From Isoetes taiwanensis (Eukaryota > Streptophyta > Lycopodiopsida > Isoetales > Isoetaceae), in contig JAJEKV010000054.1 of the NCBI GenBank assembly GCA_021234155.1, positions 7,214,655-7,278,654 on the forward strand: a stretch of 64,000 nt of DNA. The letters run 5' to 3'. Below are positions 1-64,000 of the stretch, piece by piece. Within the stretch, counting starts at the first letter, position 1. Each line of letters starts with the position of its first letter. Position numbers and translations under genes: made by a program. The notes beneath the pieces were generated by a model. That model was not told the DNA's origin. It searched no databases and saw nothing but the letters and a program-made list of their open reading frames with translations.

Positions 1-916
1 AAGTCGCCCAATCTTAGTATCAAATAGTCTTTAATGTGTTCACTTATTTTTATCTTGTCTATGATCTTTGAAGAGAACAAGAAATGAATTCTAACCTTTT
101 GTCCACACTCAGTAGGGATTCTCACAAAGGATTTTCTCCCATCAAATCCAATCCCAATAGATCTGCCTTCACACTCCTCTATTTCTTCAATCTGCATACC
201 AGTGCATATACTAGTAAGCTATTTATTCCAAACTCCAAATACATGCAATTCATTTAAACGTGGTCTTATACTATTCTTTTAATCCTGGTCTTATGCAATC
301 CATATAGAACTTCGCCAGAACCTGTTTATTACCATTAGATGGGCATTTGTTTTGTAGCCAATAACTACCATCCTAGGCTCAATTATGGTAATCCGTGACA
401 TATGGCATCCTTTCATTTAACCCATAAACAATCATATTTATGTCTTGCGAGGCAAGTATATGTATCACATTTATAGGATTGATCTTCATAACATTATAAC
501 AGAGATTTATATAAACTTATCAGCATAATAACGAGCAATGTTATCTCAAAAAAACAAATATTATGATCATATATTTAATATAGAGGATCCAGTATTATCA
601 TCAAAATAGTTTGTATTCAGATGTAAACCAACTTAAGAAATTAAAAAGTATCTCTAGTATCCAGATCTCTTAACAGCAATTCTGCTACATCAGAAGTTTC
701 CTCTATACTAGTCTTCTATTTCCAGTGCCAAAATACATATCATATAGTAGACTCCAAATAGTATGCTATATAGTAGAATACTTTACGTATTAGTGCTTCA
801 TGCATCTTACTTCAGATTTTTTGCCCTGCCAAAAAAGCAAAAGGGCACCAAAGTTAGAACTCTGGTCAATTTTTTGGATGAGTTTTTATCAGACAGAAGT
901 AATCGGCATATAGCCC
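1..916. other. AT-rich flank downstream of copy D, no gene seen
   Basis: No reading frame or RNA gene could be supported. It would contain the 3' UTR and terminator of the minus-strand gene, but no clear polyadenylation signal can be singled out. Confidence 0.4.
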
Positions 917-3900
917 TTACTTGTCAAAAACAAGCATAGCTTGTATTCCTTCAGTATTCCTTTGTATGCCAAGCGATTTGCTTTTATTCACAGACTCAGC
1001 TCCAGGAGTGCAGCTAATGATGGTATCAGAGCTATCTGATAGATTAACTATGCTGCAACTGGGATCTAAGCTGCTTCTCATTACTCTCGGGGGCAGATAT
1101 GATTCGCTTCCACCTCCAGATTTTTGAGACACCCAAGAGTTGGTGGTTGTACGTTCCTCATTTGAATTTTTGCTGTATTTTTTCCTTAAGAATTCTTCAT
1201 CTTTGAGCATGATTTCACATACTTCAACAAGTCTAGTATTGCCAAAGCTTAATATCACATCACAGCTTGGATTTATTGTCAGCTTGTTGGCAATCTTTAT
1301 CATGGTATCCCTGGCATGCAGATATGCCAGCTGTGCCATGATAGGCTTTTTCAGGTTTTGTCTTATGAAATGTAGAAAATAGGCCATTCTTCCAGCTGCA
1401 GAATATTTTGGGTAGATGATGTCCAAATGATTAAAAAGATACCATATCGCCTGGTCAAACCAAGTGATTGAATCCTTACAAGTATCAGGCGGGCAGCTGC
1501 ATTTTAAGTAGGGACTCCAGCTTCTCCATATTTTATGTAAGTATGAGTATCCCCTCTCTGTATTCAAGTAGGCCATATGGGCTTTAACACATAGAGTAAC
1601 TCCACTGTTCATCCTACATTTTTTATCAAAAACCTCAGTATGGCACGGAAAGTTAATCTCTACTTCGTCCATTATCTTCACCATATTATTGGTGTCATTG
1701 ATGACAGCCACTAACTCCTCCTCATTAATATCTGCCAACAACGTCCATGCTTTGGTACTAATAGGAGCCAGCACTCCAAAATTGAGGCTTCGCCATAAAC
1801 CCTGATGAAATTCTTCCCCTAGCCATTCAATGGCCATTTCTGAGATAATAGGGAAGCGAAGGCAGTTTCCCAATGTCAACCTAACCAGCTTATCTATGTT
1901 ACTATTTTTGAGATCTGCCTCCTTCTCCTTCTTTATAAGATCAATGTCAACTTTGGGTATAAACTTGACAAACCCATCAGAATTCCCCTCCTCAATAACA
2001 TTATCTATCTGTTTCTTTTTATCAATTTCAAATGTATTATCTTGGAGATTGTGTACCTTTTCTAAGTATGTTACCGTAGCCATGCACTCCATGGATAACA
2101 TGTCATCCAAATCGGTACGATCAGCAAGAATCTCCTGTGTCTTTGAGAAGAGCTGTTGGATCAGATCTTTGCATGCCTCTAAGGTCATTCCCCGCTTGTC
2201 CAGCATCAGGAATGTTTCAAACCATGAACTGAACCCTAAATGTATAATAGGTGAAAACTGATCCTGTTGCAGTCTTCTGTTCAGTTCCAGCATCAGTGTA
2301 TGAATCTCAGCATTAGGTATAAGGGCAATAATCCCCTGGACAGCATTATTTGGAGGGTTTCCCACTTCACCATAGCCCATGTCCAGTAGGTGTTTCATCC
2401 AGCTATTTCTCTACATTGCACCATCCACAGGATTAGTACACTAGAAACTAAGAAAGATCTAACATATTAAGTATTGACTGTGTTTGTTAGATAACTCCAA
2501 CAAATGGAAGTCCCGAATTCTTCTTATTTATATTTACATCAAAACTTCACAATATTTTGTTTAAAACAAAAATAAAGCTCCATATATGATGCAAACATTC
2601 CTATCATATCCATCCTAGTTTTAAACTAGGCCACAGTCCACTTAATATATTAGCAGGCAACATAATGCAAGACATCAGCATTTGCATATTATTATTTTCA
2701 TATGTTTAACATTTATGACAACATAAGCTTAACATTTCATAAATTTTTGAAGGCTATCTTTAGTTATAAACTTTATAATCCAAAAAACTTCTTAAGATAT
2801 TATAATGTCTCAGTTTGTACACTTATAAAATCCGAAATCTATACCAGTTTTTACAAAATCAAGGTTTCAGGAATAACTTTTCTTTGAATACTTTAATTTG
2901 ACTGTTTAGATTCACATATAAGTTACATTGCTTCTGACTTTTAGATACATGAATACATCAGATTAATGATTATCATAATCCAAGCCTGCTTTCCCTAAAA
3001 ACTTTCATTAAGGAAATCTTTTATATATATCATAAGAAAATCGGACAGATCTCACCATGAAGAATCATATCCTATGCTCTAATAGCATTATGCTCGATCT
3101 TCAGTTGCATTCCATTCGTATGGACAGATCCATAGACCAACCACAACACACAGAAAAAGAACTCCAAGGAGAAGATATCTGGGTTACCTGCATCCAACCA
3201 ATATACTAGTTAGCAATAAACATGGTAACAGTATAAGGGATGACAGGTAAGCTGTTAGATATCTTGGCTCTTCGCCCTTCACCTAGAGATTCCCAAAGTG
3301 CATTGGGTCTATAAAATTAGTGAAGACAAGAATAGAGCTGATTATTCCTATAATATATTCATTGGTCAGTAACCTAGTTATTTACCATAATCATTCATCT
3401 AATGCCACTATTCTGCTGGCAGTTTACCTTTAGCCATTCTTATGGTCTCTTTACTTTAGATCTAACAACTAGATTAGTAGAGCCGAAACTGGAATATCCA
3501 AAACCATACTTAGCCTCTTAACATTAGTGCAGTAATACTCCCATAATAACCCATATTTTATCACCTTCACATGATTCTTGGATAGGCCATAATATGGGAG
3601 GAACATAGACCCCACAATCGCTTCTAACATTCGGACCTAATCGCTCTTAAAATCCATTAAAAAATCTGCTTGTATGTACGCAGCCTACCTTATGCGAGCG
3701 TAACTTGACAACAAGATCTTATCTATGATGTAAAGCATAAGTAGACATTTTGGTTATAAATATCATGACAAAACATATGGCGAAAACTTCTTATATTTAG
3801 TCATTATGAGCAATTTTTACATCAACTAATATCACTTAACCTTTACCCAAATACCATACCAAACTGTTTAACCATCTTCATGTAATATAACAAATTCAAT

Positions 3901-4077
3901 GATACAAAGTATTCTAACCTGGTGAGAGTCGCTCCTATCACCATTGCTTTGTTTGGGTGCTTTTTGGACATACTTCCCACTAAAGTTTGGCTTAACATTT
4001 CGCTTGAATGGGAGATTCCCAGCTAACTGCGCCTTACTCTTTTTTCCGGGATGCCTTTCGTATTTCCCTTTGGGCAT
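917..4077 (-). CDS. two-exon gene of an unrecognised family (copy D), 550 codons
   Basis: I do not recognise this protein. Exon 1 runs 4077 to 3919 (53 codons, very basic: MPKGKYERHPGKKSK at the start, ending SDSHQ). Exon 2 runs 2410 to 917 (497 codons, starting RNSWMKHLLDMG). The donor is CACCAG|GTTAG and the acceptor GCAATGTAG|AGAAAT, with a CTAAT branch point about 25 nt upstream. Both exons are phase 0, so the join keeps the frame. Exon 2 has no membrane segment or signal peptide that I can see. It has Cys/His-rich patches (KCSCPPDTC near residue 360) and a Ser/Thr-rich C-terminal tail. The start is the first ATG in frame; TTG codons further up are not used. The copy at 45.9-48.2 kb shares the W-M-L-Y and N-x-P-x-x-AVQ-x-I pattern at the start of exon 2, so the frame is supported by homology. 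Function unknown; a DNA- or RNA-binding basic N-terminus is only a guess. Confidence 0.7.
2411..3918 (-). other. phase-0 intron of copy D, carrying structured element D
   Basis: This 1508-nt AT-rich intron lies between the two exons of copy D. It contains the conserved element at 3172-3283. The part from about 2519 to 3193 is present again, almost unchanged, at 4919-5593. A short stretch near 2483-2530 resembles 6388-6440 and 10385-10440 in the tandem copies, which shows that these introns are homologous. Confidence 0.6.
3172..3283 (-). ncRNA. conserved intronic structured element, copy D
   Basis: Read on the minus strand it starts GGTGAAGGGCGAAGAGCC. The closing stem is AAGATATCT (3265-3257) with AGATATCTT (3180-3172), 9 of 9 pairs. 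An inner stem is TTACCTG (3250-3244) with CAGGTAA (3190-3184), 7 of 7. A GCTAAC branch-point match (3214-3209) lies about 20 nt before CAG|GTAACC, where an acceptor CAG meets a donor-like GTAAC. The same order of parts occurs in eight other copies. The element sits inside the intron of copy D and has no conserved reading frame. It could be a regulated cassette or poison exon, a recursive splice site, or another structured RNA. Confidence 0.6.
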
Positions 4078-4895
4078 TTTGCTACCTGATCGCCTCAATC
4101 ATAGACAGAATGAAAAAGAGGGAAGCAAATACCTTCATTTCGTATGGCTCTCCACCTTATATAGTCTGCGGATGTGGTCATGTCGAAATCCTTTTCAAAG
4201 AACAATAAATTTTCCCTGCTCATATTGGCGCCAACATCTTTTTATAAATGCCTGTCTTATCATCTCTGTTTTGTATTAGAGCATCGAAATGCTCCTATCG
4301 GACCTGTTTCGAAGCTGCTCGCCGCCGCCATCATTGAATACATACCTAATTCCGGACATTCCAAAATACAACCATTTCCCCGTATTTTGCTTTTTATAAT
4401 ACAACATAAGGTTAGGAACAAAAACGAACCACAACCACTTAAATATTCCCAAATATTCGGAATGTTAACATTTTTCTTCTCCACCTACATGTATTTAAAT
4501 ATGCGAACACCATTACATTATTTTACAATATTCTAGTGAACTGCACAAGCCATGCAAGAACTATGGGTCATACTAGCCATAATTTTCACATATGCTTCAA
4601 TCTCCCAGTCACCTGCATTTCCTAACCTTTACTATTTCCCAGGCAATGGACGACAATCCCTAAATATATCGATAATACCAAATAATAGATCATAGAGTTC
4701 TCCCAAAATGAGCTCTTCTTATGATCCATGCTTCTACAAATTAATCCAGTAATCACAGCAACCCATTAATCAAGATATTGCATTACATTAAATTTCATTA
4801 TATAGCACAACTTTGTACTAGCATAGCAGAACTAATAATCCTCCCGCTCTTCATGATGTTGCCATGGTTGTGCTTATCCTCTTCTTCTTCTTCTT

Positions 4896-4918
<23 letters not shown>
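4078..4918. other. upstream region of copy D, no gene seen
   Basis: This stretch lies 5' of exon 1 of copy D and should hold its promoter and 5' UTR. The short open frames in it show no recognisable protein. It ends in a TTC run of about 50 bp (4877-4925) next to the start of a duplicated segment. Confidence 0.35.
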
Positions 4919-4926
<8 letters not shown>

Positions 4927-5593
4927 TTTATATTTACATCAAAACTTCACAATATTTTGTTTAAAACAAAAATAAAGCTCCATATATGATGCAAACATTC
5001 CTATCATATCCATCCTAGTTTTAAACTAGGCCACAGTCCACTTAATATATTAGCAGGCAACATAATGCAAGACATCAGCATTTGCATATTATTATTTTCA
5101 TATGTTTAACATTTATGACAACATAAGCTTAACATTTCATAAATTTTTGAAGGCTATCTTTAGTTATAAACTTTATAATCCAAAAAACTTCTTAAGATAT
5201 TATAATGTCTCAGTTTGTACACTTATAAAATCCGAAATCTATACCAGTTTTTACAAAATCAAGGTTTCAGGAATAACTTTTCTTTGAATACTTTAATTTG
5301 ACTGTTTAGATTCACATATAAGTTACATTGCTTCTGACTTTTAGATACATGAATACATCAGATTAATGATTATCATAATCCAAGCCTGCTTTCCCTAAAA
5401 ACTTTCATTAAGGAAATCTTTTATATATATCATAAGAAAATCGGACAGATCTCACCATGAAGAATCATATCCTATGCTCTAATAGCATTATGCTCGATCT
5501 TCAGTTGCATTCCATTCGTATGGACAGATCCATAGACCAACCACAACACACAGAAAAAGAACTCCAAGGAGAAGATATCTGGGTTACCTGCAT
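4919..5593 (-). repeat. partial duplicate of copy D intron, with half of the structured element
   Basis: This 675-bp segment is nearly identical to 2519-3193, exactly 2400 bp away. The left junction is in a TTC run. The right junction lies just after the CAG|GTAACCC point of the element, so only the 3' arm of the closing stem and the donor-like part were copied. The sequence on the far side (5594 on) is unrelated. An 89-codon minus-strand frame crosses the junction but has no recognisable product. Confidence 0.75.
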
Positions 5594-5811
5594 AGAGGGC
5601 CGGGAATGTCAGGTGGATTCCGGCGGCTAAAACAGAGAAAAGACCATACAAGTCATACACCGACGGAAAGCTCGTTCGATAAGCTTTCCAACGAGCCCAA
5701 GAACGTCTGAATCTGACACCGGAATCCCGAGTTATGAGCAAAAGAGCAGGGCTGAAACCCTAAGCGCCAGTGTAAGCGCCTGGAAGAATAAACATCCAAT
5801 ATGTAGCACGG
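5594..5811. other. unidentified segment between duplication blocks
   Basis: This is more GC-rich than its surroundings and contains stretches such as AAGCTCGTTCGATAAGCTTT and GGAATCCCGAGTTATGAGC. Similar phrases occur in many plant retroelement-like repeats (inference from general knowledge). No coding capacity could be assigned. Confidence 0.3.
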
Positions 5812-6864
5812 GAGCAAGCATAGTATAAAATATTTTTGTAGTGTACAAAATCCAACTAGAATGATATAAATTCATGTTTCAATGATTTGAAGCTCCGAAG
5901 AGAATGAAAAACAAAAGAGAATATTATCTTCTTCTTCTTCTTCTTCTTCTTCTTCTTCTCCCACAATCCCTCCCTCGGGATGTAGGACTCCTCTTTTTAT
6001 AAGGAAAGCAGGACCCCCCCATAAAAAGAGGGGTCCTACTTCCTTACACTAGAAGAAAAACAGATTCATAGAATCTTTCAATCAGCATCAAATTTTTGTA
6101 TCATCTTTATCTTATGAGTATAAGGTGCATTAGACCAAATACCATATCCGCATTAGCAGATAAATCAAGAACTAGTACAATGGACTAGTTCAAGACCCGA
6201 CAAATTGTCAAGGTTTTAAAATCTTTGAAGTACATGAGGCACAGTGGGCCCTAAGTACCATGGACAACCTGATATAGTATACAACACCATATCATAATAG
6301 GCTATGGGCCATTTACCATAACATATGGTAGCAGAACCTATTTTCTTGTCCAAAAGCAATATAATACACACTAACCTGGTTTGTAGAAGAGATGCGTTTG
6401 CCAGATAACTCCAGCAAGTGGAAATCACAATTTCTTCTTCGTACATGTTCTTGCCAAGACTACAGTCACAGTTATGCAAAAAATTACATTAAAAGAACCT
6501 TGTTCAAGGCAAGATCACTTATCCTAATATCCACCCTGGTTTTTTACGCCAGGCCACATCAGGCACTCTCCAAACCAAAGCCCATATAACTTGTCAATTA
6601 ATCTTCCATCTATAAACTTGAATAATCTTACATATTGTCATATAATTTTACATATTGTCATATAATTTTACATCTTTAAACTCGAATAATTTTACGTCTT
6701 ATCATAAAATCTTACAACTATAAACTTAAATCTTACATCTTACATCTATGAAGTTTTGAAATTGGAAGTATAGAGTGTAACGTAGACTTTGACACTTGAT
6801 ATAAGATATTCCATCCTCTTCCGCGTTAACGCCAACTCTAACAACAAAATGGAGACAATTAGAG

Positions 6865-6970
6865 GAGAGAACCCGTACCTGCAGCCAATCAATACACAAT
6901 TAGCGTGAAAAAACTAAATGTGCAAGGGCCAAAAATTACATTGGGTCTCTCAGTTTATCACTGATCACCA
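6865..6970 (-). ncRNA. conserved intronic structured element, copy F1
   Basis: On the minus strand the closing stem is GAGAGACCC (6951-6943) with GGGTTCTCTC (6874-6865), with one bulged base. A GCTAAT branch point is followed by GATTGGCTGCAG|GTACGGG. The upstream GTGATAAACTG matches the GGATAACC lead of other copies. The inner stem present in F2 (GTACCT) is lost here (GTAATT), so this copy may be decaying. Confidence 0.5.
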
Positions 6971-7628
6971 ATTGTATCCTTTTGCCCTGAGATGACATTA
7001 ACTAAAAAGGCCTGGAATAGAAACATATCTAGCATTATAATTTCTCAACTAATCTCAATCATTCCCATTAGACGAGAACTAATTTCTTAGTCCCAAATCT
7101 AGCTGGTCATGTTGATAATTTGTGCATTAGCATTATAATTACCTTACAGCTTTAATTATCAAGTCTTTAATTATCAAGTCTTTGACATTTTAAACTTCCT
7201 CAGTTTGACATCTAAACTTGCTCAATTTGATCTCAACATATTATTTCTGCATTAAATCCATCTACATCTTCTAACTCATGTCAATCTCTAACATAATATT
7301 TATAACGTATGATTTAGAATTTCATATAGATTCTTGAACATATAGATTCTCAAATATAGTTTCTGGAACTTATAGATTCACAAATGAAACGATCAACTAT
7401 TTCCAAAATAGTTACTCTGTTAAGCTAACAAAGCACAGAAATGTTTCAAAGCCAATATAAGACAAGGCTCTAATCAAACCTGATTTAGAGATCTTCATTT
7501 ATTCTTTTGATAAAGTGTTGACGCCAAGATTTTCTTTCAACTTAGCTTGCAATGAGTGCCAAGGATAACCTACACCCTGCAAATGTGTATGAAAGCCAAT
7601 GCTCATTTTATCACAAAGCCTACATCAT

Positions 7629-8178
7629 CATTAGGGTTTTTTTGAGATTAAAAAAGGGCCTTCAAAACATGCCAACTAAGCCAAATGAAGATAAATGAAC
7701 TACCAATCAGAAATCAGAGCCTGACGGGTCCAATCAGCAAAACTGTTATAACTAACTCACTGGATCACATTTTCTAGCATAAGTGTTGATAGAAAAGTCC
7801 AAATGAGCTTTTGTTTGGTGCAATAGATAGATCTCATTGAGATCTTTCCAACCTTGGGTGGTTTGCATATCTTTTAGCTCCGTAGGATAGTAAAAAATGG
7901 TAAAAACTATATTTTTTGGAGTTTTGACAATCATAAGTGGTTAAAATATGTGCAAAGCACCTAAGGATGGAAAGATCTCAACGAGATCTATCTATTGCAC
8001 TAAACAAGAGCTCATTTGGACTTTTCTATCAACACTTATGCTAGAAAATGTGATCCGGTGAGTTAGTTATAACTGTTTTGCTGACTGGATTACCAGTTCT
8101 GTTTCTTGATTGGTAGTTCATATAGTTTAGTCAGCAGTTCTTAGAAGGCCCTTTTATGATCTCAAAAAATCCCTAATG
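7629..8178. mobile_element. 550-bp foldback MITE inserted in tandem copy 1
   Basis: Two arms of about 200-250 bp, roughly 85% alike, face each other around a short AT-rich loop. The ends are CATTAGGGTTTTTTTGAGAT and the inverse of CATTAGGGATTTTTTGAGAT. The flanks TACATCAT and TTTCCATTTCG join exactly to give the sequence of the empty copy at 11621-11640, so the boundaries are well set. No target-site duplication is left by these boundaries. No transposase is encoded, so it is non-autonomous. Confidence 0.8.
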
Positions 8179-8624
8179 TTTCCATTTCGAATCCAAGCTT
8201 TATGTATAGTAAGATCGAGGACATATTGAAAATCATAAACTCTATAACATTCTTGCTGTATGAATATACCATATAATCCTTAAAATGTTCTTCCAACAGC
8301 AAACCTTATAATGCGTCCATGTTTTCAAGCTGCCAGTTGGCATTCTTCGAACTTTTTTTTGCATATGTAATCTTAGCAGCATCCAGCCATGTTTTAATCA
8401 CCATCTGAACTAGCTAGCACTATTATCTGCCCTGAAATTCATCTGTAATAAGGTAGAGATATTGTTACAGCAGAAAGCATTTGTTTCATGCTCATTTGGA
8501 AGCTTGTTATTGCAGTACATAGATAGCATCAACAAAACTAGTCATGACAGAGTAAAGCCTTTTATGGCAATAACTACAAAATGAGACATCGGTCCATTAG
8601 TTTTAGATGAGCAAAGCATCAAAC

Positions 8625-9105
8625 CTGATTGTAAGAGCCACTTTTTTCGGCAAGCTTGTTAGGCATTTCCAACATTTATTTTGTATTACAACCAGCATAC
8701 ACTTTCGGCTACAACCAGTATATCCAGAATATCTTTGCACGTTTTGCTCCAACTCTGGTTTTGAGCGGCAGTCCTCCAAGCCATATTGGCATCACCACTA
8801 CCCGGAAGCCAACAAAGGGAAAGCTAAAACTTGGCAGTGTATGTCATCCCATAAATCCATACTTTCGGCAGCATATTTGGCAACTGTTTTTTGGCAAGCT
8901 GGCTCATACAGCTTATCAGACTTCATATACTTGGCCAAAGCACATAACAACCAATAAAAACGGCAAAAGATCACTTCGACCATTTCTAAAAACTTCCGGC
9001 ATCTATTTTTATTGAATCGAAATGGTAGCTTAAGATTGTAGATGTTGGTATTGAAACCAAAAGGTCAAGCAAGGCGGCCCATTTGGGCGCTAAAAACTTC
9101 CGTGG
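8625..9105 (-). pseudogene. degenerate first exon of the local gene family, copy F1
   Basis: The 3' end reads CTTACAATCAG|GTTTGATGC, matching the exon 1 donors of copies A (TCTAACCAG|GTTGGATGA) and D. Upstream, frames are broken. The longest continuous minus-strand stretch runs from a possible start VEVIFCRF to PLLASG and ends before the donor. The structured element follows 1.7 kb downstream because a MITE sits between. Start uncertain. It may be a true pseudogene or a gene broken by sequence error. Confidence 0.35.
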
Positions 9106-10861
9106 GCAAAGCCCTTTCTGCATAAAGTACTCTGCATAAAGTACAAATGTTTTACATGTATTCTATTTAGAATTTATTAAGAGATGCATCACATCATATA
9201 TGTAAACCATGTCATATATTAAATTAAATTAAGGTCATTGTCTCTATTACAAGGCCCCCAAAAATCTAGAGAGGCGTAGTTTTCAAGTCTTGTAATTTTT
9301 CAATGCCTAGAAGGTCAAGGTGCCATAATTATTACCATGTACACCCATCATTTCCTACAAGCACAAGTAAAAAGAGTATTTAATGCAATCACCTTTTTGC
9401 ACCAACGTGGCAATATCTCAACTATCCATTGCCAAAAAATAGCTTCACAAAAAGGCAACTATAGATATTGCTTTTTATTACCTCATATCTTCTTCTTATA
9501 TATGAACCTCATATATTTTTCACCATCAAAATCTCTATATATTTCACAATCTTAGGCCAAATTGCCTTAAACCACCATGCATCTTAGGCATATGCCCCCA
9601 AATTGCACCTTAGGCATAATAGTTCCATATAATATGTCAGAACAATCCCCCTAGAGGATGTGGCACTATAACCTATGTCACCGGCCAGTTTCTTAGTTTA
9701 AAGCCAAGTTTTACTTGTGAAGGCCACCATATTATGGAGAGCCACTTAGATTTCTACTGATTCCATAATATGGATCTTCTATTCTATTCTAAGTCAAATT
9801 ACAACATAGAGCAAGCATAGTATAAAATATTTTTGTAGTGTACAAAATCCAACTACAATGATATAAATTCATGTTTCAATGATTTGAAGCTCCGAAGAGA
9901 ATGAAAAACAAAAGAGAATATTATCTTCTTCTTCTTCTTCTTCTTCTTCTTCTTCTCCCACAATCCCTCCCTCGGGATGTAGGACTCCTCTTTTTATAAG
10001 GAAAGCAGGACCCCCCTATAAAAAGAGGGGTCCTACTTCCTTACACCAGAAGAAAAACAGATTCATAGAATCTTTCAATCAGCATCAAATTTTTGTATCA
10101 TCTTTATCTTATGAGTATAAGGTGCATTAGACCAAATACCATATCCGCATTAGCAGATAAATCAAGAACTAGTACAATGGACTAGTTCAAGACCCGACAA
10201 ATTGTCAGGGTTTTAAAATCTTTGAAGTACATGAGGCACAGTGGGCCCTAAGTACCATGGACAGCCTGATATAGTATACAACACCATATCATAATAGGCT
10301 ATGGGCCATTTACCATAACATATGGTAGCAGAACCTATTTTCTTGTCCAAAAGCAATATAATACACACTAACCTGGTTTGTAGAAGAGATGCGTTTGCCA
10401 GATAACTCCAGCAAGTGGAAATCACAATTTCTTCTTCGTACATGTTCTTGCCAAGACTACAGTCACAGTTATGCAAAAAATTACATTAAAAGAACCTTGT
10501 TCAAGGCAAGATCACTTATCCTAATATCCACCCTGGTTTTTTACGCCAGGCCACATCAGGCACTCTCCAAACCAAAGCCCATATAACTTGTCAATTAATC
10601 TTCCATCTATAAACTTGAATAATCTTACATATTGTCATATAATTTTACATATTGTCATATAATTTTACATCTTTAAACTCGAATAATTTTACGTCTTATC
10701 ATAAAATCTTACAACTATAAACTTAAATCTTACATCTTACATCTATGAAGTTTTGAAATTGGAAGTATAGAGTGTAACGTAGACTTTGACACTTGATATA
10801 AGATATTCCATCCTCTTCCGCGTTAACGCCAACTCTAACAGCAAAATGGAGACAATTAGAG

Positions 10862-10966
10862 GAGAGAACCCGTACCTGCAGCCAATCAATACACAATTAG
10901 CGTGAAAACGGTAAATGTGCAAGGGCCAAAAGGTACATTGGGTCTCTCAGTTTATCACTGATCACC
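10862..10966 (-). ncRNA. conserved intronic structured element, copy F2
   Basis: Same architecture as F1. The closing stem is GAGAGACCC (10948-10940) with GGGTTCTCTC (10871-10862), one base bulged. The inner stem GTACCT/AGGTAC is intact. A GCTAAT branch point and GGCTGCAG|GTACGGG follow. It lies about 1.1 kb downstream of the degenerate first exon on the same strand, the same order as in copy D. Confidence 0.55.
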
Positions 10967-12071
10967 AATTGTATCCTTTTGCCCTGAGATGACATTAACT
11001 AAAAAGGCCTGGAATAGAAACATATCTAGCATTATAATTTCTCAACTAATCTCAATCATTCCCATTAGACGAGAACTAATTTCTTAGTCCCAAATCTAGC
11101 TGGTCATGTTGATAATTTGTGCATTAGCATTATAATTACCTTACAGCTTTAATTATCAAGTCTTTAATTATCAAGTCTTTGACATTTTAAACTTCCTCAG
11201 TTTGACATCTAAACTTGCTCAATTTGATCTCAACATATTATTTCTGCATTAAATCCATCTACATCTTCTAACTCATGTCAATCTCTAACATAATATTTAT
11301 AACGTATGATTTAGAATTTCATATAGATTCTTGAACATATAGATTCTCAAATATAGTTTCTGGAACTTATAGATTCACAAATGAAACGATCAACTATTTC
11401 CAAAATAGTTACTCTGTTAAGCTAACAAAGCACAGAAATGTTTCAAAGCCAATATAAGACAAGGCTCTAATCAAACCTGATTTAGAGATCTTCATTTATT
11501 CTTTTGATAAAGTGTTGACGCCAAGATTTTCTTTCAACTTAGCTTGCAATGAGTGCCAAGGATAACCTGCACCCTGCAAATGTGTATGAAAGCCAATGCT
11601 CATTTTATCACAAAGCCTACATCATTTTCCATTTCGAATCCAAGCTTTATGTATAGTAAGATCGAGGACATATTGAAAATCATAAACTCTATAACATTCT
11701 TGCTGTATGAAAATACCATATAATCCTTAAAATGTTCTTCCAACAGCAAACCTTATAATGCGTCCATGTTTTCAAGCTGCCAGTTGGCATTCTTCGAACT
11801 TTTTTTTGCATATGTAATCTTAGCAGCATCCAGCCATGTTTTAATCACCATCTGAACTAGCTAGCACTATTATCTGCCCTGAAATTCATCTGTAATAAGG
11901 TAGAGATATTGTTACAGCAGAAAGCATTTGTTTCATGCTCATTTGGAAGCTTGTTATTGCAGTACATAGATAGCATCAACAAAACTAGTCATGACAGAGT
12001 AAAGCCTTTTATGGCAATAACTACAAAATGAGACATCGGTCCATTAGTTTTAGATGAGCAAAGCATCAAAC

Positions 12072-12571
12072 CTGATTGTAAGAGCCACTTTTTTCGGCAA
12101 GCTTGTTAGGCATTTCCAACATTTATTTTGTATTACAACCAGCATACACTTTCGGCTACAACCAGTATATCCAGAATATCTTTGCACGTTTTGCTCCAAC
12201 TCTGGTTTTGAGCGGCAGTCCTCCAAGCCATATTGGCATCACCACTACCCGGAAGCCAACAAAGGGAAAGCTAAAACTTGGCAGTGTATGTCATCCCATA
12301 AATCCATACTTTCGGCAGCATATTTGGCAACTGTTTTTTGGCAAGCTGGCTCATACAGCTTATCAGACTTCATATACTTGGCCAAAGCACATAACAACCA
12401 ATAAAAACGGCAAAAGATCACTTCGACCATTTCTAAAAAACTTCCGGCATCTATTTTTATTGAATCGAAATGGTAGCTTAAGATTGTAGATGTTGGTATT
12501 GAAACCAAAAGGTCAAGCAAGGCGGCCCATTTGGGCGCTAAAAACTTCCGTGGGCAAAGCCCTTTCTGCAT
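12072..12571 (-). pseudogene. degenerate first exon of the local gene family, copy F2
   Basis: Counterpart of the F1 exon in the second tandem unit, with the same donor CTTACAATCAG|GTTTGATGC. One extra A near 12435 shifts the frame relative to F1 and opens a 108-codon frame (12571-12245). That frame does not reach the donor. No protein family is recognised. Confidence 0.35.
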
Positions 12572-13361
12572 AAAGTACTCTGCATAAAGTACAAATGTTT
12601 TACATGTATTCTATTTAGAATTTATTAAGAGATGCATCACATCATATATGTAAACCATGTCATATATTAAATTAAATTAAGGTCATTGTCTCTATTACAA
12701 GGCCCCCAAAAATCTAGAGAGGCGTAGTTTTCAAGTCTTGTAATTTTTCAATGCCTAGAAGGTCAAGGTGCCATAATTATTACCATGTACACCCATCATT
12801 TCCTACAAGCACAAGTAAAAAGAGTATTTAATGCAATCACCTTTTTGCACCAACGTGGCAATATCTCAACTATCCATTGCCAAAAAATAGCTTCACAAAA
12901 AGGCAACTATAGATATTGCTTTTTATTACCTCATATCTTCTTCTTATATATGAACCTCATATATTTTTCACCATCAAAATCTCTATATATTTCACAATCT
13001 TAGGCCAAATTGCCTTAAACCACCATGCATCTTAGGCATATGCCCCCAAATTGCACCTTAGGCATAATAGTTCCATATAATATGTCAGAACAATCCCCCT
13101 AGAGGATGTGGCACTATAACCTATGTCACCGGCCAGTTTCTTAGTTTAAAGCCAAGTTTTACTTGTGAAGGCCACCATATTATGGAGAGCCACTTAGATT
13201 TCTACTGATTCCATAATATGGATCTTCTAAGTCAAATTACAACATAGAGCAAGCATAGTATAAAATATTTTTGTAGTGTACAACATCCAACTAGAATGAT
13301 ATAAATTCATGTTTCAATGATTTGAAGCTCCGAAGAGAATGAAAAACAAAAGAGAATATTA

Positions 13362-13558
13362 TCTTCTTCTTCTTCTTCTTCTTCTTCTTCTTCTTCTTCT
13401 TCTTCTTCTTCTTCTTCTTCTTCTTCTTCTTCTTCTTCTTCTTCTTCTTCTTCTTCTTCTTCTTCTTCTTCTTCTTCTTCTTCTTCTTCTTCTTCTTCTT
13501 CTTCTTCTTCTTCTTCTTCTTCTTCTTCTTCTTCTTCTTCTTCTTCTTCTTCTTCTTC
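13362..13558 (+). repeat. (TTC)n microsatellite, 197 bp
   Basis: About 65 uninterrupted TTC units at the start of the third, truncated copy of the 4-kb tandem unit. Sister positions hold only about 10 units (5928-5957 and 9922-9951). The purine-rich strand is (GAA)n. Homopolymer frames of Leu, Lys or Glu across it are not genes. The unit breaks off here and unrelated sequence shared with 20.1 and 43.7 kb follows. Confidence 0.95.
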
Positions 13559-14464
13559 AGACATACTTCAAAGGCTGATTGTACACTATCTGAAAGACAC
13601 TGCCTCAAAGAGTAGAGCGCCCTCATCTTTGGTGAATATGTTTCTTATTTTTAATGATTAGAATAAAAAAAATTTGATCTAGTTTAACTATTTAAATAAA
13701 TGACTTGTTGTCTCTGGATTAAGCATGCTATATAGGTCAGATGCAAGGAAATCAAGATATCTTAAGGGCATTGTGTTTGACATTTCTCTTGGTTTTGGTT
13801 TGCCACAGTTAAGAAAATGGGTAGTTTGAAGCGAGTGCCTACATAATCACGTCTAGAGCTTTAACTGCACGCTAAGTTTTTCCATTTGAACAATTTTCCA
13901 GATAGGTTTTTTACAAATAGCTTTCTATAATATCAATTGTGGCAATCTTACAGGTGCTAGGAAGAGTACATTAATTGTTGCACCAGGTTTTTCGTGCAAA
14001 AACACCCGATATTGTCAATTGGATTAGGTAAAATGTGCTTATTGCACGGTCTGATCTCCTCTTGCATCATTACGAAGTTGCATCATTCTTTTTGCTACAA
14101 TATTTCAGTAATTTGTTTGATCACCTAATATGTGGTGCAATTGCATAAATTGCTTCATTTTTGTGTTTGTTACACTATCGTGTTTTACATCTTAGATTGT
14201 CTATGATGTGTTTACTTATTTATTTTAAATCTTCCAGGAACATCGTATATGAACTAGATGGATAGTATCTTTGTGGATGCTCTGACCTTTGCGATCAAAG
14301 TTATTCTAAGCACATTCAATAGAACAACCAATGATGATTACGATGCAACTGGTGCTGCAGGCATAGCTATCTGCTGATAGCTTTGTAACAATCTGTACTT
14401 TAATTTAATCTATATTTATATAAAAGTCTTTTAAACAAACTTGATCGTTAAGATTTTCTAGTTT
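13559..14464 (+). repeat. dispersed duplicate shared with 20.1, 39.8 and 43.7 kb
   Basis: 13559-13740 matches 20130-20320 and 43730-43900. 13746-14460 matches 39785-40480, for example the stretch around GAACTAGATGGATAGTATCT. No coding frame was recognised. It probably represents the 5' side of a duplicated gene unit whose exon follows at 14.9 kb. Confidence 0.6.
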
Positions 14465-14940
14465 TTTTTTTTTATTATTAAGTCCACAAATTTGTGGCAT
14501 AAATACATGAGTGTTTGATGGCGAGGTATCTAATTTGGCAGGCATTTGTGATGGTTTATGGCCTTGAGCTATCGGAAAAAGATATGGCAATTAAGATCTA
14601 ATGGCACTGCCTCATAAGGTTAGTACTTTGCATTTGTACCGTAGAGTTGTCAGTAGCAAGGGCTTTGGCGATTGCATGCTGGTTCATGAGTAATGGTGCA
14701 TTATGCAAAGGGATGTTTTAATGTGTTTACCATTATTTGGGATATGGCAAATGGAATTTTAACCGCATAACCTTAACATATATGGTATGCATTTGTGGCA
14801 GTCCGTAATATGGGCTTGGCCGTAATATGAGCTTAATTTGGAAAACTTAGGGTTCCTAGATCCATTCTTATATTTAGGGCTTTGCTTTGACACTACAAAT
14901 TAGTGTCTCTTTGATCATCGCGCTTGCTTTGGGAATGAGA

Positions 14941-15144
14941 ATGGGCCGCCATGAGAGATCCGCCATTGCTCTGGAGAGATCCGCCATTGCTCTCGAGTGG
15001 CAAGGGAAATATCTTTGGTGGTAGATAATTGTATGGCTGGAACCACTGCACAGAAATGTAGCATGATACAAAGGAACTCCAGCAACATGCTGAACAAGGA
15101 AGCAAAGGATGGGAGCAAACTTACAGATCCACCAAATAACTCAG
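14941..15144 (+). pseudogene. first exon of the local gene family, copy B (frame broken)
   Basis: Begins ATGGGCCGCCATGAGAGATC (MGRHERSAIA...), comparable to MGRKKGDLN in copy A. It ends AATAACTCAG|GTTTTTTC, in the place of the exon 1 donor of other copies. A stop appears about 26 codons in. A second frame from about 15060 (SSNMLNKEAKDGSKL) reaches the donor. The tandem sister at 17617 differs mainly at CTG/CAG positions, so base errors may have broken the frame. Structured element B follows about 1 kb downstream. Confidence 0.4.
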
Positions 15145-15626
15145 GTTTTTTCATTTGAATATGATTATTATGCTGATCTAGATGCGATTTAATGTAATTC
15201 TACACGATTTATGTATGGAGGCATATCTAGACATTGGATAAATTAATGACTGGTTGTTGCATAGGCATAAAATGCTATTATTTTTGTGTAGATCTGATCT
15301 GGGTAATAGTTAAATGACTAAATGCTGGATCTGCCTATTTTATCTCTGATGTATTTTGTGGAGATGGCATGTGCATTTTAATCCGATTTGCTATTTAAAG
15401 TTGCACTTGAATATAAATGTTCTGTGTACTGTCTTAAAGCTTGCTGTACACGAAATTTCCAATTATTTTAAGGAGTGCATTGACCATAGTTTGAACTAAA
15501 GGAGACTTACTGCACAATGTAAAACTTGTAATTAGAACATTTATGGTTAAGTAGATAAAGGCATTTGCTGGCATAGAATAGGAGTTGGAAAATTGTGGGT
15601 GATAAGATAGATATAGATCTATTATT

Positions 15627-15717
15627 TTTTTGAAGAACTGTGTCAGCAATATATTAAAACAATGGTAATGTTACAAAGCAAGTGAGGAGGAAGGAGAACT
15701 GCCCCAAAGAGACAGTG
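15627..15717 (-). mobile_element. 91-bp truncated retroelement insert with 16-bp target duplication
   Basis: The insert is flanked by ATATAGATCTATTATT on both sides (15611-15626 and 15718-15733). The sister copy at 18283 on has that sequence once and no insert. It begins with T7 and GAAGAAC, like the antisense 3' tail of the LINE fragment at 20.88 kb (T-run then GAAGGACG). It is therefore a heavily 5'-truncated retrotransposition event, read on the minus strand. Confidence 0.75.
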
Positions 15718-16112
15718 ATATAGATCTATTATTGTCTGCTGATGCATAAAAGTAATTGTTAAAAGACATGATGCATGCTTCCTGTAAGCATGGTATAAAC
15801 TGGTATGCTGTAAACTTAAAGCTTATGTTGATGAATTGTTGGTGGAGCAGACTTATGGGATCTATTTGCAATTGGTATCTACACATATGAAGCTATAAAT
15901 CTAGTTACAATATAATAATGTTAAAGTGCTAATTTGAGTGACATTTGACACATGGGCTGGACTGCACAGACAGATCTAGAAGCTTTTATGTAAAATCGTT
16001 AAGGTAGACAGCCAATAAATCTGACCATAGTGATTCTATAATTGTATTTTGCCATTGGGTTCAGATTGGTATGGCATTCATGTATAATTTTAAGTATTTA
16101 CTGATTGCAAGC

Positions 16113-16233
16113 AGTGTGAAGGGGGATAACCTTAGAGGACCCCATGACGCCTGCTAGTAGCTTAGGCTCTTACCCATGAACTTGGCTAACCGGGCCTTTT
16201 GGTTCTACTGCGCAGTAACAGGTCCTCTACTCT
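16113..16233 (+). ncRNA. conserved intronic structured element, copy B
   Basis: The lead is GTGTGAAGGGGGATAACC. The closing stem is TAGAGGACC (16133-16141) with GGTCCTCTA (16221-16229), 9 of 9 pairs, with a sequence unlike the stems of D, A and C. A GCTAAC branch point (16185-16190) is followed by CGCAG|TAACAGG, so the donor-like G is missing or was miscalled. It lies downstream of exon 1 of copy B on the same strand. Confidence 0.55.
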
Positions 16234-17616
16234 ACTGCTTTTGTTTTCTTTTAAACAAGTAGCTGGATTTACGCCTTTCGGATGGAAGATATGACGTGAA
16301 GTTTCTACATTTGTACTCTGACGATGTCATAATGGTTGTAAGATAAACTTGATATGCTATTATTGATAAAGGTAATTTACTTGCTCATAATATAAGTTGG
16401 GGCAATATTATTGCGGTTGTGAAATTTCACAGATGTTTTACATTATTAAAATGATGACCTTGTCTAAGTCTTAAGGCAAAAACTGATATATGTTTTGTTC
16501 TTCATAAAATATTGAATATAAATGATATGGAAAGGAAAAAGATGTAACCAGGTCTATGTCTTAACGCATATACACCTGTATGCATTAAGAGCTGCAAATT
16601 GAATCTTGATTTAGAAAAAGGTCTTGATTAAGATTAATGGTCCAGTCCATGCCGGACTTAAGGGTTTTTATATAATCTCGGTTCATCGTTATACCAAAGA
16701 ACTTAGACCGTGGTTATTTTCAGGTGTTTACATTGTACTAAACTTCAAATGATGGTATTTTCATAGGAACATGACAGATTGGATGAACACGACGTCATAT
16801 TTAATGGACATGATGTCAACTACCAATGGATATTGGTCATGAAGAATCAAAAATATTGAATTATTCATTAGAAAGGCATTTGCCCAAACCGTGGAATGGC
16901 ATTTGCCCATGGATCATGATGAACTTGGAATTAAATAAGATAAAAATAGCATTTGAGATTTTGGTATTGGTACATTGTACATTATTTTGCATATGAGTAG
17001 GAAAGCATTACAGGTTGGGTAGGGCCTTGGCTGCAACAAGGTCCTACTCACCTTGTTGCTTCATAACTTCATAAAATGAATATGAAATTTGCTGAGGCTT
17101 TTCTGACCTACGGATGGAGGCAGGATTTTTTATTATTAAGTCCACAAATTTGTGGCATAAATACATGAGTGTTTGATGGCGAGGTATCTAATTTGGCAGG
17201 CATTTGTGATGGTTTATGGCCTTGAGCTATCGAAAAAAAAGATATGGCAATTAAGATCTAATGGCAATTGCCTCATAAGGTTAGTACTTTGCATTTGTAC
17301 CGTAGAGTTGTCAAAGTAGCAAGGGCTTTGGCGATTGCATGCTGGTTCATGAGTAATGGTGCATTATGCAAAGGGATGTTTTAATGTGTTTACCATTATT
17401 TGGGATATGGCAAATGGAATTTTAACCGCATAACCTTAACATATATGGTATGCATTTGTGGCAGTCCGTAATATGGGCTTGGCCGTAATATGCTTGGCCG
17501 AAAAACGTAATATGGGCCTGGAAAACTTAGGGTTCCTAGATCCATTCTTATATTTAGGGCTTTGCTTTGACACTACAAAGTGTCTCTTTGATCATCGCTT
17601 TGCTTTGGGAATGAGA

Positions 17617-17818
17617 ATGGGCCGCCATGAGAGATCCGCCATTGCTCGGAGAGATCGCCATTGCTCGGAGTGGCAAGGGAAATATCTTTGGTGGTAGATA
17701 ATTGTATGGCTGGAACCACTTTGCGTAAAATGTAGCATGATACAAAGGAACTCCAGCAACATGCTGAACAAGGAAGCAAAGGATGGGAGCAAACTTACAG
17801 ATCCACCAAATAACTCAG
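17617..17818 (+). pseudogene. first exon of the local gene family, copy E (frame broken)
   Basis: Starts ATGGGCCGCCATGAGAGATC like copy B and ends TAACTCAG|GTTTTTTC. It reads MGRHERSAIARRDRHCSEW before a stop. Compared with copy B it lacks bases at several CTG sites (CTCTGGAG against CTCGGAG). Broken frame, or miscalled sequence. Confidence 0.4.
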
Positions 17819-18662
17819 GTTTTTTCATTTGAATATGATTATTATGCTGATCTAGATGCGATTTAATGTAATTCTACACGATTTATGTATGGAGGCATAT
17901 CTAGACATTGGATAAATTAATGACTGGTTGTTGCATAGGCATAAAATGCTATTATTTTTGTGTAGATCTGATCTGGGTAATAGTTAAATGACTAAATGCT
18001 GGATCTCGCCTATTTTATCTCGATGTATTTTGTGGAGATGGCATGTGCATTTTAATCCGATTTGCTATTTAAAGTTGCACTTGAATATAAATGTTCGGTA
18101 ATCGCCTTAAAGCTTGTCATTACCTAAATTTCCAATTATCTATTTAAGGAGTGCATTGACCATAGTTTGAACTAAAGGAGACTTACTGCACAATGTAAAA
18201 CTTGTAATTAGAACATTTATGGTCAAGTAGATAAAGGCATTTGCTGGCATAGAATAGGAGTTGGAAAATTGTGGGTGATAAGATAGATATAGATCTATTA
18301 TTGTCTGCTGATGCATAAGAGTAATTGTTTCCCTCGTAAGCATGGTATAAACCGGTATGTTTGAAACTTAAAGCTTATGCTGATGAATTGTTGCTGGAGC
18401 AGACTTATGGGATCTATTTGCAATTGGTATCTACACATATGAAGCTATAAATCTAGTTACACTATAATAATGTTAAAACGCTAATTTGAGTGACATTTGA
18501 CACATGGGCTGGACTGCACGGACAGATCTAGAAGCTTTTATGTAAAATCGTTAAGGTAGACAGCCAATAAATCTGACCATAGTGATTCTATAATTGTATT
18601 TTGCCATTGGGTTAAGATTGGTATGGCATTCATGTATAATTTTAAGTATTTACTGATTGCAA

Positions 18663-18779
18663 GCAGTGTGAAGGGGATAACCTTAGAGAACCCCATGATG
18701 CACGCTAGTAGCTTAGGCTCTTACCCATGAACTTGGCTAACCGTCCTTTGGTTCTCTCGCAGTATCGGGTCCTCTACTC
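18663..18779 (+). ncRNA. conserved intronic structured element, copy E
   Basis: The lead is GTGTGAAGGGGATAACC. The stem TAGAGAACC (18684-18692) pairs with GGTCCTCTA (18768-18776) with one A-C mismatch. A GGCTAACC branch point and TCTCGCAG|TATCGG follow. The context suggests the original was CTGCAG|GTA or similar, changed at CTG/CAG positions. Confidence 0.5.
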
Positions 18780-19204
18780 CTGTTTTGTTTTCTTTTAAAC
18801 AAGTAGTCGGATTTACGCCTTCGGATGGAAGATATGACGGAAGTTTTACATTTGTACTCGGCGATGTCATAATGGTCGTAAGATAAACTTGATATGCTAT
18901 TATTGATAAAGGTAATTTACTTGCTCATAATATAAGTTGGGGCAAGATATTATGGGTTGTGAAATTTCACAGATGTTTTACATTATTAAAATGATGACCT
19001 TGTCTAAGTCTTAAGGCAAAAAGCCGATATATGTTTTGTTCTTCATAAAGTATTGAATATAAATGATATGGAAAGGAAAAAAAAAGATGTAACTAGTCTA
19101 TGTCTTAATGCATATACACCTGTATGCATTAAGAGCTGCAAATTGAATCTTGATTTAGACAAAGGTCTTGATTAAGATTAATGGTCTGGTCTGTACCAGA
19201 CTTA

Positions 19205-19208
19205 AGGG

Positions 19209-19239
<31 letters not shown>

Positions 19240-20510
19240 AGATAAATATTGCCATTGCAAATAATAGAAAAATAGTGCAAGTCATACTAAGACCAGAAAG
19301 TTCCCTTCAAATAGCCATGTATATGTCTCTCAAGTTGTACCTCCCTCAAGTGGCGCACCGTAATTTGTAACAACATAGCATTGTGCCAATCTTGGTGATA
19401 TCCTGGCACACAACCATTACGTCAAGGTAAAAATTTGAAGTTAAAAGATCATTTGTTGTTTTTATACATGAAGTAGGAGGTTTTTTAGTTGAATATGAAG
19501 ATAAATGGCATGTTTGCTATTTGTCAATATTCTATAAATTGCTTGCATGCATAGTTCTCTTTTGCTTTCTCCTTGAACACTTTAAAGTACTATATCAATG
19601 AATTGTTGGCTAGTAAATATTTCAAATGTAAATGGCCGTACTCCTATTGCAATTTTCACATGCAAGTTTCACTTAGAATTTGCCAAAAAGAGCAACCCTA
19701 ACATGTAGGGTTTTTCTACAAAAAGGAGCCGCTTTGTAGCCGCTTGTTCTTGTTGAATCTTCTGTCGCTTCATGCCTAGTTTGGCTGCCATTCTGCTGGT
19801 AGATCTGATCCTAGTTCTCTCACGAGAAGTCTAATGTGCCTTTTGAAAGATTGGTGACCTTGAATGGGCGAAAATGCCAAGAGCTATGTGACGGCATTTA
19901 ATACATTCCCAGCCTCTGTTAGAATGGATGGAGGCATGCTGCTGTACAATTTTAGCATCAGTTGCAGGTCATGGTTTAGAATGGAAAATGGCTACTGTTC
20001 TAGCTACATTTTTGTGGATGCACAATAAAGGAACAATCTCATACACATTCAATCAAGAACATTGAGCCGCTCTTCATATTCGTGTACTCTTGTGGACTTT
20101 AGTCTATTCTCATGAGAGGTTTAAAATGTAAAGGGTCAGACATACTTCAAAAGCTGATTGTACACTATCTGAACGATATTGCCTCAAAGAGTAGAGCGCC
20201 CTCATCTTTGGTGAATATGTTTCTTATTTTTAATGATTAGAATAAAAATTTTTTGATCTAGTTTAACTATTCAAATAAATGACTTGTTGTCTCTCGATTA
20301 AGCATGCTATATAGGTCAGCTGACTTAATATGAAACATTCCATCCTTTTCTATGTTATCTCTAGCTAATTGGGCAAAGGGTTACAAAAGCTAAATGGTTA
20401 TACACCAAGAGGCTCCATTGTAACCTTTGGCCCTTCATTCATTACCAAGTCTATTGCTAATATTATGATGATTGGCTGCAGGTACCGGACCTCTCCTACA
20501 TGTATCTTGC
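19205..20510 (+). repeat. duplicated block, also at 42.84-44.08 kb (gene unit G2)
   Basis: Starts in a T-run followed by AAATATTGCCATTGCAAATA and ends after structured element G2. The copy at 42841-44085 is about 95% alike. It contains a possible first exon at 19864 (ATGGGCGAAAATGCCAAGAG, MGENAKSYVTAFN) that stays open for only a short way. Confidence 0.75.
20395..20498 (+). ncRNA. conserved intronic structured element, copy G2
   Basis: The closing stem is AGAGGcTCC (20408-20416) with GGACCTCT (20487-20494), 8 pairs with one bulged C. Inside, GTAACCT faces AGGTAC. A GCTAAT branch point is followed by GATTGGCTGCAG|GTACC. The acceptor part is the best match to copies F1 and F2. Confidence 0.5.
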
Positions 20511-20535
20511 AACATGTCATTGGAATAAATTTGTA

Positions 20536-21448
20536 TCGTGAATGATGTTTTATATCAGGTTTATTGAAAAATCTATTTCTTTTGAAACGTTCTTTCTTTA
20601 TTTTGCAACGCATTTCAATGTTCAGGAATTTTTATTAGTAGATTTTTTTGAAACACGTTAGAAATTTGATACACATTTCAAATACTTCAAATTGAAATGC
20701 ATATCACAATTGTAATATGTTTCAAATTTGAAACGCATTACAATTTTTTAACGTGTTGCCAATTTATAACGCATTTCACTTGACCCATCAATTGTAACGC
20801 GATATAACTTCGATTTGAGACGCCACTTTAAAATTATAATATATTATTAATTTAATGTAAAAAGCATTACAAAGATAGGTTTTTTTTTTTTTTTTGAAGG
20901 ACGAAAGCCAAAAAGTTTATTAATCAGAGAAAAAGTACAACATTTACATGTCTCATCTAACTGTGTAAGCACACAGAGATGCCACAGGAGCACGAGCCTG
21001 GAGCACAATGTACTTACTCCAGAATAGGAGACTAATGATAAGAATCAATTCGAAGATACTGAATCCAGATGCGTTCCACAAGTTCTGAGTCAAGGGAAGA
21101 ACACTCGTAGGCTGTCAATATCTTTTTCTGGGCCACTGTAATAACACTGTGTGCAGATGAATAAATGCCCTGAAAGATGTGGTGTCTGCGACGCTCCCAT
21201 ATCGACCATAGGAGCCAACCGGAACCAAGATGAAATGTCCTTTGTTTAGCTGGAGGCCATGCGTTGGGATAGGACGCCAAAAGGATGCATCGGCAGGCCA
21301 ATGTACTGTTAAACAAACCTTGTAGCCAGGACCACGCTGGTTGAACCTCAGGACAATCAAAGAGACAATGCTCAAGAGTCTCAACGTCCGAGAGGCAGAG
21401 CGGGCATACTGCAGATATGCGAGGATCATAGCGATGTCGAAAGATAGG
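20536..21448. repeat. interspersed repeat, filled by a LINE tail; empty copy at 38.9-39.5 kb
   Basis: 20536-20880 matches 38893-39250. It is rich in ATTTCAAATTTGAAAC-type palindromic stretches. The match resumes at 21449 (GTTTTTCTTCTAGTGATAAG) after an insertion. The same downstream part recurs at 26240-26760, so the family has at least three local copies. No coding capacity. Confidence 0.65.
20881..21440 (-). mobile_element. 5'-truncated LINE 3' end with zf-RVT domain
   Basis: On the minus strand a frame reads RYDPRISAVCPLCLSDVE, then LEHCLFDCPEV and a Trp-rich stretch, ending ...YLRIDSYH. This CX2C...HX4C pattern is the zinc-binding zf-RVT module found at the C-terminus of plant LINE reverse transcriptases. 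The element ends in a poly-A, seen as a T-run at 20880 on the plus strand. It is flanked by AAAGATAGG on both sides. The related repeat at 39241 has this site once and empty. Only the tail inserted, so it is dead on arrival. Confidence 0.8.
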
Positions 21449-22010
21449 GTTTTTCTTCTAGTGATAAGTTAATGGAACAATTAAATTTTCATGTCAATGA
21501 TTTTGAAATACAAAATTTTTAGTTGGTGTACCCAAATGAGGAAGGTAGTTTCTTGAAACAAATCTTAACTCCTTATACTGGCAAAGAGGATCGACATGAA
21601 GGCTTAGATATTTTTTTGTGAGATCTTATCTATGAACCCAAATGGGTCTATTAAAAATTTTGACATCCTAAACAAAATGAATAATTACTCCATAATCACA
21701 CACTGGTTTGGAGTTAGGTTTTTTGATGTAGCCAGTTATACGACATGTATTAATCAAAAAATTGAGGAAAAATCATATATGCACGGTGATTGATGGAATA
21801 TTAATCACATTGCAAATTTTATCTACCCCCATTAGTTACAATGCTTGTATTTGACAATGTCCAAATCTTTAGAATTTTAAATCTATTTTATCTTACATGT
21901 GCACTACTAAGGAATATGAGAGTGCAAGCCTTCACTCAAATTCTTTACCTCGCATGCTACGTTCACTAACCCCCCCAAAATATGCTAACAAAATTTCAAT
22001 AAAACAAGGA
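21449..22010. repeat. interspersed repeat, also at 26240-26760
   Basis: The two copies share long stretches such as GGTGTACCCAA/GGTGTACTCAA and ACCCAAATGGGTCTATTAAA. Copy 1 also continues the 20.5-kb repeat. No gene was recognised. Confidence 0.6.
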
Positions 22011-22019
22011 AGAATAGAA

Positions 22020-24240
22020 TAGAATAGAATATGATTTTATCGTCCACGGAGACCAACTGGCCTATGGGACCCAAGTACAAAGAGAGAGCAGCAGGCGTAT
22101 TACTACCAGGATTAAAAAACCCCCGCCCCGAAGGGTTTTCGGGGGAAAAACCTTAGTAGCAATAAGGATGCCGACATCTTACCGCACGCTTATATACATA
22201 ATCACAAGTACCGAACCAGGTTAATGCCTGACGGGGGGCATAACCGAGTCCGCGTATCCATTACCTCCCGGAGGTAATGATCCCAACAAGCCTACAGAGG
22301 GCCGTGTTTCGAGAGCTCATGCAAGGCCCGATGGGGCACAACTAACCGAAAGCATACCGAGCCCGGATATGCTCGTCACGCGGACAGCCCGGAGGGCGTG
22401 ACTTTCATCCTCAATGGCGCCTCGCTGACGGCGATTGATGCACTCTCGCCCTCACGCGGCTCCCCAATCCATCTCCCCGCCTCAATGCGGAGGTGGTGTG
22501 CACTGTCTTGAGAATGGAAGCAATCACCCCGCGCTTTTTCATGGGTAGATGGGTGCACGTGTAGTGGTGTGGGCCCCTCGTGAGCATGGGATTAACCCTG
22601 CTTGCCGATAATTTGCCACCTTGACATGTGACAGGCCTCTCATCCCAAAGCTTGGCCATGAAGCAAGCATCCAAGCATCGCTTCAAGGCGTTCGCCGGTG
22701 TATGCACCGGTCCACATCGTGCGTGCTCGCATATTCCATAGCGAACCATCGGGCTTGCTTGTCTTTCCAGCCCGCAGGCTTTGAGAGTCGCCATGGCCCA
22801 TCGCCATGCGCCAAAGCAAGGTTGGGCAGCCGGGCTTCATCCATAGCCACCACCTTCCGGAAGTAAATAATGTGACGTTCAGTATGACCCTCTCAGAATG
22901 GAAGGAAGCCCGCCTCCCCGAGCAAGATCCGATATGGGACCGTGGATTTCACTCCCAGTGCCCGGGCCAAGAAGGCCTTCACGTACCTGCTCTAGATCGC
23001 TCCAAGTGGTGAGGGATATCACCGGCCCCCACACTTCTGCCCATAGAGGAGGACCTGTTCAACCAAGGCCCCTGAACAAGTGTGCCTCGTGACCCCATGC
23101 ATGCCTCTCTCGCCTTGTGATTGTTGTTTTGCATTGCATACTGTGGCTTTCCGGCAAGCGGTGACCCGTAACGATGGATGCATCCCAAAGGTGTGGTAGT
23201 AGAAAACTCAATGCCCAAATACTTATAAGATCGAGCCACCTCCACTACCTGCCTGGTAAGTGAATGAGGGAAGGTGGGTGCCGGATGATGGGACCAAAGC
23301 ACCCTTGTCTTGGGCCAAGTTAACTCTCATGTCGAATTGGCGAAAGTGTCCAAAGCATCCGGTGGCGTTGCATGTCCCTGCGGGTATATGCGAGCAGGTC
23401 AACATCATCGGCATATATGAGTTGCCGGATTATGTGGTGCATCAACCGAGGCCCTCTCCCCCGTGCTTTCTCCTAGCCATTCTTCTAGCTGGTCAATGTA
23501 CAAGTCGAAGAGTCGGGGATAGAGGGCAGCTCCCGGGCGCCCCCAATGCTACTAACAACGGGCTCCCCCGACAATTATGAGAGACGACGGAGCAAGCCTC
23601 GTATAGTCTGTATATAGCATTCTCGCAAGTCGACGGGGTCCCTAGTCGCCTCAATCTATCCCACAACTTATCCCGGTAAATCGTGGTCAAAAGCCTTTGC
23701 GAAATCCACAAAGCAACGATGCATTCTCGGGCCGATTCCGGCTATCCTCTATGAGTGTTCGCAGAGAAGATATGGTCAATAGTAGAATGCCGGGCGGAAG
23801 CTCACCAAGCGTGAGCCCGCACTTCTCCATCCTCCCGCCCAAAGTGTCAATCGCGCCAAGAATCCCTAAGCAACTTGGCAAAGACAGAACCCACCATAAT
23901 GGTAATGATAGTTGGTCGGGTGTGGGGCCCCCGCTTTGTATATGGGCACAACTCTTGGTAGTCCAGTCATGGGGGAAGCCTTCTTGCAATGCCCCCCGTT
24001 GAAGAGTGCTTTGGAGAACCGCACCATTGGGGGCCCGCCCACTTGAGAAGCTCGCCGCATACCATCCAAATCTGCTTTGCCTTCCCGTTAGCGAGGCGCC
24101 AGGTGCCCATTATGACATCCCCTTCAAGAATGACCCGGTTAGGGCCTTGTCATGGGAGGTAATCGGGTGCCCGGCTTCCCATTGGGTCATACAGCTGCTG
24201 CAAGAAATGCAAGATCTCCACTACATAAGATTTTTGTTTT
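22020..24240 (-). mobile_element. degenerate GC-rich LINE (non-LTR retrotransposon)
   Basis: Reading the minus strand from 24.1 to 22.9 kb across several frames, the reverse-transcriptase motifs appear in order: HDWTT..VVPIYKAG, a GILGAIDTLGGRMEKCG stretch, SSLRTLIEDSR, FVDFAKAFD, KLWDRLRRLGTP, a broken QGCPLSPTL, and LIYADDVDLLAYTRRD with the catalytic YADD. A KYLGIEFS segment follows. Frames change many times, so no protein is made from this copy. Base composition (GC-rich) contrasts sharply with the AT-rich neighbours. Several breaks sit at CAG/CTG, for instance TTGCGAGAAT where LQN codons (TTGCAGAAT) are expected. Confidence 0.75.
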
Positions 24241-25125
24241 GGTGTATCATGGATGTTTTTTTTTTGGGGTTTTGTTATTCATTGAAAAGTTTATGAATAA
24301 CATATAAATTATTAAATATACACAAATCCCATAATACACCAAAACAAAAGTTATTCATTTTTTTTTTCAAGTTTTTTTTTCGATATTGAGAAGTTCTGTG
24401 GACAGCCATAAATGTCCATACTGCAATCATTATGACTTCCGAATTATTAAACTAAGATGTTGTCACAACAACAAGGCTTCCAAGTCTCATGTTGTGACAT
24501 CTGGCTCTTGTATAAAACATCCAGCTCTTGTGCAAAGCCATTGTGCTCATATGCACTAAAAATAGACCACCTTTTTTTTTGTTTTCTTTTTTGTACATGT
24601 GGCAAGTAGTTGCCACAACTTCAAAATGAAAAGTTTTTCAAGATAATGAGCTATAATTTCTTCATGCTCTCAGTAATTTGAAAGAGAAACCCATGTAACA
24701 GAGTCATCTAAAACAAGCTTAAATATTAACTGAACCATGAACCATGACCCAATGCCGATGACCTAATGCTTTAGCAGCCTGCTCCATGGATCTACATGCC
24801 CCCTGCTTCGTCCGCTGCACAAATGGAAATATGGAATGGATGCTTGGAACTATCTTGCCATACATCTCGTAGTTTTATTAAAGGTACCAAGTGCGTGGGG
24901 ATTATTTTCATGGAGACTATTTTCTTCATATTGCATTCATAAAAGAATTGTTCTCTAGTTAGCAATTTGTTGAAGCATTTGAAATGATCTTGATGCTAGA
25001 AAATCGTAGCTTTGAGGAGGTTTTAGTGCTACAAGAGCAGTACAAGGGCAATTCTCAAATACCTACTTATCTCCCAAGAATATAGCTTGAAGAAAGGCAT
25101 CAACCAGAGCTCCAGAAAAGCTACT
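24241..25125. other. AT-rich stretch, no gene seen
   Basis: Contains T-runs and a short inverted match (TTTTGTTTTGGTGTAT near 24232 and ATACACCAAAACAAAAG near 24334) that could be a small foldback of about 120 bp. No protein or RNA gene can be supported. Confidence 0.35.
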
Positions 25126-25129
25126 CAAC

Positions 25130-25590
25130 GAACCTCTAGAAACACCATTTTTGCGAACTAGATAAGTTTACCTCTACCACCCAAAGTTCAATCCAGAAAG
25201 TCCATGTATCTCGAAGCACAAGGTGGAAAAAGAGAGTTCCTTTTCATGGATCCCAACCCTGCTCTTACTATCAATGCTCCGGACTTGGGGTTCCATCCAC
25301 CGTATCTAATCCTACTATAGCTACGGCCTTCAATTCCATGCTTGCAAAACCTAACTCTAGTCCAAAGGCTACCTTACCTCCTCTGCTGTGCCCTGCCAAT
25401 GCAAACTTCTCATACTCTAGCTTTACTTGAAAAAACCCATTATTGGCTATAATCCCTTCCAAGCCTTGTGCTATTTAATTTACCAAAGACGTGGCTTCTT
25501 CGATCTCCAAGCTCGCATCAGACCCTGCTTCTTCGGTCTCCAAGCTCGCATCAGACTCTGATCATAGCCCTGCTCTTCCCAGCAAGAAAA
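25130..25590 (-). pseudogene. chlorophyllase pseudogene fragment
   Basis: Chlorophyllase removes phytol from chlorophyll; its nucleophile Ser lies in GHSRGG. Here the minus strand reads KFALAGHSRGGKVAFGLELG, then AVAIVGLDTVDGTPSP, which is the family's nucleophile elbow and following GxDPVDG segment. Further on, in a second frame, GLGSMKRNSLFPPCA matches the family's TGLG...LFPPCAP block. Upstream, EEATSLVN then a stop and IAQGLEG match the helix before the elbow. The stop and frame change, and the missing N- and C-terminal parts, make it a relic. A 36-bp tandem duplication (GSDASLE..EEA) lies upstream at about 25490-25560. Confidence 0.75.
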
Positions 25591-25599
25591 TATCAGTTA

Positions 25600-26239
25600 T
25601 AATCCCTTCAGATAGCATGTTGACAGAGACTCGCTAAGCTTTACGCCATCATAAGTAAATGCTGAAAAGAAGCAATGGCTGGTGCTGCCTTTACATTAGA
25701 TTTGGGCCTTACATGAAATGGACGGTTAAGGTGCATTTAGATAAGGCATAACATATCACTTTATACAGTTTGCTACAATTTTTATAGGCCCTTTTATCAC
25801 TTTTAATTCCTGTACTATGCACATCCTTTTCTTATCCAGGACTTCCATATGCGAAATCGAGGTTTAGAAGATAAGATAAGATAAGAGAAGAGAAAATTCA
25901 ATCGGGCATTTGACAAAAGACCATTTCATTGAGTTCTGTAGATGTGAGTTAAGTGATGTCATATTAAGCTTTAAAAGTATTGCATCAATAGCTTGCTTTT
26001 GGACACAATCTCCTTTAGTGGCAACTTCTTGTGTTCCCTTTACAGTATAACAGATTGAAAAGTTACAAGAACAAAACACAGGTTATAATCCCAGCTCGAT
26101 GGTAGGTCTACATGTGACGATCTGCTTTGAATTTTTGCATGCAAATGAATTTATAGAGTCAAGAACCCAAATGGGTTCCAATGGCTTTAGCCAGTTTAAA
26201 TTTTTCTAAGACCCAATTTTGGAAGACTATAGTCCAAAT
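25600..26239. other. no gene seen
   Basis: AT-rich sequence upstream of the chlorophyllase relic on the minus strand. Could hold its lost 5' end, but no homologous codons were recognised. Confidence 0.3.
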
Positions 26240-26760
26240 CCCTTCATAAGTTAATGGAACAATTAAATTTTCATGTCAAAGATTTTGAAATACAAAATTT
26301 TTAGTTGGTGTACTCAAGTGAGGAAAGTAGTTTCTTGCAACATTTCTTAACTTCTTATACCCTGGCAAAGAGGATCTGTAGAAAATTGAGATAGTTATTG
26401 AATTAAAAAAAACCAACATTCCATGAACCCAAATGGGTCTATTAAAAATTTTGATATCCTAAACAAAATGAATTATCACTCCATAATCACACATTGGTTT
26501 GGAGTTAGGTTTTTTGACGTAGCCAGTTATATGACATGTATTAATCTAAAAATTGAGGAAATATCATATATGCACGATGATCGATGGAATATTAATCATA
26601 AATTTACCTACACCCATTAGTTACAATGCTTGTATTTGACAATGTCCAAATCTTTAGAATTTTTAATCTATTTTAACTTACATGTGCACTACTAAGGAAT
26701 ATGATAGTGCAAGCAGTTCACTCAAATTCTTTACCTAGCATGCTAGGTAGAAGTTTAATT
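26240..26760. repeat. interspersed repeat, third copy
   Basis: Matches 21449-21960 and, in its first part, 39260-39530. See those entries. No coding capacity. Confidence 0.6.
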
Positions 26761-27109
26761 AAAAAGACAATGTAGATCGACCCATTTGGGTCCATGTTGG
26801 GACAACTCTAGTGTTAAATGTTATTGCTCATTCTAACATTGTCCAAACGCTCAGATATAACTAAATGACTCTCCAAGAGCTCAAAAAATTTAGAGAATAT
26901 ACTGGCTAGAGAATAACACTTACACTTCAGCATCTTAGATCTTAATCTTGCTCAACTAAAAGTTGATGCCGGCTATTTCTCTAGCTCGTGTATGTACCTT
27001 ATATTATCATTACAGGCTAACCGTAAAGAGGGTTTCATGGATGAGCATGTGGACGTAGTTGTTAAGATACACATAAATTTCTCCACTTTAGGTTCAGTTA
27101 CTCCACGTC

Positions 27110-27430
27110 CCAAGTTTGTGCCATGAATGACACTCATTTGAAATACATATATGCTTACATAGAATCCAAAGTTTGTAGCCATGAATCACACTCATTGAAT
27201 ACATATGCTTATATAGAATTCTCAGGTGAAGTACCGTGGAGTGAACGTGATGTTACCTAAATTCATACACAAGACTTTTGAATGGAGGTGGCATATGTCA
27301 AGAAGCCAACCTCTATAAACAATTCTATTGTATTCAAAAAATATGTCATGAAGGTGGCATATTGAGAAGCCAACCTTTATAAATTATATGCCATCGAGGT
27401 GGCGTATGTACAAAAGAATATATCAAGCCT
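27110..27430. repeat. short local tandem repeats
   Basis: Two imperfect tandem pairs: around 27115-27220 (CAAGTTTGTGCCATGAAT and CAAAGTTTGTAGCCATGAAT) and 27280-27420 (GGTGGCATAT...GAAGCCAACCT, three imperfect units). No gene is visible between 26.76 and 27.55 kb. Confidence 0.5.
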
Positions 27431-27560
27431 TTTGCCTTTGAGTGGCAAATTAACATATTTACTGAAAGAATGTCCTTTCAAATAGGCAATTTCACGGGGC
27501 CTCACCGTTCTACGATGAGCTTAGCAGGGACACCATATTTGAAGCATGGCCTCTTACGTT

Positions 27561-28032
27561 TTAAGCTCGAGGCGACTTTTTACTAGTAGTACTAGAATAA
27601 TATTTGGCAACCCGTGGATGTGCCAAAATTTGCTGCACGAGATATCCTTTCCTCCGGATCGCCGCAACATCGCCATAACAAGTCTTTTGCTTCTTCCTCG
27701 ACACCAACCCAACTGGCCAATGCAAGTGTGAGGCAGCGAGATCCTCGCAAATGAAGCAGTTCTTCGTGAATTTCTGCGGTTTGTAGACTTGAGAAGGGAT
27801 AATTCCCTGTAAGCGCCTCATACAGGATCAAACCCGCACCCCATATGTCTATCTCGTGGAATAATATCCCCGCACAACCTCCGGAGCGAAATATCTTAGT
27901 GTTCCGACTCGGATGTAAAACTGAGCCGAACACGAAAAACAAGCCGATAGGCGAAATCAAAACCCTAACATCATAAGGTTTTGCTCTTTGAGATCACAAG
28001 AACGTTGCGGCTTGAGATCCCGTGGATAATCT
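27561..28032 (-). pseudogene. protein kinase pseudogene, C-lobe part
   Basis: The minus strand encodes the C-lobe of a Ser/Thr protein kinase. Visible parts are an APE-type segment (GTLRYFAPEV in one frame), then HEIDIWGAGLILYEALTG and NYPFSS (subdomain IX), and ILAHPRVAKYY near the end, with a stop at 27561. Just next to the LTR the sequence reads like a broken HRDLKPQN loop (ATCCACGGGATCTCAAGCCG). At least two frame changes occur, one of them at a CTG-like site (TCTCGTGCAGC). It continues at 32181, beyond the LTR retrotransposon that splits it. Confidence 0.75.
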
Positions 28033-28243
28033 TGTTGGAATATAACAAGAAGATAACATTATTGTATTAGTTGTTGTGCTAGCCGTTATCACTAGGTTGC
28101 GTCGTCAAGATCTATTAGTGGCAAGGATTTACTAGTCATTATTAGTGGTTCCGAGATTTCGAGGAATCGCTACATATGTAATGAGATCCAATTGTGAATC
28201 GATACAATCGTTGTTCATGATTTCTTCACTTCGTTTTCTAATA
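28033..28243 (+). repeat. left LTR
   Basis: Differs from the right LTR mainly at CAG/CTG-like sites, for example TTGCGTCGTCAAGATC against TTGCAGGTCAGCATC, and TTCGAGGAATCGC against TTCAGGAACTGC. Confidence 0.85.
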
Positions 28244-28388
28244 TGGTATCGAGCGGGTGGCTCTTGGAGACCAAGAGCCTTAGGGAGTGAAGGAAAGAGT
28301 GGCAACCCGAGGTCGAGATTTCGCCTATGGCCTTTGAAAGAATGCTCGAACGACCATGAAAAGTGTTAGGAACCGCATGTTCCTTATT

Positions 28389-29095
28389 TGCGCGCCTTAT
28401 GGGAAGTCGCCACCATGGATATGGCATGCGTGCTCGGGATGCATGTAGCATGGCAGGCTATAGGAACCCGAAACGATCCCTGGTGTGCCTTATGGAAAGG
28501 GGCCACCGTGGATATGGCATGGAAGCTCCGGATGCATGTCGCAAGGCAGGCTATAGGAAGCCGGAAAGACCCCGTGAAGAAGGTGATGGCAACAAGAAAA
28601 CCAGAGACACTGGTGATGGATGATCACAGTGGATGGCAAGATTGCAAGCAGGTGCCTGAGGCCATAGGCCAAGATGAGATCGCCGTCACCGAGAAGAATC
28701 GTAACGCATCCCGTGAAGAAGCTGATGGCAACAAGAATGCTAGAGACACTGGTGATGGATTTTCACAGTGGATGGCAAGATTGCAAGCAGGTGCATGAGG
28801 CCATAGGCCAAGATGAGATCATGTTTGGCGAAGAATCGTAAAAGATCACGTGGAGAAGCCGACGGCAACAAGAATGCTAGAGAGACCGGTGATGGATTTT
28901 CACAAAGGATGGCAAGATTGCAAGCAGTGCCCGAGGCCATAGGCCAAGATGAGATCGGGCCCCGAGAAGAAACGTAAAAAAGATCCCGTGAAGAAGCTGA
29001 TGGCAACAAGAATGCTAGAGACACTGTGGATGGAAATCTTCGAAGGGAAGGCAAGTCCGCAACCAGTGCACCCGAGGCTATAGGCAAAGACGAAA
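28389..29095 (+). repeat. internal tandem repeats of the LTR element
   Basis: Two units of about 100 bp (28389 and 28485 on; shared GATATGGCATG and GGCAGGCTATAGGAA) are followed by four units of about 138 bp starting near 28576, 28716, 28852 and 28990. Each long unit has GATGGCAACAAGAA, GAGGCCATAGGCCAAGATGA and a final GATCCCGT-like end. The large ORF begins inside the fourth unit. Confidence 0.8.
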
Positions 29096-31341
29096 TCAGT
29101 TCAAGGGGAGAATTAAACAAGAAGTGGGAAAATGCCATGGCATCTACAATGATTGTGGTCATAAGTAATGGATGGCTATGCTGTATCAGATTGCCTAAAA
29201 GTGGTAGCAGAGTGGAGGCAGTCAATGTCAGTCCGAAGTTATGGATTGAGGATGATTGCCTGTCATTGCTAAAGTCTACAGCATCACAGACTTCTGGTTT
29301 CACACCTGGAGATTTACGAGGACTCCCTGCAGATGCTTGTGCATTTGCAATAAGTAGAGACCTAATGATGAGAAGAGAAGCAATTAAAATTGTTATTATT
29401 GAAACTGAAGAAGCACAATGTCATGGCAAGGCAGGAAAGGCTAATGGAGTTGTTGGGGAGGCAAAGACAGGAGTCTTAAAAGTAACACCCGAGGGCATTG
29501 AGAAAGCCTTTGATTGTGCAGAGTTGAGGATGGCATCTGCTATAGGGACTCCAAAGGTGTCAAATGCCAAATGGGAGGAAGTAGGACTTGCTGCAAAAGG
29601 GAGCAAGAAAAGGGAATCAAAGATGCTGGAAACAAGATGTCAGATGGTCACTTTCGAAGGATATGCTCAACAAGGAAATGGAAAAGATGCAAGGTGCATT
29701 CGTGTATGTAATCTGACAGCAAGCAACATGTACGGGGCTACAACCATACCAAGTTATTTTTGTGAGAAAGTTATTTTTGTGAGGGGTCTGATTGCATGCA
29801 TCAAGGTAGCAGTGTATGAAGGTGGGATACATGTGCACTATGGCATCCTTAGAAGGGAATATGTTGTAGAGTACATTGATGGGAATAGTCTTATGGATGT
29901 GTATTTTCAATGTGGGAGCAGAGGAGGTGCTTATCAAAATTTCGACCAAAATCGTGCAAGGGATGCTGTCTGGAATATGAAGCTTGCAAGAACCACACAA
30001 CATGAAGCTAGCAGAGATGTATTGGTCATATTCCAAATGCAACTTCAAATGTGTACTCAATCTGGAAATGGTATTGGAGGTCTTGGTCTCCATTGGCAAA
30101 TGCAGCAGACTGGTGTAAAGCTAAGCCAAGGAACTTTTGACATGCTTCTTAGTATGTGCTCCACCATAGCAGCCCTCAATCGAGGAAAATGGATTCATGC
30201 TAAGATGCACAAGGAGATATGTAAGAATGGGAGCACACAACTGCAGCAAAATTGTCTCTTCTTGCAGCATGTGGAGGCGTTAGCAGCATATATGAATGAT
30301 GCTTCAAATATGAGGAATGCTGCACCAGTCGGGTTTTCTGAGACACATGGTTTAGGAGGGTCTACACTCTACATTTGTTGTGTCTTCAAATATGATGCCA
30401 TGCATGCAGCAGCAGTAGGGAAGCAACAGCCAGAACATGTGAACTTGGGAGCTTTCCTTATGAAGGGTCTACAATCTGCTTTTCCTAAATCCAATCTGAA
30501 GATCCTTGAATTGGGCATGGGTGAGACACTTCTGCTCGTTCCAGACCAAGATTTCTTAACAGGTGGTGGTTGCACTATAGTTGCTGGCAATACATATGCG
30601 AAGCATGCACAAGGTCAGGCAAAGGGATCACTAGCTACGATGCATGGTGGTGATCCACAAGAGACAATTCTAAGTGAAACATATGTATGCAGTTTACAAT
30701 TCTGTGCTTTGAGAACTTTTGCTTGCTGTGGCAGCACAATTGCACTAATAAAAATTGGTCAGATACCTCCACATAACAGATTTGACAGGGTAAAGTTTGA
30801 TGTTAATGCATATGAAGCACAGATGGATGTCAGATCTCACAATCAAGTTGTAGGAGTTGTATCTTCTACATACTATCCCATGGCACACTGGAAGCATGTC
30901 ATTGAGGAGCATGAGCAAATTAAGCAAGAGAAATCATTCTGGATACAAGATGGGTCTGAAGTTTTTCTCATAGTGCACAAGCCAAGAGCAGGTTTGGCTA
31001 CGGCTATGGTCAGGCAGTACGAGAGTCTGTTCAGGATGGATAGCACTATATTTGGATTGAAAAATTTGCCAGAGACTTCTAATGCATGTGGCGCTGATAA
31101 AGCAAACAATGGATCACCTAGGTGGGGACATCATAGTAATTGGGTCCGAACTCATAACGATTGTAAGAAAGGACCCTGGGAACTAAATATAACATGTATT
31201 AACAGTCCAGAAGCAAGTAAGGAAGAGAAGACGTCATTATACTTCAAGATGCAAGGGGAGAATATAGCAACATGTCCAGCCTTCACAAGTAGTATTATGC
31301 ATCATGAAGTAGAGAAAAGAGGTACTTTTGATGTCGCTTAA
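29026..31341 (+). CDS. 771-codon ORF inside the LTR element, PPR-derived in part
   Basis: The frame stays open for 771 codons although no retroviral domain is seen. The middle is clearly derived from a pentatricopeptide repeat gene: GYAQQGNGKDA, HVHYGILRREYV, NSLMDVYFQCGSRGGAYQNF and ALNRGKWIHAKMH are worn PPR helices of the plant organellar RNA-editing/splicing type. Spacing between them is irregular and no DYW or E domain remains. So this is a captured host gene fragment, rearranged within a non-autonomous element. Whether the ORF is translated or selected is unknown. Start chosen at the first ATG; upstream repeats extend other frames. Confidence 0.55.
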   Translation: MDGNLRREGKSATSAPEAIGKDEISSRGELNKKWENAMASTMIVVISNGWLCCIRLPKSGSRVEAVNVSPKLWIEDDCLSLLKSTASQTSGFTPGDLRGLPADACAFAISRDLMMRREAIKIVIIETEEAQCHGKAGKANGVVGEAKTGVLKVTPEGIEKAFDCAELRMASAIGTPKVSNAKWEEVGLAAKGSKKRESKMLETRCQMVTFEGYAQQGNGKDARCIRVCNLTASNMYGATTIPSYFCEKVIFVRGLIACIKVAVYEGGIHVHYGILRREYVVEYIDGNSLMDVYFQCGSRGGAYQNFDQNRARDAVWNMKLARTTQHEASRDVLVIFQMQLQMCTQSGNGIGGLGLHWQMQQTGVKLSQGTFDMLLSMCSTIAALNRGKWIHAKMHKEICKNGSTQLQQNCLFLQHVEALAAYMNDASNMRNAAPVGFSETHGLGGSTLYICCVFKYDAMHAAAVGKQQPEHVNLGAFLMKGLQSAFPKSNLKILELGMGETLLLVPDQDFLTGGGCTIVAGNTYAKHAQGQAKGSLATMHGGDPQETILSETYVCSLQFCALRTFACCGSTIALIKIGQIPPHNRFDRVKFDVNAYEAQMDVRSHNQVVGVVSSTYYPMAHWKHVIEEHEQIKQEKSFWIQDGSEVFLIVHKPRAGLATAMVRQYESLFRMDSTIFGLKNLPETSNACGADKANNGSPRWGHHSNWVRTHNDCKKGPWELNITCINSPEASKEEKTSLYFKMQGENIATCPAFTSSIMHHEVEKRGTFDVA

Positions 31342-31973
31342 GATCGCAACAATATTATGTAATTGAGACAAACCAGCAAAGGCCCATTGAAGTGATCTGG
31401 TTGCAACATCTCAGCAATTCGCATGCGCACTGGAAAAGGGCACAGATTCACATTTTAAAGCAAGTGGACAGTCATGCCAACAAGTGGGATTTTTGTGTTA
31501 ATCGCTCAACAAAGTGGACAAGCATTAGAAACAGGAGTTTTGCAATCATCATATGGCAAAGGGAATTTTGCATTCTAAAGCAAAGCGTAGACAAAGGACA
31601 GATTTTCTTTATTCTCTTGTTGCCTCCTTAACGGTCCTGAATCAAGATGGCGGTGATACATCGCCTCATAATGCAAGGGATAATTCATTTTGATGGGCAT
31701 TTTAGAGACATTATATCTCCGGGTGGTCTTTGACATTGATGGCGCATCGGGTAAGTGTGAATTCATGTTATATTTAAAGGGAGCCTTAGATACATTACTT
31801 GTTGGAAAGGTTAACAGTTAGCTAAGGGGGAGCATTAGCTGACAGCTAGCTAAGGGGGAGCGTTACTTCATTGGAAAGTCTTTGACAGATTGGGAGTTTA
31901 TCTTGATGAGTATTAGTGAAGGACAGGAGATTGGTTTCTGTAACTTCTAAATAGTCATCTTCTTGAGGGGGAG

Positions 31974-32180
31974 TGTTGGAATATAACAAGAAGATAACAT
32001 TATTGTATTAGTTGTTGTGCTAGCCGTTATCACTAGGTTGCAGGTCAGCATCTATTAGTGGCAAGGATTTACTAGTCATTATTAGTGGTTCCGAGATTTC
32101 AGGAACTGCTACATATGTACGAGATCCAATTGTGAATCGATACACTGTTGTTCATGATTTCTTCACTTCGTTTTCTAATA
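31974..32180 (+). repeat. right LTR
   Basis: Preceded by the polypurine tract and followed by the N-lobe half of the kinase. Slightly shorter than the left LTR (207 against 211 bp). Confidence 0.85.
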
Positions 32181-32560
32181 AATACCCTTTTGATGAAGAT
32201 CCTGTATAGCTAGAGCAAGATTTCGAATAAGAAGAGCAGCTTCCTTTTCAAATAGCCTGCCTTTCTTGATGATTACATCACGCAAGCTACATTCGCACAA
32301 TTCCATGATCAAGTGCCAGAATCGCTTGTCTTTGATTACTTCGTGTATATGCACTACGCCAGGGCTGCTGGCTAACTTCTGCATGATCTCCACTTCCTTG
32401 ATCGGCTCTGTATCTCCTACCCAGATGATTTTGCAAGCAAACTCTTTCTTACCTTCGTTTTACTTCGCGAAATAAAAACCGTAGTTTGGCCACACGCCGA
32501 TTTCCTTAAGCGCATCATAGCTCTTCAAAAGATTGGGAAATAAAGCGCATTAGTTGTAGT
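32181..32560 (-). pseudogene. protein kinase pseudogene, N-lobe part
   Basis: The other half of the split kinase. On the minus strand it reads EFACKIIW (beta-3 with Lys), KEVEIMQKL (alpha-C with Glu), HLIMELCECSL (hinge) and LALAIQDLHQKGI (alpha-E), and stops at the LTR. The next expected residues, IHRDLKP, lie at the other side of the element near 28030. A stop falls upstream (YFAK then TAA). The first exon and glycine loop were not found. Confidence 0.75.
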
Positions 32561-35500
32561 TGAGAATTTCTTCGTCTCTGTCTCCTCCGCCTTCGCCTCC
32601 ATACTGCACTTCGTAATGCCAACACAATGGAAATGCAAATGCAAATGCGACGCTTCTTTTATACCTTTGTAGTTGTCACACCGACTTGCACTTTCCATTC
32701 TTAAAATATCGGTTCTATTCCCGGCTTTCGAAAAGCCCACATCTAAATTGGGAAAAATCCCGATATTTGTGTGTTTGTCCGTCGGATGTTGGCACGATCC
32801 CAAAGCCAAGTTATGCCACCCGTTGATGCACAAACACATTGACATGCTTGCAGAAAACGATATGCGTAAACAGATATGCTTCGCTAGACAAGCCTTCCGA
32901 TTTGGCTCGTTTCTCCTGGGCATCCAAGGACCGGTATGAACAAATCCATTCAAATGCCTTTGGGGAAAGAAAACCCGCATGCAATTATGAAATACTCTGT
33001 TGTTTGAATAAATCCTTGGATGTTTCAGAGGTCTTCATACTAATGACAAGGTAAACATTGGGTTTTTTTTTAAGCATATGAGCTTTCGTGTCTTTGGTTA
33101 TTGTGGTGTAGCAAGATCCGATCCATTTAGTGATGGGGTTTGCGAGCAATGGCTGCCTTGGCGACTTGTGCGCCTTGCTATGGAGCTTAAATCATCGGGT
33201 AACCAACACTTACTCGCTTACGATCAGCTTCAATCGAATGATGCATCTCCAGCCTTGCATGGCCAAGAACGGCATGCAAGGAAGCAGATGCCTTATCTAG
33301 CCATCAATATAACTATGAATTGGAGGCAGTCCAATATTTCCGTGTTGGTCTCAATTGCACCTTGATGCATAGTTTCATTTCTATATCGATGTTTGGTGCA
33401 TAGTTTCATTTCATTTGGAGGCATGCCATGTGTAGAGATAGATAGTCTATGCTATAAAATGCATGTCTTAGGCAATCACATGCGTGACAGTTCTTTATCA
33501 TCGCGGCATAAAATGTAAAGCTCCTCGTAGCTTTGAGTATATGGTCGTGGGGACGACTCGCTTCAACCGGGTCGATATGTAGATGAGTTATAACATGTCT
33601 AGAAGAGCAAGGCGCATCGTGTCTATAATCATGCAATTCATTGCTATCATTATAACAAACCGAAAAGTGCGTAACATTTTCCGTTGGATTTTCAAGGAGA
33701 ACCGATCTCGGTCATTCTCCAATTGAATTCTCACCACGCACAAGTATTGTCCATATAAATGTTGCTTTCCTCCCTCCCTTTATGCAGAAAAAATAACATG
33801 TGTGAATTGGCCTGTTTATTCTATTAATTTGTCTGGTTTGATATACCGTAAAAAATGGAAGGGATTTTGGGTTCGCCAATGACGCCAAGGATTCTCGGTG
33901 GTCTTATTCAGAACTTCCCCATAAAGCTGATGGCGTGATTTCCCAAAATGTAACTTGGATTATCAAAGGAAACATGTGAAGAGATCCATGTGCCTAGTGT
34001 AGCGCCCTAAATATTAGGATTCATGTCTTTTATTCATTCATCAATAATAAATTCCTAGGAAAATGGTTGCATTTAAAACATAGCATATTGTCACTAGGAG
34101 TTTGTGCAGGGCTTCATATATAGTTAATTCATTTTCGTTTTCTGTGCGGGGATGGGATGACCCATACATACCATATGGATACAATGGCCTCTTTGAAGTG
34201 GAAGTATCCTCATATGAATTCACTGATTTCATTCTCGTGGTTTCTTCTATTCCCATACCAACCAACCGATAGCTATAGAGAGTCATCTTTATGCTCTATC
34301 TATGCTCATTTTGAAATGAATGCCAAAGATGCTCCTTTAAGATGTCACTCATGTTTCATGCACTCCTCTTTATCCACAAGATGTCTCTCATGTTTCTGAT
34401 GCACTCCTCTTTATCCACATCAATCTAATATCCCTTTTCCTCTTCTTACGCATAATACCGGAGTTGAGAGAACAGCGCCTTTGTTTGGTTGGCAAGACCG
34501 ACGAGCTAAAAGTGTCTTGATGGTGCAAAGTTGACACTTTCTCTCGGGTAGTTGTTTGTATGGCAAAATCTTTTTGGTTTTCTCGTCCCTTTGAGTTTTT
34601 GTTATGCTTGGCGAGAAACATAAGTTCGAAAGCACTAGAGAGCAAGGTAGTTGAATGCTCTTTGAACATAATCAAGAATAGTTGGGAGTTTATGAGAGTG
34701 CCGAACGATAAGAAGCATCCAAATACATGGACTACATATAGAAAGGTAACTTGCATTTTTCTTGTTATACGCTTTGTATGGACAATTGCAATGTAACTTG
34801 GAACACAAATGGAACAAAAATCAAGCAAGACATTCAAAGATAGATCTTATTCTCGCAGGATAAACTAGTTCGAAGTTGACATTGGGAACATTGATAAAAC
34901 CATTTAGTGGCACCAATGTTGATTTGGCATTGTGAGCATCCGTGTATCTAGCATGATGAGGTTTTGTATGCATGGTGCATCCTACCTTTTGTTCAGAATT
35001 ATTTTGCCTCATATAGGAGCAAATGATAGAGAAGGATAGAGAGCAAATGATACAGATTGTCAAGAGCATTGAAGACAACATTACGAAGATGTGCTTTATG
35101 AGGAAACCGAAAGGATCGTCCGCCGCCAATGTATGGAATATGAATAGATCGCTCACCTTTTACACTTAAGCAAGATCCAAGCTATTTTCTCAATTGATGG
35201 CACTGTGGTATAAGACTTGCATGCCTCCAATGCCTATAGATCAGAATTTAGAATTTGATACATGTAGAAGTTAGCAAAGATCGATTAGGTATATAGATCG
35301 AGACCTGAAGATGCTTACAATTGACTCAATCGGGTCAATTATAATACATACTTGACTCTCTTTATCACCTGGTTTAATAGGTACCCGATTCCTCCTTAGT
35401 ATTACTTGTTTGTATTATTAGAAAAATTGTAACCCAAATGGTAATGCCGTGACAAAAGGTGCGCAGCAGACAACAATTTAGTTGCCAAACTATTTTATTA

Positions 35501-38485
35501 TACTTCAATAACTAAGTTGTTGCTGAATGTCAATATGGACCCAATTAGATCCTAAGAGAGCGCAATTTTGGTCCAAGCTTGAGATCCGGATGACTGCAAG
35601 GTAAGTCCTATTGCAAGTGCTATGTTTCTATTTGTGAATGGATGTGAGGTTTTGCTCATTAGAGTCAATTAATGAAGGATAACTAAGCAACTTCGTGGTT
35701 TTAAATCACCAAAATCGGAAGAAATGGAAGGGCTCCACTTTGCACATCCTATGTTAGAGTGTATGATCCGCTTGCATTTTTGAAGGCTACAAATAGCTTG
35801 ATCCGGCATGAGAAATTTGAAATTTAATCCCCGCCCTACCCACTCGAAACTTGTCAATTGGCTATCGAAATGGCAATTTAGAGATTGTTGTTTTGCTTAT
35901 AACATGTCCATGCTATTGATGCATTCTCAGGAATTTAATTTCATTAATTTCATGCATTCGGCCATATGTCTTGTGCCCATGCCTCACGGAACCGATAATA
36001 TGATGGGTGTAATTGCAACTCTAAGAAGAATTGTCATCATGATGTTCAATGCCAAGGATACGATTTAGTATAAGAATGCTTGGACCATTTTCTCAAAGGT
36101 CACCTAAAAAAGTCTCCGTCTAGGAGACGCCAGATGTCAAAGTAGTTGCTAGGGGCCAACGAGGTTGGTTGAGACGACCTTGATAATGTGTAACGCCAAA
36201 AGGGCAAAGGGTAATAATAGTCATTATAGTGCGATTAAAACATCTTCTTGCGGCTGTTCTGGGACAGAATCTTAGAACTTATGCTGGGATGCATAAGCAT
36301 TTAAAGACGGATGATGTGATGTTAAAGAAGGTAGAATGATTTAACGGATCAATTATCAATTATATGGTCCTAATGAGATTGATTTCATGTTACTTCAATG
36401 CAATTGTAGTCCTATAAAATCATTCTACTCTACTCTATTTTTGTATATGGTCTACCTTCAGGAATTTCATATGAAACTTCTCCTCTCGTCACCTTTTCAA
36501 GTTCAAGAGTCACTTTGTTTTGGAGAATTGCAGATACTCCACAACAATTATGGCTTGACAAATATCTGAGTACATGCTTCTTTCAAGATCCAAAATTTGT
36601 AAGTTGTGACAAGACCAGAATTCTAGCCTTTAAATTGTTTCGTACTTTACCCACCTTAAACTCTACTAGCAAGCGTGCAACCAGTGTTGCCATTCAAGTT
36701 TGGCCACACATAAGTTTGTGTTGCATGTATGGGTTCCGCCACACCTTAGGATGGAGAATGCAGCCCGATTGAATCATCCTTTTCTTTTCAATCGCATTTT
36801 CCTCTAAATTTTTGCTTTCTGCATGCAGCCACATTCCATGGCCTTGCAGAACCCCAAACAGATTTGTTTCGGCTCTTTCTTTTTATTCCTTCATTATTCT
36901 GATCGTATGGGACTCTTATGACAAAGTTTTGGTCAAGAATGGCACATTCAAAATGGTAGATTTTGGTAAAAGATTGGGTCAAAAACAGGGATATGCTCTT
37001 GTGGTCAATGCAGGTGGGTTTGATTTGTGGGAAGTGGTGAAGGATGATTGCTCAAGAAGTTAAGGCGTTGATGCGATATGTTGGAGCATTGTTCTGTGTG
37101 AAACAGGTGCCGTAGGGACGGGATCTGTTTTTCGCTTTGTTGAGTGTGGTGGGTTCTCGGCAATCCTTTATTTATTTGTTGTTTTAGGGCAGCGTAGAGA
37201 AGGTGAAAGATTGCTTTTTAAGTATCTGCACAGGTTCTGCAGTCTCAGCCTGGGATATTACTAGCTTATAAGCTGACAATCCTTCTGGAATTCTATAGTC
37301 ACATAGTATGTGGTTTACCTCAGTGTCGTCCATTTAGAAAAGGTGCTGGGGAGCAGTAGGTACAACTAGAACCGTTTTTCTTTCCTCACTTCTTTGTCAG
37401 AATCTTAAGTTGATCGCATATGCTTCTACAAACCAACACCGAGCTTATATTCCTGCTGTTGGCTTGGGTACCTAGAAGGCCGACAATGGAGTTGTTGGTG
37501 ATGCTTTAAAGAATGCTGTCAAAGAGTTTTTTATTACCACTGCTAAACTCCTGCTTTGATTCCAGTGAAATTTTGTGTTTCAATGTGCTTTTGAGTCTGG
37601 CAAGAGATTTTTGCAGGTTGTTGTTTAGAACTTCTTCAAGCACTAAACTTTCATATCTTTCCTTGGACTATAGGTTGGTTAATGACATATCAATTCTGCA
37701 TACATTTACAGGAATCAGAAAGAGGTATTCATTATGATTGTGCTGCCATGTTCATGTCAAGGTTTGAATTTTGTGGCATGTTGTACACATTGGGAAAGCC
37801 TTGCACGATTTGTTTGAGACTAATGTCGTGCAACAAGATTTGTGGATTTGTCCGAAGCAAAGTAAATGCTCGGATTTTTTTTTTTTTTACATTTATGTTG
37901 TTATAGGTACACAAATTCCTTTACTAAGATACAAATTTCTTCACTAAGATGATTACAAGGACAGGATGGGTTCAGATCCCACTGGTTGGTAATATTGATT
38001 TGGCAAACTTGTTATCGTCGTGCAGATATTTGATGCTACAACATATGTTTAATGCTACAAGACGCTCTGTTTTACTATTTCTCATCAGGACAAGATGCTA
38101 TAGATGCACACAATGCTGCAATTTCTATTCACGAGAGTATTTTCTCATGGATATTTATATCATCTTTGGTGGATAATTTCAATCACAGGCTTGGGAACCT
38201 ATAATCCAGCATATGTGATTTGTGTTTGCTCGTAGCAGCATCCCATCATGCAACTAATGCACATCATTGTATCTATATTAAAACAAAGCAGTTTTATCAT
38301 TCTAGGCTTGTCTCATGTAATTGGATTACATGCACAAATATTTCTAAAATTGTTACATGCAGAAGTGAATTAAAAATTGTTACATGCATTTATGCCATTA
38401 TTAGTGCCCAAGTGACCGTGATGAGTTTTATTAGGGGTCCAAAGGGCCCGAAATGTTTTTTAATATAACAACCACCACATATATA
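32561..38485. other. long stretch without recognisable genes
   Basis: Open frames up to 151 codons occur on both strands, but none shows a known domain, splice logic or duplication within the window. Much of 33.3-36.1 kb is poor in CAG/CTG and rich in CG in ways like the affected transposons, so a damaged gene or element could be hidden here. Confidence 0.3.
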
Positions 38486-38486
38486 C

Positions 38487-38877
38487 CATTAACATTAATT
38501 AGCTCAAACCATTATATCCAACACATTTAAAATAAAATCCCCCTAAAACCCCCTTTGGTTTGGGTGCATATTCACACGGGGGGTTACGTAGGGTAGCGAG
38601 AGCCCCTAAAAACTTACAATACACACCATTAAGTACATTTCCTTAAATCTTGTGGTATTTTGCAAACTTTAATATACAATATACAAAAACTTGTACATGC
38701 ATACCCCACAAACGAGGATCACTATGTATGGTCCAGATCAAGGAATAAAGGGCAAATATGCCCATCCGATAACTCTCGATGTCTGGAGTAACTCCCCGTG
38801 TGAATATGCACCCAAACCAAAGGGAATTTTAGGGGGATTTTATTTTAAATGTGTTGGATACAATGATTTGAACTAAT
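38487..38877. mobile_element. MITE of about 390 bp with ~100-bp inverted ends
   Basis: Left end ATTAATTAGCTCAAACCATT; right end the inverse of ATTAATTAGTTCAAATCATT. The arms share TCCAACACATTTAAAATAAA and a stretch with TTTGGTTTGGGTGCATATTC. The centre holds no frame. The TTAA/TAA at the edges may be the target duplication. Confidence 0.75.
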
Positions 38878-38892
38878 TAATGAACTAAACTT

Positions 38893-39540
38893 ATATCGTG
38901 AAAGATGTTTTATGTTAGGTTTATTGAAAAATCTATTTCTTTTGAGACGTTATTTCTTTATTTTGCAAAGCATTTCAATGTTCAGGAATTTTTATTAGTA
39001 GATTTTTTTGAAACACGTTATAAATTTGATACACGTTTCAAATACTTCAAATTGACATGCATATCACAATTGTAATATGTTTCAAATTTGAAATGCACTA
39101 CAATTTTCTAACGTGTTGCCAATTTGTAACGCATTTCACTTGACCCATCAATTGTAACGCGATATAACTTTGATTTGAGACGCCACTTTAAAATTATGAT
39201 ATATTATTAATTTAATGTAAAAAGCGCTTTTAAAAGCGCTACAAAGGTAGGGTTTTTCTTCTAGTGATAAGTTAATGGAACAGTTAAATTTTCATGTCAA
39301 TGATTATGAAATACAAAATTTTTAGTTGGTGTACCCAAGTGAGGAAGGTAGTTTCTTGCAACAATTCTTAATTCCTTATACCTTGGCAAAGAGGATCGAC
39401 ATGAAGGCTTAGACATTTTTTTGTGAGATTTAATATGAAATAATGCTCAACTGCAAAGTTGTATTTCAATCTATAAAAATTTGAGATAGTTATTGAATTA
39501 AAAAAAGGGACCAACGTTCTATGAACCCAAACTTCAAACC
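38893..39540. repeat. interspersed repeat, uninterrupted copy
   Basis: Related to 20536-20880 plus 21449-21640 and to 26240-26420. It shows the empty LINE insertion site (ACAAAGGTAGGGTTTTTC at 39240). It also carries AAGCGCTTTTAAAAGCGCT, a small perfect palindrome absent from the 20-kb copy. Confidence 0.65.
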
Positions 39541-39784
39541 TTTGGGTAAGGCATTATTTAACTTCAAACCTTTGGATAAGGCTGATATTTGTTGAGTTTG
39601 ACAGCATTGTTTCTTTGTTTCTTTTCAGCTTTTTTTTCCCCTGATAAGACCATGTTATTGTCTTCAAAATTAAAAGGTGCCACCCGTAACTTCTTCAACA
39701 ACTAATACCGTGATCATGTGAGGAAGCAGTGCCATTTTTAGTGATGTTCCATTTTTGGATGATTTCTTTTAAAGTGCATAAAAC

Positions 39785-40480
39785 AACAAGGAGATCAAGA
39801 TATCCTAAGGGCAATCGTGGTTTGACATTTCTCGTGGTTTTGGTTTGCCACGCTTAAGAAAAATGGATAGCTTGAAGCTTAATGCCTACATAATCATGTC
39901 TAGAGCTTTAAGTGCATGTTAAGTTTTTCCATTTGAACAATTTTCCGTAGGTTTTTACAAATAGCTTTCTATAATATCAATTGTGCCAGCCTTACAAAAA
40001 GGAAGAGTACATTGATTGTACCCGATTTTTGTCAATTGATTAGGTAAAATGTGCTTATTGCATGGTCTCGATGTCCTCTTTGCATCATTACTACGGTTGC
40101 ATCATTCTTTTGCTACAATATTTCAAAAGATTTTGTTTGATCGCCTAATATGTGGTGCAATTGCATAAATTGCTCCATTTTTGTGTTTGTTACACTACTA
40201 TGTTTTACATCTTAGATTGTCTAGGATGTGTTTACTTATTTATTTTAAATTTTCCGGGAACATCGTATATGAACTAGATGGATAGTATCTTTGTGGATGC
40301 TCTGACCTTTGCGATCAAAGTTATTCTAAGCACATTCAATAGAACAACCAATGATAATTACGATGGAACTGGTGCTGCAGGCATAACTGTTTGCTAATAG
40401 CTTTGTAACAATCTGTACTTTAATTTAATCTTTATTTATATAAAAGTCTTTTGAACAAACTTGATTGTTAAGATTTTCTA
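39785..40480 (+). repeat. duplicate of 13.75-14.46 kb
   Basis: Matches the flank of gene unit B over about 700 bp and ends at a T-run (40483-40510), like its partner. Probably the 5' side of gene unit C. Confidence 0.65.
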
Positions 40481-41124
40481 GCTTCTTTTTTTTTTTTTTT
40501 TTTTTTTTTTAGTTATCTAACTAGGCTTATGTCCTTGTGCACAAGATCAAATTGAGAATGTTTAAAATAGCTTAAATTTGGATTCCACATGCAGGCAATC
40601 CAATGGACCATTATGCATTTCTCATATTTGCACAAATTTCTCATATTTTCTCATATTTTCTCATATTTCTCATATTTCTCATACTTGTCTTATGTCCCTT
40701 TGCACAAATTGATTTCAAATGTGTAAACAAAGTTAAACTTGAGTACATGACTTGGCAATCCAATGGGACAAAAGTTCATTGCTCATTTACTCATATATTT
40801 AAAATTTGCTAAGGTCTAATGTAGGGCTAACAAATTATGTGACAGCAAAAAACATGACCTAAACGACTCCACGACGGACGCTCCACTAAACTCTTAGGTA
40901 TTCTCAAACCTTCTAAAATTGCTCTTGTCATTTTCATGCATGCAACTGCTTATCTGGGCGATGGAGCAAAAGTTAAGCTAGAATCCATTTACAATGGAGC
41001 CGGCCTTAGGTACAACACCTAAATTATCCCATATATAGAGTTGCAAAGCAACAACCGATGCATTCGGATTATCGCTTCTTAAGCCGCAGCTTGTGGTGCA
41101 AAGCCGACCCAATTCCTCACCGCA

Positions 41125-41470
41125 ATGGGAAGAAGGAAGGGAGATTTGAATGCTTCCACCTAAAAAAAGAAGCTAGAAGAGGAGAAGAAGTTGAATGCCA
41201 AGCGTAAGAAGCTCTATGATTTTCATGCACCAGTTTGCCTTGCACGTAAGGGTAACTGAGGCAAATATCCCCGCTAAGGATATGAGCAATCCAGAGTTCT
41301 TGAGGGAGTCAAGGCAACCGCATTGGCCATACTAATCGCCGAAATTGAGGTGGAGATTACCGGGCCGCAAGACCAATATGGGGATTCATGCCTCAAGTAG
41401 CACACCAACCTTGGACACCTACAACTACTCAAAGAAATTTGGAGGTCAACAACCCACTCTACAATCTCGT
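41125..41470 (+). pseudogene. first exon of the local gene family, copy C
   Basis: Reads MGRRKGDLNAST, then a stop, then KKKLEEEKKLNAKRKKLYDF. This is collinear with copy A (MGRKKGDLNMATRRRIEEEN...KPFSF), so homology is clear. The 3' end reads CTACAATCTCGTGTTTGAG where copies F have TTACAATCAG|GTTTGATG, so the donor CAG has become CTCGT. Stop and lost donor suggest a pseudogene or miscalled bases. Structured element C follows about 0.95 kb downstream. Confidence 0.55.
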
Positions 41471-42423
41471 GTTTGAGATCTTATAATTTAATTGTAGTCC
41501 GCTGTAGCATACATTACACTCTCCAAAGATTCATCCGCTTTTATTTTGCTTTGGGAAAGTTCTTGTATCTCCTCTCTAGCCTTTTAATCTTGTATAGGTT
41601 GCTGGGCCTCAGATCTAAATGCATTTTTCCTTCTGTTATTCATGACTTCTATTACATAATTTGTGCATAAGAAGTTTAAAGATAAATTACTTGCTACTTC
41701 ATTTTCATGGCCAGCTTATCTTGATATGATATAATTTCGGGAATAGCCTTATCAGAGACATTCTCCTCGATGGTTCCTAAAAAAGATTTATTGATCCGAG
41801 TTTATCATGTGATTGCTTAACTTATGTTTTCATAAACTGAACATATTTGGGTTTTCATGTCATAGCATAGTATGCATTACTAACATTTTCCTTTAATTTT
41901 ATGGACTGGACCATCTATAAAATCAGGAGGTAATCGCTTAAAACATAGCATATGATGGTAATATGCTACCAAGGGTCTTCAAGAAATGTGTCTTAGTGTC
42001 GCCAATGATTACCATTGAAAATCCAAATTTTACTTGGCAAACTCTAAGTTAAAAAGGGTTTCAAATTTGTATGGTAGTATCAAAAACTTAGCATAGGTCG
42101 TTATCCCGCCCGAAATGTAACTTGTATTATGCTAGTTTCAGATCTTGACATTCTTTCTCGTAAATCATCCATGTAGTAGTTTATGCACGCCTAACATGGT
42201 TGTAGTTTCTATAGTCAGATTGCTCATCCCCGAATGGTAATTATAGATGCCTAAGATGAGGGATAATGACTTAAACAGGGCATGTGGTGGTATTGTGCTT
42301 GCTCAATCACTTGTATTAGTGTTGCCATGATTTACCACAGTAGTTTTTTAGTCATAGGCAGTATAATTAAACCTTATCCTAACTTCTCTCTTTCACCTGC
42401 TTAAAAAATTTCAGATATCGTGC

Positions 42424-42533
42424 AGAGTGAAGGGATAACTCAAAAGATCCCATGACACCGCTAGTGCTGCCATGATTACCCTTTTTAGGCTAATTTTTGG
42501 TTGGTTTACCGCAGTAAATGTGATCTTTTGCTC
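42424..42533 (+). ncRNA. conserved intronic structured element, copy C
   Basis: The lead is GAGTGAAGGGATAACT. The closing stem is CAAAAGATC (42441-42449) with GATCTTTTG (42522-42530), 9 of 9 pairs. An ATTACCC segment, a GGCTAAT branch point (42488-42494) and TTTACCGCAG|TAAATG follow. The donor-like part is weaker than in A and D. Confidence 0.55.
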
Positions 42534-43655
42534 TTTGCAATCGATATTTCTTTCAATATTATGGAGCCGCCTCACGATGAAGTATTTCTTCAAGGATCCG
42601 TGGAAGCTCTACTTTTCTACTCTATTTCCTGAAAAATTAGTTGTAAATTGTTTTAGTAACAAATGACTTCTACCCATTGGGTAATTTGTTTCCATATGCT
42701 TTATTTTAAAGTATGAAAATGTTTTGATGGTACCAAATCATTGCTTAGATGTATGTACACCAGTATAATCTAAGGCTGCTAATTGAAGGCCAAATTCTCA
42801 AAAGGGCTTTTGGTCTTAGGGTCAGGACTTGTCTTGACAAAGGTTTTTTTTTTTTTAATTCGATAGATATTGCCATTGCAAATAATAGAAAAATAGTGCA
42901 AGTCATACTAAGACTAGAAAGTTCCCTTCAAATAGCCATGTATATGTCTCTCAAGTTGTACCTCCCTCAAGTGGCGCACCGTAATTTGTAACAACATAGC
43001 ATTGTGCCAATCTTGGTGATACATTGGTGTTAGGCACACAACCATTACGTCAAGGTAAAAATTTGAAGTTAAAAGATCATTTGTTGTTTATACATGAAGT
43101 AGGAGGTTTTTTAGTTGAATATGAAGATAAATGGCATGTTTGCTATTTGTCAATATTCTATAAATTGCTTGCATGCATAGTTCTCTTTTGCTTCTCCTTG
43201 AACACTTTAAAGTAGTATTTCAATGAATTGTTGGCTAGTAAATATTTCAAATGTAAATGGCCGTGGGTGGATAAAGGTACGTTTACTCCAATTACAATCT
43301 TCACATGCAAGTTTCACTTAGAATTTGCCAAAAAGAGCAACCCTAACATGTAGGGTTTTTCTACAAAAAGGAGCCGCTTTGTAGCCGCTTGTTCCTGTTG
43401 AATCTTCTGTCGCTTCATGCCTAGTTTGGCTGCCATTCTGCTGGTAGATCTGATCCTAGTTCTCTCACGAGAAGTCTAATGTGCCTTTTGAAAGATTGGT
43501 GACCTTGAATGGGCGAAAATGCCAAGAGCTATGTGACGGCATTTAATGTCAGGTGCACATTCCCAGCCTCTGTTAGAATGGATGGAGGCATGTCACGCAT
43601 AATTTTAGCATCGGGCCAGTGTCATGGTTTAGAATGGAAAATGGCTACTGTTCTA

Positions 43656-43766
43656 GCTGATTGTACACTATCTGAAAGACACTGCCTCAAAGGCTGATTG
43701 TACACTATCTGAAATACACTGCCTCAAAGGCTGATTGTACACTATCTGAAATACACTGCCTCAAAG
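43656..43766 (+). repeat. three tandem 37-bp units
   Basis: Units start at 43656, 43693 and 43730 with GCTGATTGTACACTATCTGA and end CACTGCCTCAAAG. The partners at about 13575 and 20151 have one unit. Confidence 0.9.
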
Positions 43767-43967
43767 AGTAGAGCGCCCTCATCTTTGGTGAATATGTTTC
43801 TTATTTTTAATGATTAGAATAAATTTTTTTGATCTAGTTTAACTATTCAAATAAATGACTTGTTGTCTCTGGATTAAGCATGCTATATAGGTCAGATGAC
43901 TTAATATGAAACATTCCATCCTTTTCTATGTTATCTCTAGCTAATTGGGCAAAGGGTTACAAAAGCT

Positions 43968-44073
43968 AAATGGTTATACACCAAGAGGCTCCATTGTAAC
44001 CTTTGGCCCTTCATTCATTACCAAGTCTATTGCTAATGTTATGATGATTGGCTGCAGGTACCAGACCTCTCCT
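43968..44073 (+). ncRNA. conserved intronic structured element, copy G1
   Basis: The stem AGAGG (43984-43988) pairs with CCTCT (44066-44070), extended imperfectly by flanking bases. A GCTAAT branch point and GATTGGCTGCAG|GTACCAG follow. One base of the stem differs from G2 (CAGACCTCT against CGGACCTCT). Confidence 0.45.
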
Positions 44074-44085
44074 ACTTTTGTAATT

Positions 44086-45872
44086 CCTTTGTTCTAGTTT
44101 GTTGATGCTGCATGGATTTGGACGTGGAGAAAGAGATACAATATGTGACAAAGAGTATAGGCTGGTGGAGCTGTCCTATATGGCCAAGTGTCTCTAAATA
44201 TGACTTCTAAGTTAAACAGGTTGTATTTTTCCACTTTTCTAAGATATGGTCTCAATTTCAAACTAAGATCGGTATATGGATAAACGCTTGATCTGGCTGT
44301 TTTTTTATGGTATCATGAATCAATCTGTTGTTGCTTAGCCTCTTTTCAATATTTATAATGAAAGTATAGATTACCATGACAGTCATGTGACCAATTGAAA
44401 ATTTGGATTTGTCACGACATTGACACCTTATGCACCTATGTGAACAACATTTATTGCATGTAGAAAATTATTTTTATGAGTTCCTCTACTATTATTCCAA
44501 TGATATGAGCTGCTTTGGCACATTTACATATTTATCTATCAGCATCTTTATTTACACAAAACTAGGTTCTTAAATTATACATTTTAAACGTTTTCAATGA
44601 ATGGTGACATGAGCAAAAGATTGGCAGAACGGATATATTCATTTGGCTATATAGTATCTTGACTTATAGAAATAAATGTATACAAGCCCCTTGGTTTAAC
44701 ATTGTTTTTGTTGCTGACATTTGGCATAAACATGACTTATGAAAGTTGAATGAGAAATGACATTAAGATTTATTTTGTTAATTTTCAATTCGAAGGTTCT
44801 AGAGGCTAAAGGACAATAAGTACCATACAATTCTTACGTAAGTTTGAATCTGGGTTGATAATACAATTCTTGGAATTGACCGAGGATTGATGTTAGACCT
44901 AGGATTCTAGGTTTGGCTGATTTTTTTTTTTTGCTTTTTTTCTTTTTTTTTTTTTATTATTGGTCATTTATAGTTATAAAGACTTCATATATAAAAAAAG
45001 GGGAGATTTGGTTATGCTAAGGCTAATAATGATATTATTTGACTACTGGTGTAGGGGAACATATTAGCCCCATAATGATTTTGTAATTGGGGACTTGCAA
45101 TTCCATATGGGTGTTCCCTATTGCGACTTTACACAAAATTCTTACTTAACAGTGCATGCATTAAACTTGGGATTAACATTATGTTATTTTACCAAGTATG
45201 GTGATTAAGTGGGAATTAGGATGTCTATCCTTGTATGCAGATCTACTAGCTACAGTGATGATCAGTGCATGGAGTAGTGTTGGAAACATGATTTGCTTAT
45301 CTTCATGTTCAGGGGTGGCTCTACAAGACTTGTTATGGTTTAAGTGGTTGTTGTTGACCCACATATTGGTTCTTGTGTTTTAAAGACCACTATGTAACAT
45401 TTGGAAAATACCTACTTTTGGCGTGGATCTTAGGATTTACCCCATATATATTTTTTTGGGCTTATTATGTGGTTATTATTACAAGTAATTTGTTGAGACT
45501 TTAGTATTTTGACCTTGTTTATTCTTAAACCAGTGATAATATTGTTTTAAATATAACTTAGGTGGTCAAAAATGGTAAAGGGAAAATTATTTGTTGTTAC
45601 AGACCTGTTTTTTGAACTTTAGGGTTACGGGTATGTGGCCGAAAAGATATCGTGAATGTTTTCTTCTAATAATACATCTGATGTTAAACTTGCTGGTTTC
45701 GGAGCTGGCTTCCAGGTATGCACTGTCGTTCGTGACTTTAGGACTGACGGTATCAAGTGCTATTGTAAAATAGCTTGTGATTTGTCCATATATTGTTGTT
45801 TATGAGTTGATTTCATTGCCATGCTCATTTACTGTTCAGTTGTCTTGATGTCGGAGCTGTGTTAATGGTGGC
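44086..45872. other. upstream region of copy A, no gene seen
   Basis: AT-rich with T-runs near 44922-44956. Short open frames have no recognisable product. It should contain the promoter of copy A, but no element can be fixed with confidence. Confidence 0.3.
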
Positions 45873-48198
45873 ATGGGCCGGAAGAAAGGAGACTTAAACA
45901 TGGCTACCAGAAGAAGAATTGAGGAAGAGAATGCTAAGGAAACCAAGGCTGCCAAGAAGTTGAAGCCCTTCTCTTTCCATAAAAAGGTTGTAGCTGCTAA
46001 AGCTATTGCAGTTCCTATTGCTCGAAATTTGGGTGATGATTCTATAGAAATTGCCAGTGAGAAGTTGGTGCAATGTAGTGATCTGGCCAGCACTGCCCAA
46101 AAGAGCTCTGATAAAGCAGTAATGGTGGAATACCCGGATATTGGTGATGGATCTAGCAAATTAACTCCCTCAGGCATTAGCATACCAGCTGCTTCCCAAG
46201 CTATGGATTATCCTGCATCTTCTAACCAGGTTGGATGAATTATCTAGGTTTTTTCTATAGATGCTGTTGTTTCCATATCTCTATTCATTGTAGTAAGTTG
46301 CTTGATCAGGTCTTGGCCAGTTTCTCTATTATTTAAGTAGACTTCTTACTGTTTGTAAAATTCATGCTGAGCCTATACACTTTTAGTATTGCTTCTTGAT
46401 CTATTGTGTCTGCTTTGGCTTTCAACCCATTTTAGACAGTTTATGTGGTTATTATTGTATTTACTTCTCCAGTTGTAGACAGGATATATTATGTCTCTGA
46501 ATTATATCTATGATTCGTCTATTTGCATATCTGATTATTGTTTTTCAGCTATTATGGCTCTAGCTTCTACTAACCTATAGTATGTTGCCAAATAATAATG
46601 TAGTTACTGTTCTGCTTTAAACTCTCCAAAAGCTTATTGGTCCTGCTGGTGTTTATTCTCTTTTGAGTTCATCTCTATGTTGATAGTCTTTCTATGGACT
46701 GTAGATTCAGGGCCTAGGTTTATTTACTGGGCTGGCTAGCTCTATAACCGTATTTTATTCCTTATAGGTATATGGCTATTTTGTAGTATAGCATCATTTT
46801 AATTAACGTGTTATTGTTCTTGGCTGGTTTTTCTATGGTATTTACCCTTACTCCAAAAAAACTTTCTTTATTTTCCTCCTTTAGATCTTCTGTATTGCTG
46901 CTATTTGTTCTAAAATTATTATGCTGGATGCTTTGCTATAGAAAATATACATAGTCCCATGATGTTTCATGATTCGTTCTGCTGCTATTTGTATTCTCTT
47001 AGGTATATCCGATCCAAGTTCTCTCTACTTTAGTTAACAAATGTATGTTCCTGTTACTATTCTCACTTTATGTTCTCATAAGCTTGACTTTATGATTATT
47101 ACTTGAAACGGCTATAAACCTTTGATCTTGGGTATTTCTCTATGCTTAGTAAGTGCTTTCGTAAGTGTTACTTGTGTAAAGTAATGAACAAATACCTTTT
47201 GGTTTTATTTGTTTACATGTTTGGTATATAAATGGAATTTGCTAACATATTACCGGATCGGAGTTGGCCTTAACCTCTTCTTATTACCTCTAAAACTCCG
47301 CCTATGCTATAGCATGATTGTTAGCCATATGAGTTATAGGTTTAATTCGAAAGTTTCCCGCTTTTACACCTTCTAGTTTGTTTATTAAGACATGCATGGT
47401 GAAGGGCGATGAGCCCAAGAAATCTAAGCTTACCTGCTAGCGCTTAGGTCTTTACCCTGACTAAGGCTAATGTTCCTATGGTTTGCTGCAGGTAACGGGA
47501 TTTCTTGCTCCCTGTGTGTTTTTCACATTATTCATAATGGCAAGACTCTTTTATCAAGGATTTTTCAAGAATTATCTATGTAATGTTATTTTTGTATCGT
47601 GATATGATATATTTGTGTATTATACAAGGTCAGTACCTTCTTTCTACTCTTTTATACAGATGTTTGCTGCTGGTTAAAACAGCAGATTATTCTGAGTTTT
47701 GTTGTATCTCTAGATTTCTCATGTATATTATGACCTTTTTGGAGTTACAAGTTTTATTCCCTTTGTAAATTTATTTGCTTTTAAAGGTTTGTTGATGTAT
47801 TTTGGATATTCAAGAACCATATTATGGCCTAAGTGGAAATACACCGTTTCATACTTAGGGTTGCTAATTGTACCTTGAAAAAGTCTTTAATAAAAGTCTT
47901 TTAAAGGTAGAAAGTCCGCTTGTTCAGTTGAAGGTTTTTTTATCAATACTCAGTTCTCTAGTTCTACTAGAGACCATAATTATGGTTATCTAATTTTCAG
48001 GTGGTTAATTTATGCTAAAAATATTTTTGGTACTAATAGATATGAGTTTTTATAGGATATTACAAGAAAATTGATGGATGCTACTGAGATTGACAACAAT
48101 TGGATTATGGAGCTAGTGCAATTAAAGTACAATGAGCAGCAGATCAATAGCCCAAATTTTGCTGTGCAAACTATTTTGGCATGCATAAAGACACACTG
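45873..48198 (+). pseudogene. copy A of the local gene family, truncated in exon 2 by a repeat
   Basis: Exon 1 is 45873-46229 (119 codons, MGRKKGDLN... ending PASSNQ), rich in Lys, Ala and Glu in its first half. The donor is AACCAG|GTTGG. Exon 2 starts at 48056 after GAGTTTTTATAG, with a TACTAAT branch point 25 nt upstream. It reads DITRKLMDATEIDNNWIMEL and on to SPNFAVQTILACIK. This aligns with the start of exon 2 in copy D (RNSWMKHLL...NPPNNAVQGIIALI), and both joins are phase 0. After about 44 codons the frame enters a repeat (from about 48189) and stops at once. Exon 1 and the splice sites look intact, so a short product of about 166 residues remains possible. Function unknown. Confidence 0.65.
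47396..47512 (+). ncRNA. conserved intronic structured element, copy A
   Basis: The lead is GGTGAAGGGCGATGAGCCC. The closing stem is AAGAAATC (47417-47424) with GATTTCTT (47499-47506), 8 of 8 pairs. The inner stem is TTACCTG (47430-47436) with CAGGTAA (47489-47495), 7 of 7. CTTAGGTC/GACTAAG forms a third hairpin around TTTACCCT. The CTAAT branch point (47467-47471) lies about 20 nt before GCTGCAG|GTAACG. With D it is the most complete copy. It sits in the 1826-nt intron of copy A. Confidence 0.6.
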
Positions 48199-48960
48199 AC
48201 CCCAATTTTTGGTCCACAGTTGTTTTTTAGTTGTACGGAAGTGTTGTTTTATGCCAAAAACAACACCAAAATGGCCCCAAAAGTCCACGTGGCCCGTTTA
48301 TCCGGATTTGCACAAAGGGACAGTGGTTTTTTGGCAGAAATTTCCCACGGTGGTCTTTTGGCAGAAAAATCCATGCGTAGAAAAATTTGACATAGTTTTT
48401 ATGATTTTTTGTCAACATGTATTTTTTTCGTGGAACTATACGTTGTTTATGTTCAGAATTATATGCATAGATCTCGATATTACCACATGTGAAAAACTAA
48501 ATTACAACATGAAAGTAAGATTGTTTTTCAAAATAGTTACATGTTATTTAACAAAGTACCACATGTGTTATTGAAGTCTTGCTATTATTTTTTATGCCAT
48601 TAAGTATTGTTTTTTTAAATTAAGGACATGTAAAAAAACATTATAATAACATATAGGTGTTGTTTTTAGTTATCTTTAGCTAATAAAATATTGACACGTG
48701 GCGTATTTTATAAATAATAAAATGTTATTTTAACTAATCAAATATCGACACGTGGCTTACTTTTTCAAATAAAAAACCATTATTATCACATATAGAAAAA
48801 CAAGGAGGTGTTGTTTCTAATATAACTTCTAACGAATCATATATTGACACGTGGCATACATACAAATAAAAAATTCATATTTACCACAATTAAAAAATTA
48901 ATATGATCACATTTAAGGAAGGAAGGAAGGAAGTATATTTTTACGTCGCACCACAAAGGC
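48189..48960 (+). repeat. interspersed element, copy 1 (with 50231-51070)
   Basis: Both copies start CACACTGACCCCAATTTTTG and run for about 770-840 bp, the first 260 bp nearly identical and the rest diverged. The later part repeats TGACACGTGGC-type phrases. It ends exon 2 of copy A. A reversed piece of the same start lies near 59800-59852. No coding frame; element class unknown. Confidence 0.65.
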
Positions 48961-50230
48961 AGCGTCACGAAGGACATGCGACCACAAGTACAAAGAAAAC
49001 AAAAATATATTGTTTATTCTCTTGTGGGAATTGAATATTGATGTTTATTCTCTTATGGATCATTAAGTGTAAATGCTTCGCTGTCGAAGTTTTTTTATTT
49101 TATCTTTTCATTGATAAATCATTGTAAGCAAATAAATGTGTCATTATAACCATGAGATTGGATGAAAATGATGCACAAAAATTTAGAACAGAAGCAAACC
49201 ATAAACTCTACACAGCTGAAGTTAAGAAATGAATTATTTTATTTTGTACAAAGCCATTAATGATATCATAGCTTAACTGCTACTGTATCTAGATTTTACC
49301 TTTAACAACATAATAGAATAAGTTTTCAGCACAAGGTTGCACACAAATTGGATTTGACGAAGAAGTAATACTCTGTTTCTGTATATCCACGGATTTGAAA
49401 CTAGTTTTCAATCAGCAGACTTTTAGCATATTGCCAAATAAGAAGTAAGATGAAGCCAGAGCTCAAGTCAAGCTTCGGACATGCATGCGTAATAGCCGCA
49501 AGCTGCAAGTTCAAAACTCTAACTCACGATAATAGAACGGCCCTTTCTTTTAATAGAACAAAGTGAGCATCTTCACCGGAAATAAAGAAAAGAGAAATAG
49601 AATAGAGTACAAAAAGATCAAAAAGATTTTTTCTCTTCCTTTGCATCTAACCTACGGGCTTTCGCGGACGCCGCTACGCTCGCTTGCGAATAAAGAACAT
49701 TATTTGCCGCAGATCGGGGACCCACAATAGATGCCAGTTGTTTTGGTACCGCTTGGAACAAGTAAACTGCTCCTAAGCATGGTTAATCTTCTCAAACCGC
49801 CAAAGATTTTTTAAAAAGGTCATACGAAATCCTCCTAACAAACAAACCCAAAGAGCTAGATCCCGGATCTTACAAATATACTTCGAAGATCCGCCAAAAT
49901 GCCTCCTGCCTCGCGATGCAAAGTTGGCTCCTCGCAAAAGGTCTTGGGCTGTCATGCCGGAGACAAAATTGGCAAAAACAGGCCGTGCCCATGAACTCAC
50001 CTCAAGGATAGTTATACATGCATCAGTTTTTGTTAATCTATGAAACAGAAGATCTATTTAGTCTAAGATTGAGTTAATAACCAGAAATCTTCCTCCTTCA
50101 TAACCCCAAGACATAACCGTAATCTTCCTCCTTCATGTCGCTGCAAGCCATAATCGGAAGGAGCGCCACCATCAACATAGCAAAAGAGCTCCGACATCGC
50201 CATAGCTAAGGGAGGGAAAGAGAAAATACA
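48961..50230. other. stretch between the two interspersed copies, no gene seen
   Basis: Short minus-strand frames near 49.8-50.3 kb carry no recognised domain. The phrase GAGCTCCGACATCGCCATAG at about 50189 recurs in altered form near 52160 and 59870, next to repeat ends, which suggests it belongs to the element's surroundings. Confidence 0.3.
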
Positions 50231-51070
50231 TGCACACTGACCCCAATTTTTGGTCCACAGTTGTTTTTTAGTTGTACGGAAGTGTTGTTTTATGCCAAAA
50301 ACAACAGCAAAATGGCCCCAAAAGTCCACGTGGCCCGTTTATCCGGATTTGCACAAAGAGACAGTGGTTTTTGGCAAAAATTTCCCACGGTGGTCTTTTG
50401 GCAGAAAAATCCACGCGTAGAAAAAATTGATATAGTTTTTGTGAATTTTTGTCAACGTGTACTTTTTTTCTTCGCTGTTGTTTTTTGTAAAACCACACGT
50501 TGTTTATCTTTAAAATAGCACGCGTAGATTTTAATTTTACTACACTTGAAAAACTAAATTACAACACTAGAAATAAAGAACTATAAAAAAAGAACACGTA
50601 GGAAATAGAAAAATAATGTTTTCAAATGTTCTTTTTCTCAATATGGACACGTCGTTTCAAATGTTGTTTTTGCAAAATTAAGAAAACCACGCATGGCCTT
50701 TTTTTTAATTTAATGAAAACACTACAGTGTGTTATTGAAATCTAGCTATTGTTTTCCTAAAATAAGAACATGTAAAAAGTAATATTATAACACGTAGAAA
50801 AAACGTGAGTTTTTAATGTGGTTGTTTAACTAATGAGATATTGACACGTGGCATACTTTTAAATAAAAAAATATTATTCTAGCTAATCAAATATGGACAC
50901 GTGGCATACTTTTAAAATTAAAAAATTATTATTACACGAGAAAAAACAAAGTATTGTTTCTAATATATCTTCTAACAAATCAAATGTCACACATGGCACA
51001 AATTTAAGAAAAAATTACTATAGACCACAATTTAAAAGCTAATATATTATGAATTTTGTAATGATATTTT
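50231..51070 (+). repeat. interspersed element, copy 2
   Basis: See 48189-48960. Contains two GACACGTGGCATACTTTTAA phrases. Confidence 0.65.
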
Positions 51071-51084
51071 TATTGTAAAAAAAA

Positions 51085-51125
51085 AGCCTTTTTGGGAATC
51101 GAACCCAAACAAGTCTATAAGGCAA
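51085..51125 (-). other. tRNA-like T-arm relic
   Basis: The minus strand reads TTTGGGTTCGATTCCCAAAA followed by GGC and a T-run, which resembles the T-arm and 3' end of a tRNA plus a pol III terminator. No matching 5' acceptor strand, D-arm or anticodon arm was found, so it is not an intact tRNA. It may be a tRNA or SINE fragment. Confidence 0.2.
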
Positions 51126-52822
51126 TAATATATTATTATGTTGTCTCCATTCTCATTTATACATACTAAGTTCTTGTGCTAAGTTCCAATGGTGCAAAAA
51201 GTGGACACTTAAAACTAAAAGGTGAAATGCACAAGGGTGTAAAGAATAAACTATGCAAAATAAACAATTAAATTTACATTCATACCTTTATAAATTTAAC
51301 ATTTAACAAATGAACCAGAGATTACTTCCAGATCACGTTTGCAGTCCGTTTTACACTCCATTTTAGACTCCAGTACTACAGATCAGCTTTCCGCTTATAC
51401 TCCAAAGCACCAAAGATCAACCTTTTTGTGATAAAAGGCGCCTCAGTGGTATGGCTATTCTGGCCTCAATAAGGAAACCACCAGAGACAAACCAAATATG
51501 CTTGTCCAACAATCCTTCTTCTAACAATCCTTCTGGTACAACAAGAGAGGAAAAGACTTGTGGCAGAAGCTTTCTGGCAAGACCCAATAAGAATGGCCAG
51601 CCTTCTGATGAAACAAGAATGGCAAGACTCAAGAATGATTTGTAGGAAAATCCTTAAAAAAAAGAGCAGAATGGAACAAAATACTATGAATCTCTACCTC
51701 GCACCACGGTGGCTTTGCTAGCATGTATGAAAGGACCTTCCATTGTACTTTGCCGCTAGTCCCACAAACTAGCAAGGGAATCGCAGACACCTTGGGCTCA
51801 CCAGGCTTCTGCACAAAACAAGAAGAACAAAGTAAAAATAAGAAACAAAGGCAATACAAAAGAATCGGTTCTGCATTCTCTTACTTTTGAAGCTTGTCTG
51901 ATCAGGAAACCTCTTACTGTGGCAATGACGGATATGAAATATCTTACTGTGGCAGAAAACCTCTTACTGTGGCAAGAAACCTCTTACTGTGGCGCCAAAG
52001 ATGAAAGTTAAGAGGGCTTAAAATGCCAATGCCCCACCTTTGCATACCGCCGAGACGCCATAGCTGGCGCTTCAGAGGAAGAAGCCAGATTAGGGACTGC
52101 GAAATGATGAAAGGTAGAGGATCAGGTTTGGGGTGGATAGACGAAAAGAGAGGTTGTGCCACTGCCGGATTTGCCATCGCCATGGCAAAGGGCGGGAAAG
52201 AAAAAAAAGGGGGGAGGGAAATGCCGTTGATGAAGGAGCCAATCACGTTAAAGGACTCGGATCACAATCTCTCACGTTGATCTCTTTGCAAATTTCCACC
52301 GTTCATTCTAAGAGCCAAAAACATTACTGAGATCGAGGATTTTGCTATTTATCTTGGTACATTGAATACAATAGTATAGTATTATTTCATTTTTTACGCG
52401 TGGCAAAAGCATTATTTTAATTTTCAGCATATATAATGTTCACGACAAACGTGCTCAGATTATCGGGTGTTACCGTAGCAGGAGTTAGAGCATTATTTTG
52501 ACTCGTTGGCTAGACGCATTATAGGTGCTTGTGATAGTGTTTGAAAAAAAGAACTTTTGGGTTAGATAGCTTTGCCCAGTTGTTGTGGTCAGGCGTTAAG
52601 TGGTCCTGCCTTGGCTTAAATCTATTCACAAAGGGGAGTTGTTTATCGCTATGGAATTTGATTGCCCAAGTACTAGGTCACTCCAAAATAATAACCTTGA
52701 TCTTATGGAAAGGGCAGACGTTAAACAAACTGCTTCATATGTTAGCAGACCTTTATTATGCATGTTTGTAGATAAATATTAACAACTTAAATTTGAATGC
52801 TAATTTAGAGTTCATATTAACT
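51126..52822. other. no gene seen; a short CTTACTGTGGC repeat
   Basis: Four spaced CTTACTGTGGC motifs at 51908-51993 form an irregular tandem repeat. Small open frames on both strands have no recognised product. At 52160-52270 the sequence resembles 59878-59970 (GGACTCGGATCA phrase). Confidence 0.35.
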
Positions 52823-53990
52823 CAAACATGCCACGCGGTCTCCAACATGCCACCTAGGCTCAAACATGCCAAGGTGGCTCAAGCACGCCACCTAGGCTCC
52901 AACATGCCACCTAGGCAACATGACACTAGACTCCAACATGCCACCTAGGGTCCGGGCATGTAGAGGTGGCTCAAACATGCCACTCGACTCAACATGCCAA
53001 GGTGGCTCAAACATGCCATATGGGTTCCAACATGCCACCTAGGCTCCAACATGCCACCTAGGCTCAAACATGCCCAGGTGGCATGTTGCAGCCTACATGG
53101 CATGTTGGAGCTGATGGTGGCATATCTGAGCCACCTTGGCATGCTTGAGCCTAGGTGGCACGTTGGAGCCAACTTGGCATGTTGGAGCTCACGTGGCATG
53201 TTGGAGCCCAGGTGGCATGTTGGAGCCTAGGTGGCATGCTAGGTGGCATGTTAGAGCCCACGTGGCATGTTGGAGCCAAGGTGGCACGTTGGAGCCTAGG
53301 TGGCATGCTAGAGCTCACGAGGCATGTTGGAGCCTAGTTGGCATGTTGGAGCCTCACGTGGTATGTTGAAGCCTTGGTGGCATGTTGGAGCCTAGGTGGC
53401 ATATTTGAGCCACCTTGGCATGCTTGAGCCCTAGGTGGCACGTTGGAGCTAACTTGGCATGTTGGAGCTCACGTGTGCGGCTTGAGCCCGATGGCATGTT
53501 GGAGCCTAGGTGGCATGCTAGGTGGCATGTTGGGCGTAGGCGGCATGTTGGAGCCTCACGTGGCATGTTGGAGCCTGGGTGGCATGTTTGAGCCACCTTG
53601 GCACGCTTGAGCCTAGGTGGCATGTTGGAGCCACCTTGGCATGTTGGAGCCTAGGTGGCACGTTGGAGCCTAGGTGGCATGCTAGAGCTCACGAGGCATG
53701 TTGGAGCCTAGTTGGCATGTTGGAGCTTACGTGGCATGTTGAAGCCCAGGTGGCATGTTGGAGCCTAGGTGGCATATTTGAGCCACCGTGGCATGCTTGA
53801 GCCTAGGTGGCACGTTGGAGCCAACTTGGCATGTTGGAGCTCACGTGGCATGTTGGAGCCACGTGGCATGTTGGGCCTAGGTGGCATGTTTGACCCATGG
53901 AGCCTACGTGGCATGTTTGACCCATGGAGCCTACGTGGCATGTTGAAGCCATATGTGGTGGCATGTTGGGCGTGGGTGGCCTTACGCCTG
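52823..53990. repeat. 19-bp minisatellite array 1, with orientation switch
   Basis: The unit is CATGCC-N7-CTCMAA, 19 bp. N7 is mostly ACCTAGG, AAGGTGG, ACGTGGG or close variants. It is read on the plus strand to about 53080 and on the minus strand from there on, so the array is inverted around a centre near CATGCCCAGGTGGCATG. Open frames across it are by-products of the 57-bp (3 x 19) codon period. Confidence 0.95.
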
Positions 53991-54404
53991 AAACTTGGTC
54001 TCCTGTGGGTAATGTCGATGTTTCAGTCCGTTTGGCGAGTCCGGATCACGGTTAGGGTGGGAGAGTTGCCCGTCCGTGGCCAGGGACCCTCCAGAGAGGA
54101 CCTTTGGGTCAAACTTCTTCTGGAAGGTTTTAGGGCTCCGTCTTCTGGCTTCAACGCCCTCCCACTACCTCATGACATTGTGCAAGATCCTGGTCCAATC
54201 GACCGGTATGGCCCTCAAAACGTAAACCCCGTGCGTTGCTAGGTTATTGTAGGGTTTACGTTATGGAGGTCGAAGTTTTATTCCGCTTGCACTTGAGACA
54301 TGGTCGAAAGCCGCAGCTTGAAAACCGTAGCAATAGAAACCGATTTAAATGGGGTTTGGATTTACCGAGCACCCAGTGTCGCAATTAGAAGTCAAGAACA
54401 CATT

Positions 54405-54890
54405 TTGCGTAGGGGGATTCGACCCCATCTCCGGGCATGGTCCCCAGAGCATACACAGAGAACTCCATGCAAAGTTTCGGATGTGTGAGTCTCCGTCTTG
54501 ACGCTCGAGATGTAAACCCTAGCAAACCCTAGGGTTTGATAGGGCTTACATTCAGGGATGCTCAGATGACCCGTGAGGGCCCGGGATCCTGCGTGGAATA
54601 CCCGTGGCTGGATTACCCTCATGGCATCGGGAGACAGAGCCAAATTTCCCTCGAAGCATACCTTTGAGACTCCCTTCACAAGCCCCTTTCCGGTGAAGGG
54701 GAGTTCGGGAAAAGCATGTCCTGCGGGGATTTGACCCCATCTCCCGCATGGTCCCCAGAGCATACACAGAGAACTCCATGCAAAGTTTCGGATGTGTTAG
54801 TCTCCGTCTTGACGCTCGAGATGTAAACCCTACCAAACCCTAGGGTTTGGTAGGATTTACATTCTGGGGATGCTCCTCTGATCAAGAGGG
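54405..54890. repeat. two direct repeats of about 165 bp with long palindromes
   Basis: 54412-54565 and 54720-54880 share GTCCCCAGAGCATACACAGA and the following 120 bp. Each ends in a palindrome of about 40 bp centred on AAACCCTAGGGTTT (54511-54550 and 54821-54862). A weaker inverted pair (CGTAAACCC/GGGTTTACG) lies at about 54219-54260. No gene. Confidence 0.8.
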
Positions 54891-54892
54891 CC

Positions 54893-55227
54893 GTGGAACT
54901 TGTCCCCTAGGGTAATTTCGGCGTTCCAGATGACATGGAGAGGTCGGATCGCCAATCCGGGGCCTCCTCCATGCCCCAAAATAAAAAACGTGGTCTAAAC
55001 CCTGTCAGGGCCAACGGTGGCCATCCCAATAAAAAATCGAGGGTCTAAAGCTCACCCGGAAATACCGGGGATTTTCCTGTACGCTCGGGGCCACTTGGCA
55101 AGCCAGCTGGCTGAAAACCATGATTTTTTCCCGCCCCATGCATTAATCATGAATTTCCGGATCATAAACACAAAGAAAAGCACAGATAAAAATCCGGGTC
55201 TCGAAAAAAGGTGAAATCTTGGCAGGA
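54893..55227. repeat. 335-bp direct repeat, copy 1
   Basis: Repeated at 55720-56054 with the same length, 827 bp apart. Ends AATCTTGGCAGGA in both. The pair with 492 bp between could be terminal repeats of a miniature retroelement, but no primer-binding site or clear polypurine tract was found. Confidence 0.8.
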
Positions 55228-55719
55228 TGTGCAGCATGACGCCGCATTAACGCAAGAGAAAAATGCACCGGCAATAGAAGCACAAGCAGAGGCATGAGGC
55301 GAAGCCCGAGCCAACCCCTTCCCGGAGGCCACCGGCCTGGTAACGTCCCCATCAGGCGGTGGAGCTAGCTTTGCTTCTCCGTGGTCACATGTATACCACC
55401 TAGCAGTCCTAGTGCTGCTATTCTCACTTCGATCTTCTACCAGGGCCTCAGGGTGACCCCAAGTGTCTTGTTCTCGCAGGCTAGTCCAAGCTGGGGGGAG
55501 GGACTGCTGGACCCCCACCCGGAATCGAACTGGCTCCGCCAATGGACCCTAACATCCCCATTACCTAGGGGACCAAGTTTAAGTGGGCGTAAGACCACCC
55601 CTTCTCCAAGAAACGCCAAAGTAGGTCGCTTTACTACACACTTGTAGTCAATTGGCATGGAGGTGGATGTTTGAATACCTCCTAGTGGGGGTAAGTGATT
55701 GATCCCCAGAAAACCGGTA
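55228..55719. other. spacer between 335-bp repeats; tRNA-like phrase
   Basis: On the minus strand at about 55510-55545 it reads CGGAGCCAGTTCGATTCCGG, like a pol III B box or T-arm. A SINE relationship is possible but unproven. No protein recognised. Confidence 0.25.
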
Positions 55720-56054
55720 GTGGAACTTGTCCTCTAGGGTAATTTCGGCGTTCCAGACGATGTGGAGAGGTCGGATCGCCAATCCGGGGCCTCCTCCATG
55801 CCCCATAATCGAAAACGTGGTCTAAACCCTGTCAGGGCCAACGGTGGCCATCCCAATCAAAAATTGAGGGTCTAAAGCTCGCCCGAAAATACCGGGGATT
55901 TTCCTGTACGCTCGCGGCCACTTGGCAAGCCAGCTGGCTGAAAATCAGGATTTTTCCCCGCCCCATGCATTAATTATGAATTTCCGGAGCATAAACACAA
56001 AAAAAAACACAGATAAAAATCCGGGTCTCGAAAAAAGGTGAAATCTTGGCAGGA
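55720..56054. repeat. 335-bp direct repeat, copy 2
   Basis: Partner of 54893-55227. It runs straight into minisatellite array 2. Confidence 0.8.
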
Positions 56055-56835
56055 GCCACCTTGCATATTTGAGCCACCTTGGCAAGTTGGAGCATAGGTG
56101 GCATGTTAGAGCCCGCGTGGCATGTTTGAGCATGTTGGAGCCTAGGTGGCATGTTGGAGCCACCTTGGCACGTGGCATGTTGGAGCCCACGTGGCATGTT
56201 TGAGCCTAGGTGGCAGGTTAGAGCCACGGTGGCATGTTGGAGCCTAGGTGGCATGTTTGAGCCAACTTGGCATATTTAAGCCTAGGTGGCATGTTGTGAG
56301 CCACCTTGGCATGTTGGAGGCTAGGTGGCATGGTGGAGCCCACGTGGCATGTTTGAGCCACCTTGGCATGTTTGAGCCTAGGTGGCATGTTGGAGCCTAG
56401 GTGGCATGTTTGAGCCCACCTTGGCATGTTTGAGCCACCTGGCATGTTTGAGCCTAGGTGGCATGTTGGGAGCCTAGGTGGCATGTTTGAGCCACCTTGG
56501 CATGTTTGAGCCTAGGTGGCATGTTGGAGCCACCTTGGCATGTTGGAGCCTAAGTGAGCCTGCATGGCATGTTTGAGCCTATGTGGCATGTTTGAGCCAC
56601 CTAGGAATGTTGGAGCCTAGGTGGCATGTTGGAGCCCACGTGGCATATTTGAGCCACCTTGGCAAGTTGGAGCATAGGTGGCATGTTGGAGCCTGCGTGG
56701 CATGTTTGAGCACGTTGGAGCCTAGGTGGCATGTTTGAGCCATTTTGTGATGTTGGAGCCTAGGTGGCATGTTGGAGCCACCTTGGCATGTTTGAGCCTA
56801 GGTGGCATGTTAAAGCCACCTTGGCATGTTGGTGG
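56055..56835 (-). repeat. 19-bp minisatellite array 2
   Basis: Same unit as array 1, in minus-strand sense throughout (GGTGGCATGTTGGAGCCTA). Several units have lost or gained bases. Confidence 0.95.
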
Positions 56836-56944
56836 CCACGTTATGCAAAAATAGGTGTTAAGTAATTGAAGTAGTTGAAGTAACTTGTGTTACATGGAAT
56901 ACTAGTATAAGAACATGTGATCGTGCACGTGCATCACATGTAGC

Positions 56945-57265
56945 AAATCAAGTACTCTGTCCTACCACTATAAAGACCCGTGATATGGAAGGATAGGACA
57001 TGTAGAGAATCAAGTACTCTTTCCTACTTCTATAAAGACATGTGAGAATAGAAGTATTACACATGTCGTAATTCATGTATTCTTTCCTACAATGCCTTAG
57101 CAAATAAAGTACTCTGTCCTACTACTATAAAGACATGTGACATGGAAGCATATGACATGTAGAGAATCAAGTATTCTTTCCGACTTCTATAAAGACATGT
57201 GACAATAGAAGTATTACACATGTCGTAATTCATGTATTCTTTCCTACAATGCCTTAGCAAATACA
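56945..57265. repeat. tandem repeat of about 159 bp, two copies; third near 59.51 kb
   Basis: Units share CTATAAAGACATGTGA, GACATGTAGAGAATCAAGTA and TTCATGTATTCTTTCCTACA. A related unit lies at 59510-59660. No gene. Confidence 0.75.
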
Positions 57266-57275
57266 AGAAATTTAT

Positions 57276-57297
57276 CGCGGCGGCCAAGGCCGCCGCG
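57276..57297. repeat. GC-only perfect inverted repeat
   Basis: CGCGGCGGCC and its reverse complement are separated by AA: 10 perfect pairs in an otherwise AT-rich stretch, just before a 32-bp unit repeated twice (57321-57384). Confidence 0.85.
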
Positions 57298-57384
57298 AAC
57301 ATTTCTCTAGTTCTAAACCTGTGCAGTAGGAAATCATTATTATTGTCTAGGTGTGCAGTAGGAAATCATTATTATTGTCTAGGT

Positions 57385-58279
57385 TTAATGAATTTGTCAA
57401 CTAGATTTGCATGGTATTCGCAGACACACGGCACAAGATTATACCACATGCAGTCAAATTCGATACATTATTCTTTGCACTTCACATAAAAGTTTTTCCC
57501 ATTCTATATTTATATTTATTCCAATTGATATGCCTTCGCAAGTTTACATTTTTTGTGAAGGACATGTTAAGATCTCTTATGCATGATATCTGCATGACAT
57601 GTTCCATGCTATCAAGGTTTTGCTTTTAGATTCACTGGTCATAAGAATTGATAACAAAAAGTTAAAGCATGAAGGAACATGTGCTAATATATGTTCTCAT
57701 TCTTGATGCCCAAGTAGATGTGAGTAAAATGAAATTGAAAAGAATGTGTCCCCCCCTTCATAATCAATAAACTTAACTCACCTCCACAGCTTGAACACCC
57801 CACCTCCACAAAGACCAATCATGTTCTCCACACACAATAAAGAATGTGCAACTTGAGGATACAAAAGTTCCCAACGTATAAACTAAACCTGTCTGGAAAG
57901 TATCTATGACTCGGGATTCTGTTGCCGATTATATCTTGTTGTAGATATTTTATCACACCCAAGGTTAAAGTGCACATATGCATGATAATGCATATGCTGG
58001 TGGGATGAAACATATAACTCTTCTTGGGATGTGAGCAGTCAGGTTAATACCTTATCAAGATGCAAAATTTCATCCATGAAGGCAAAACAAAATTTTACCT
58101 TTCATCTTGGCTCCATTGCCAAATTCAACCACAAACATACCTTCATACGATCTGACATTAAACCAAATTATCACAACAAAAAGGACCTAACCAATATATT
58201 GTCCTACAGGAATGATAATTACACTTAATGAGTCTGATCCAAAAATCTGCATTCCACTTGCACGAGTTTGATTCCAAGG
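57385..58279. other. downstream flank of the DnaJ fragment, no gene seen
   Basis: AT-rich; may include the 3' UTR of the minus-strand DnaJ fragment. No frame was recognised. Confidence 0.3.
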
Positions 58280-58705
58280 CTACCCCAAATATCTTTTAAT
58301 TCCTGCTTTCTGTTCTGCATTTAGTCTGGTGGGAAACTTCACATCGAACTTTATTCGCAAGTCACCTCTTCTTCCAGGTTCTTTAGCAATTGGCATTCCT
58401 TCCTTCGGAACTACCTTTCTGTGATTGGAATGGTGAGAGTTCTACCATCTAAAGTGTTCACGGTAACAGTACACCCTGTGAGTGCTTCAGCTAGAGGAAT
58501 TCTGTGCACCATAATTAGGTCATTGCCATTCCGCTTGAATACTTCGTGAGGCTTCTCGTCTATCACAAATACTAGATCTGCAGGGACAACATTAGGCTGC
58601 TCGTTACCCTTCTCTGGAAATGTGATCTTCGTCCCCTTCTTCCATCCTGCCTTCACGGAAACTGCATTTTTGCTTCCAGGTTTGGCTATGGCGATCTCCA
58701 ATGAA
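58280..58705 (-). pseudogene. DnaJ/Hsp40 (class B) C-terminal domain fragment
   Basis: Class B Hsp40 proteins bind clients with two beta-sandwich C-terminal domains and deliver them to Hsp70. The minus strand reads VKAGWKKGTKITFPEKGNEQ, ADLVFVIDEKPHEVFKRNGNDL, EALTGCTVTVNTLDGR and LTIPIT in one frame, then VVPKEGMPIAKEPGRRGDLR, IKFDVKFPTRLNAEQKAGIK and RYLG in another, with the stop at 58280. At the frame change near 58411-58420 about eight family residues are missing (between IPIT and VVPKEGMP), so a small deletion shifted the frame. The J domain and Gly/Phe region are absent, and the sequence before VKAGWKK is not typical. It is a truncated pseudogene, or the last exon of a gene with a sequence error. 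Confidence 0.8.
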
Positions 58706-60119
58706 TGCAGGCTTCCTAACCTAAATTTCTAAGCACAAAAGAACAAAGTCGAAGAGGTTACCGAAGCCCGCAGAAGCTGGGTTCGGCGTCCGGCAATATA
58801 CCGACACTTTTGCACAGTAGAATCTGGCCGAATCGCAGCTTGAAAGCAAACTAATTCATTGCTTACCAAATTTCAGAGTTTGCATTCGAAGGTTGCATCC
58901 GAAATCCTTTTGATGGTTCTCTCTGCCGCATGTTCCTCGGTTGGGCATTGCTGCTGCAATGAAGACCCTGTTTCGGCTTGATTTGGCTTGATTTCGGCTT
59001 GATTTGGAGCCCAATAGGCGCCATTAGTTCATCCGTTCTTCCATTTTGTGTCTCTATAGCAGATTTTCTAGTGAACATTTTTTTATTTGCATGAGAGGGG
59101 ATGCGCATTTTTTGTGTATCTGACTCTGGTTGCTGTCATCTGATTGAAACGGAAACAGCGGCTGTCGTGTTCCAGAGCAGCTAGATCCAAACTACGTTCC
59201 CCTGCAAATCCGATCTACGGCCATAGCTAAGGTCTGCGATAGCTCCAGATGATGAATCCTCTCGCCAAAGGAAAATCGGCCTCCTGTTTGCTCTGTTTCT
59301 GTAAACGGAGCTTCTCCTCCTCAATAAATGCAAGAAGGGGATTGATTGAGGAAGGGGAGTCACGTGGCTGTGGCTCCTCCTCAATAAATGCAAGAATGCA
59401 AATTAGGAAAATGTTCCCCGAAAAAATTTTTTGACAATTGTCACGCATGCAATGGAGCATCATGGAATATTGAAGAATAGAATCAAAGTGAATGACTTAT
59501 ATATGGTTTGAAAGTACTCTGTCCTACTACTATAAAGACATGTGAATGGAAGTATAGGACATGTAGAGAATCAAATATTCTTTCCTACATCTATAAAGAC
59601 ATGTGACAATAGAATTATTAGACATGTAGAAATTCAAGTACTCTTTCCTACAGTGGATTGTATTATAAAATGACATGTCACAATAGAAGAAACTACAAAA
59701 CAACAGTGGATGTTTTAGTCCACTGAAAAAAGAACACCATTATCGAACAAAACCATACCTTCACAAATCCACATGTAGGATTCTTTGAAAACAGGACATG
59801 TAGACCTACCAAAACTGATGTTTTCAACAGTGGACCAAAAACCGGGGTGAGTGTGATGGCGCATTGTCATAGCCAAGGAGCTCCGCCATCGCCATAGCCA
59901 ATGGAGGGAAATGCATTAATCTCAGTCCTGCTAGAGCCAATGAAAGGAGAGGACTCGGATCAACATCCTGGCCGTTGATCATCATGAATCACAGCTGTCA
60001 TTTTAAGGGCCAATAATATAATAGGACGGGGATCAAGATCTTAGCCGTCCATCTTGGTTATATAAAATATTTTTTAATGGTTTAATTCATATGATCATTT
60101 TTATGGTTGAAACATTGTG
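58706..60119. other. no complete gene; repeat pieces
   Basis: Holds a third ~159-bp repeat unit (59510-59660), a reversed piece of the 48.2/50.2-kb element (59800-59852), and a near-duplicate phrase CTCCTCCTCAATAAATGCAA (59309 and 59375). The exons upstream of the DnaJ fragment were not found here. Confidence 0.4.
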
Positions 60120-61762
60120 CCCCTAGGATCCATCATGCCACCTGCTTGGCTCCAGCATGCCACGCGGGCTCTAATATGCCATGCAAGATCTAACATGCCA
60201 CGCGTGCTCCAACATGCCAAGATGGCTCAAACATGCCACGTGGGCTCCACCATGCCACCTAGGCTCCAGCATGCCAAGGTGGCTCAAACATGCCATCTAG
60301 TCCAACATGCCACCTAGGCTCAAACATGCCAAGGTGGCTCAAACATGCCACCTATGCTCCGAAATGACATTTAGGCACCAAAATGCCACCGAGGCTCCAA
60401 CATTCCAAGGTGGCTCAAACATCCCACATGGGTTCCAACATGCCAACTAGGCTCTAACATGCCAAGGTGGCTCAAACATGCCACGTGGGCTCTAACATGC
60501 CACCTAGTTGGCTCCAACATGCCACGTGGGCTCCAACATGACGGGGTGTCTCAAACATGCCAAGGTGTCTCAAACATGCCACCTAGGCTCCAACATGCCA
60601 AGGTGGCTCAAACATGCCACCTAGGCTCAAACATGCAAAGGTGGCTCAAACATGCCAACGCTGGCTCCAACATGCCACCTAGGCTCCAACACGCCTAGGT
60701 GGCTCAAACATGCCACGTGGGGTCCAACATGCCACCTAGTTTGCTCAAACATGCCATGTGGGCTCAAACATGCCACTGTCGCAAAACATGCCACGTGGGC
60801 TCCAACATGCCACCTAGGCTCCAACAGGCCAAGGTGGCTCAAACATGCCAAGGTGGCTCAACCATGCCACGTGGGCTCCAACGTGCCAAGGTGGCTCAAA
60901 CACGCCACCTAGGCTCCAACATGCCAAGGTGGCTCAAACATGCCACCTAGACTCCACATGCCAAGGTGGCTCAACATGCCACCTAGGCTCTAACATGCCA
61001 AGGTGGCTCAAACATGCCATGTGGGCTCCAACATGCCACCTAGGCTCTAACATTCCAAGGTGGCTCCAACATGCCACTAGGCTCAAACATGCCAAGGTGG
61101 CTCAAACATACCACCTAGGCCCTAACATGCCAAGGTGGCTCAAACATGCCATGTGGGCTCAAACATGCCACTCGGCTCAAACATGCCAAGGTGGCTCAAA
61201 CATGCCAACAAGGCTCCAACATGCCACCTAGACTCCAACATGCCAAGGTGATGCCACCTAGGCACCAACATGCCACCTAGGCTCAAACATGCCAAGGTGG
61301 CTCAAACATGCCAAGGTGGCTCCAACATGCCACCTAGGCTCCAACATGCCAAGGTGGCTCAAAAATGCCAAGGTGGCTCAAACATGCCATGTGGGCTCCA
61401 ACATGCTACCTAAGCTCCAACATGCCAAGGTGGCTCAAACATGCCACGTGGGCTCTAACATGCCACCTATTGGCTCCAACATGCCACGTGGGCTCCAACA
61501 TGACGGGGTGTCTCAAACATGCCAAGGTGTCTCAAACATGCCACCTAGGCTCCAACATGCCAAGGTGGCTCAAACATGCCACCTAGGCTCAAACATGCCA
61601 AGGTGTCTCAAACATGCCAACGCGGGCTCCAACATGCCACCTAGGCTCCAACACGCCTAGGTGGCTCAAACATGCCACGTGGGGTCCAACATGCCACCTA
61701 GTTTGCTCAAACATGCCATGTGGGCTCAAACATGCCACGGTGTCGCAAACATGCCACGTGGG
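60120..61762 (+). repeat. 19-bp minisatellite array 3, with ~963-bp higher-order repeat
   Basis: Plus-sense units. The stretch 60488-60798 recurs at 61451-61761 unit by unit, including rare variants such as ACGGGGTGTCTCAAAC. The second copy is cut by the Copia LTR at 61763. Confidence 0.95.
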
Positions 61763-62136
61763 TGTCGAGATATATGATATCGAGATCACCATCTTGCTGC
61801 TAGACATGCTTGACAAAGACTGACAAAGACTCGACATATATAGTCTTGACTATAAAATTGAATCAACACCTTATCAAAGATCGAAAGACCGACCTAACTA
61901 AGTAACGGCTGTTATTAGTGGGCGGTGGTTGAACGGCTAATACTATTCTTAGTATCACCGTTTTGTTTATATCTGTATTGATACACAACATTGAATACAA
62001 TTCCATTTTGCCTTTGTTTTGGGAGCTTGCGCTCTCGGATATTGGTGTGCATCCCCTTCTCTCCCTTTCTTGGTGCAACCTTGACATGGTATCAGAGCAT
62101 TAGGTGTGCTGAGATTGATTCAAGATCAACACAGCA

Positions 62137-62517
62137 ATGGAGAAGGATGCAAGCTACAACCAGATTACCTTCCCTGGCAGTCATGCGATTCAAATCTTTG
62201 ATGGCACAGGTTTCCAGCAATGGAAAAGCAGAATGATTTTCATTCTCAGATATGAAGGAGTTTGGGGAATTGTCAATGGCCAAGAACCTGCACCGGATAC
62301 CAAGAATATTGCTGATTTGCATGCTTGGCAGGGCCGAGATGATAAGGCGATGGCATATATCGGGCTCTCCTTAGCTGACTCTATCCTTGATGAGTTCCAG
62401 CAAGAGAATAGCCACGATTTGTGGCATGCTCTCATTGAGAAGCATGACCAAAAGACCCATAAGATTGGGCACTTGTATGCAGAGGTGATGGATATGTCTT
62501 TGGGGCGAGGCTGCTGA
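62137..62517 (+). pseudogene. Copia gag, N-terminal part
   Basis: The start FPGSHAIQIFDGTGFQQWKS and the following VWGIVNGQEPAP, AWQGRDDKAMAYIGLSL and DLWHALIEKH are the conserved DUF4219/UBN2 gag pattern of plant Copia elements. The frame ends early after MDMSLG. A one-base change at about 62505 shifts into a frame that continues as gag (LGEFLDHMK type) into the next ORF. In the RNA it would form the capsid. Confidence 0.75.
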
Positions 62518-62598
62518 AAGTCTTGGCGAGTTCTCGATCACATGAAGCACGCCTTCCAAAGAGATTGAAGCTTTTGGAGAAGAGCATCGATCTCACAA

Positions 62599-63675
62599 AT
62601 GATGCAGCTATTTTTCTCACTCAGGTCATTACCTCATGCATTTGATTCTTTGTGCAGCAGCTTTATGCAAGACAAAGATATGGGCTTCCATCAAGTAATC
62701 GCTTCTATTAAGGAGGAGATCATGATGAGGCAAGATGCAGGTAAAGATGATCATGCCACTCTCTTTGCAGCAGGGCATTCAAAGACTCAATCTACCCTAA
62801 ATGGGGATGAGCACGACGAGGAGGAGAAGCACATTGGCAGCAGATTATCTCTTCCTATTAAGCATGAAGTAGTGGATTTAGATCCTTCTACTTTCTGGAT
62901 ATCAGACGATGCAGTAGCACCCAATAAATGGATGCCAATTTCTGATATTCCAGCACCTTCCAAGAAAGGATTAATAGATATCTCAGCCATTGAGCTAGGA
63001 TATCTTGATGTGGCTTTCCTCTCCCCATTTTCAGGCAATGTAGCAATACTTCATCAAGTGGCATTCATTTCTGATACTTTGGCGGCATTTATGCAAGGAG
63101 GCACTCAGGTTCTAACACCTGATCAACTGATTTTTCTGTTCGGATTACAGAAACTTCCAGCACTTACAGCACTTCCAACACTTCCAGCACCTGTTATGGC
63201 ACTCAACTCTTTTCTGTCTCCAGATCAAGGAGGAGATCTTAATTCACTTTATTGTGAAGGAGTTGAATATGCATCATATATGATCATGATTCCAAAGCAA
63301 GGAGGAGCAGTTGACTCTTTACTTCTAGCAACACTTGATCAAGGTCAAGCGAAGGTACTAAGGTTTGATTTTCATGGAGAATTTCGACCTAGCATTGTTG
63401 GAGTAGCTGCATTTATGGTTGTTGAATCCATAAGTCTTAACGAAGTAATCATATCTGATGCTTCTATTGCCTATATCGAGGCTATGCATGGAAATAATTT
63501 TCATGTTTCTCTTGGCAAAACAATTATGGATATCAAAGACACACTTCATTTTCCTACTCGACTTACTGTTCCTGATACAGTGGTTGATCAGCGGGTCTAT
63601 TTACCTACCAGAGAGAATAGAGCTGATCTCTTCATGCAAACTTGGTTTTTGAACTTTTCAGATGACCTTGATTAA
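62599..63675 (+). CDS. 358-codon Copia gag-to-RNase H-tail fusion ORF
   Basis: Begins with gag sequence (SLPHAFDSLCSSFMQD, IKEEIMMRQD). It then loses the zinc knuckle, protease, integrase and reverse transcriptase. The end, RVYLPTRENRADLFMQ, is the usual Copia RNase H tail (family pattern: valine-rich, then PTREN.ADLFTK). The middle (PTLPAP, LNSLYCEGVEYASYM) is not recognised. The frame is open all the way, so the deletion either kept the frame or was selected to. No enzyme activity is expected. Confidence 0.6.
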   Translation: MMQLFFSLRSLPHAFDSLCSSFMQDKDMGFHQVIASIKEEIMMRQDAGKDDHATLFAAGHSKTQSTLNGDEHDEEEKHIGSRLSLPIKHEVVDLDPSTFWISDDAVAPNKWMPISDIPAPSKKGLIDISAIELGYLDVAFLSPFSGNVAILHQVAFISDTLAAFMQGGTQVLTPDQLIFLFGLQKLPALTALPTLPAPVMALNSFLSPDQGGDLNSLYCEGVEYASYMIMIPKQGGAVDSLLLATLDQGQAKVLRFDFHGEFRPSIVGVAAFMVVESISLNEVIISDASIAYIEAMHGNNFHVSLGKTIMDIKDTLHFPTRLTVPDTVVDQRVYLPTRENRADLFMQTWFLNFSDDLD

Positions 63676-63759
63676 GTGACCATCTTGACCAAGATTCAGA
63701 TCTTATCTCCAGGAGGAGGAGGCTGAGCATGGAGATGGCGATCTCTCATCAAGGAGGAG

Positions 63760-64000
63760 TGTCGAGATATATGATATCGAGATCACCATCTTGCTGCTAG
63801 ACATGCTTGACAAAGACACTCGGCATATAGGTGTGCGACTATGTCTTTGAATCAAAGACCTTATCGATCGAAAGCATCCGACCTAACTAAGTAACGGCTG
63901 TTATTAGTGGGCGGTGGTTGAACGGCTAATACTATTCTTAGTATCACCGTTTTGTTTATATCATTGTACTTCATGTATTGATACACAACATTGAATACAA
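63760..64000 (+). repeat. right Copia LTR, partial
   Basis: Matches the left LTR from its first base. It differs around 63815-63870, where a CTG/CAG-like region reads CACTCGGCATATAGG. Confidence 0.85.

Follow-up and report, generated by a model that had tools for sequence, protein, structure and literature searches.

The window (the whole 64-kb stretch of Isoetes taiwanensis DNA analysed here) holds two genes of one family, each with a short conserved RNA element, which we refer to as the rod, between its first two exons. The first gene lies on the plus strand: its exon 1 (45873..46229) starts MGRKKGDLNMATRRR and ends at a donor reading CAG then GTTGGA, and the start of its exon 2 (48056..48185, DITRKLMDATEID), placed by alignment with loci L010, L015 and L016 and without a tblastn match, is broken downstream by a repeat. 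The rod-bearing intron is ∼1.8 kb long. The second gene is on the minus strand, with exon 1 at 3919..4077 (MPKGKYERHPGKKSK; donor CAG then GTTAGA) and exon 2 at 917..2407, a 497-codon open frame with no known domain. The exon 1 donor, G/GTT(G/T)GA (a slash within a splice-site motif marks the boundary), occupies the same place in 15 of the 15 paralogues listed, 13 of which read CAG at the boundary, and exon 1 encodes a basic N-terminus. Purifying selection acts on intact exon 2 frames (dN/dS 0.10 and 0.13 for the two unsaturated pairs). The exon 2 protein has no Pfam match and no homologue among ∼5.8 billion proteins; a search against PDB returned only one match (E 0.47), and viral contigs contained no relative of exon 2 and 0 matches to the rod pattern.

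The initial annotation reported nine copies of the element, and all are present at the places and on the strands given, with the closing-stem sequences correctly quoted; a covariance-model search of the window recovers 9/9 (E 7.3e-7 to 9e-21), six of them being rows of the seed and three (6862, 18668 and 43966) not. As lineages the nine reduce to six, because three pairs (6865/10862, 16113/18663 and 20395/43968) are long segmental duplicates. The main (A) type is represented in the first gene by the plus-strand rod at 47399..47512 (also cited by its earlier start, 47396; covariance-model match 47399-47509, with alignment and pair counts in support), immediately preceded by a partly conserved lead (47372..47398, plus; 70-100% identity across compared loci). 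The rod between the exons of the second gene (3169..3282, minus) has a variant closing stem, AAGATATCT/AGATATCTT. B-type rods lie at 10859..10965 (minus; closing stem GAGAGACCC/GGG(T)TCTCTC), at 6862..6968 (minus; a decaying duplicate of 10862, 41.2 bits with the covariance model), at 20390..20498 (plus; AGAGG(c)TCC/GGACCTCT) and at 43966..44074 (plus), the last being a duplicate of 20395 from which exon 1 at 45873 is reached 1.8 kb downstream. The A′ type is found at 16116..16232 (plus; TAGAGGACC/GGTCCTCTA) and, as a decayed duplicate of 16113, at 18668..18779 (plus); a third A-like type is found at 42427..42533 (plus; CAAAAGATC/GATCTTTTG). There is also a partial copy at 5591 (minus), which starts at ATGCAG.

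Main-type rods have exon 1 402-1460 nt upstream in 25 of the 27 copies for which 1.8 kb or more of upstream DNA is available; the two exceptions belong to L018, and exon 1 was not found upstream of three further main-type copies with just 27, 205 and 880 nt of DNA on that side. Among B and A′ types exon 1 lies upstream in 0/15. Six of 11 B-type rods (L012, L013, L015, L016, L024 and window 43968) are themselves 1.7-2.0 kb upstream of exon 1, a placement not seen for L014, L028 and window 6865, 10862 and 20395. The proposed link to one gene family stands for the main type; B and A′ do not share its tie to exon 1. The description of the clearest copies as following a first exon, within its intron, fits 47396 and 3172, the only copies in the window flanked by recognisable exons 1 and 2. 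By position, the main type is tied to intron 1 of a large family of orphan genes, and related rod copies occur at other places within these gene clusters.

Fold, covariation and constraint

Five helices make up the ∼110-nt rod: P1, a small hairpin; P2, the closing stem; P3, in the middle; and P4 and P5 at the apex. In the 47399 copy P1 is GGGC-GATGA-GCCC, P2 AAGAAATC(T)/(G)GATTTCTT, P3 TTACCTGC/GCAGGTAA and the apical P5 TTACCC/GGCTAA. When stem arms were permuted among the six window lineages (720 permutations), those of P2 fitted their own partners best (1/720); P4 and P3 with its flanks each gave 2/720 and P1 6/720. The P3 core gave 120/720 and P5 as a whole, at 480/720, did not beat permutation; the inner P5 pair occurs as C-G, A-T and G-C across these lineages.

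In a wider alignment of 51 matches, 36 of them distinct, 92.3% of pair cells are paired compared with 34.5-46.5% in slid controls, 20 of 32 pairs show changes on both sides, and 0 of 500 shuffles reached the observed value on any of five measures. Over the same matches the P3 core has 87.9% of its cells paired and double changes in 2/8 pairs, and is the least supported helix of the rod. RNAalifold picks P2, an inner extension of P3, P4 and P5 from this alignment, with double changes in 16/23 pairs, and chooses neither the P3 core nor P1. Folded as single sequences, four copies reach only moderate stability (z -1.4 to -2.8), and with its flank included the 20395 copy favours a different hairpin. 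Covariation of the kind expected of a structured cis-RNA is present, beyond the controls, and is weakest for the P3 core. The claim of a covarying closing stem persisted as copies were added and proved too narrow: P1, P4, the inner P5 pair and the P3 region covary as well.

The closing stem and loops differ between rod types; conserved unpaired letters include a GATAA-type loop and TTGGTT. Across its 114 positions the 47399 rod is identical to that of L010 (114/114), compared with 84% identity in the exons and 61-68% in the flanking intron. Rods of L010 and L023 differ at 4/111 positions plus one gap, and their coding sequences have a pS of 0.82 (synonymous sites saturated) and a pN of 0.25; in the divergent loci L018-L027 the alignment over 47372-47524 stands at about 88-92%. 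On these comparisons the rod is under strong purifying selection and evolves more slowly than the protein whose gene it interrupts.

The initial statement that no named element has this pattern was borne out by Rfam (4227 families), which gave 0 matches at the gathering cut-off over the whole window and 0 at E<=5 on 47300-47600; on 16000-20600 there was one match, E 1.7, overlapping no rod. This is consistent with the view that the element is neither the TPP riboswitch nor the 5S mimic. The plant TPP riboswitch is a structured RNA near splice sites that controls mRNA processing; the rod resembles it as a structured RNA near splice-site-like motifs, but gene and shape differ and the window has no Rfam riboswitch match. 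Plant microRNA precursors carry a duplex of ∼21 nt that is nearly perfect and free of large asymmetric loops; this reading was rejected on the unequal internal loops between P2 and P3 and the variation of both P2 arms among types. A coding exon was likewise rejected: translation of the 47396 rod gives MVKGDEPKKSKLTC and then a stop, but copies of the L023 type have gained one base and the sequence differs in other types. Readings as hammerhead, HDV, twister, group I/II, snoRNA, U-snRNA and Sm site were also weighed, with Rfam as the sole test and no match; an Sm-like AATTTTTGG was seen by eye in the 42424 type only.

Splice-site-like motifs and downstream hairpins

The motifs GCTAAY and GCAG, listed in the initial annotation as common to the copies, are indeed shared; they also resemble a branch point and an acceptor, and in most copies GTAA or GTAC comes next. 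In the 47399 rod the branch-point-like GCTAAT (47466..47471, plus) lies in the 3′ strand of P5, and GCTAA is kept in 51/51 alignment rows. GCAG then GTAAC (47488..47496, plus), in the 3′ strand of P3, sets an acceptor-like AG against a donor-like GTAAC at the boundary between 47491 and 47492; the tract preceding GCAG has a modest pyrimidine content. A CUUACCUGC-like strand of P3 stands opposite GCAG/GUAA, and pairing between them is possible. CAG/GTAA is present in 24 of 28 scored A copies and TAG/GTAA in one more, while the four correctly anchored B copies have CAG/GTAC; in L011:2654, window 16116 and L028:2714 the scan was anchored at an incorrect AG. As a sequence motif only, this tandem acceptor-donor has the form of a ratchet point. 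Donor or acceptor is lost in L015, L020:1229 and L022:2796; in 16113, 18663 and 42424 small changes at CTG/CAG are absent from relatives, so that GCAGTAA in these copies is probably decay or base-calling error.

Spliced-leader RNAs have a leader that pairs with its own donor. The rod is similar in that its CUUACCUG-like strand can pair with the CAG/GUAA donor of the same RNA, and unlike them in being intronic and in showing, by eye, no Sm-type site in the main types.

Only one subgroup has a further donor-like GTCAGT, a possible cassette-exon end, which in the first gene lies at 47629..47634 (plus), 137 nt past the GCAG boundary: AAG/GTCAGT follows the boundary by 133-188 nt in 12 of 28 A copies (window 47396, L009, L010, L011, L013-L017, L026, L028 and L029). 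Read in phase 0, the candidate exon contains a stop in 8 of the 12, has no stop but shifts the frame in L011, L015 and L016, and is 138 nt, open and in frame in L013. Scored with donor frequencies, nine of the 28 A copies (two each from L018 and L022, and L023, L025, L027, L030 and L032) have no downstream donor above 5.

A second covarying hairpin, with stem CCTAAGT/ACTTAGG and a loop containing ACACC, is located at 47828..47859 (plus), with counterparts after the A′ rod at 16116 (16560-16590, plus) and after the 42427 rod (42744-42774, plus). In 11 hand-picked copies its 7 pairs have 97.4% of cells paired and 5 pairs changed on both sides; pair types in these rows number 7, below the shuffled mean of 8.0. 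A pattern search finds this hairpin after 17 copies and after no B copy; it misses the 47396 copy, where the alignment shows one. Region 47946-48002, which includes a third hairpin seen by eye (GTTCTCTAG-TTCTA-CTAGAGAC; 47953..47974, plus), is 91% identical in L010.

A second juxtaposed site, TTTTCAG then GTGG (47998..48004, plus), stands 55 nt before exon 2; in the genes compared the intervening segment is 41-55 nt, shorter than usual plant introns. Because only 55 nt remain before exon 2, a role as an alternative acceptor is likelier than one as a ratchet. The longest complement of the site lies in the loop of the second hairpin, over 6-8 nt, in 4/5 correctly anchored genes (L010, L018, L032 and window 16116, and not window 47399; L022, L023 and L019 were mis-anchored, and in four entries no second site was taken), a hint that loop and site may pair.

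A candidate gate on a dual splice site

These data suggest that the intronic rod is an RNA element not described before, with a possible role in the control of splicing. In our main reading, to which we assign a probability of roughly 0.4, the rod acts in cis as a structured RNA in intron 1 of the orphan family and gates a dual splice site of recursive or cassette type. The fold would control use of the AG/GU site: in the folded state the paired strand would mask the donor from U1, with branch point, tract and AG held in one arm, a masking that would depend on pairing in the P3 core, the weakest helix. Opening of the rod, or binding of a factor to it, would let the site work as an acceptor whose donor could be reused immediately, giving zero-length, recursive splicing; alternatively, given a downstream donor, a cassette exon would be retained, carrying a stop or frame shift in most cases examined. 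The second hairpin and second AG/GU site may be additional components of this device, and the second site might serve as a competing acceptor. An intron of 1.8 kb is short for classical recursive splicing, which counts against gating.

Recursive splice sites of Drosophila and vertebrates are described as belonging mainly to long introns and as having poorly conserved exonic content (PMC8605326). Like the ratchet points of that account, the rod has a conserved juxtaposed AG/GT within an intron and, in some copies, a candidate cryptic exon with a downstream donor; unlike them, it places the site within a covarying fold of ∼110 nt, in a 1.8-kb intron and a multi-copy family, and the downstream donor is not general (PMC8605326).

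Conservation better than that of the exons, unpaired letters that suggest a protein site, and the many copies would also suit an intron-encoded stable RNA, released perhaps with the second hairpin, protein-bound and acting in trans like intronic snoRNAs, the splice-like motifs being coincidental or used in processing. We hold this to be possible yet doubtful, given that Rfam has no match at the rods to a snoRNA or other family, that types differ in closing stem and loops, and that most copies preserve GCTAA and a GCAG followed by a donor. The plant TFIIIA gene carries P5SM, a 5S rRNA mimic exon that acts as a structured exon-inclusion switch, and the rod, a structured RNA in plant-gene splicing territory, could be a switch of this kind: the gene product or a ligand would bind it and set inclusion of a poison exon starting with GTAAC. 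The AAG/GTCAGT donors, the stops and frame shifts, and the basic N-terminus are in keeping with such a switch, but the open, in-frame exon of L013, the nine A copies with no donor above 5 and the lack of 5S rRNA likeness by Rfam make it unlikely. The 5S mimic proper was rejected on the absence of a 5S match together with that of a recognised Pfam domain in host exon 2.

A nested intron of 93 nt, from GTGAAG to GCAG, would on its removal join the preceding G to GTAAC and create the next donor. G/GTGAAG is donor-like, GCTAAY branch-point-like and TGCAG acceptor-like, the resulting junction reads G/GTAAC, and internal symmetry has been described in fungal stwintrons, which are spliceosomal twin introns (PMC9024468). 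The rod is like these in having an intron-like segment that ends at the start of the next donor, a foldable internal symmetry and sister copies; it is unlike them in that well-conserved B copies (20395, 43968, L012, L015 and L016) have CTAAA for GTGAA and so no 5′ donor, and in that the fold exceeds the would-be internal intron, P2 extending past it (PMC9024468). No complete internal intron is present in those B copies, one being conceivable for A copies, and there is no clear exon between exon 1 and the rod; we regard this reading as decidedly improbable. That the rod has no RNA function, its block being homogenised by recent copying or gene conversion or forming part of a mobile element, is very improbable and already disfavoured: in its favour are the large size of the family, the recent segmental duplication of some copies and the ATGCAG start of the partial copy, but six lineages differ in sequence and keep their pairing, the same genes have diverged in their exons and flanks, so that conversion would need to hit the rod alone, and the main type holds its place in one intron.

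The gating reading can be extended, in a form we consider rather unlikely, to a new kind of RNA switch, a self-folding cage around a dual acceptor-donor site, with its own U1-like antisense strand, repeated along the clusters; by this means the family would set its own splicing, directly or via its basic protein, under tighter selection than acts on the protein. If gating is right, it would join recursive or dual splice sites with conserved RNA folds, subjects seldom linked, and the rod would offer a short structure in which the closing and opening of an AG/GU site can be tested. Its many variant copies in one genome provide built-in compensatory mutants for experiment, in a nuclear intronic RNA that is better conserved than the adjoining coding exons of a family for which no relatives were found.

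Copies and fold of the rod

The initial annotation had placed nine copies of the rod, an intronic RNA element of ~110 nt, in the window, and all are present: at 3172, 6865 and 10862 on the minus strand and at 16113, 18663, 20395, 42424, 43968 and 47396 on the plus strand (copies are named by these positions). Because three pairs among the nine are long segmental duplicates, six were counted as independent; the lineages used were 47396, 3172, 10862, 16113, 20395 and 42424. The 1.66 Gb genome holding the window contains, as lower bounds, at least 40 scored matches to the 47396 copy (914 candidates) and at least 40 to the 42424 copy (164 candidates). Regions taken for study comprised 20 of 9.9 kb, six of 1.1–1.4 kb and 20 of 186–196 bases. 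A covariance model seeded with 12 rod copies returned 51 matches (36 distinct rows) in the window and 26 loci (269,726 bases searched); each of the short loci (186–196 bases, 20 in all) gave one match.

Delimited by hand, every copy has the same order: lead, P1 (a small hairpin), P2 (the closing helix), P3 (the middle helix) and the apical P4 and P5. The lead is GTGAA, replaced by CTAAA in 20395 and 43968. P1 occurs as GGGC-GATGA-GCCC, CAGT-GATAA-ACTG or TGGT-TATAC-ACCA; P3 pairs TTACCTGC with GCAGGTAA, or GTACCT with AGGTAC; P4 is a short variable stem (TGCACA/TGTGTA, ATAC/GTAT, AGG/CCT); and P5 joins TTA-c-CN to NG-c-TAA, its inner pair varying and covarying (CC/GG, CA/TG, CG/CG).

Hand-delimited arms of the six lineages were exchanged in 720 permutations and scored by duplex energy. 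Own partners ranked 1/720 for P2 and for P4 with flanks, and near-best for P4 (2/720), P3 with flanks (2/720) and P1 (6/720); they were not distinguished for the P3 core (120/720) or P5 (480/720), because both hardly vary. This test is independent of the alignment of the 51 matches (36 distinct), which is biased towards structure because it was fitted to the covariance model, and in which 92.3% of pair cells are paired (34.5–46.5% when slid), 20 of 32 pairs carry double-sided changes and none of 500 shuffles reached the observed value on any of five measures. By helix, the same fitted alignment gives 98.5% paired with double changes in three of four pairs for P1, 97.1% and eight of nine for P2, 87.9% and two of eight for P3, 79.3% and six of six for P4, and 98.3% and one of five for P5. 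On it, RNAalifold picked P2, P4, P5 and an inner extension of P3 (23 pairs, 16 with double changes), leaving the P3 core and P1 unpicked; of the five helices, P3 has the least support. The outermost P2 pair of the 42424 type, a third A-like type, is C-G in L036, L038 and other loci, T-G in L039 and L040, and T-A in L049–L054, which reads as a compensatory change with a wobble intermediate.

Four copies folded alone gave z-scores of −2.82, −1.44, −1.42 and −1.58. With its upstream flank (20366–20498), the 20395 copy favours in such a lone fold another hairpin, occupying the 5′ strand of P3. In this copy and in 43968, both of B type (20366–20440 and 43942–44016), the 5′ strand of P3 falls within TTGTAACCTTTGGCCC, to which an upstream GGGCAAAGGGTTACAA is complementary; this pairing, the one favoured in the lone fold, might represent the other state of a switch.

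Gene setting and constraint

The 47396 rod lies within the intron between exon 1 (45873–46229, starting MGRKKGDLNMATRRR) and exon 2 (from 48056) of its host gene. A direct repeat pair (48185–48345 and 50226–50386, 93%) begins where exon 2 breaks off; this gene copy is therefore broken, its intron element intact. Elsewhere the window holds a near-perfect inverted repeat (7729–8089; two 178-nt arms, 88% complementary, 5 nt apart), long arrays in which a 19-bp unit, GCCTAGGTGGCATGTTGGA or its reverse complement, recurs in degenerate form (52821–53944, 56082–56832 and 60146–61759), and a Copia-type gag (62119–62514; Retrotran_gag_2, E 8.3e-12).

Of the A copies, the main type, 30 were counted (window plus the 20 larger loci); a further six, from the 1.1–1.4 kb loci, did not enter the count. 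Exon 1 lies upstream on the same strand, 402–1460 nt away, in 25 of the 27 with at least 1.8 kb of upstream DNA, a count that does not describe every genomic copy since loci were picked by similarity to 47396. Both exceptions are in L018, and no exon 1 was found upstream of the three A copies having just 27, 205 and 880 nt of upstream DNA. Exon 2 was placed within 1.8 kb downstream in 14 of the 30, the window's one by hand. The 15 remaining copies (types A′ and B; window and 20 larger loci) all lack an upstream exon 1; in six of 11 cases a B copy sits 1.7–2.0 kb upstream of exon 1, and around B copies of diverged loci the rod is the main shared block (about 70–77% identity, roughly 65–190 nt).

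Exon 1 is basic and ends at G|GTT(G/T)GA in all 15 paralogues listed (CAG| in 13, CGG| in two). Exon 2, whose product is about 535 aa, bears the motifs GHMAYPN and WRTHCPYFxCxC and is under purifying selection, with dN/dS of 0.13 (L010/L015) and 0.10 (L022/L023). For the host family (917–2407, minus strand; 45873–48185; L009–L028), searches of Pfam, the protein database and PDB found no relative.

Between the 47396 gene and L010, exon 1 and the start of exon 2 are each 84% identical, the intron 61–68%, the third-hairpin region 91% and the rod 100% (114/114). Across five diverged paralogues (L009, L010, L014, L017 and L028) identity is 94–100% in the rod and 61–72% in the intron's 5′ part; L011, L012, L013 and L016 are too alike throughout for this contrast. 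In the divergent loci L018–L027 the block 47372–47524 aligns at about 88–92%; outside it, alignment (66–85%) is confined to short intron stretches near 47815–48191 and fragments of exon 1. L010 and L023 have pS of 0.82 (saturated) and pN of 0.25, the rod showing 4/111 differences and one gap. From these comparisons, the rod evolves more slowly than nonsynonymous sites in the gene family that hosts it.

Splice-like sites in the intron

GCTAA is found in all 51 rows, some 20–30 nt before a GCAG which, in the 3′ strand of P3, is acceptor-like and in most copies directly joined to a donor-like GTAA or GTAC. This rod site reads CAG|GTAA in 24 of the 28 A copies scored and TAG|GTAA in L029; it is lost in L015, L020:1229 and L022:2796 (locus and position of the copy). 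Within P3, the strand carrying the donor can pair with CUUACCUGC; the 5′ end of U1 snRNA has this sequence too.

Caution is needed over other losses. Compared with near-identical relatives, small indels and swaps (CCTGC to CCGC, CTGCAGGTAAC to CCGCAGTAA) cluster at CTG/CAG in 16116–19022 and 42427–42533 of the window and in L012:895–1004, L035, L040, L047 and L050. They resemble what miscalled bases at methylated CHG sites, or decay, would produce, so the lost GT in 16113, 18663, 42424, L012:895, L035, L040, L047 and L050 is not taken as evolution. If the error were systematic at CHG-methylated cytosines, these changes would mark the heavily methylated copies.

A second donor, AAG|GTCAGT, lies 133–188 nt downstream in 12 of the 28 A copies, the window's included; read in phase 0, eight of the 12 exons so delimited contain a stop, those of L011, L015 and L016 shift the frame, and that of L013 stays open and in frame. 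Nine of the 28 have no donor scoring >5 (on general donor frequencies). About 256–435 nt past the rod site, a pattern search found a second hairpin in 17 copies; in 11 hand-picked copies its seven pairs have 97.4% of cells paired, five with double changes. Beyond it come a T-run and a third hairpin, whose loop is of the TTATA type. Acceptor and donor are juxtaposed a second time 41–55 nt before exon 2; this site reads CAG|GTGT in nine copies and, in the window, CAG|GTGG. That distance is short for a plant intron, so the second site may compete as an acceptor instead of acting as a ratchet.

The T-run is long, with unrelated sequence beyond it, in L018:6437, L021, L022:9170, L024, L031 and L033 and at 19209–19235 and 42844–42856 of the window, as if insertions had repeatedly struck it. 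A partial copy at 5591 (minus strand) abuts unrelated sequence; the junction, ATGCAG|GTAACCC, falls on or beside the 3172 rod's AG|GT boundary and could stem from recombination or be a trace of splicing.

A candidate structured splicing control

Both the fold of the rod and the constraint on it are demonstrated here. As to function, the acceptor–donor motif, the P3 pairing of the donor strand and the downstream-donor counts led us to choose, at a tentative probability of about 0.4, a structure-gated dual splice site: the rod fold would gate use of the site, and the output could be either recursion or inclusion of a cassette exon. Ratchet points, as described in PMC8605326, are likewise an acceptor joined to a donor; the rod site may be likened to them by motif only. 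Nor is the rod clearly a stwintron. Rfam searches of the window matched no family to the rods, which by this measure are not a 5S mimic, and no title or abstract among the papers found in the open-licence literature describes the element. As a gated dual splice site, the rod would belong with the structured RNAs that control splicing.
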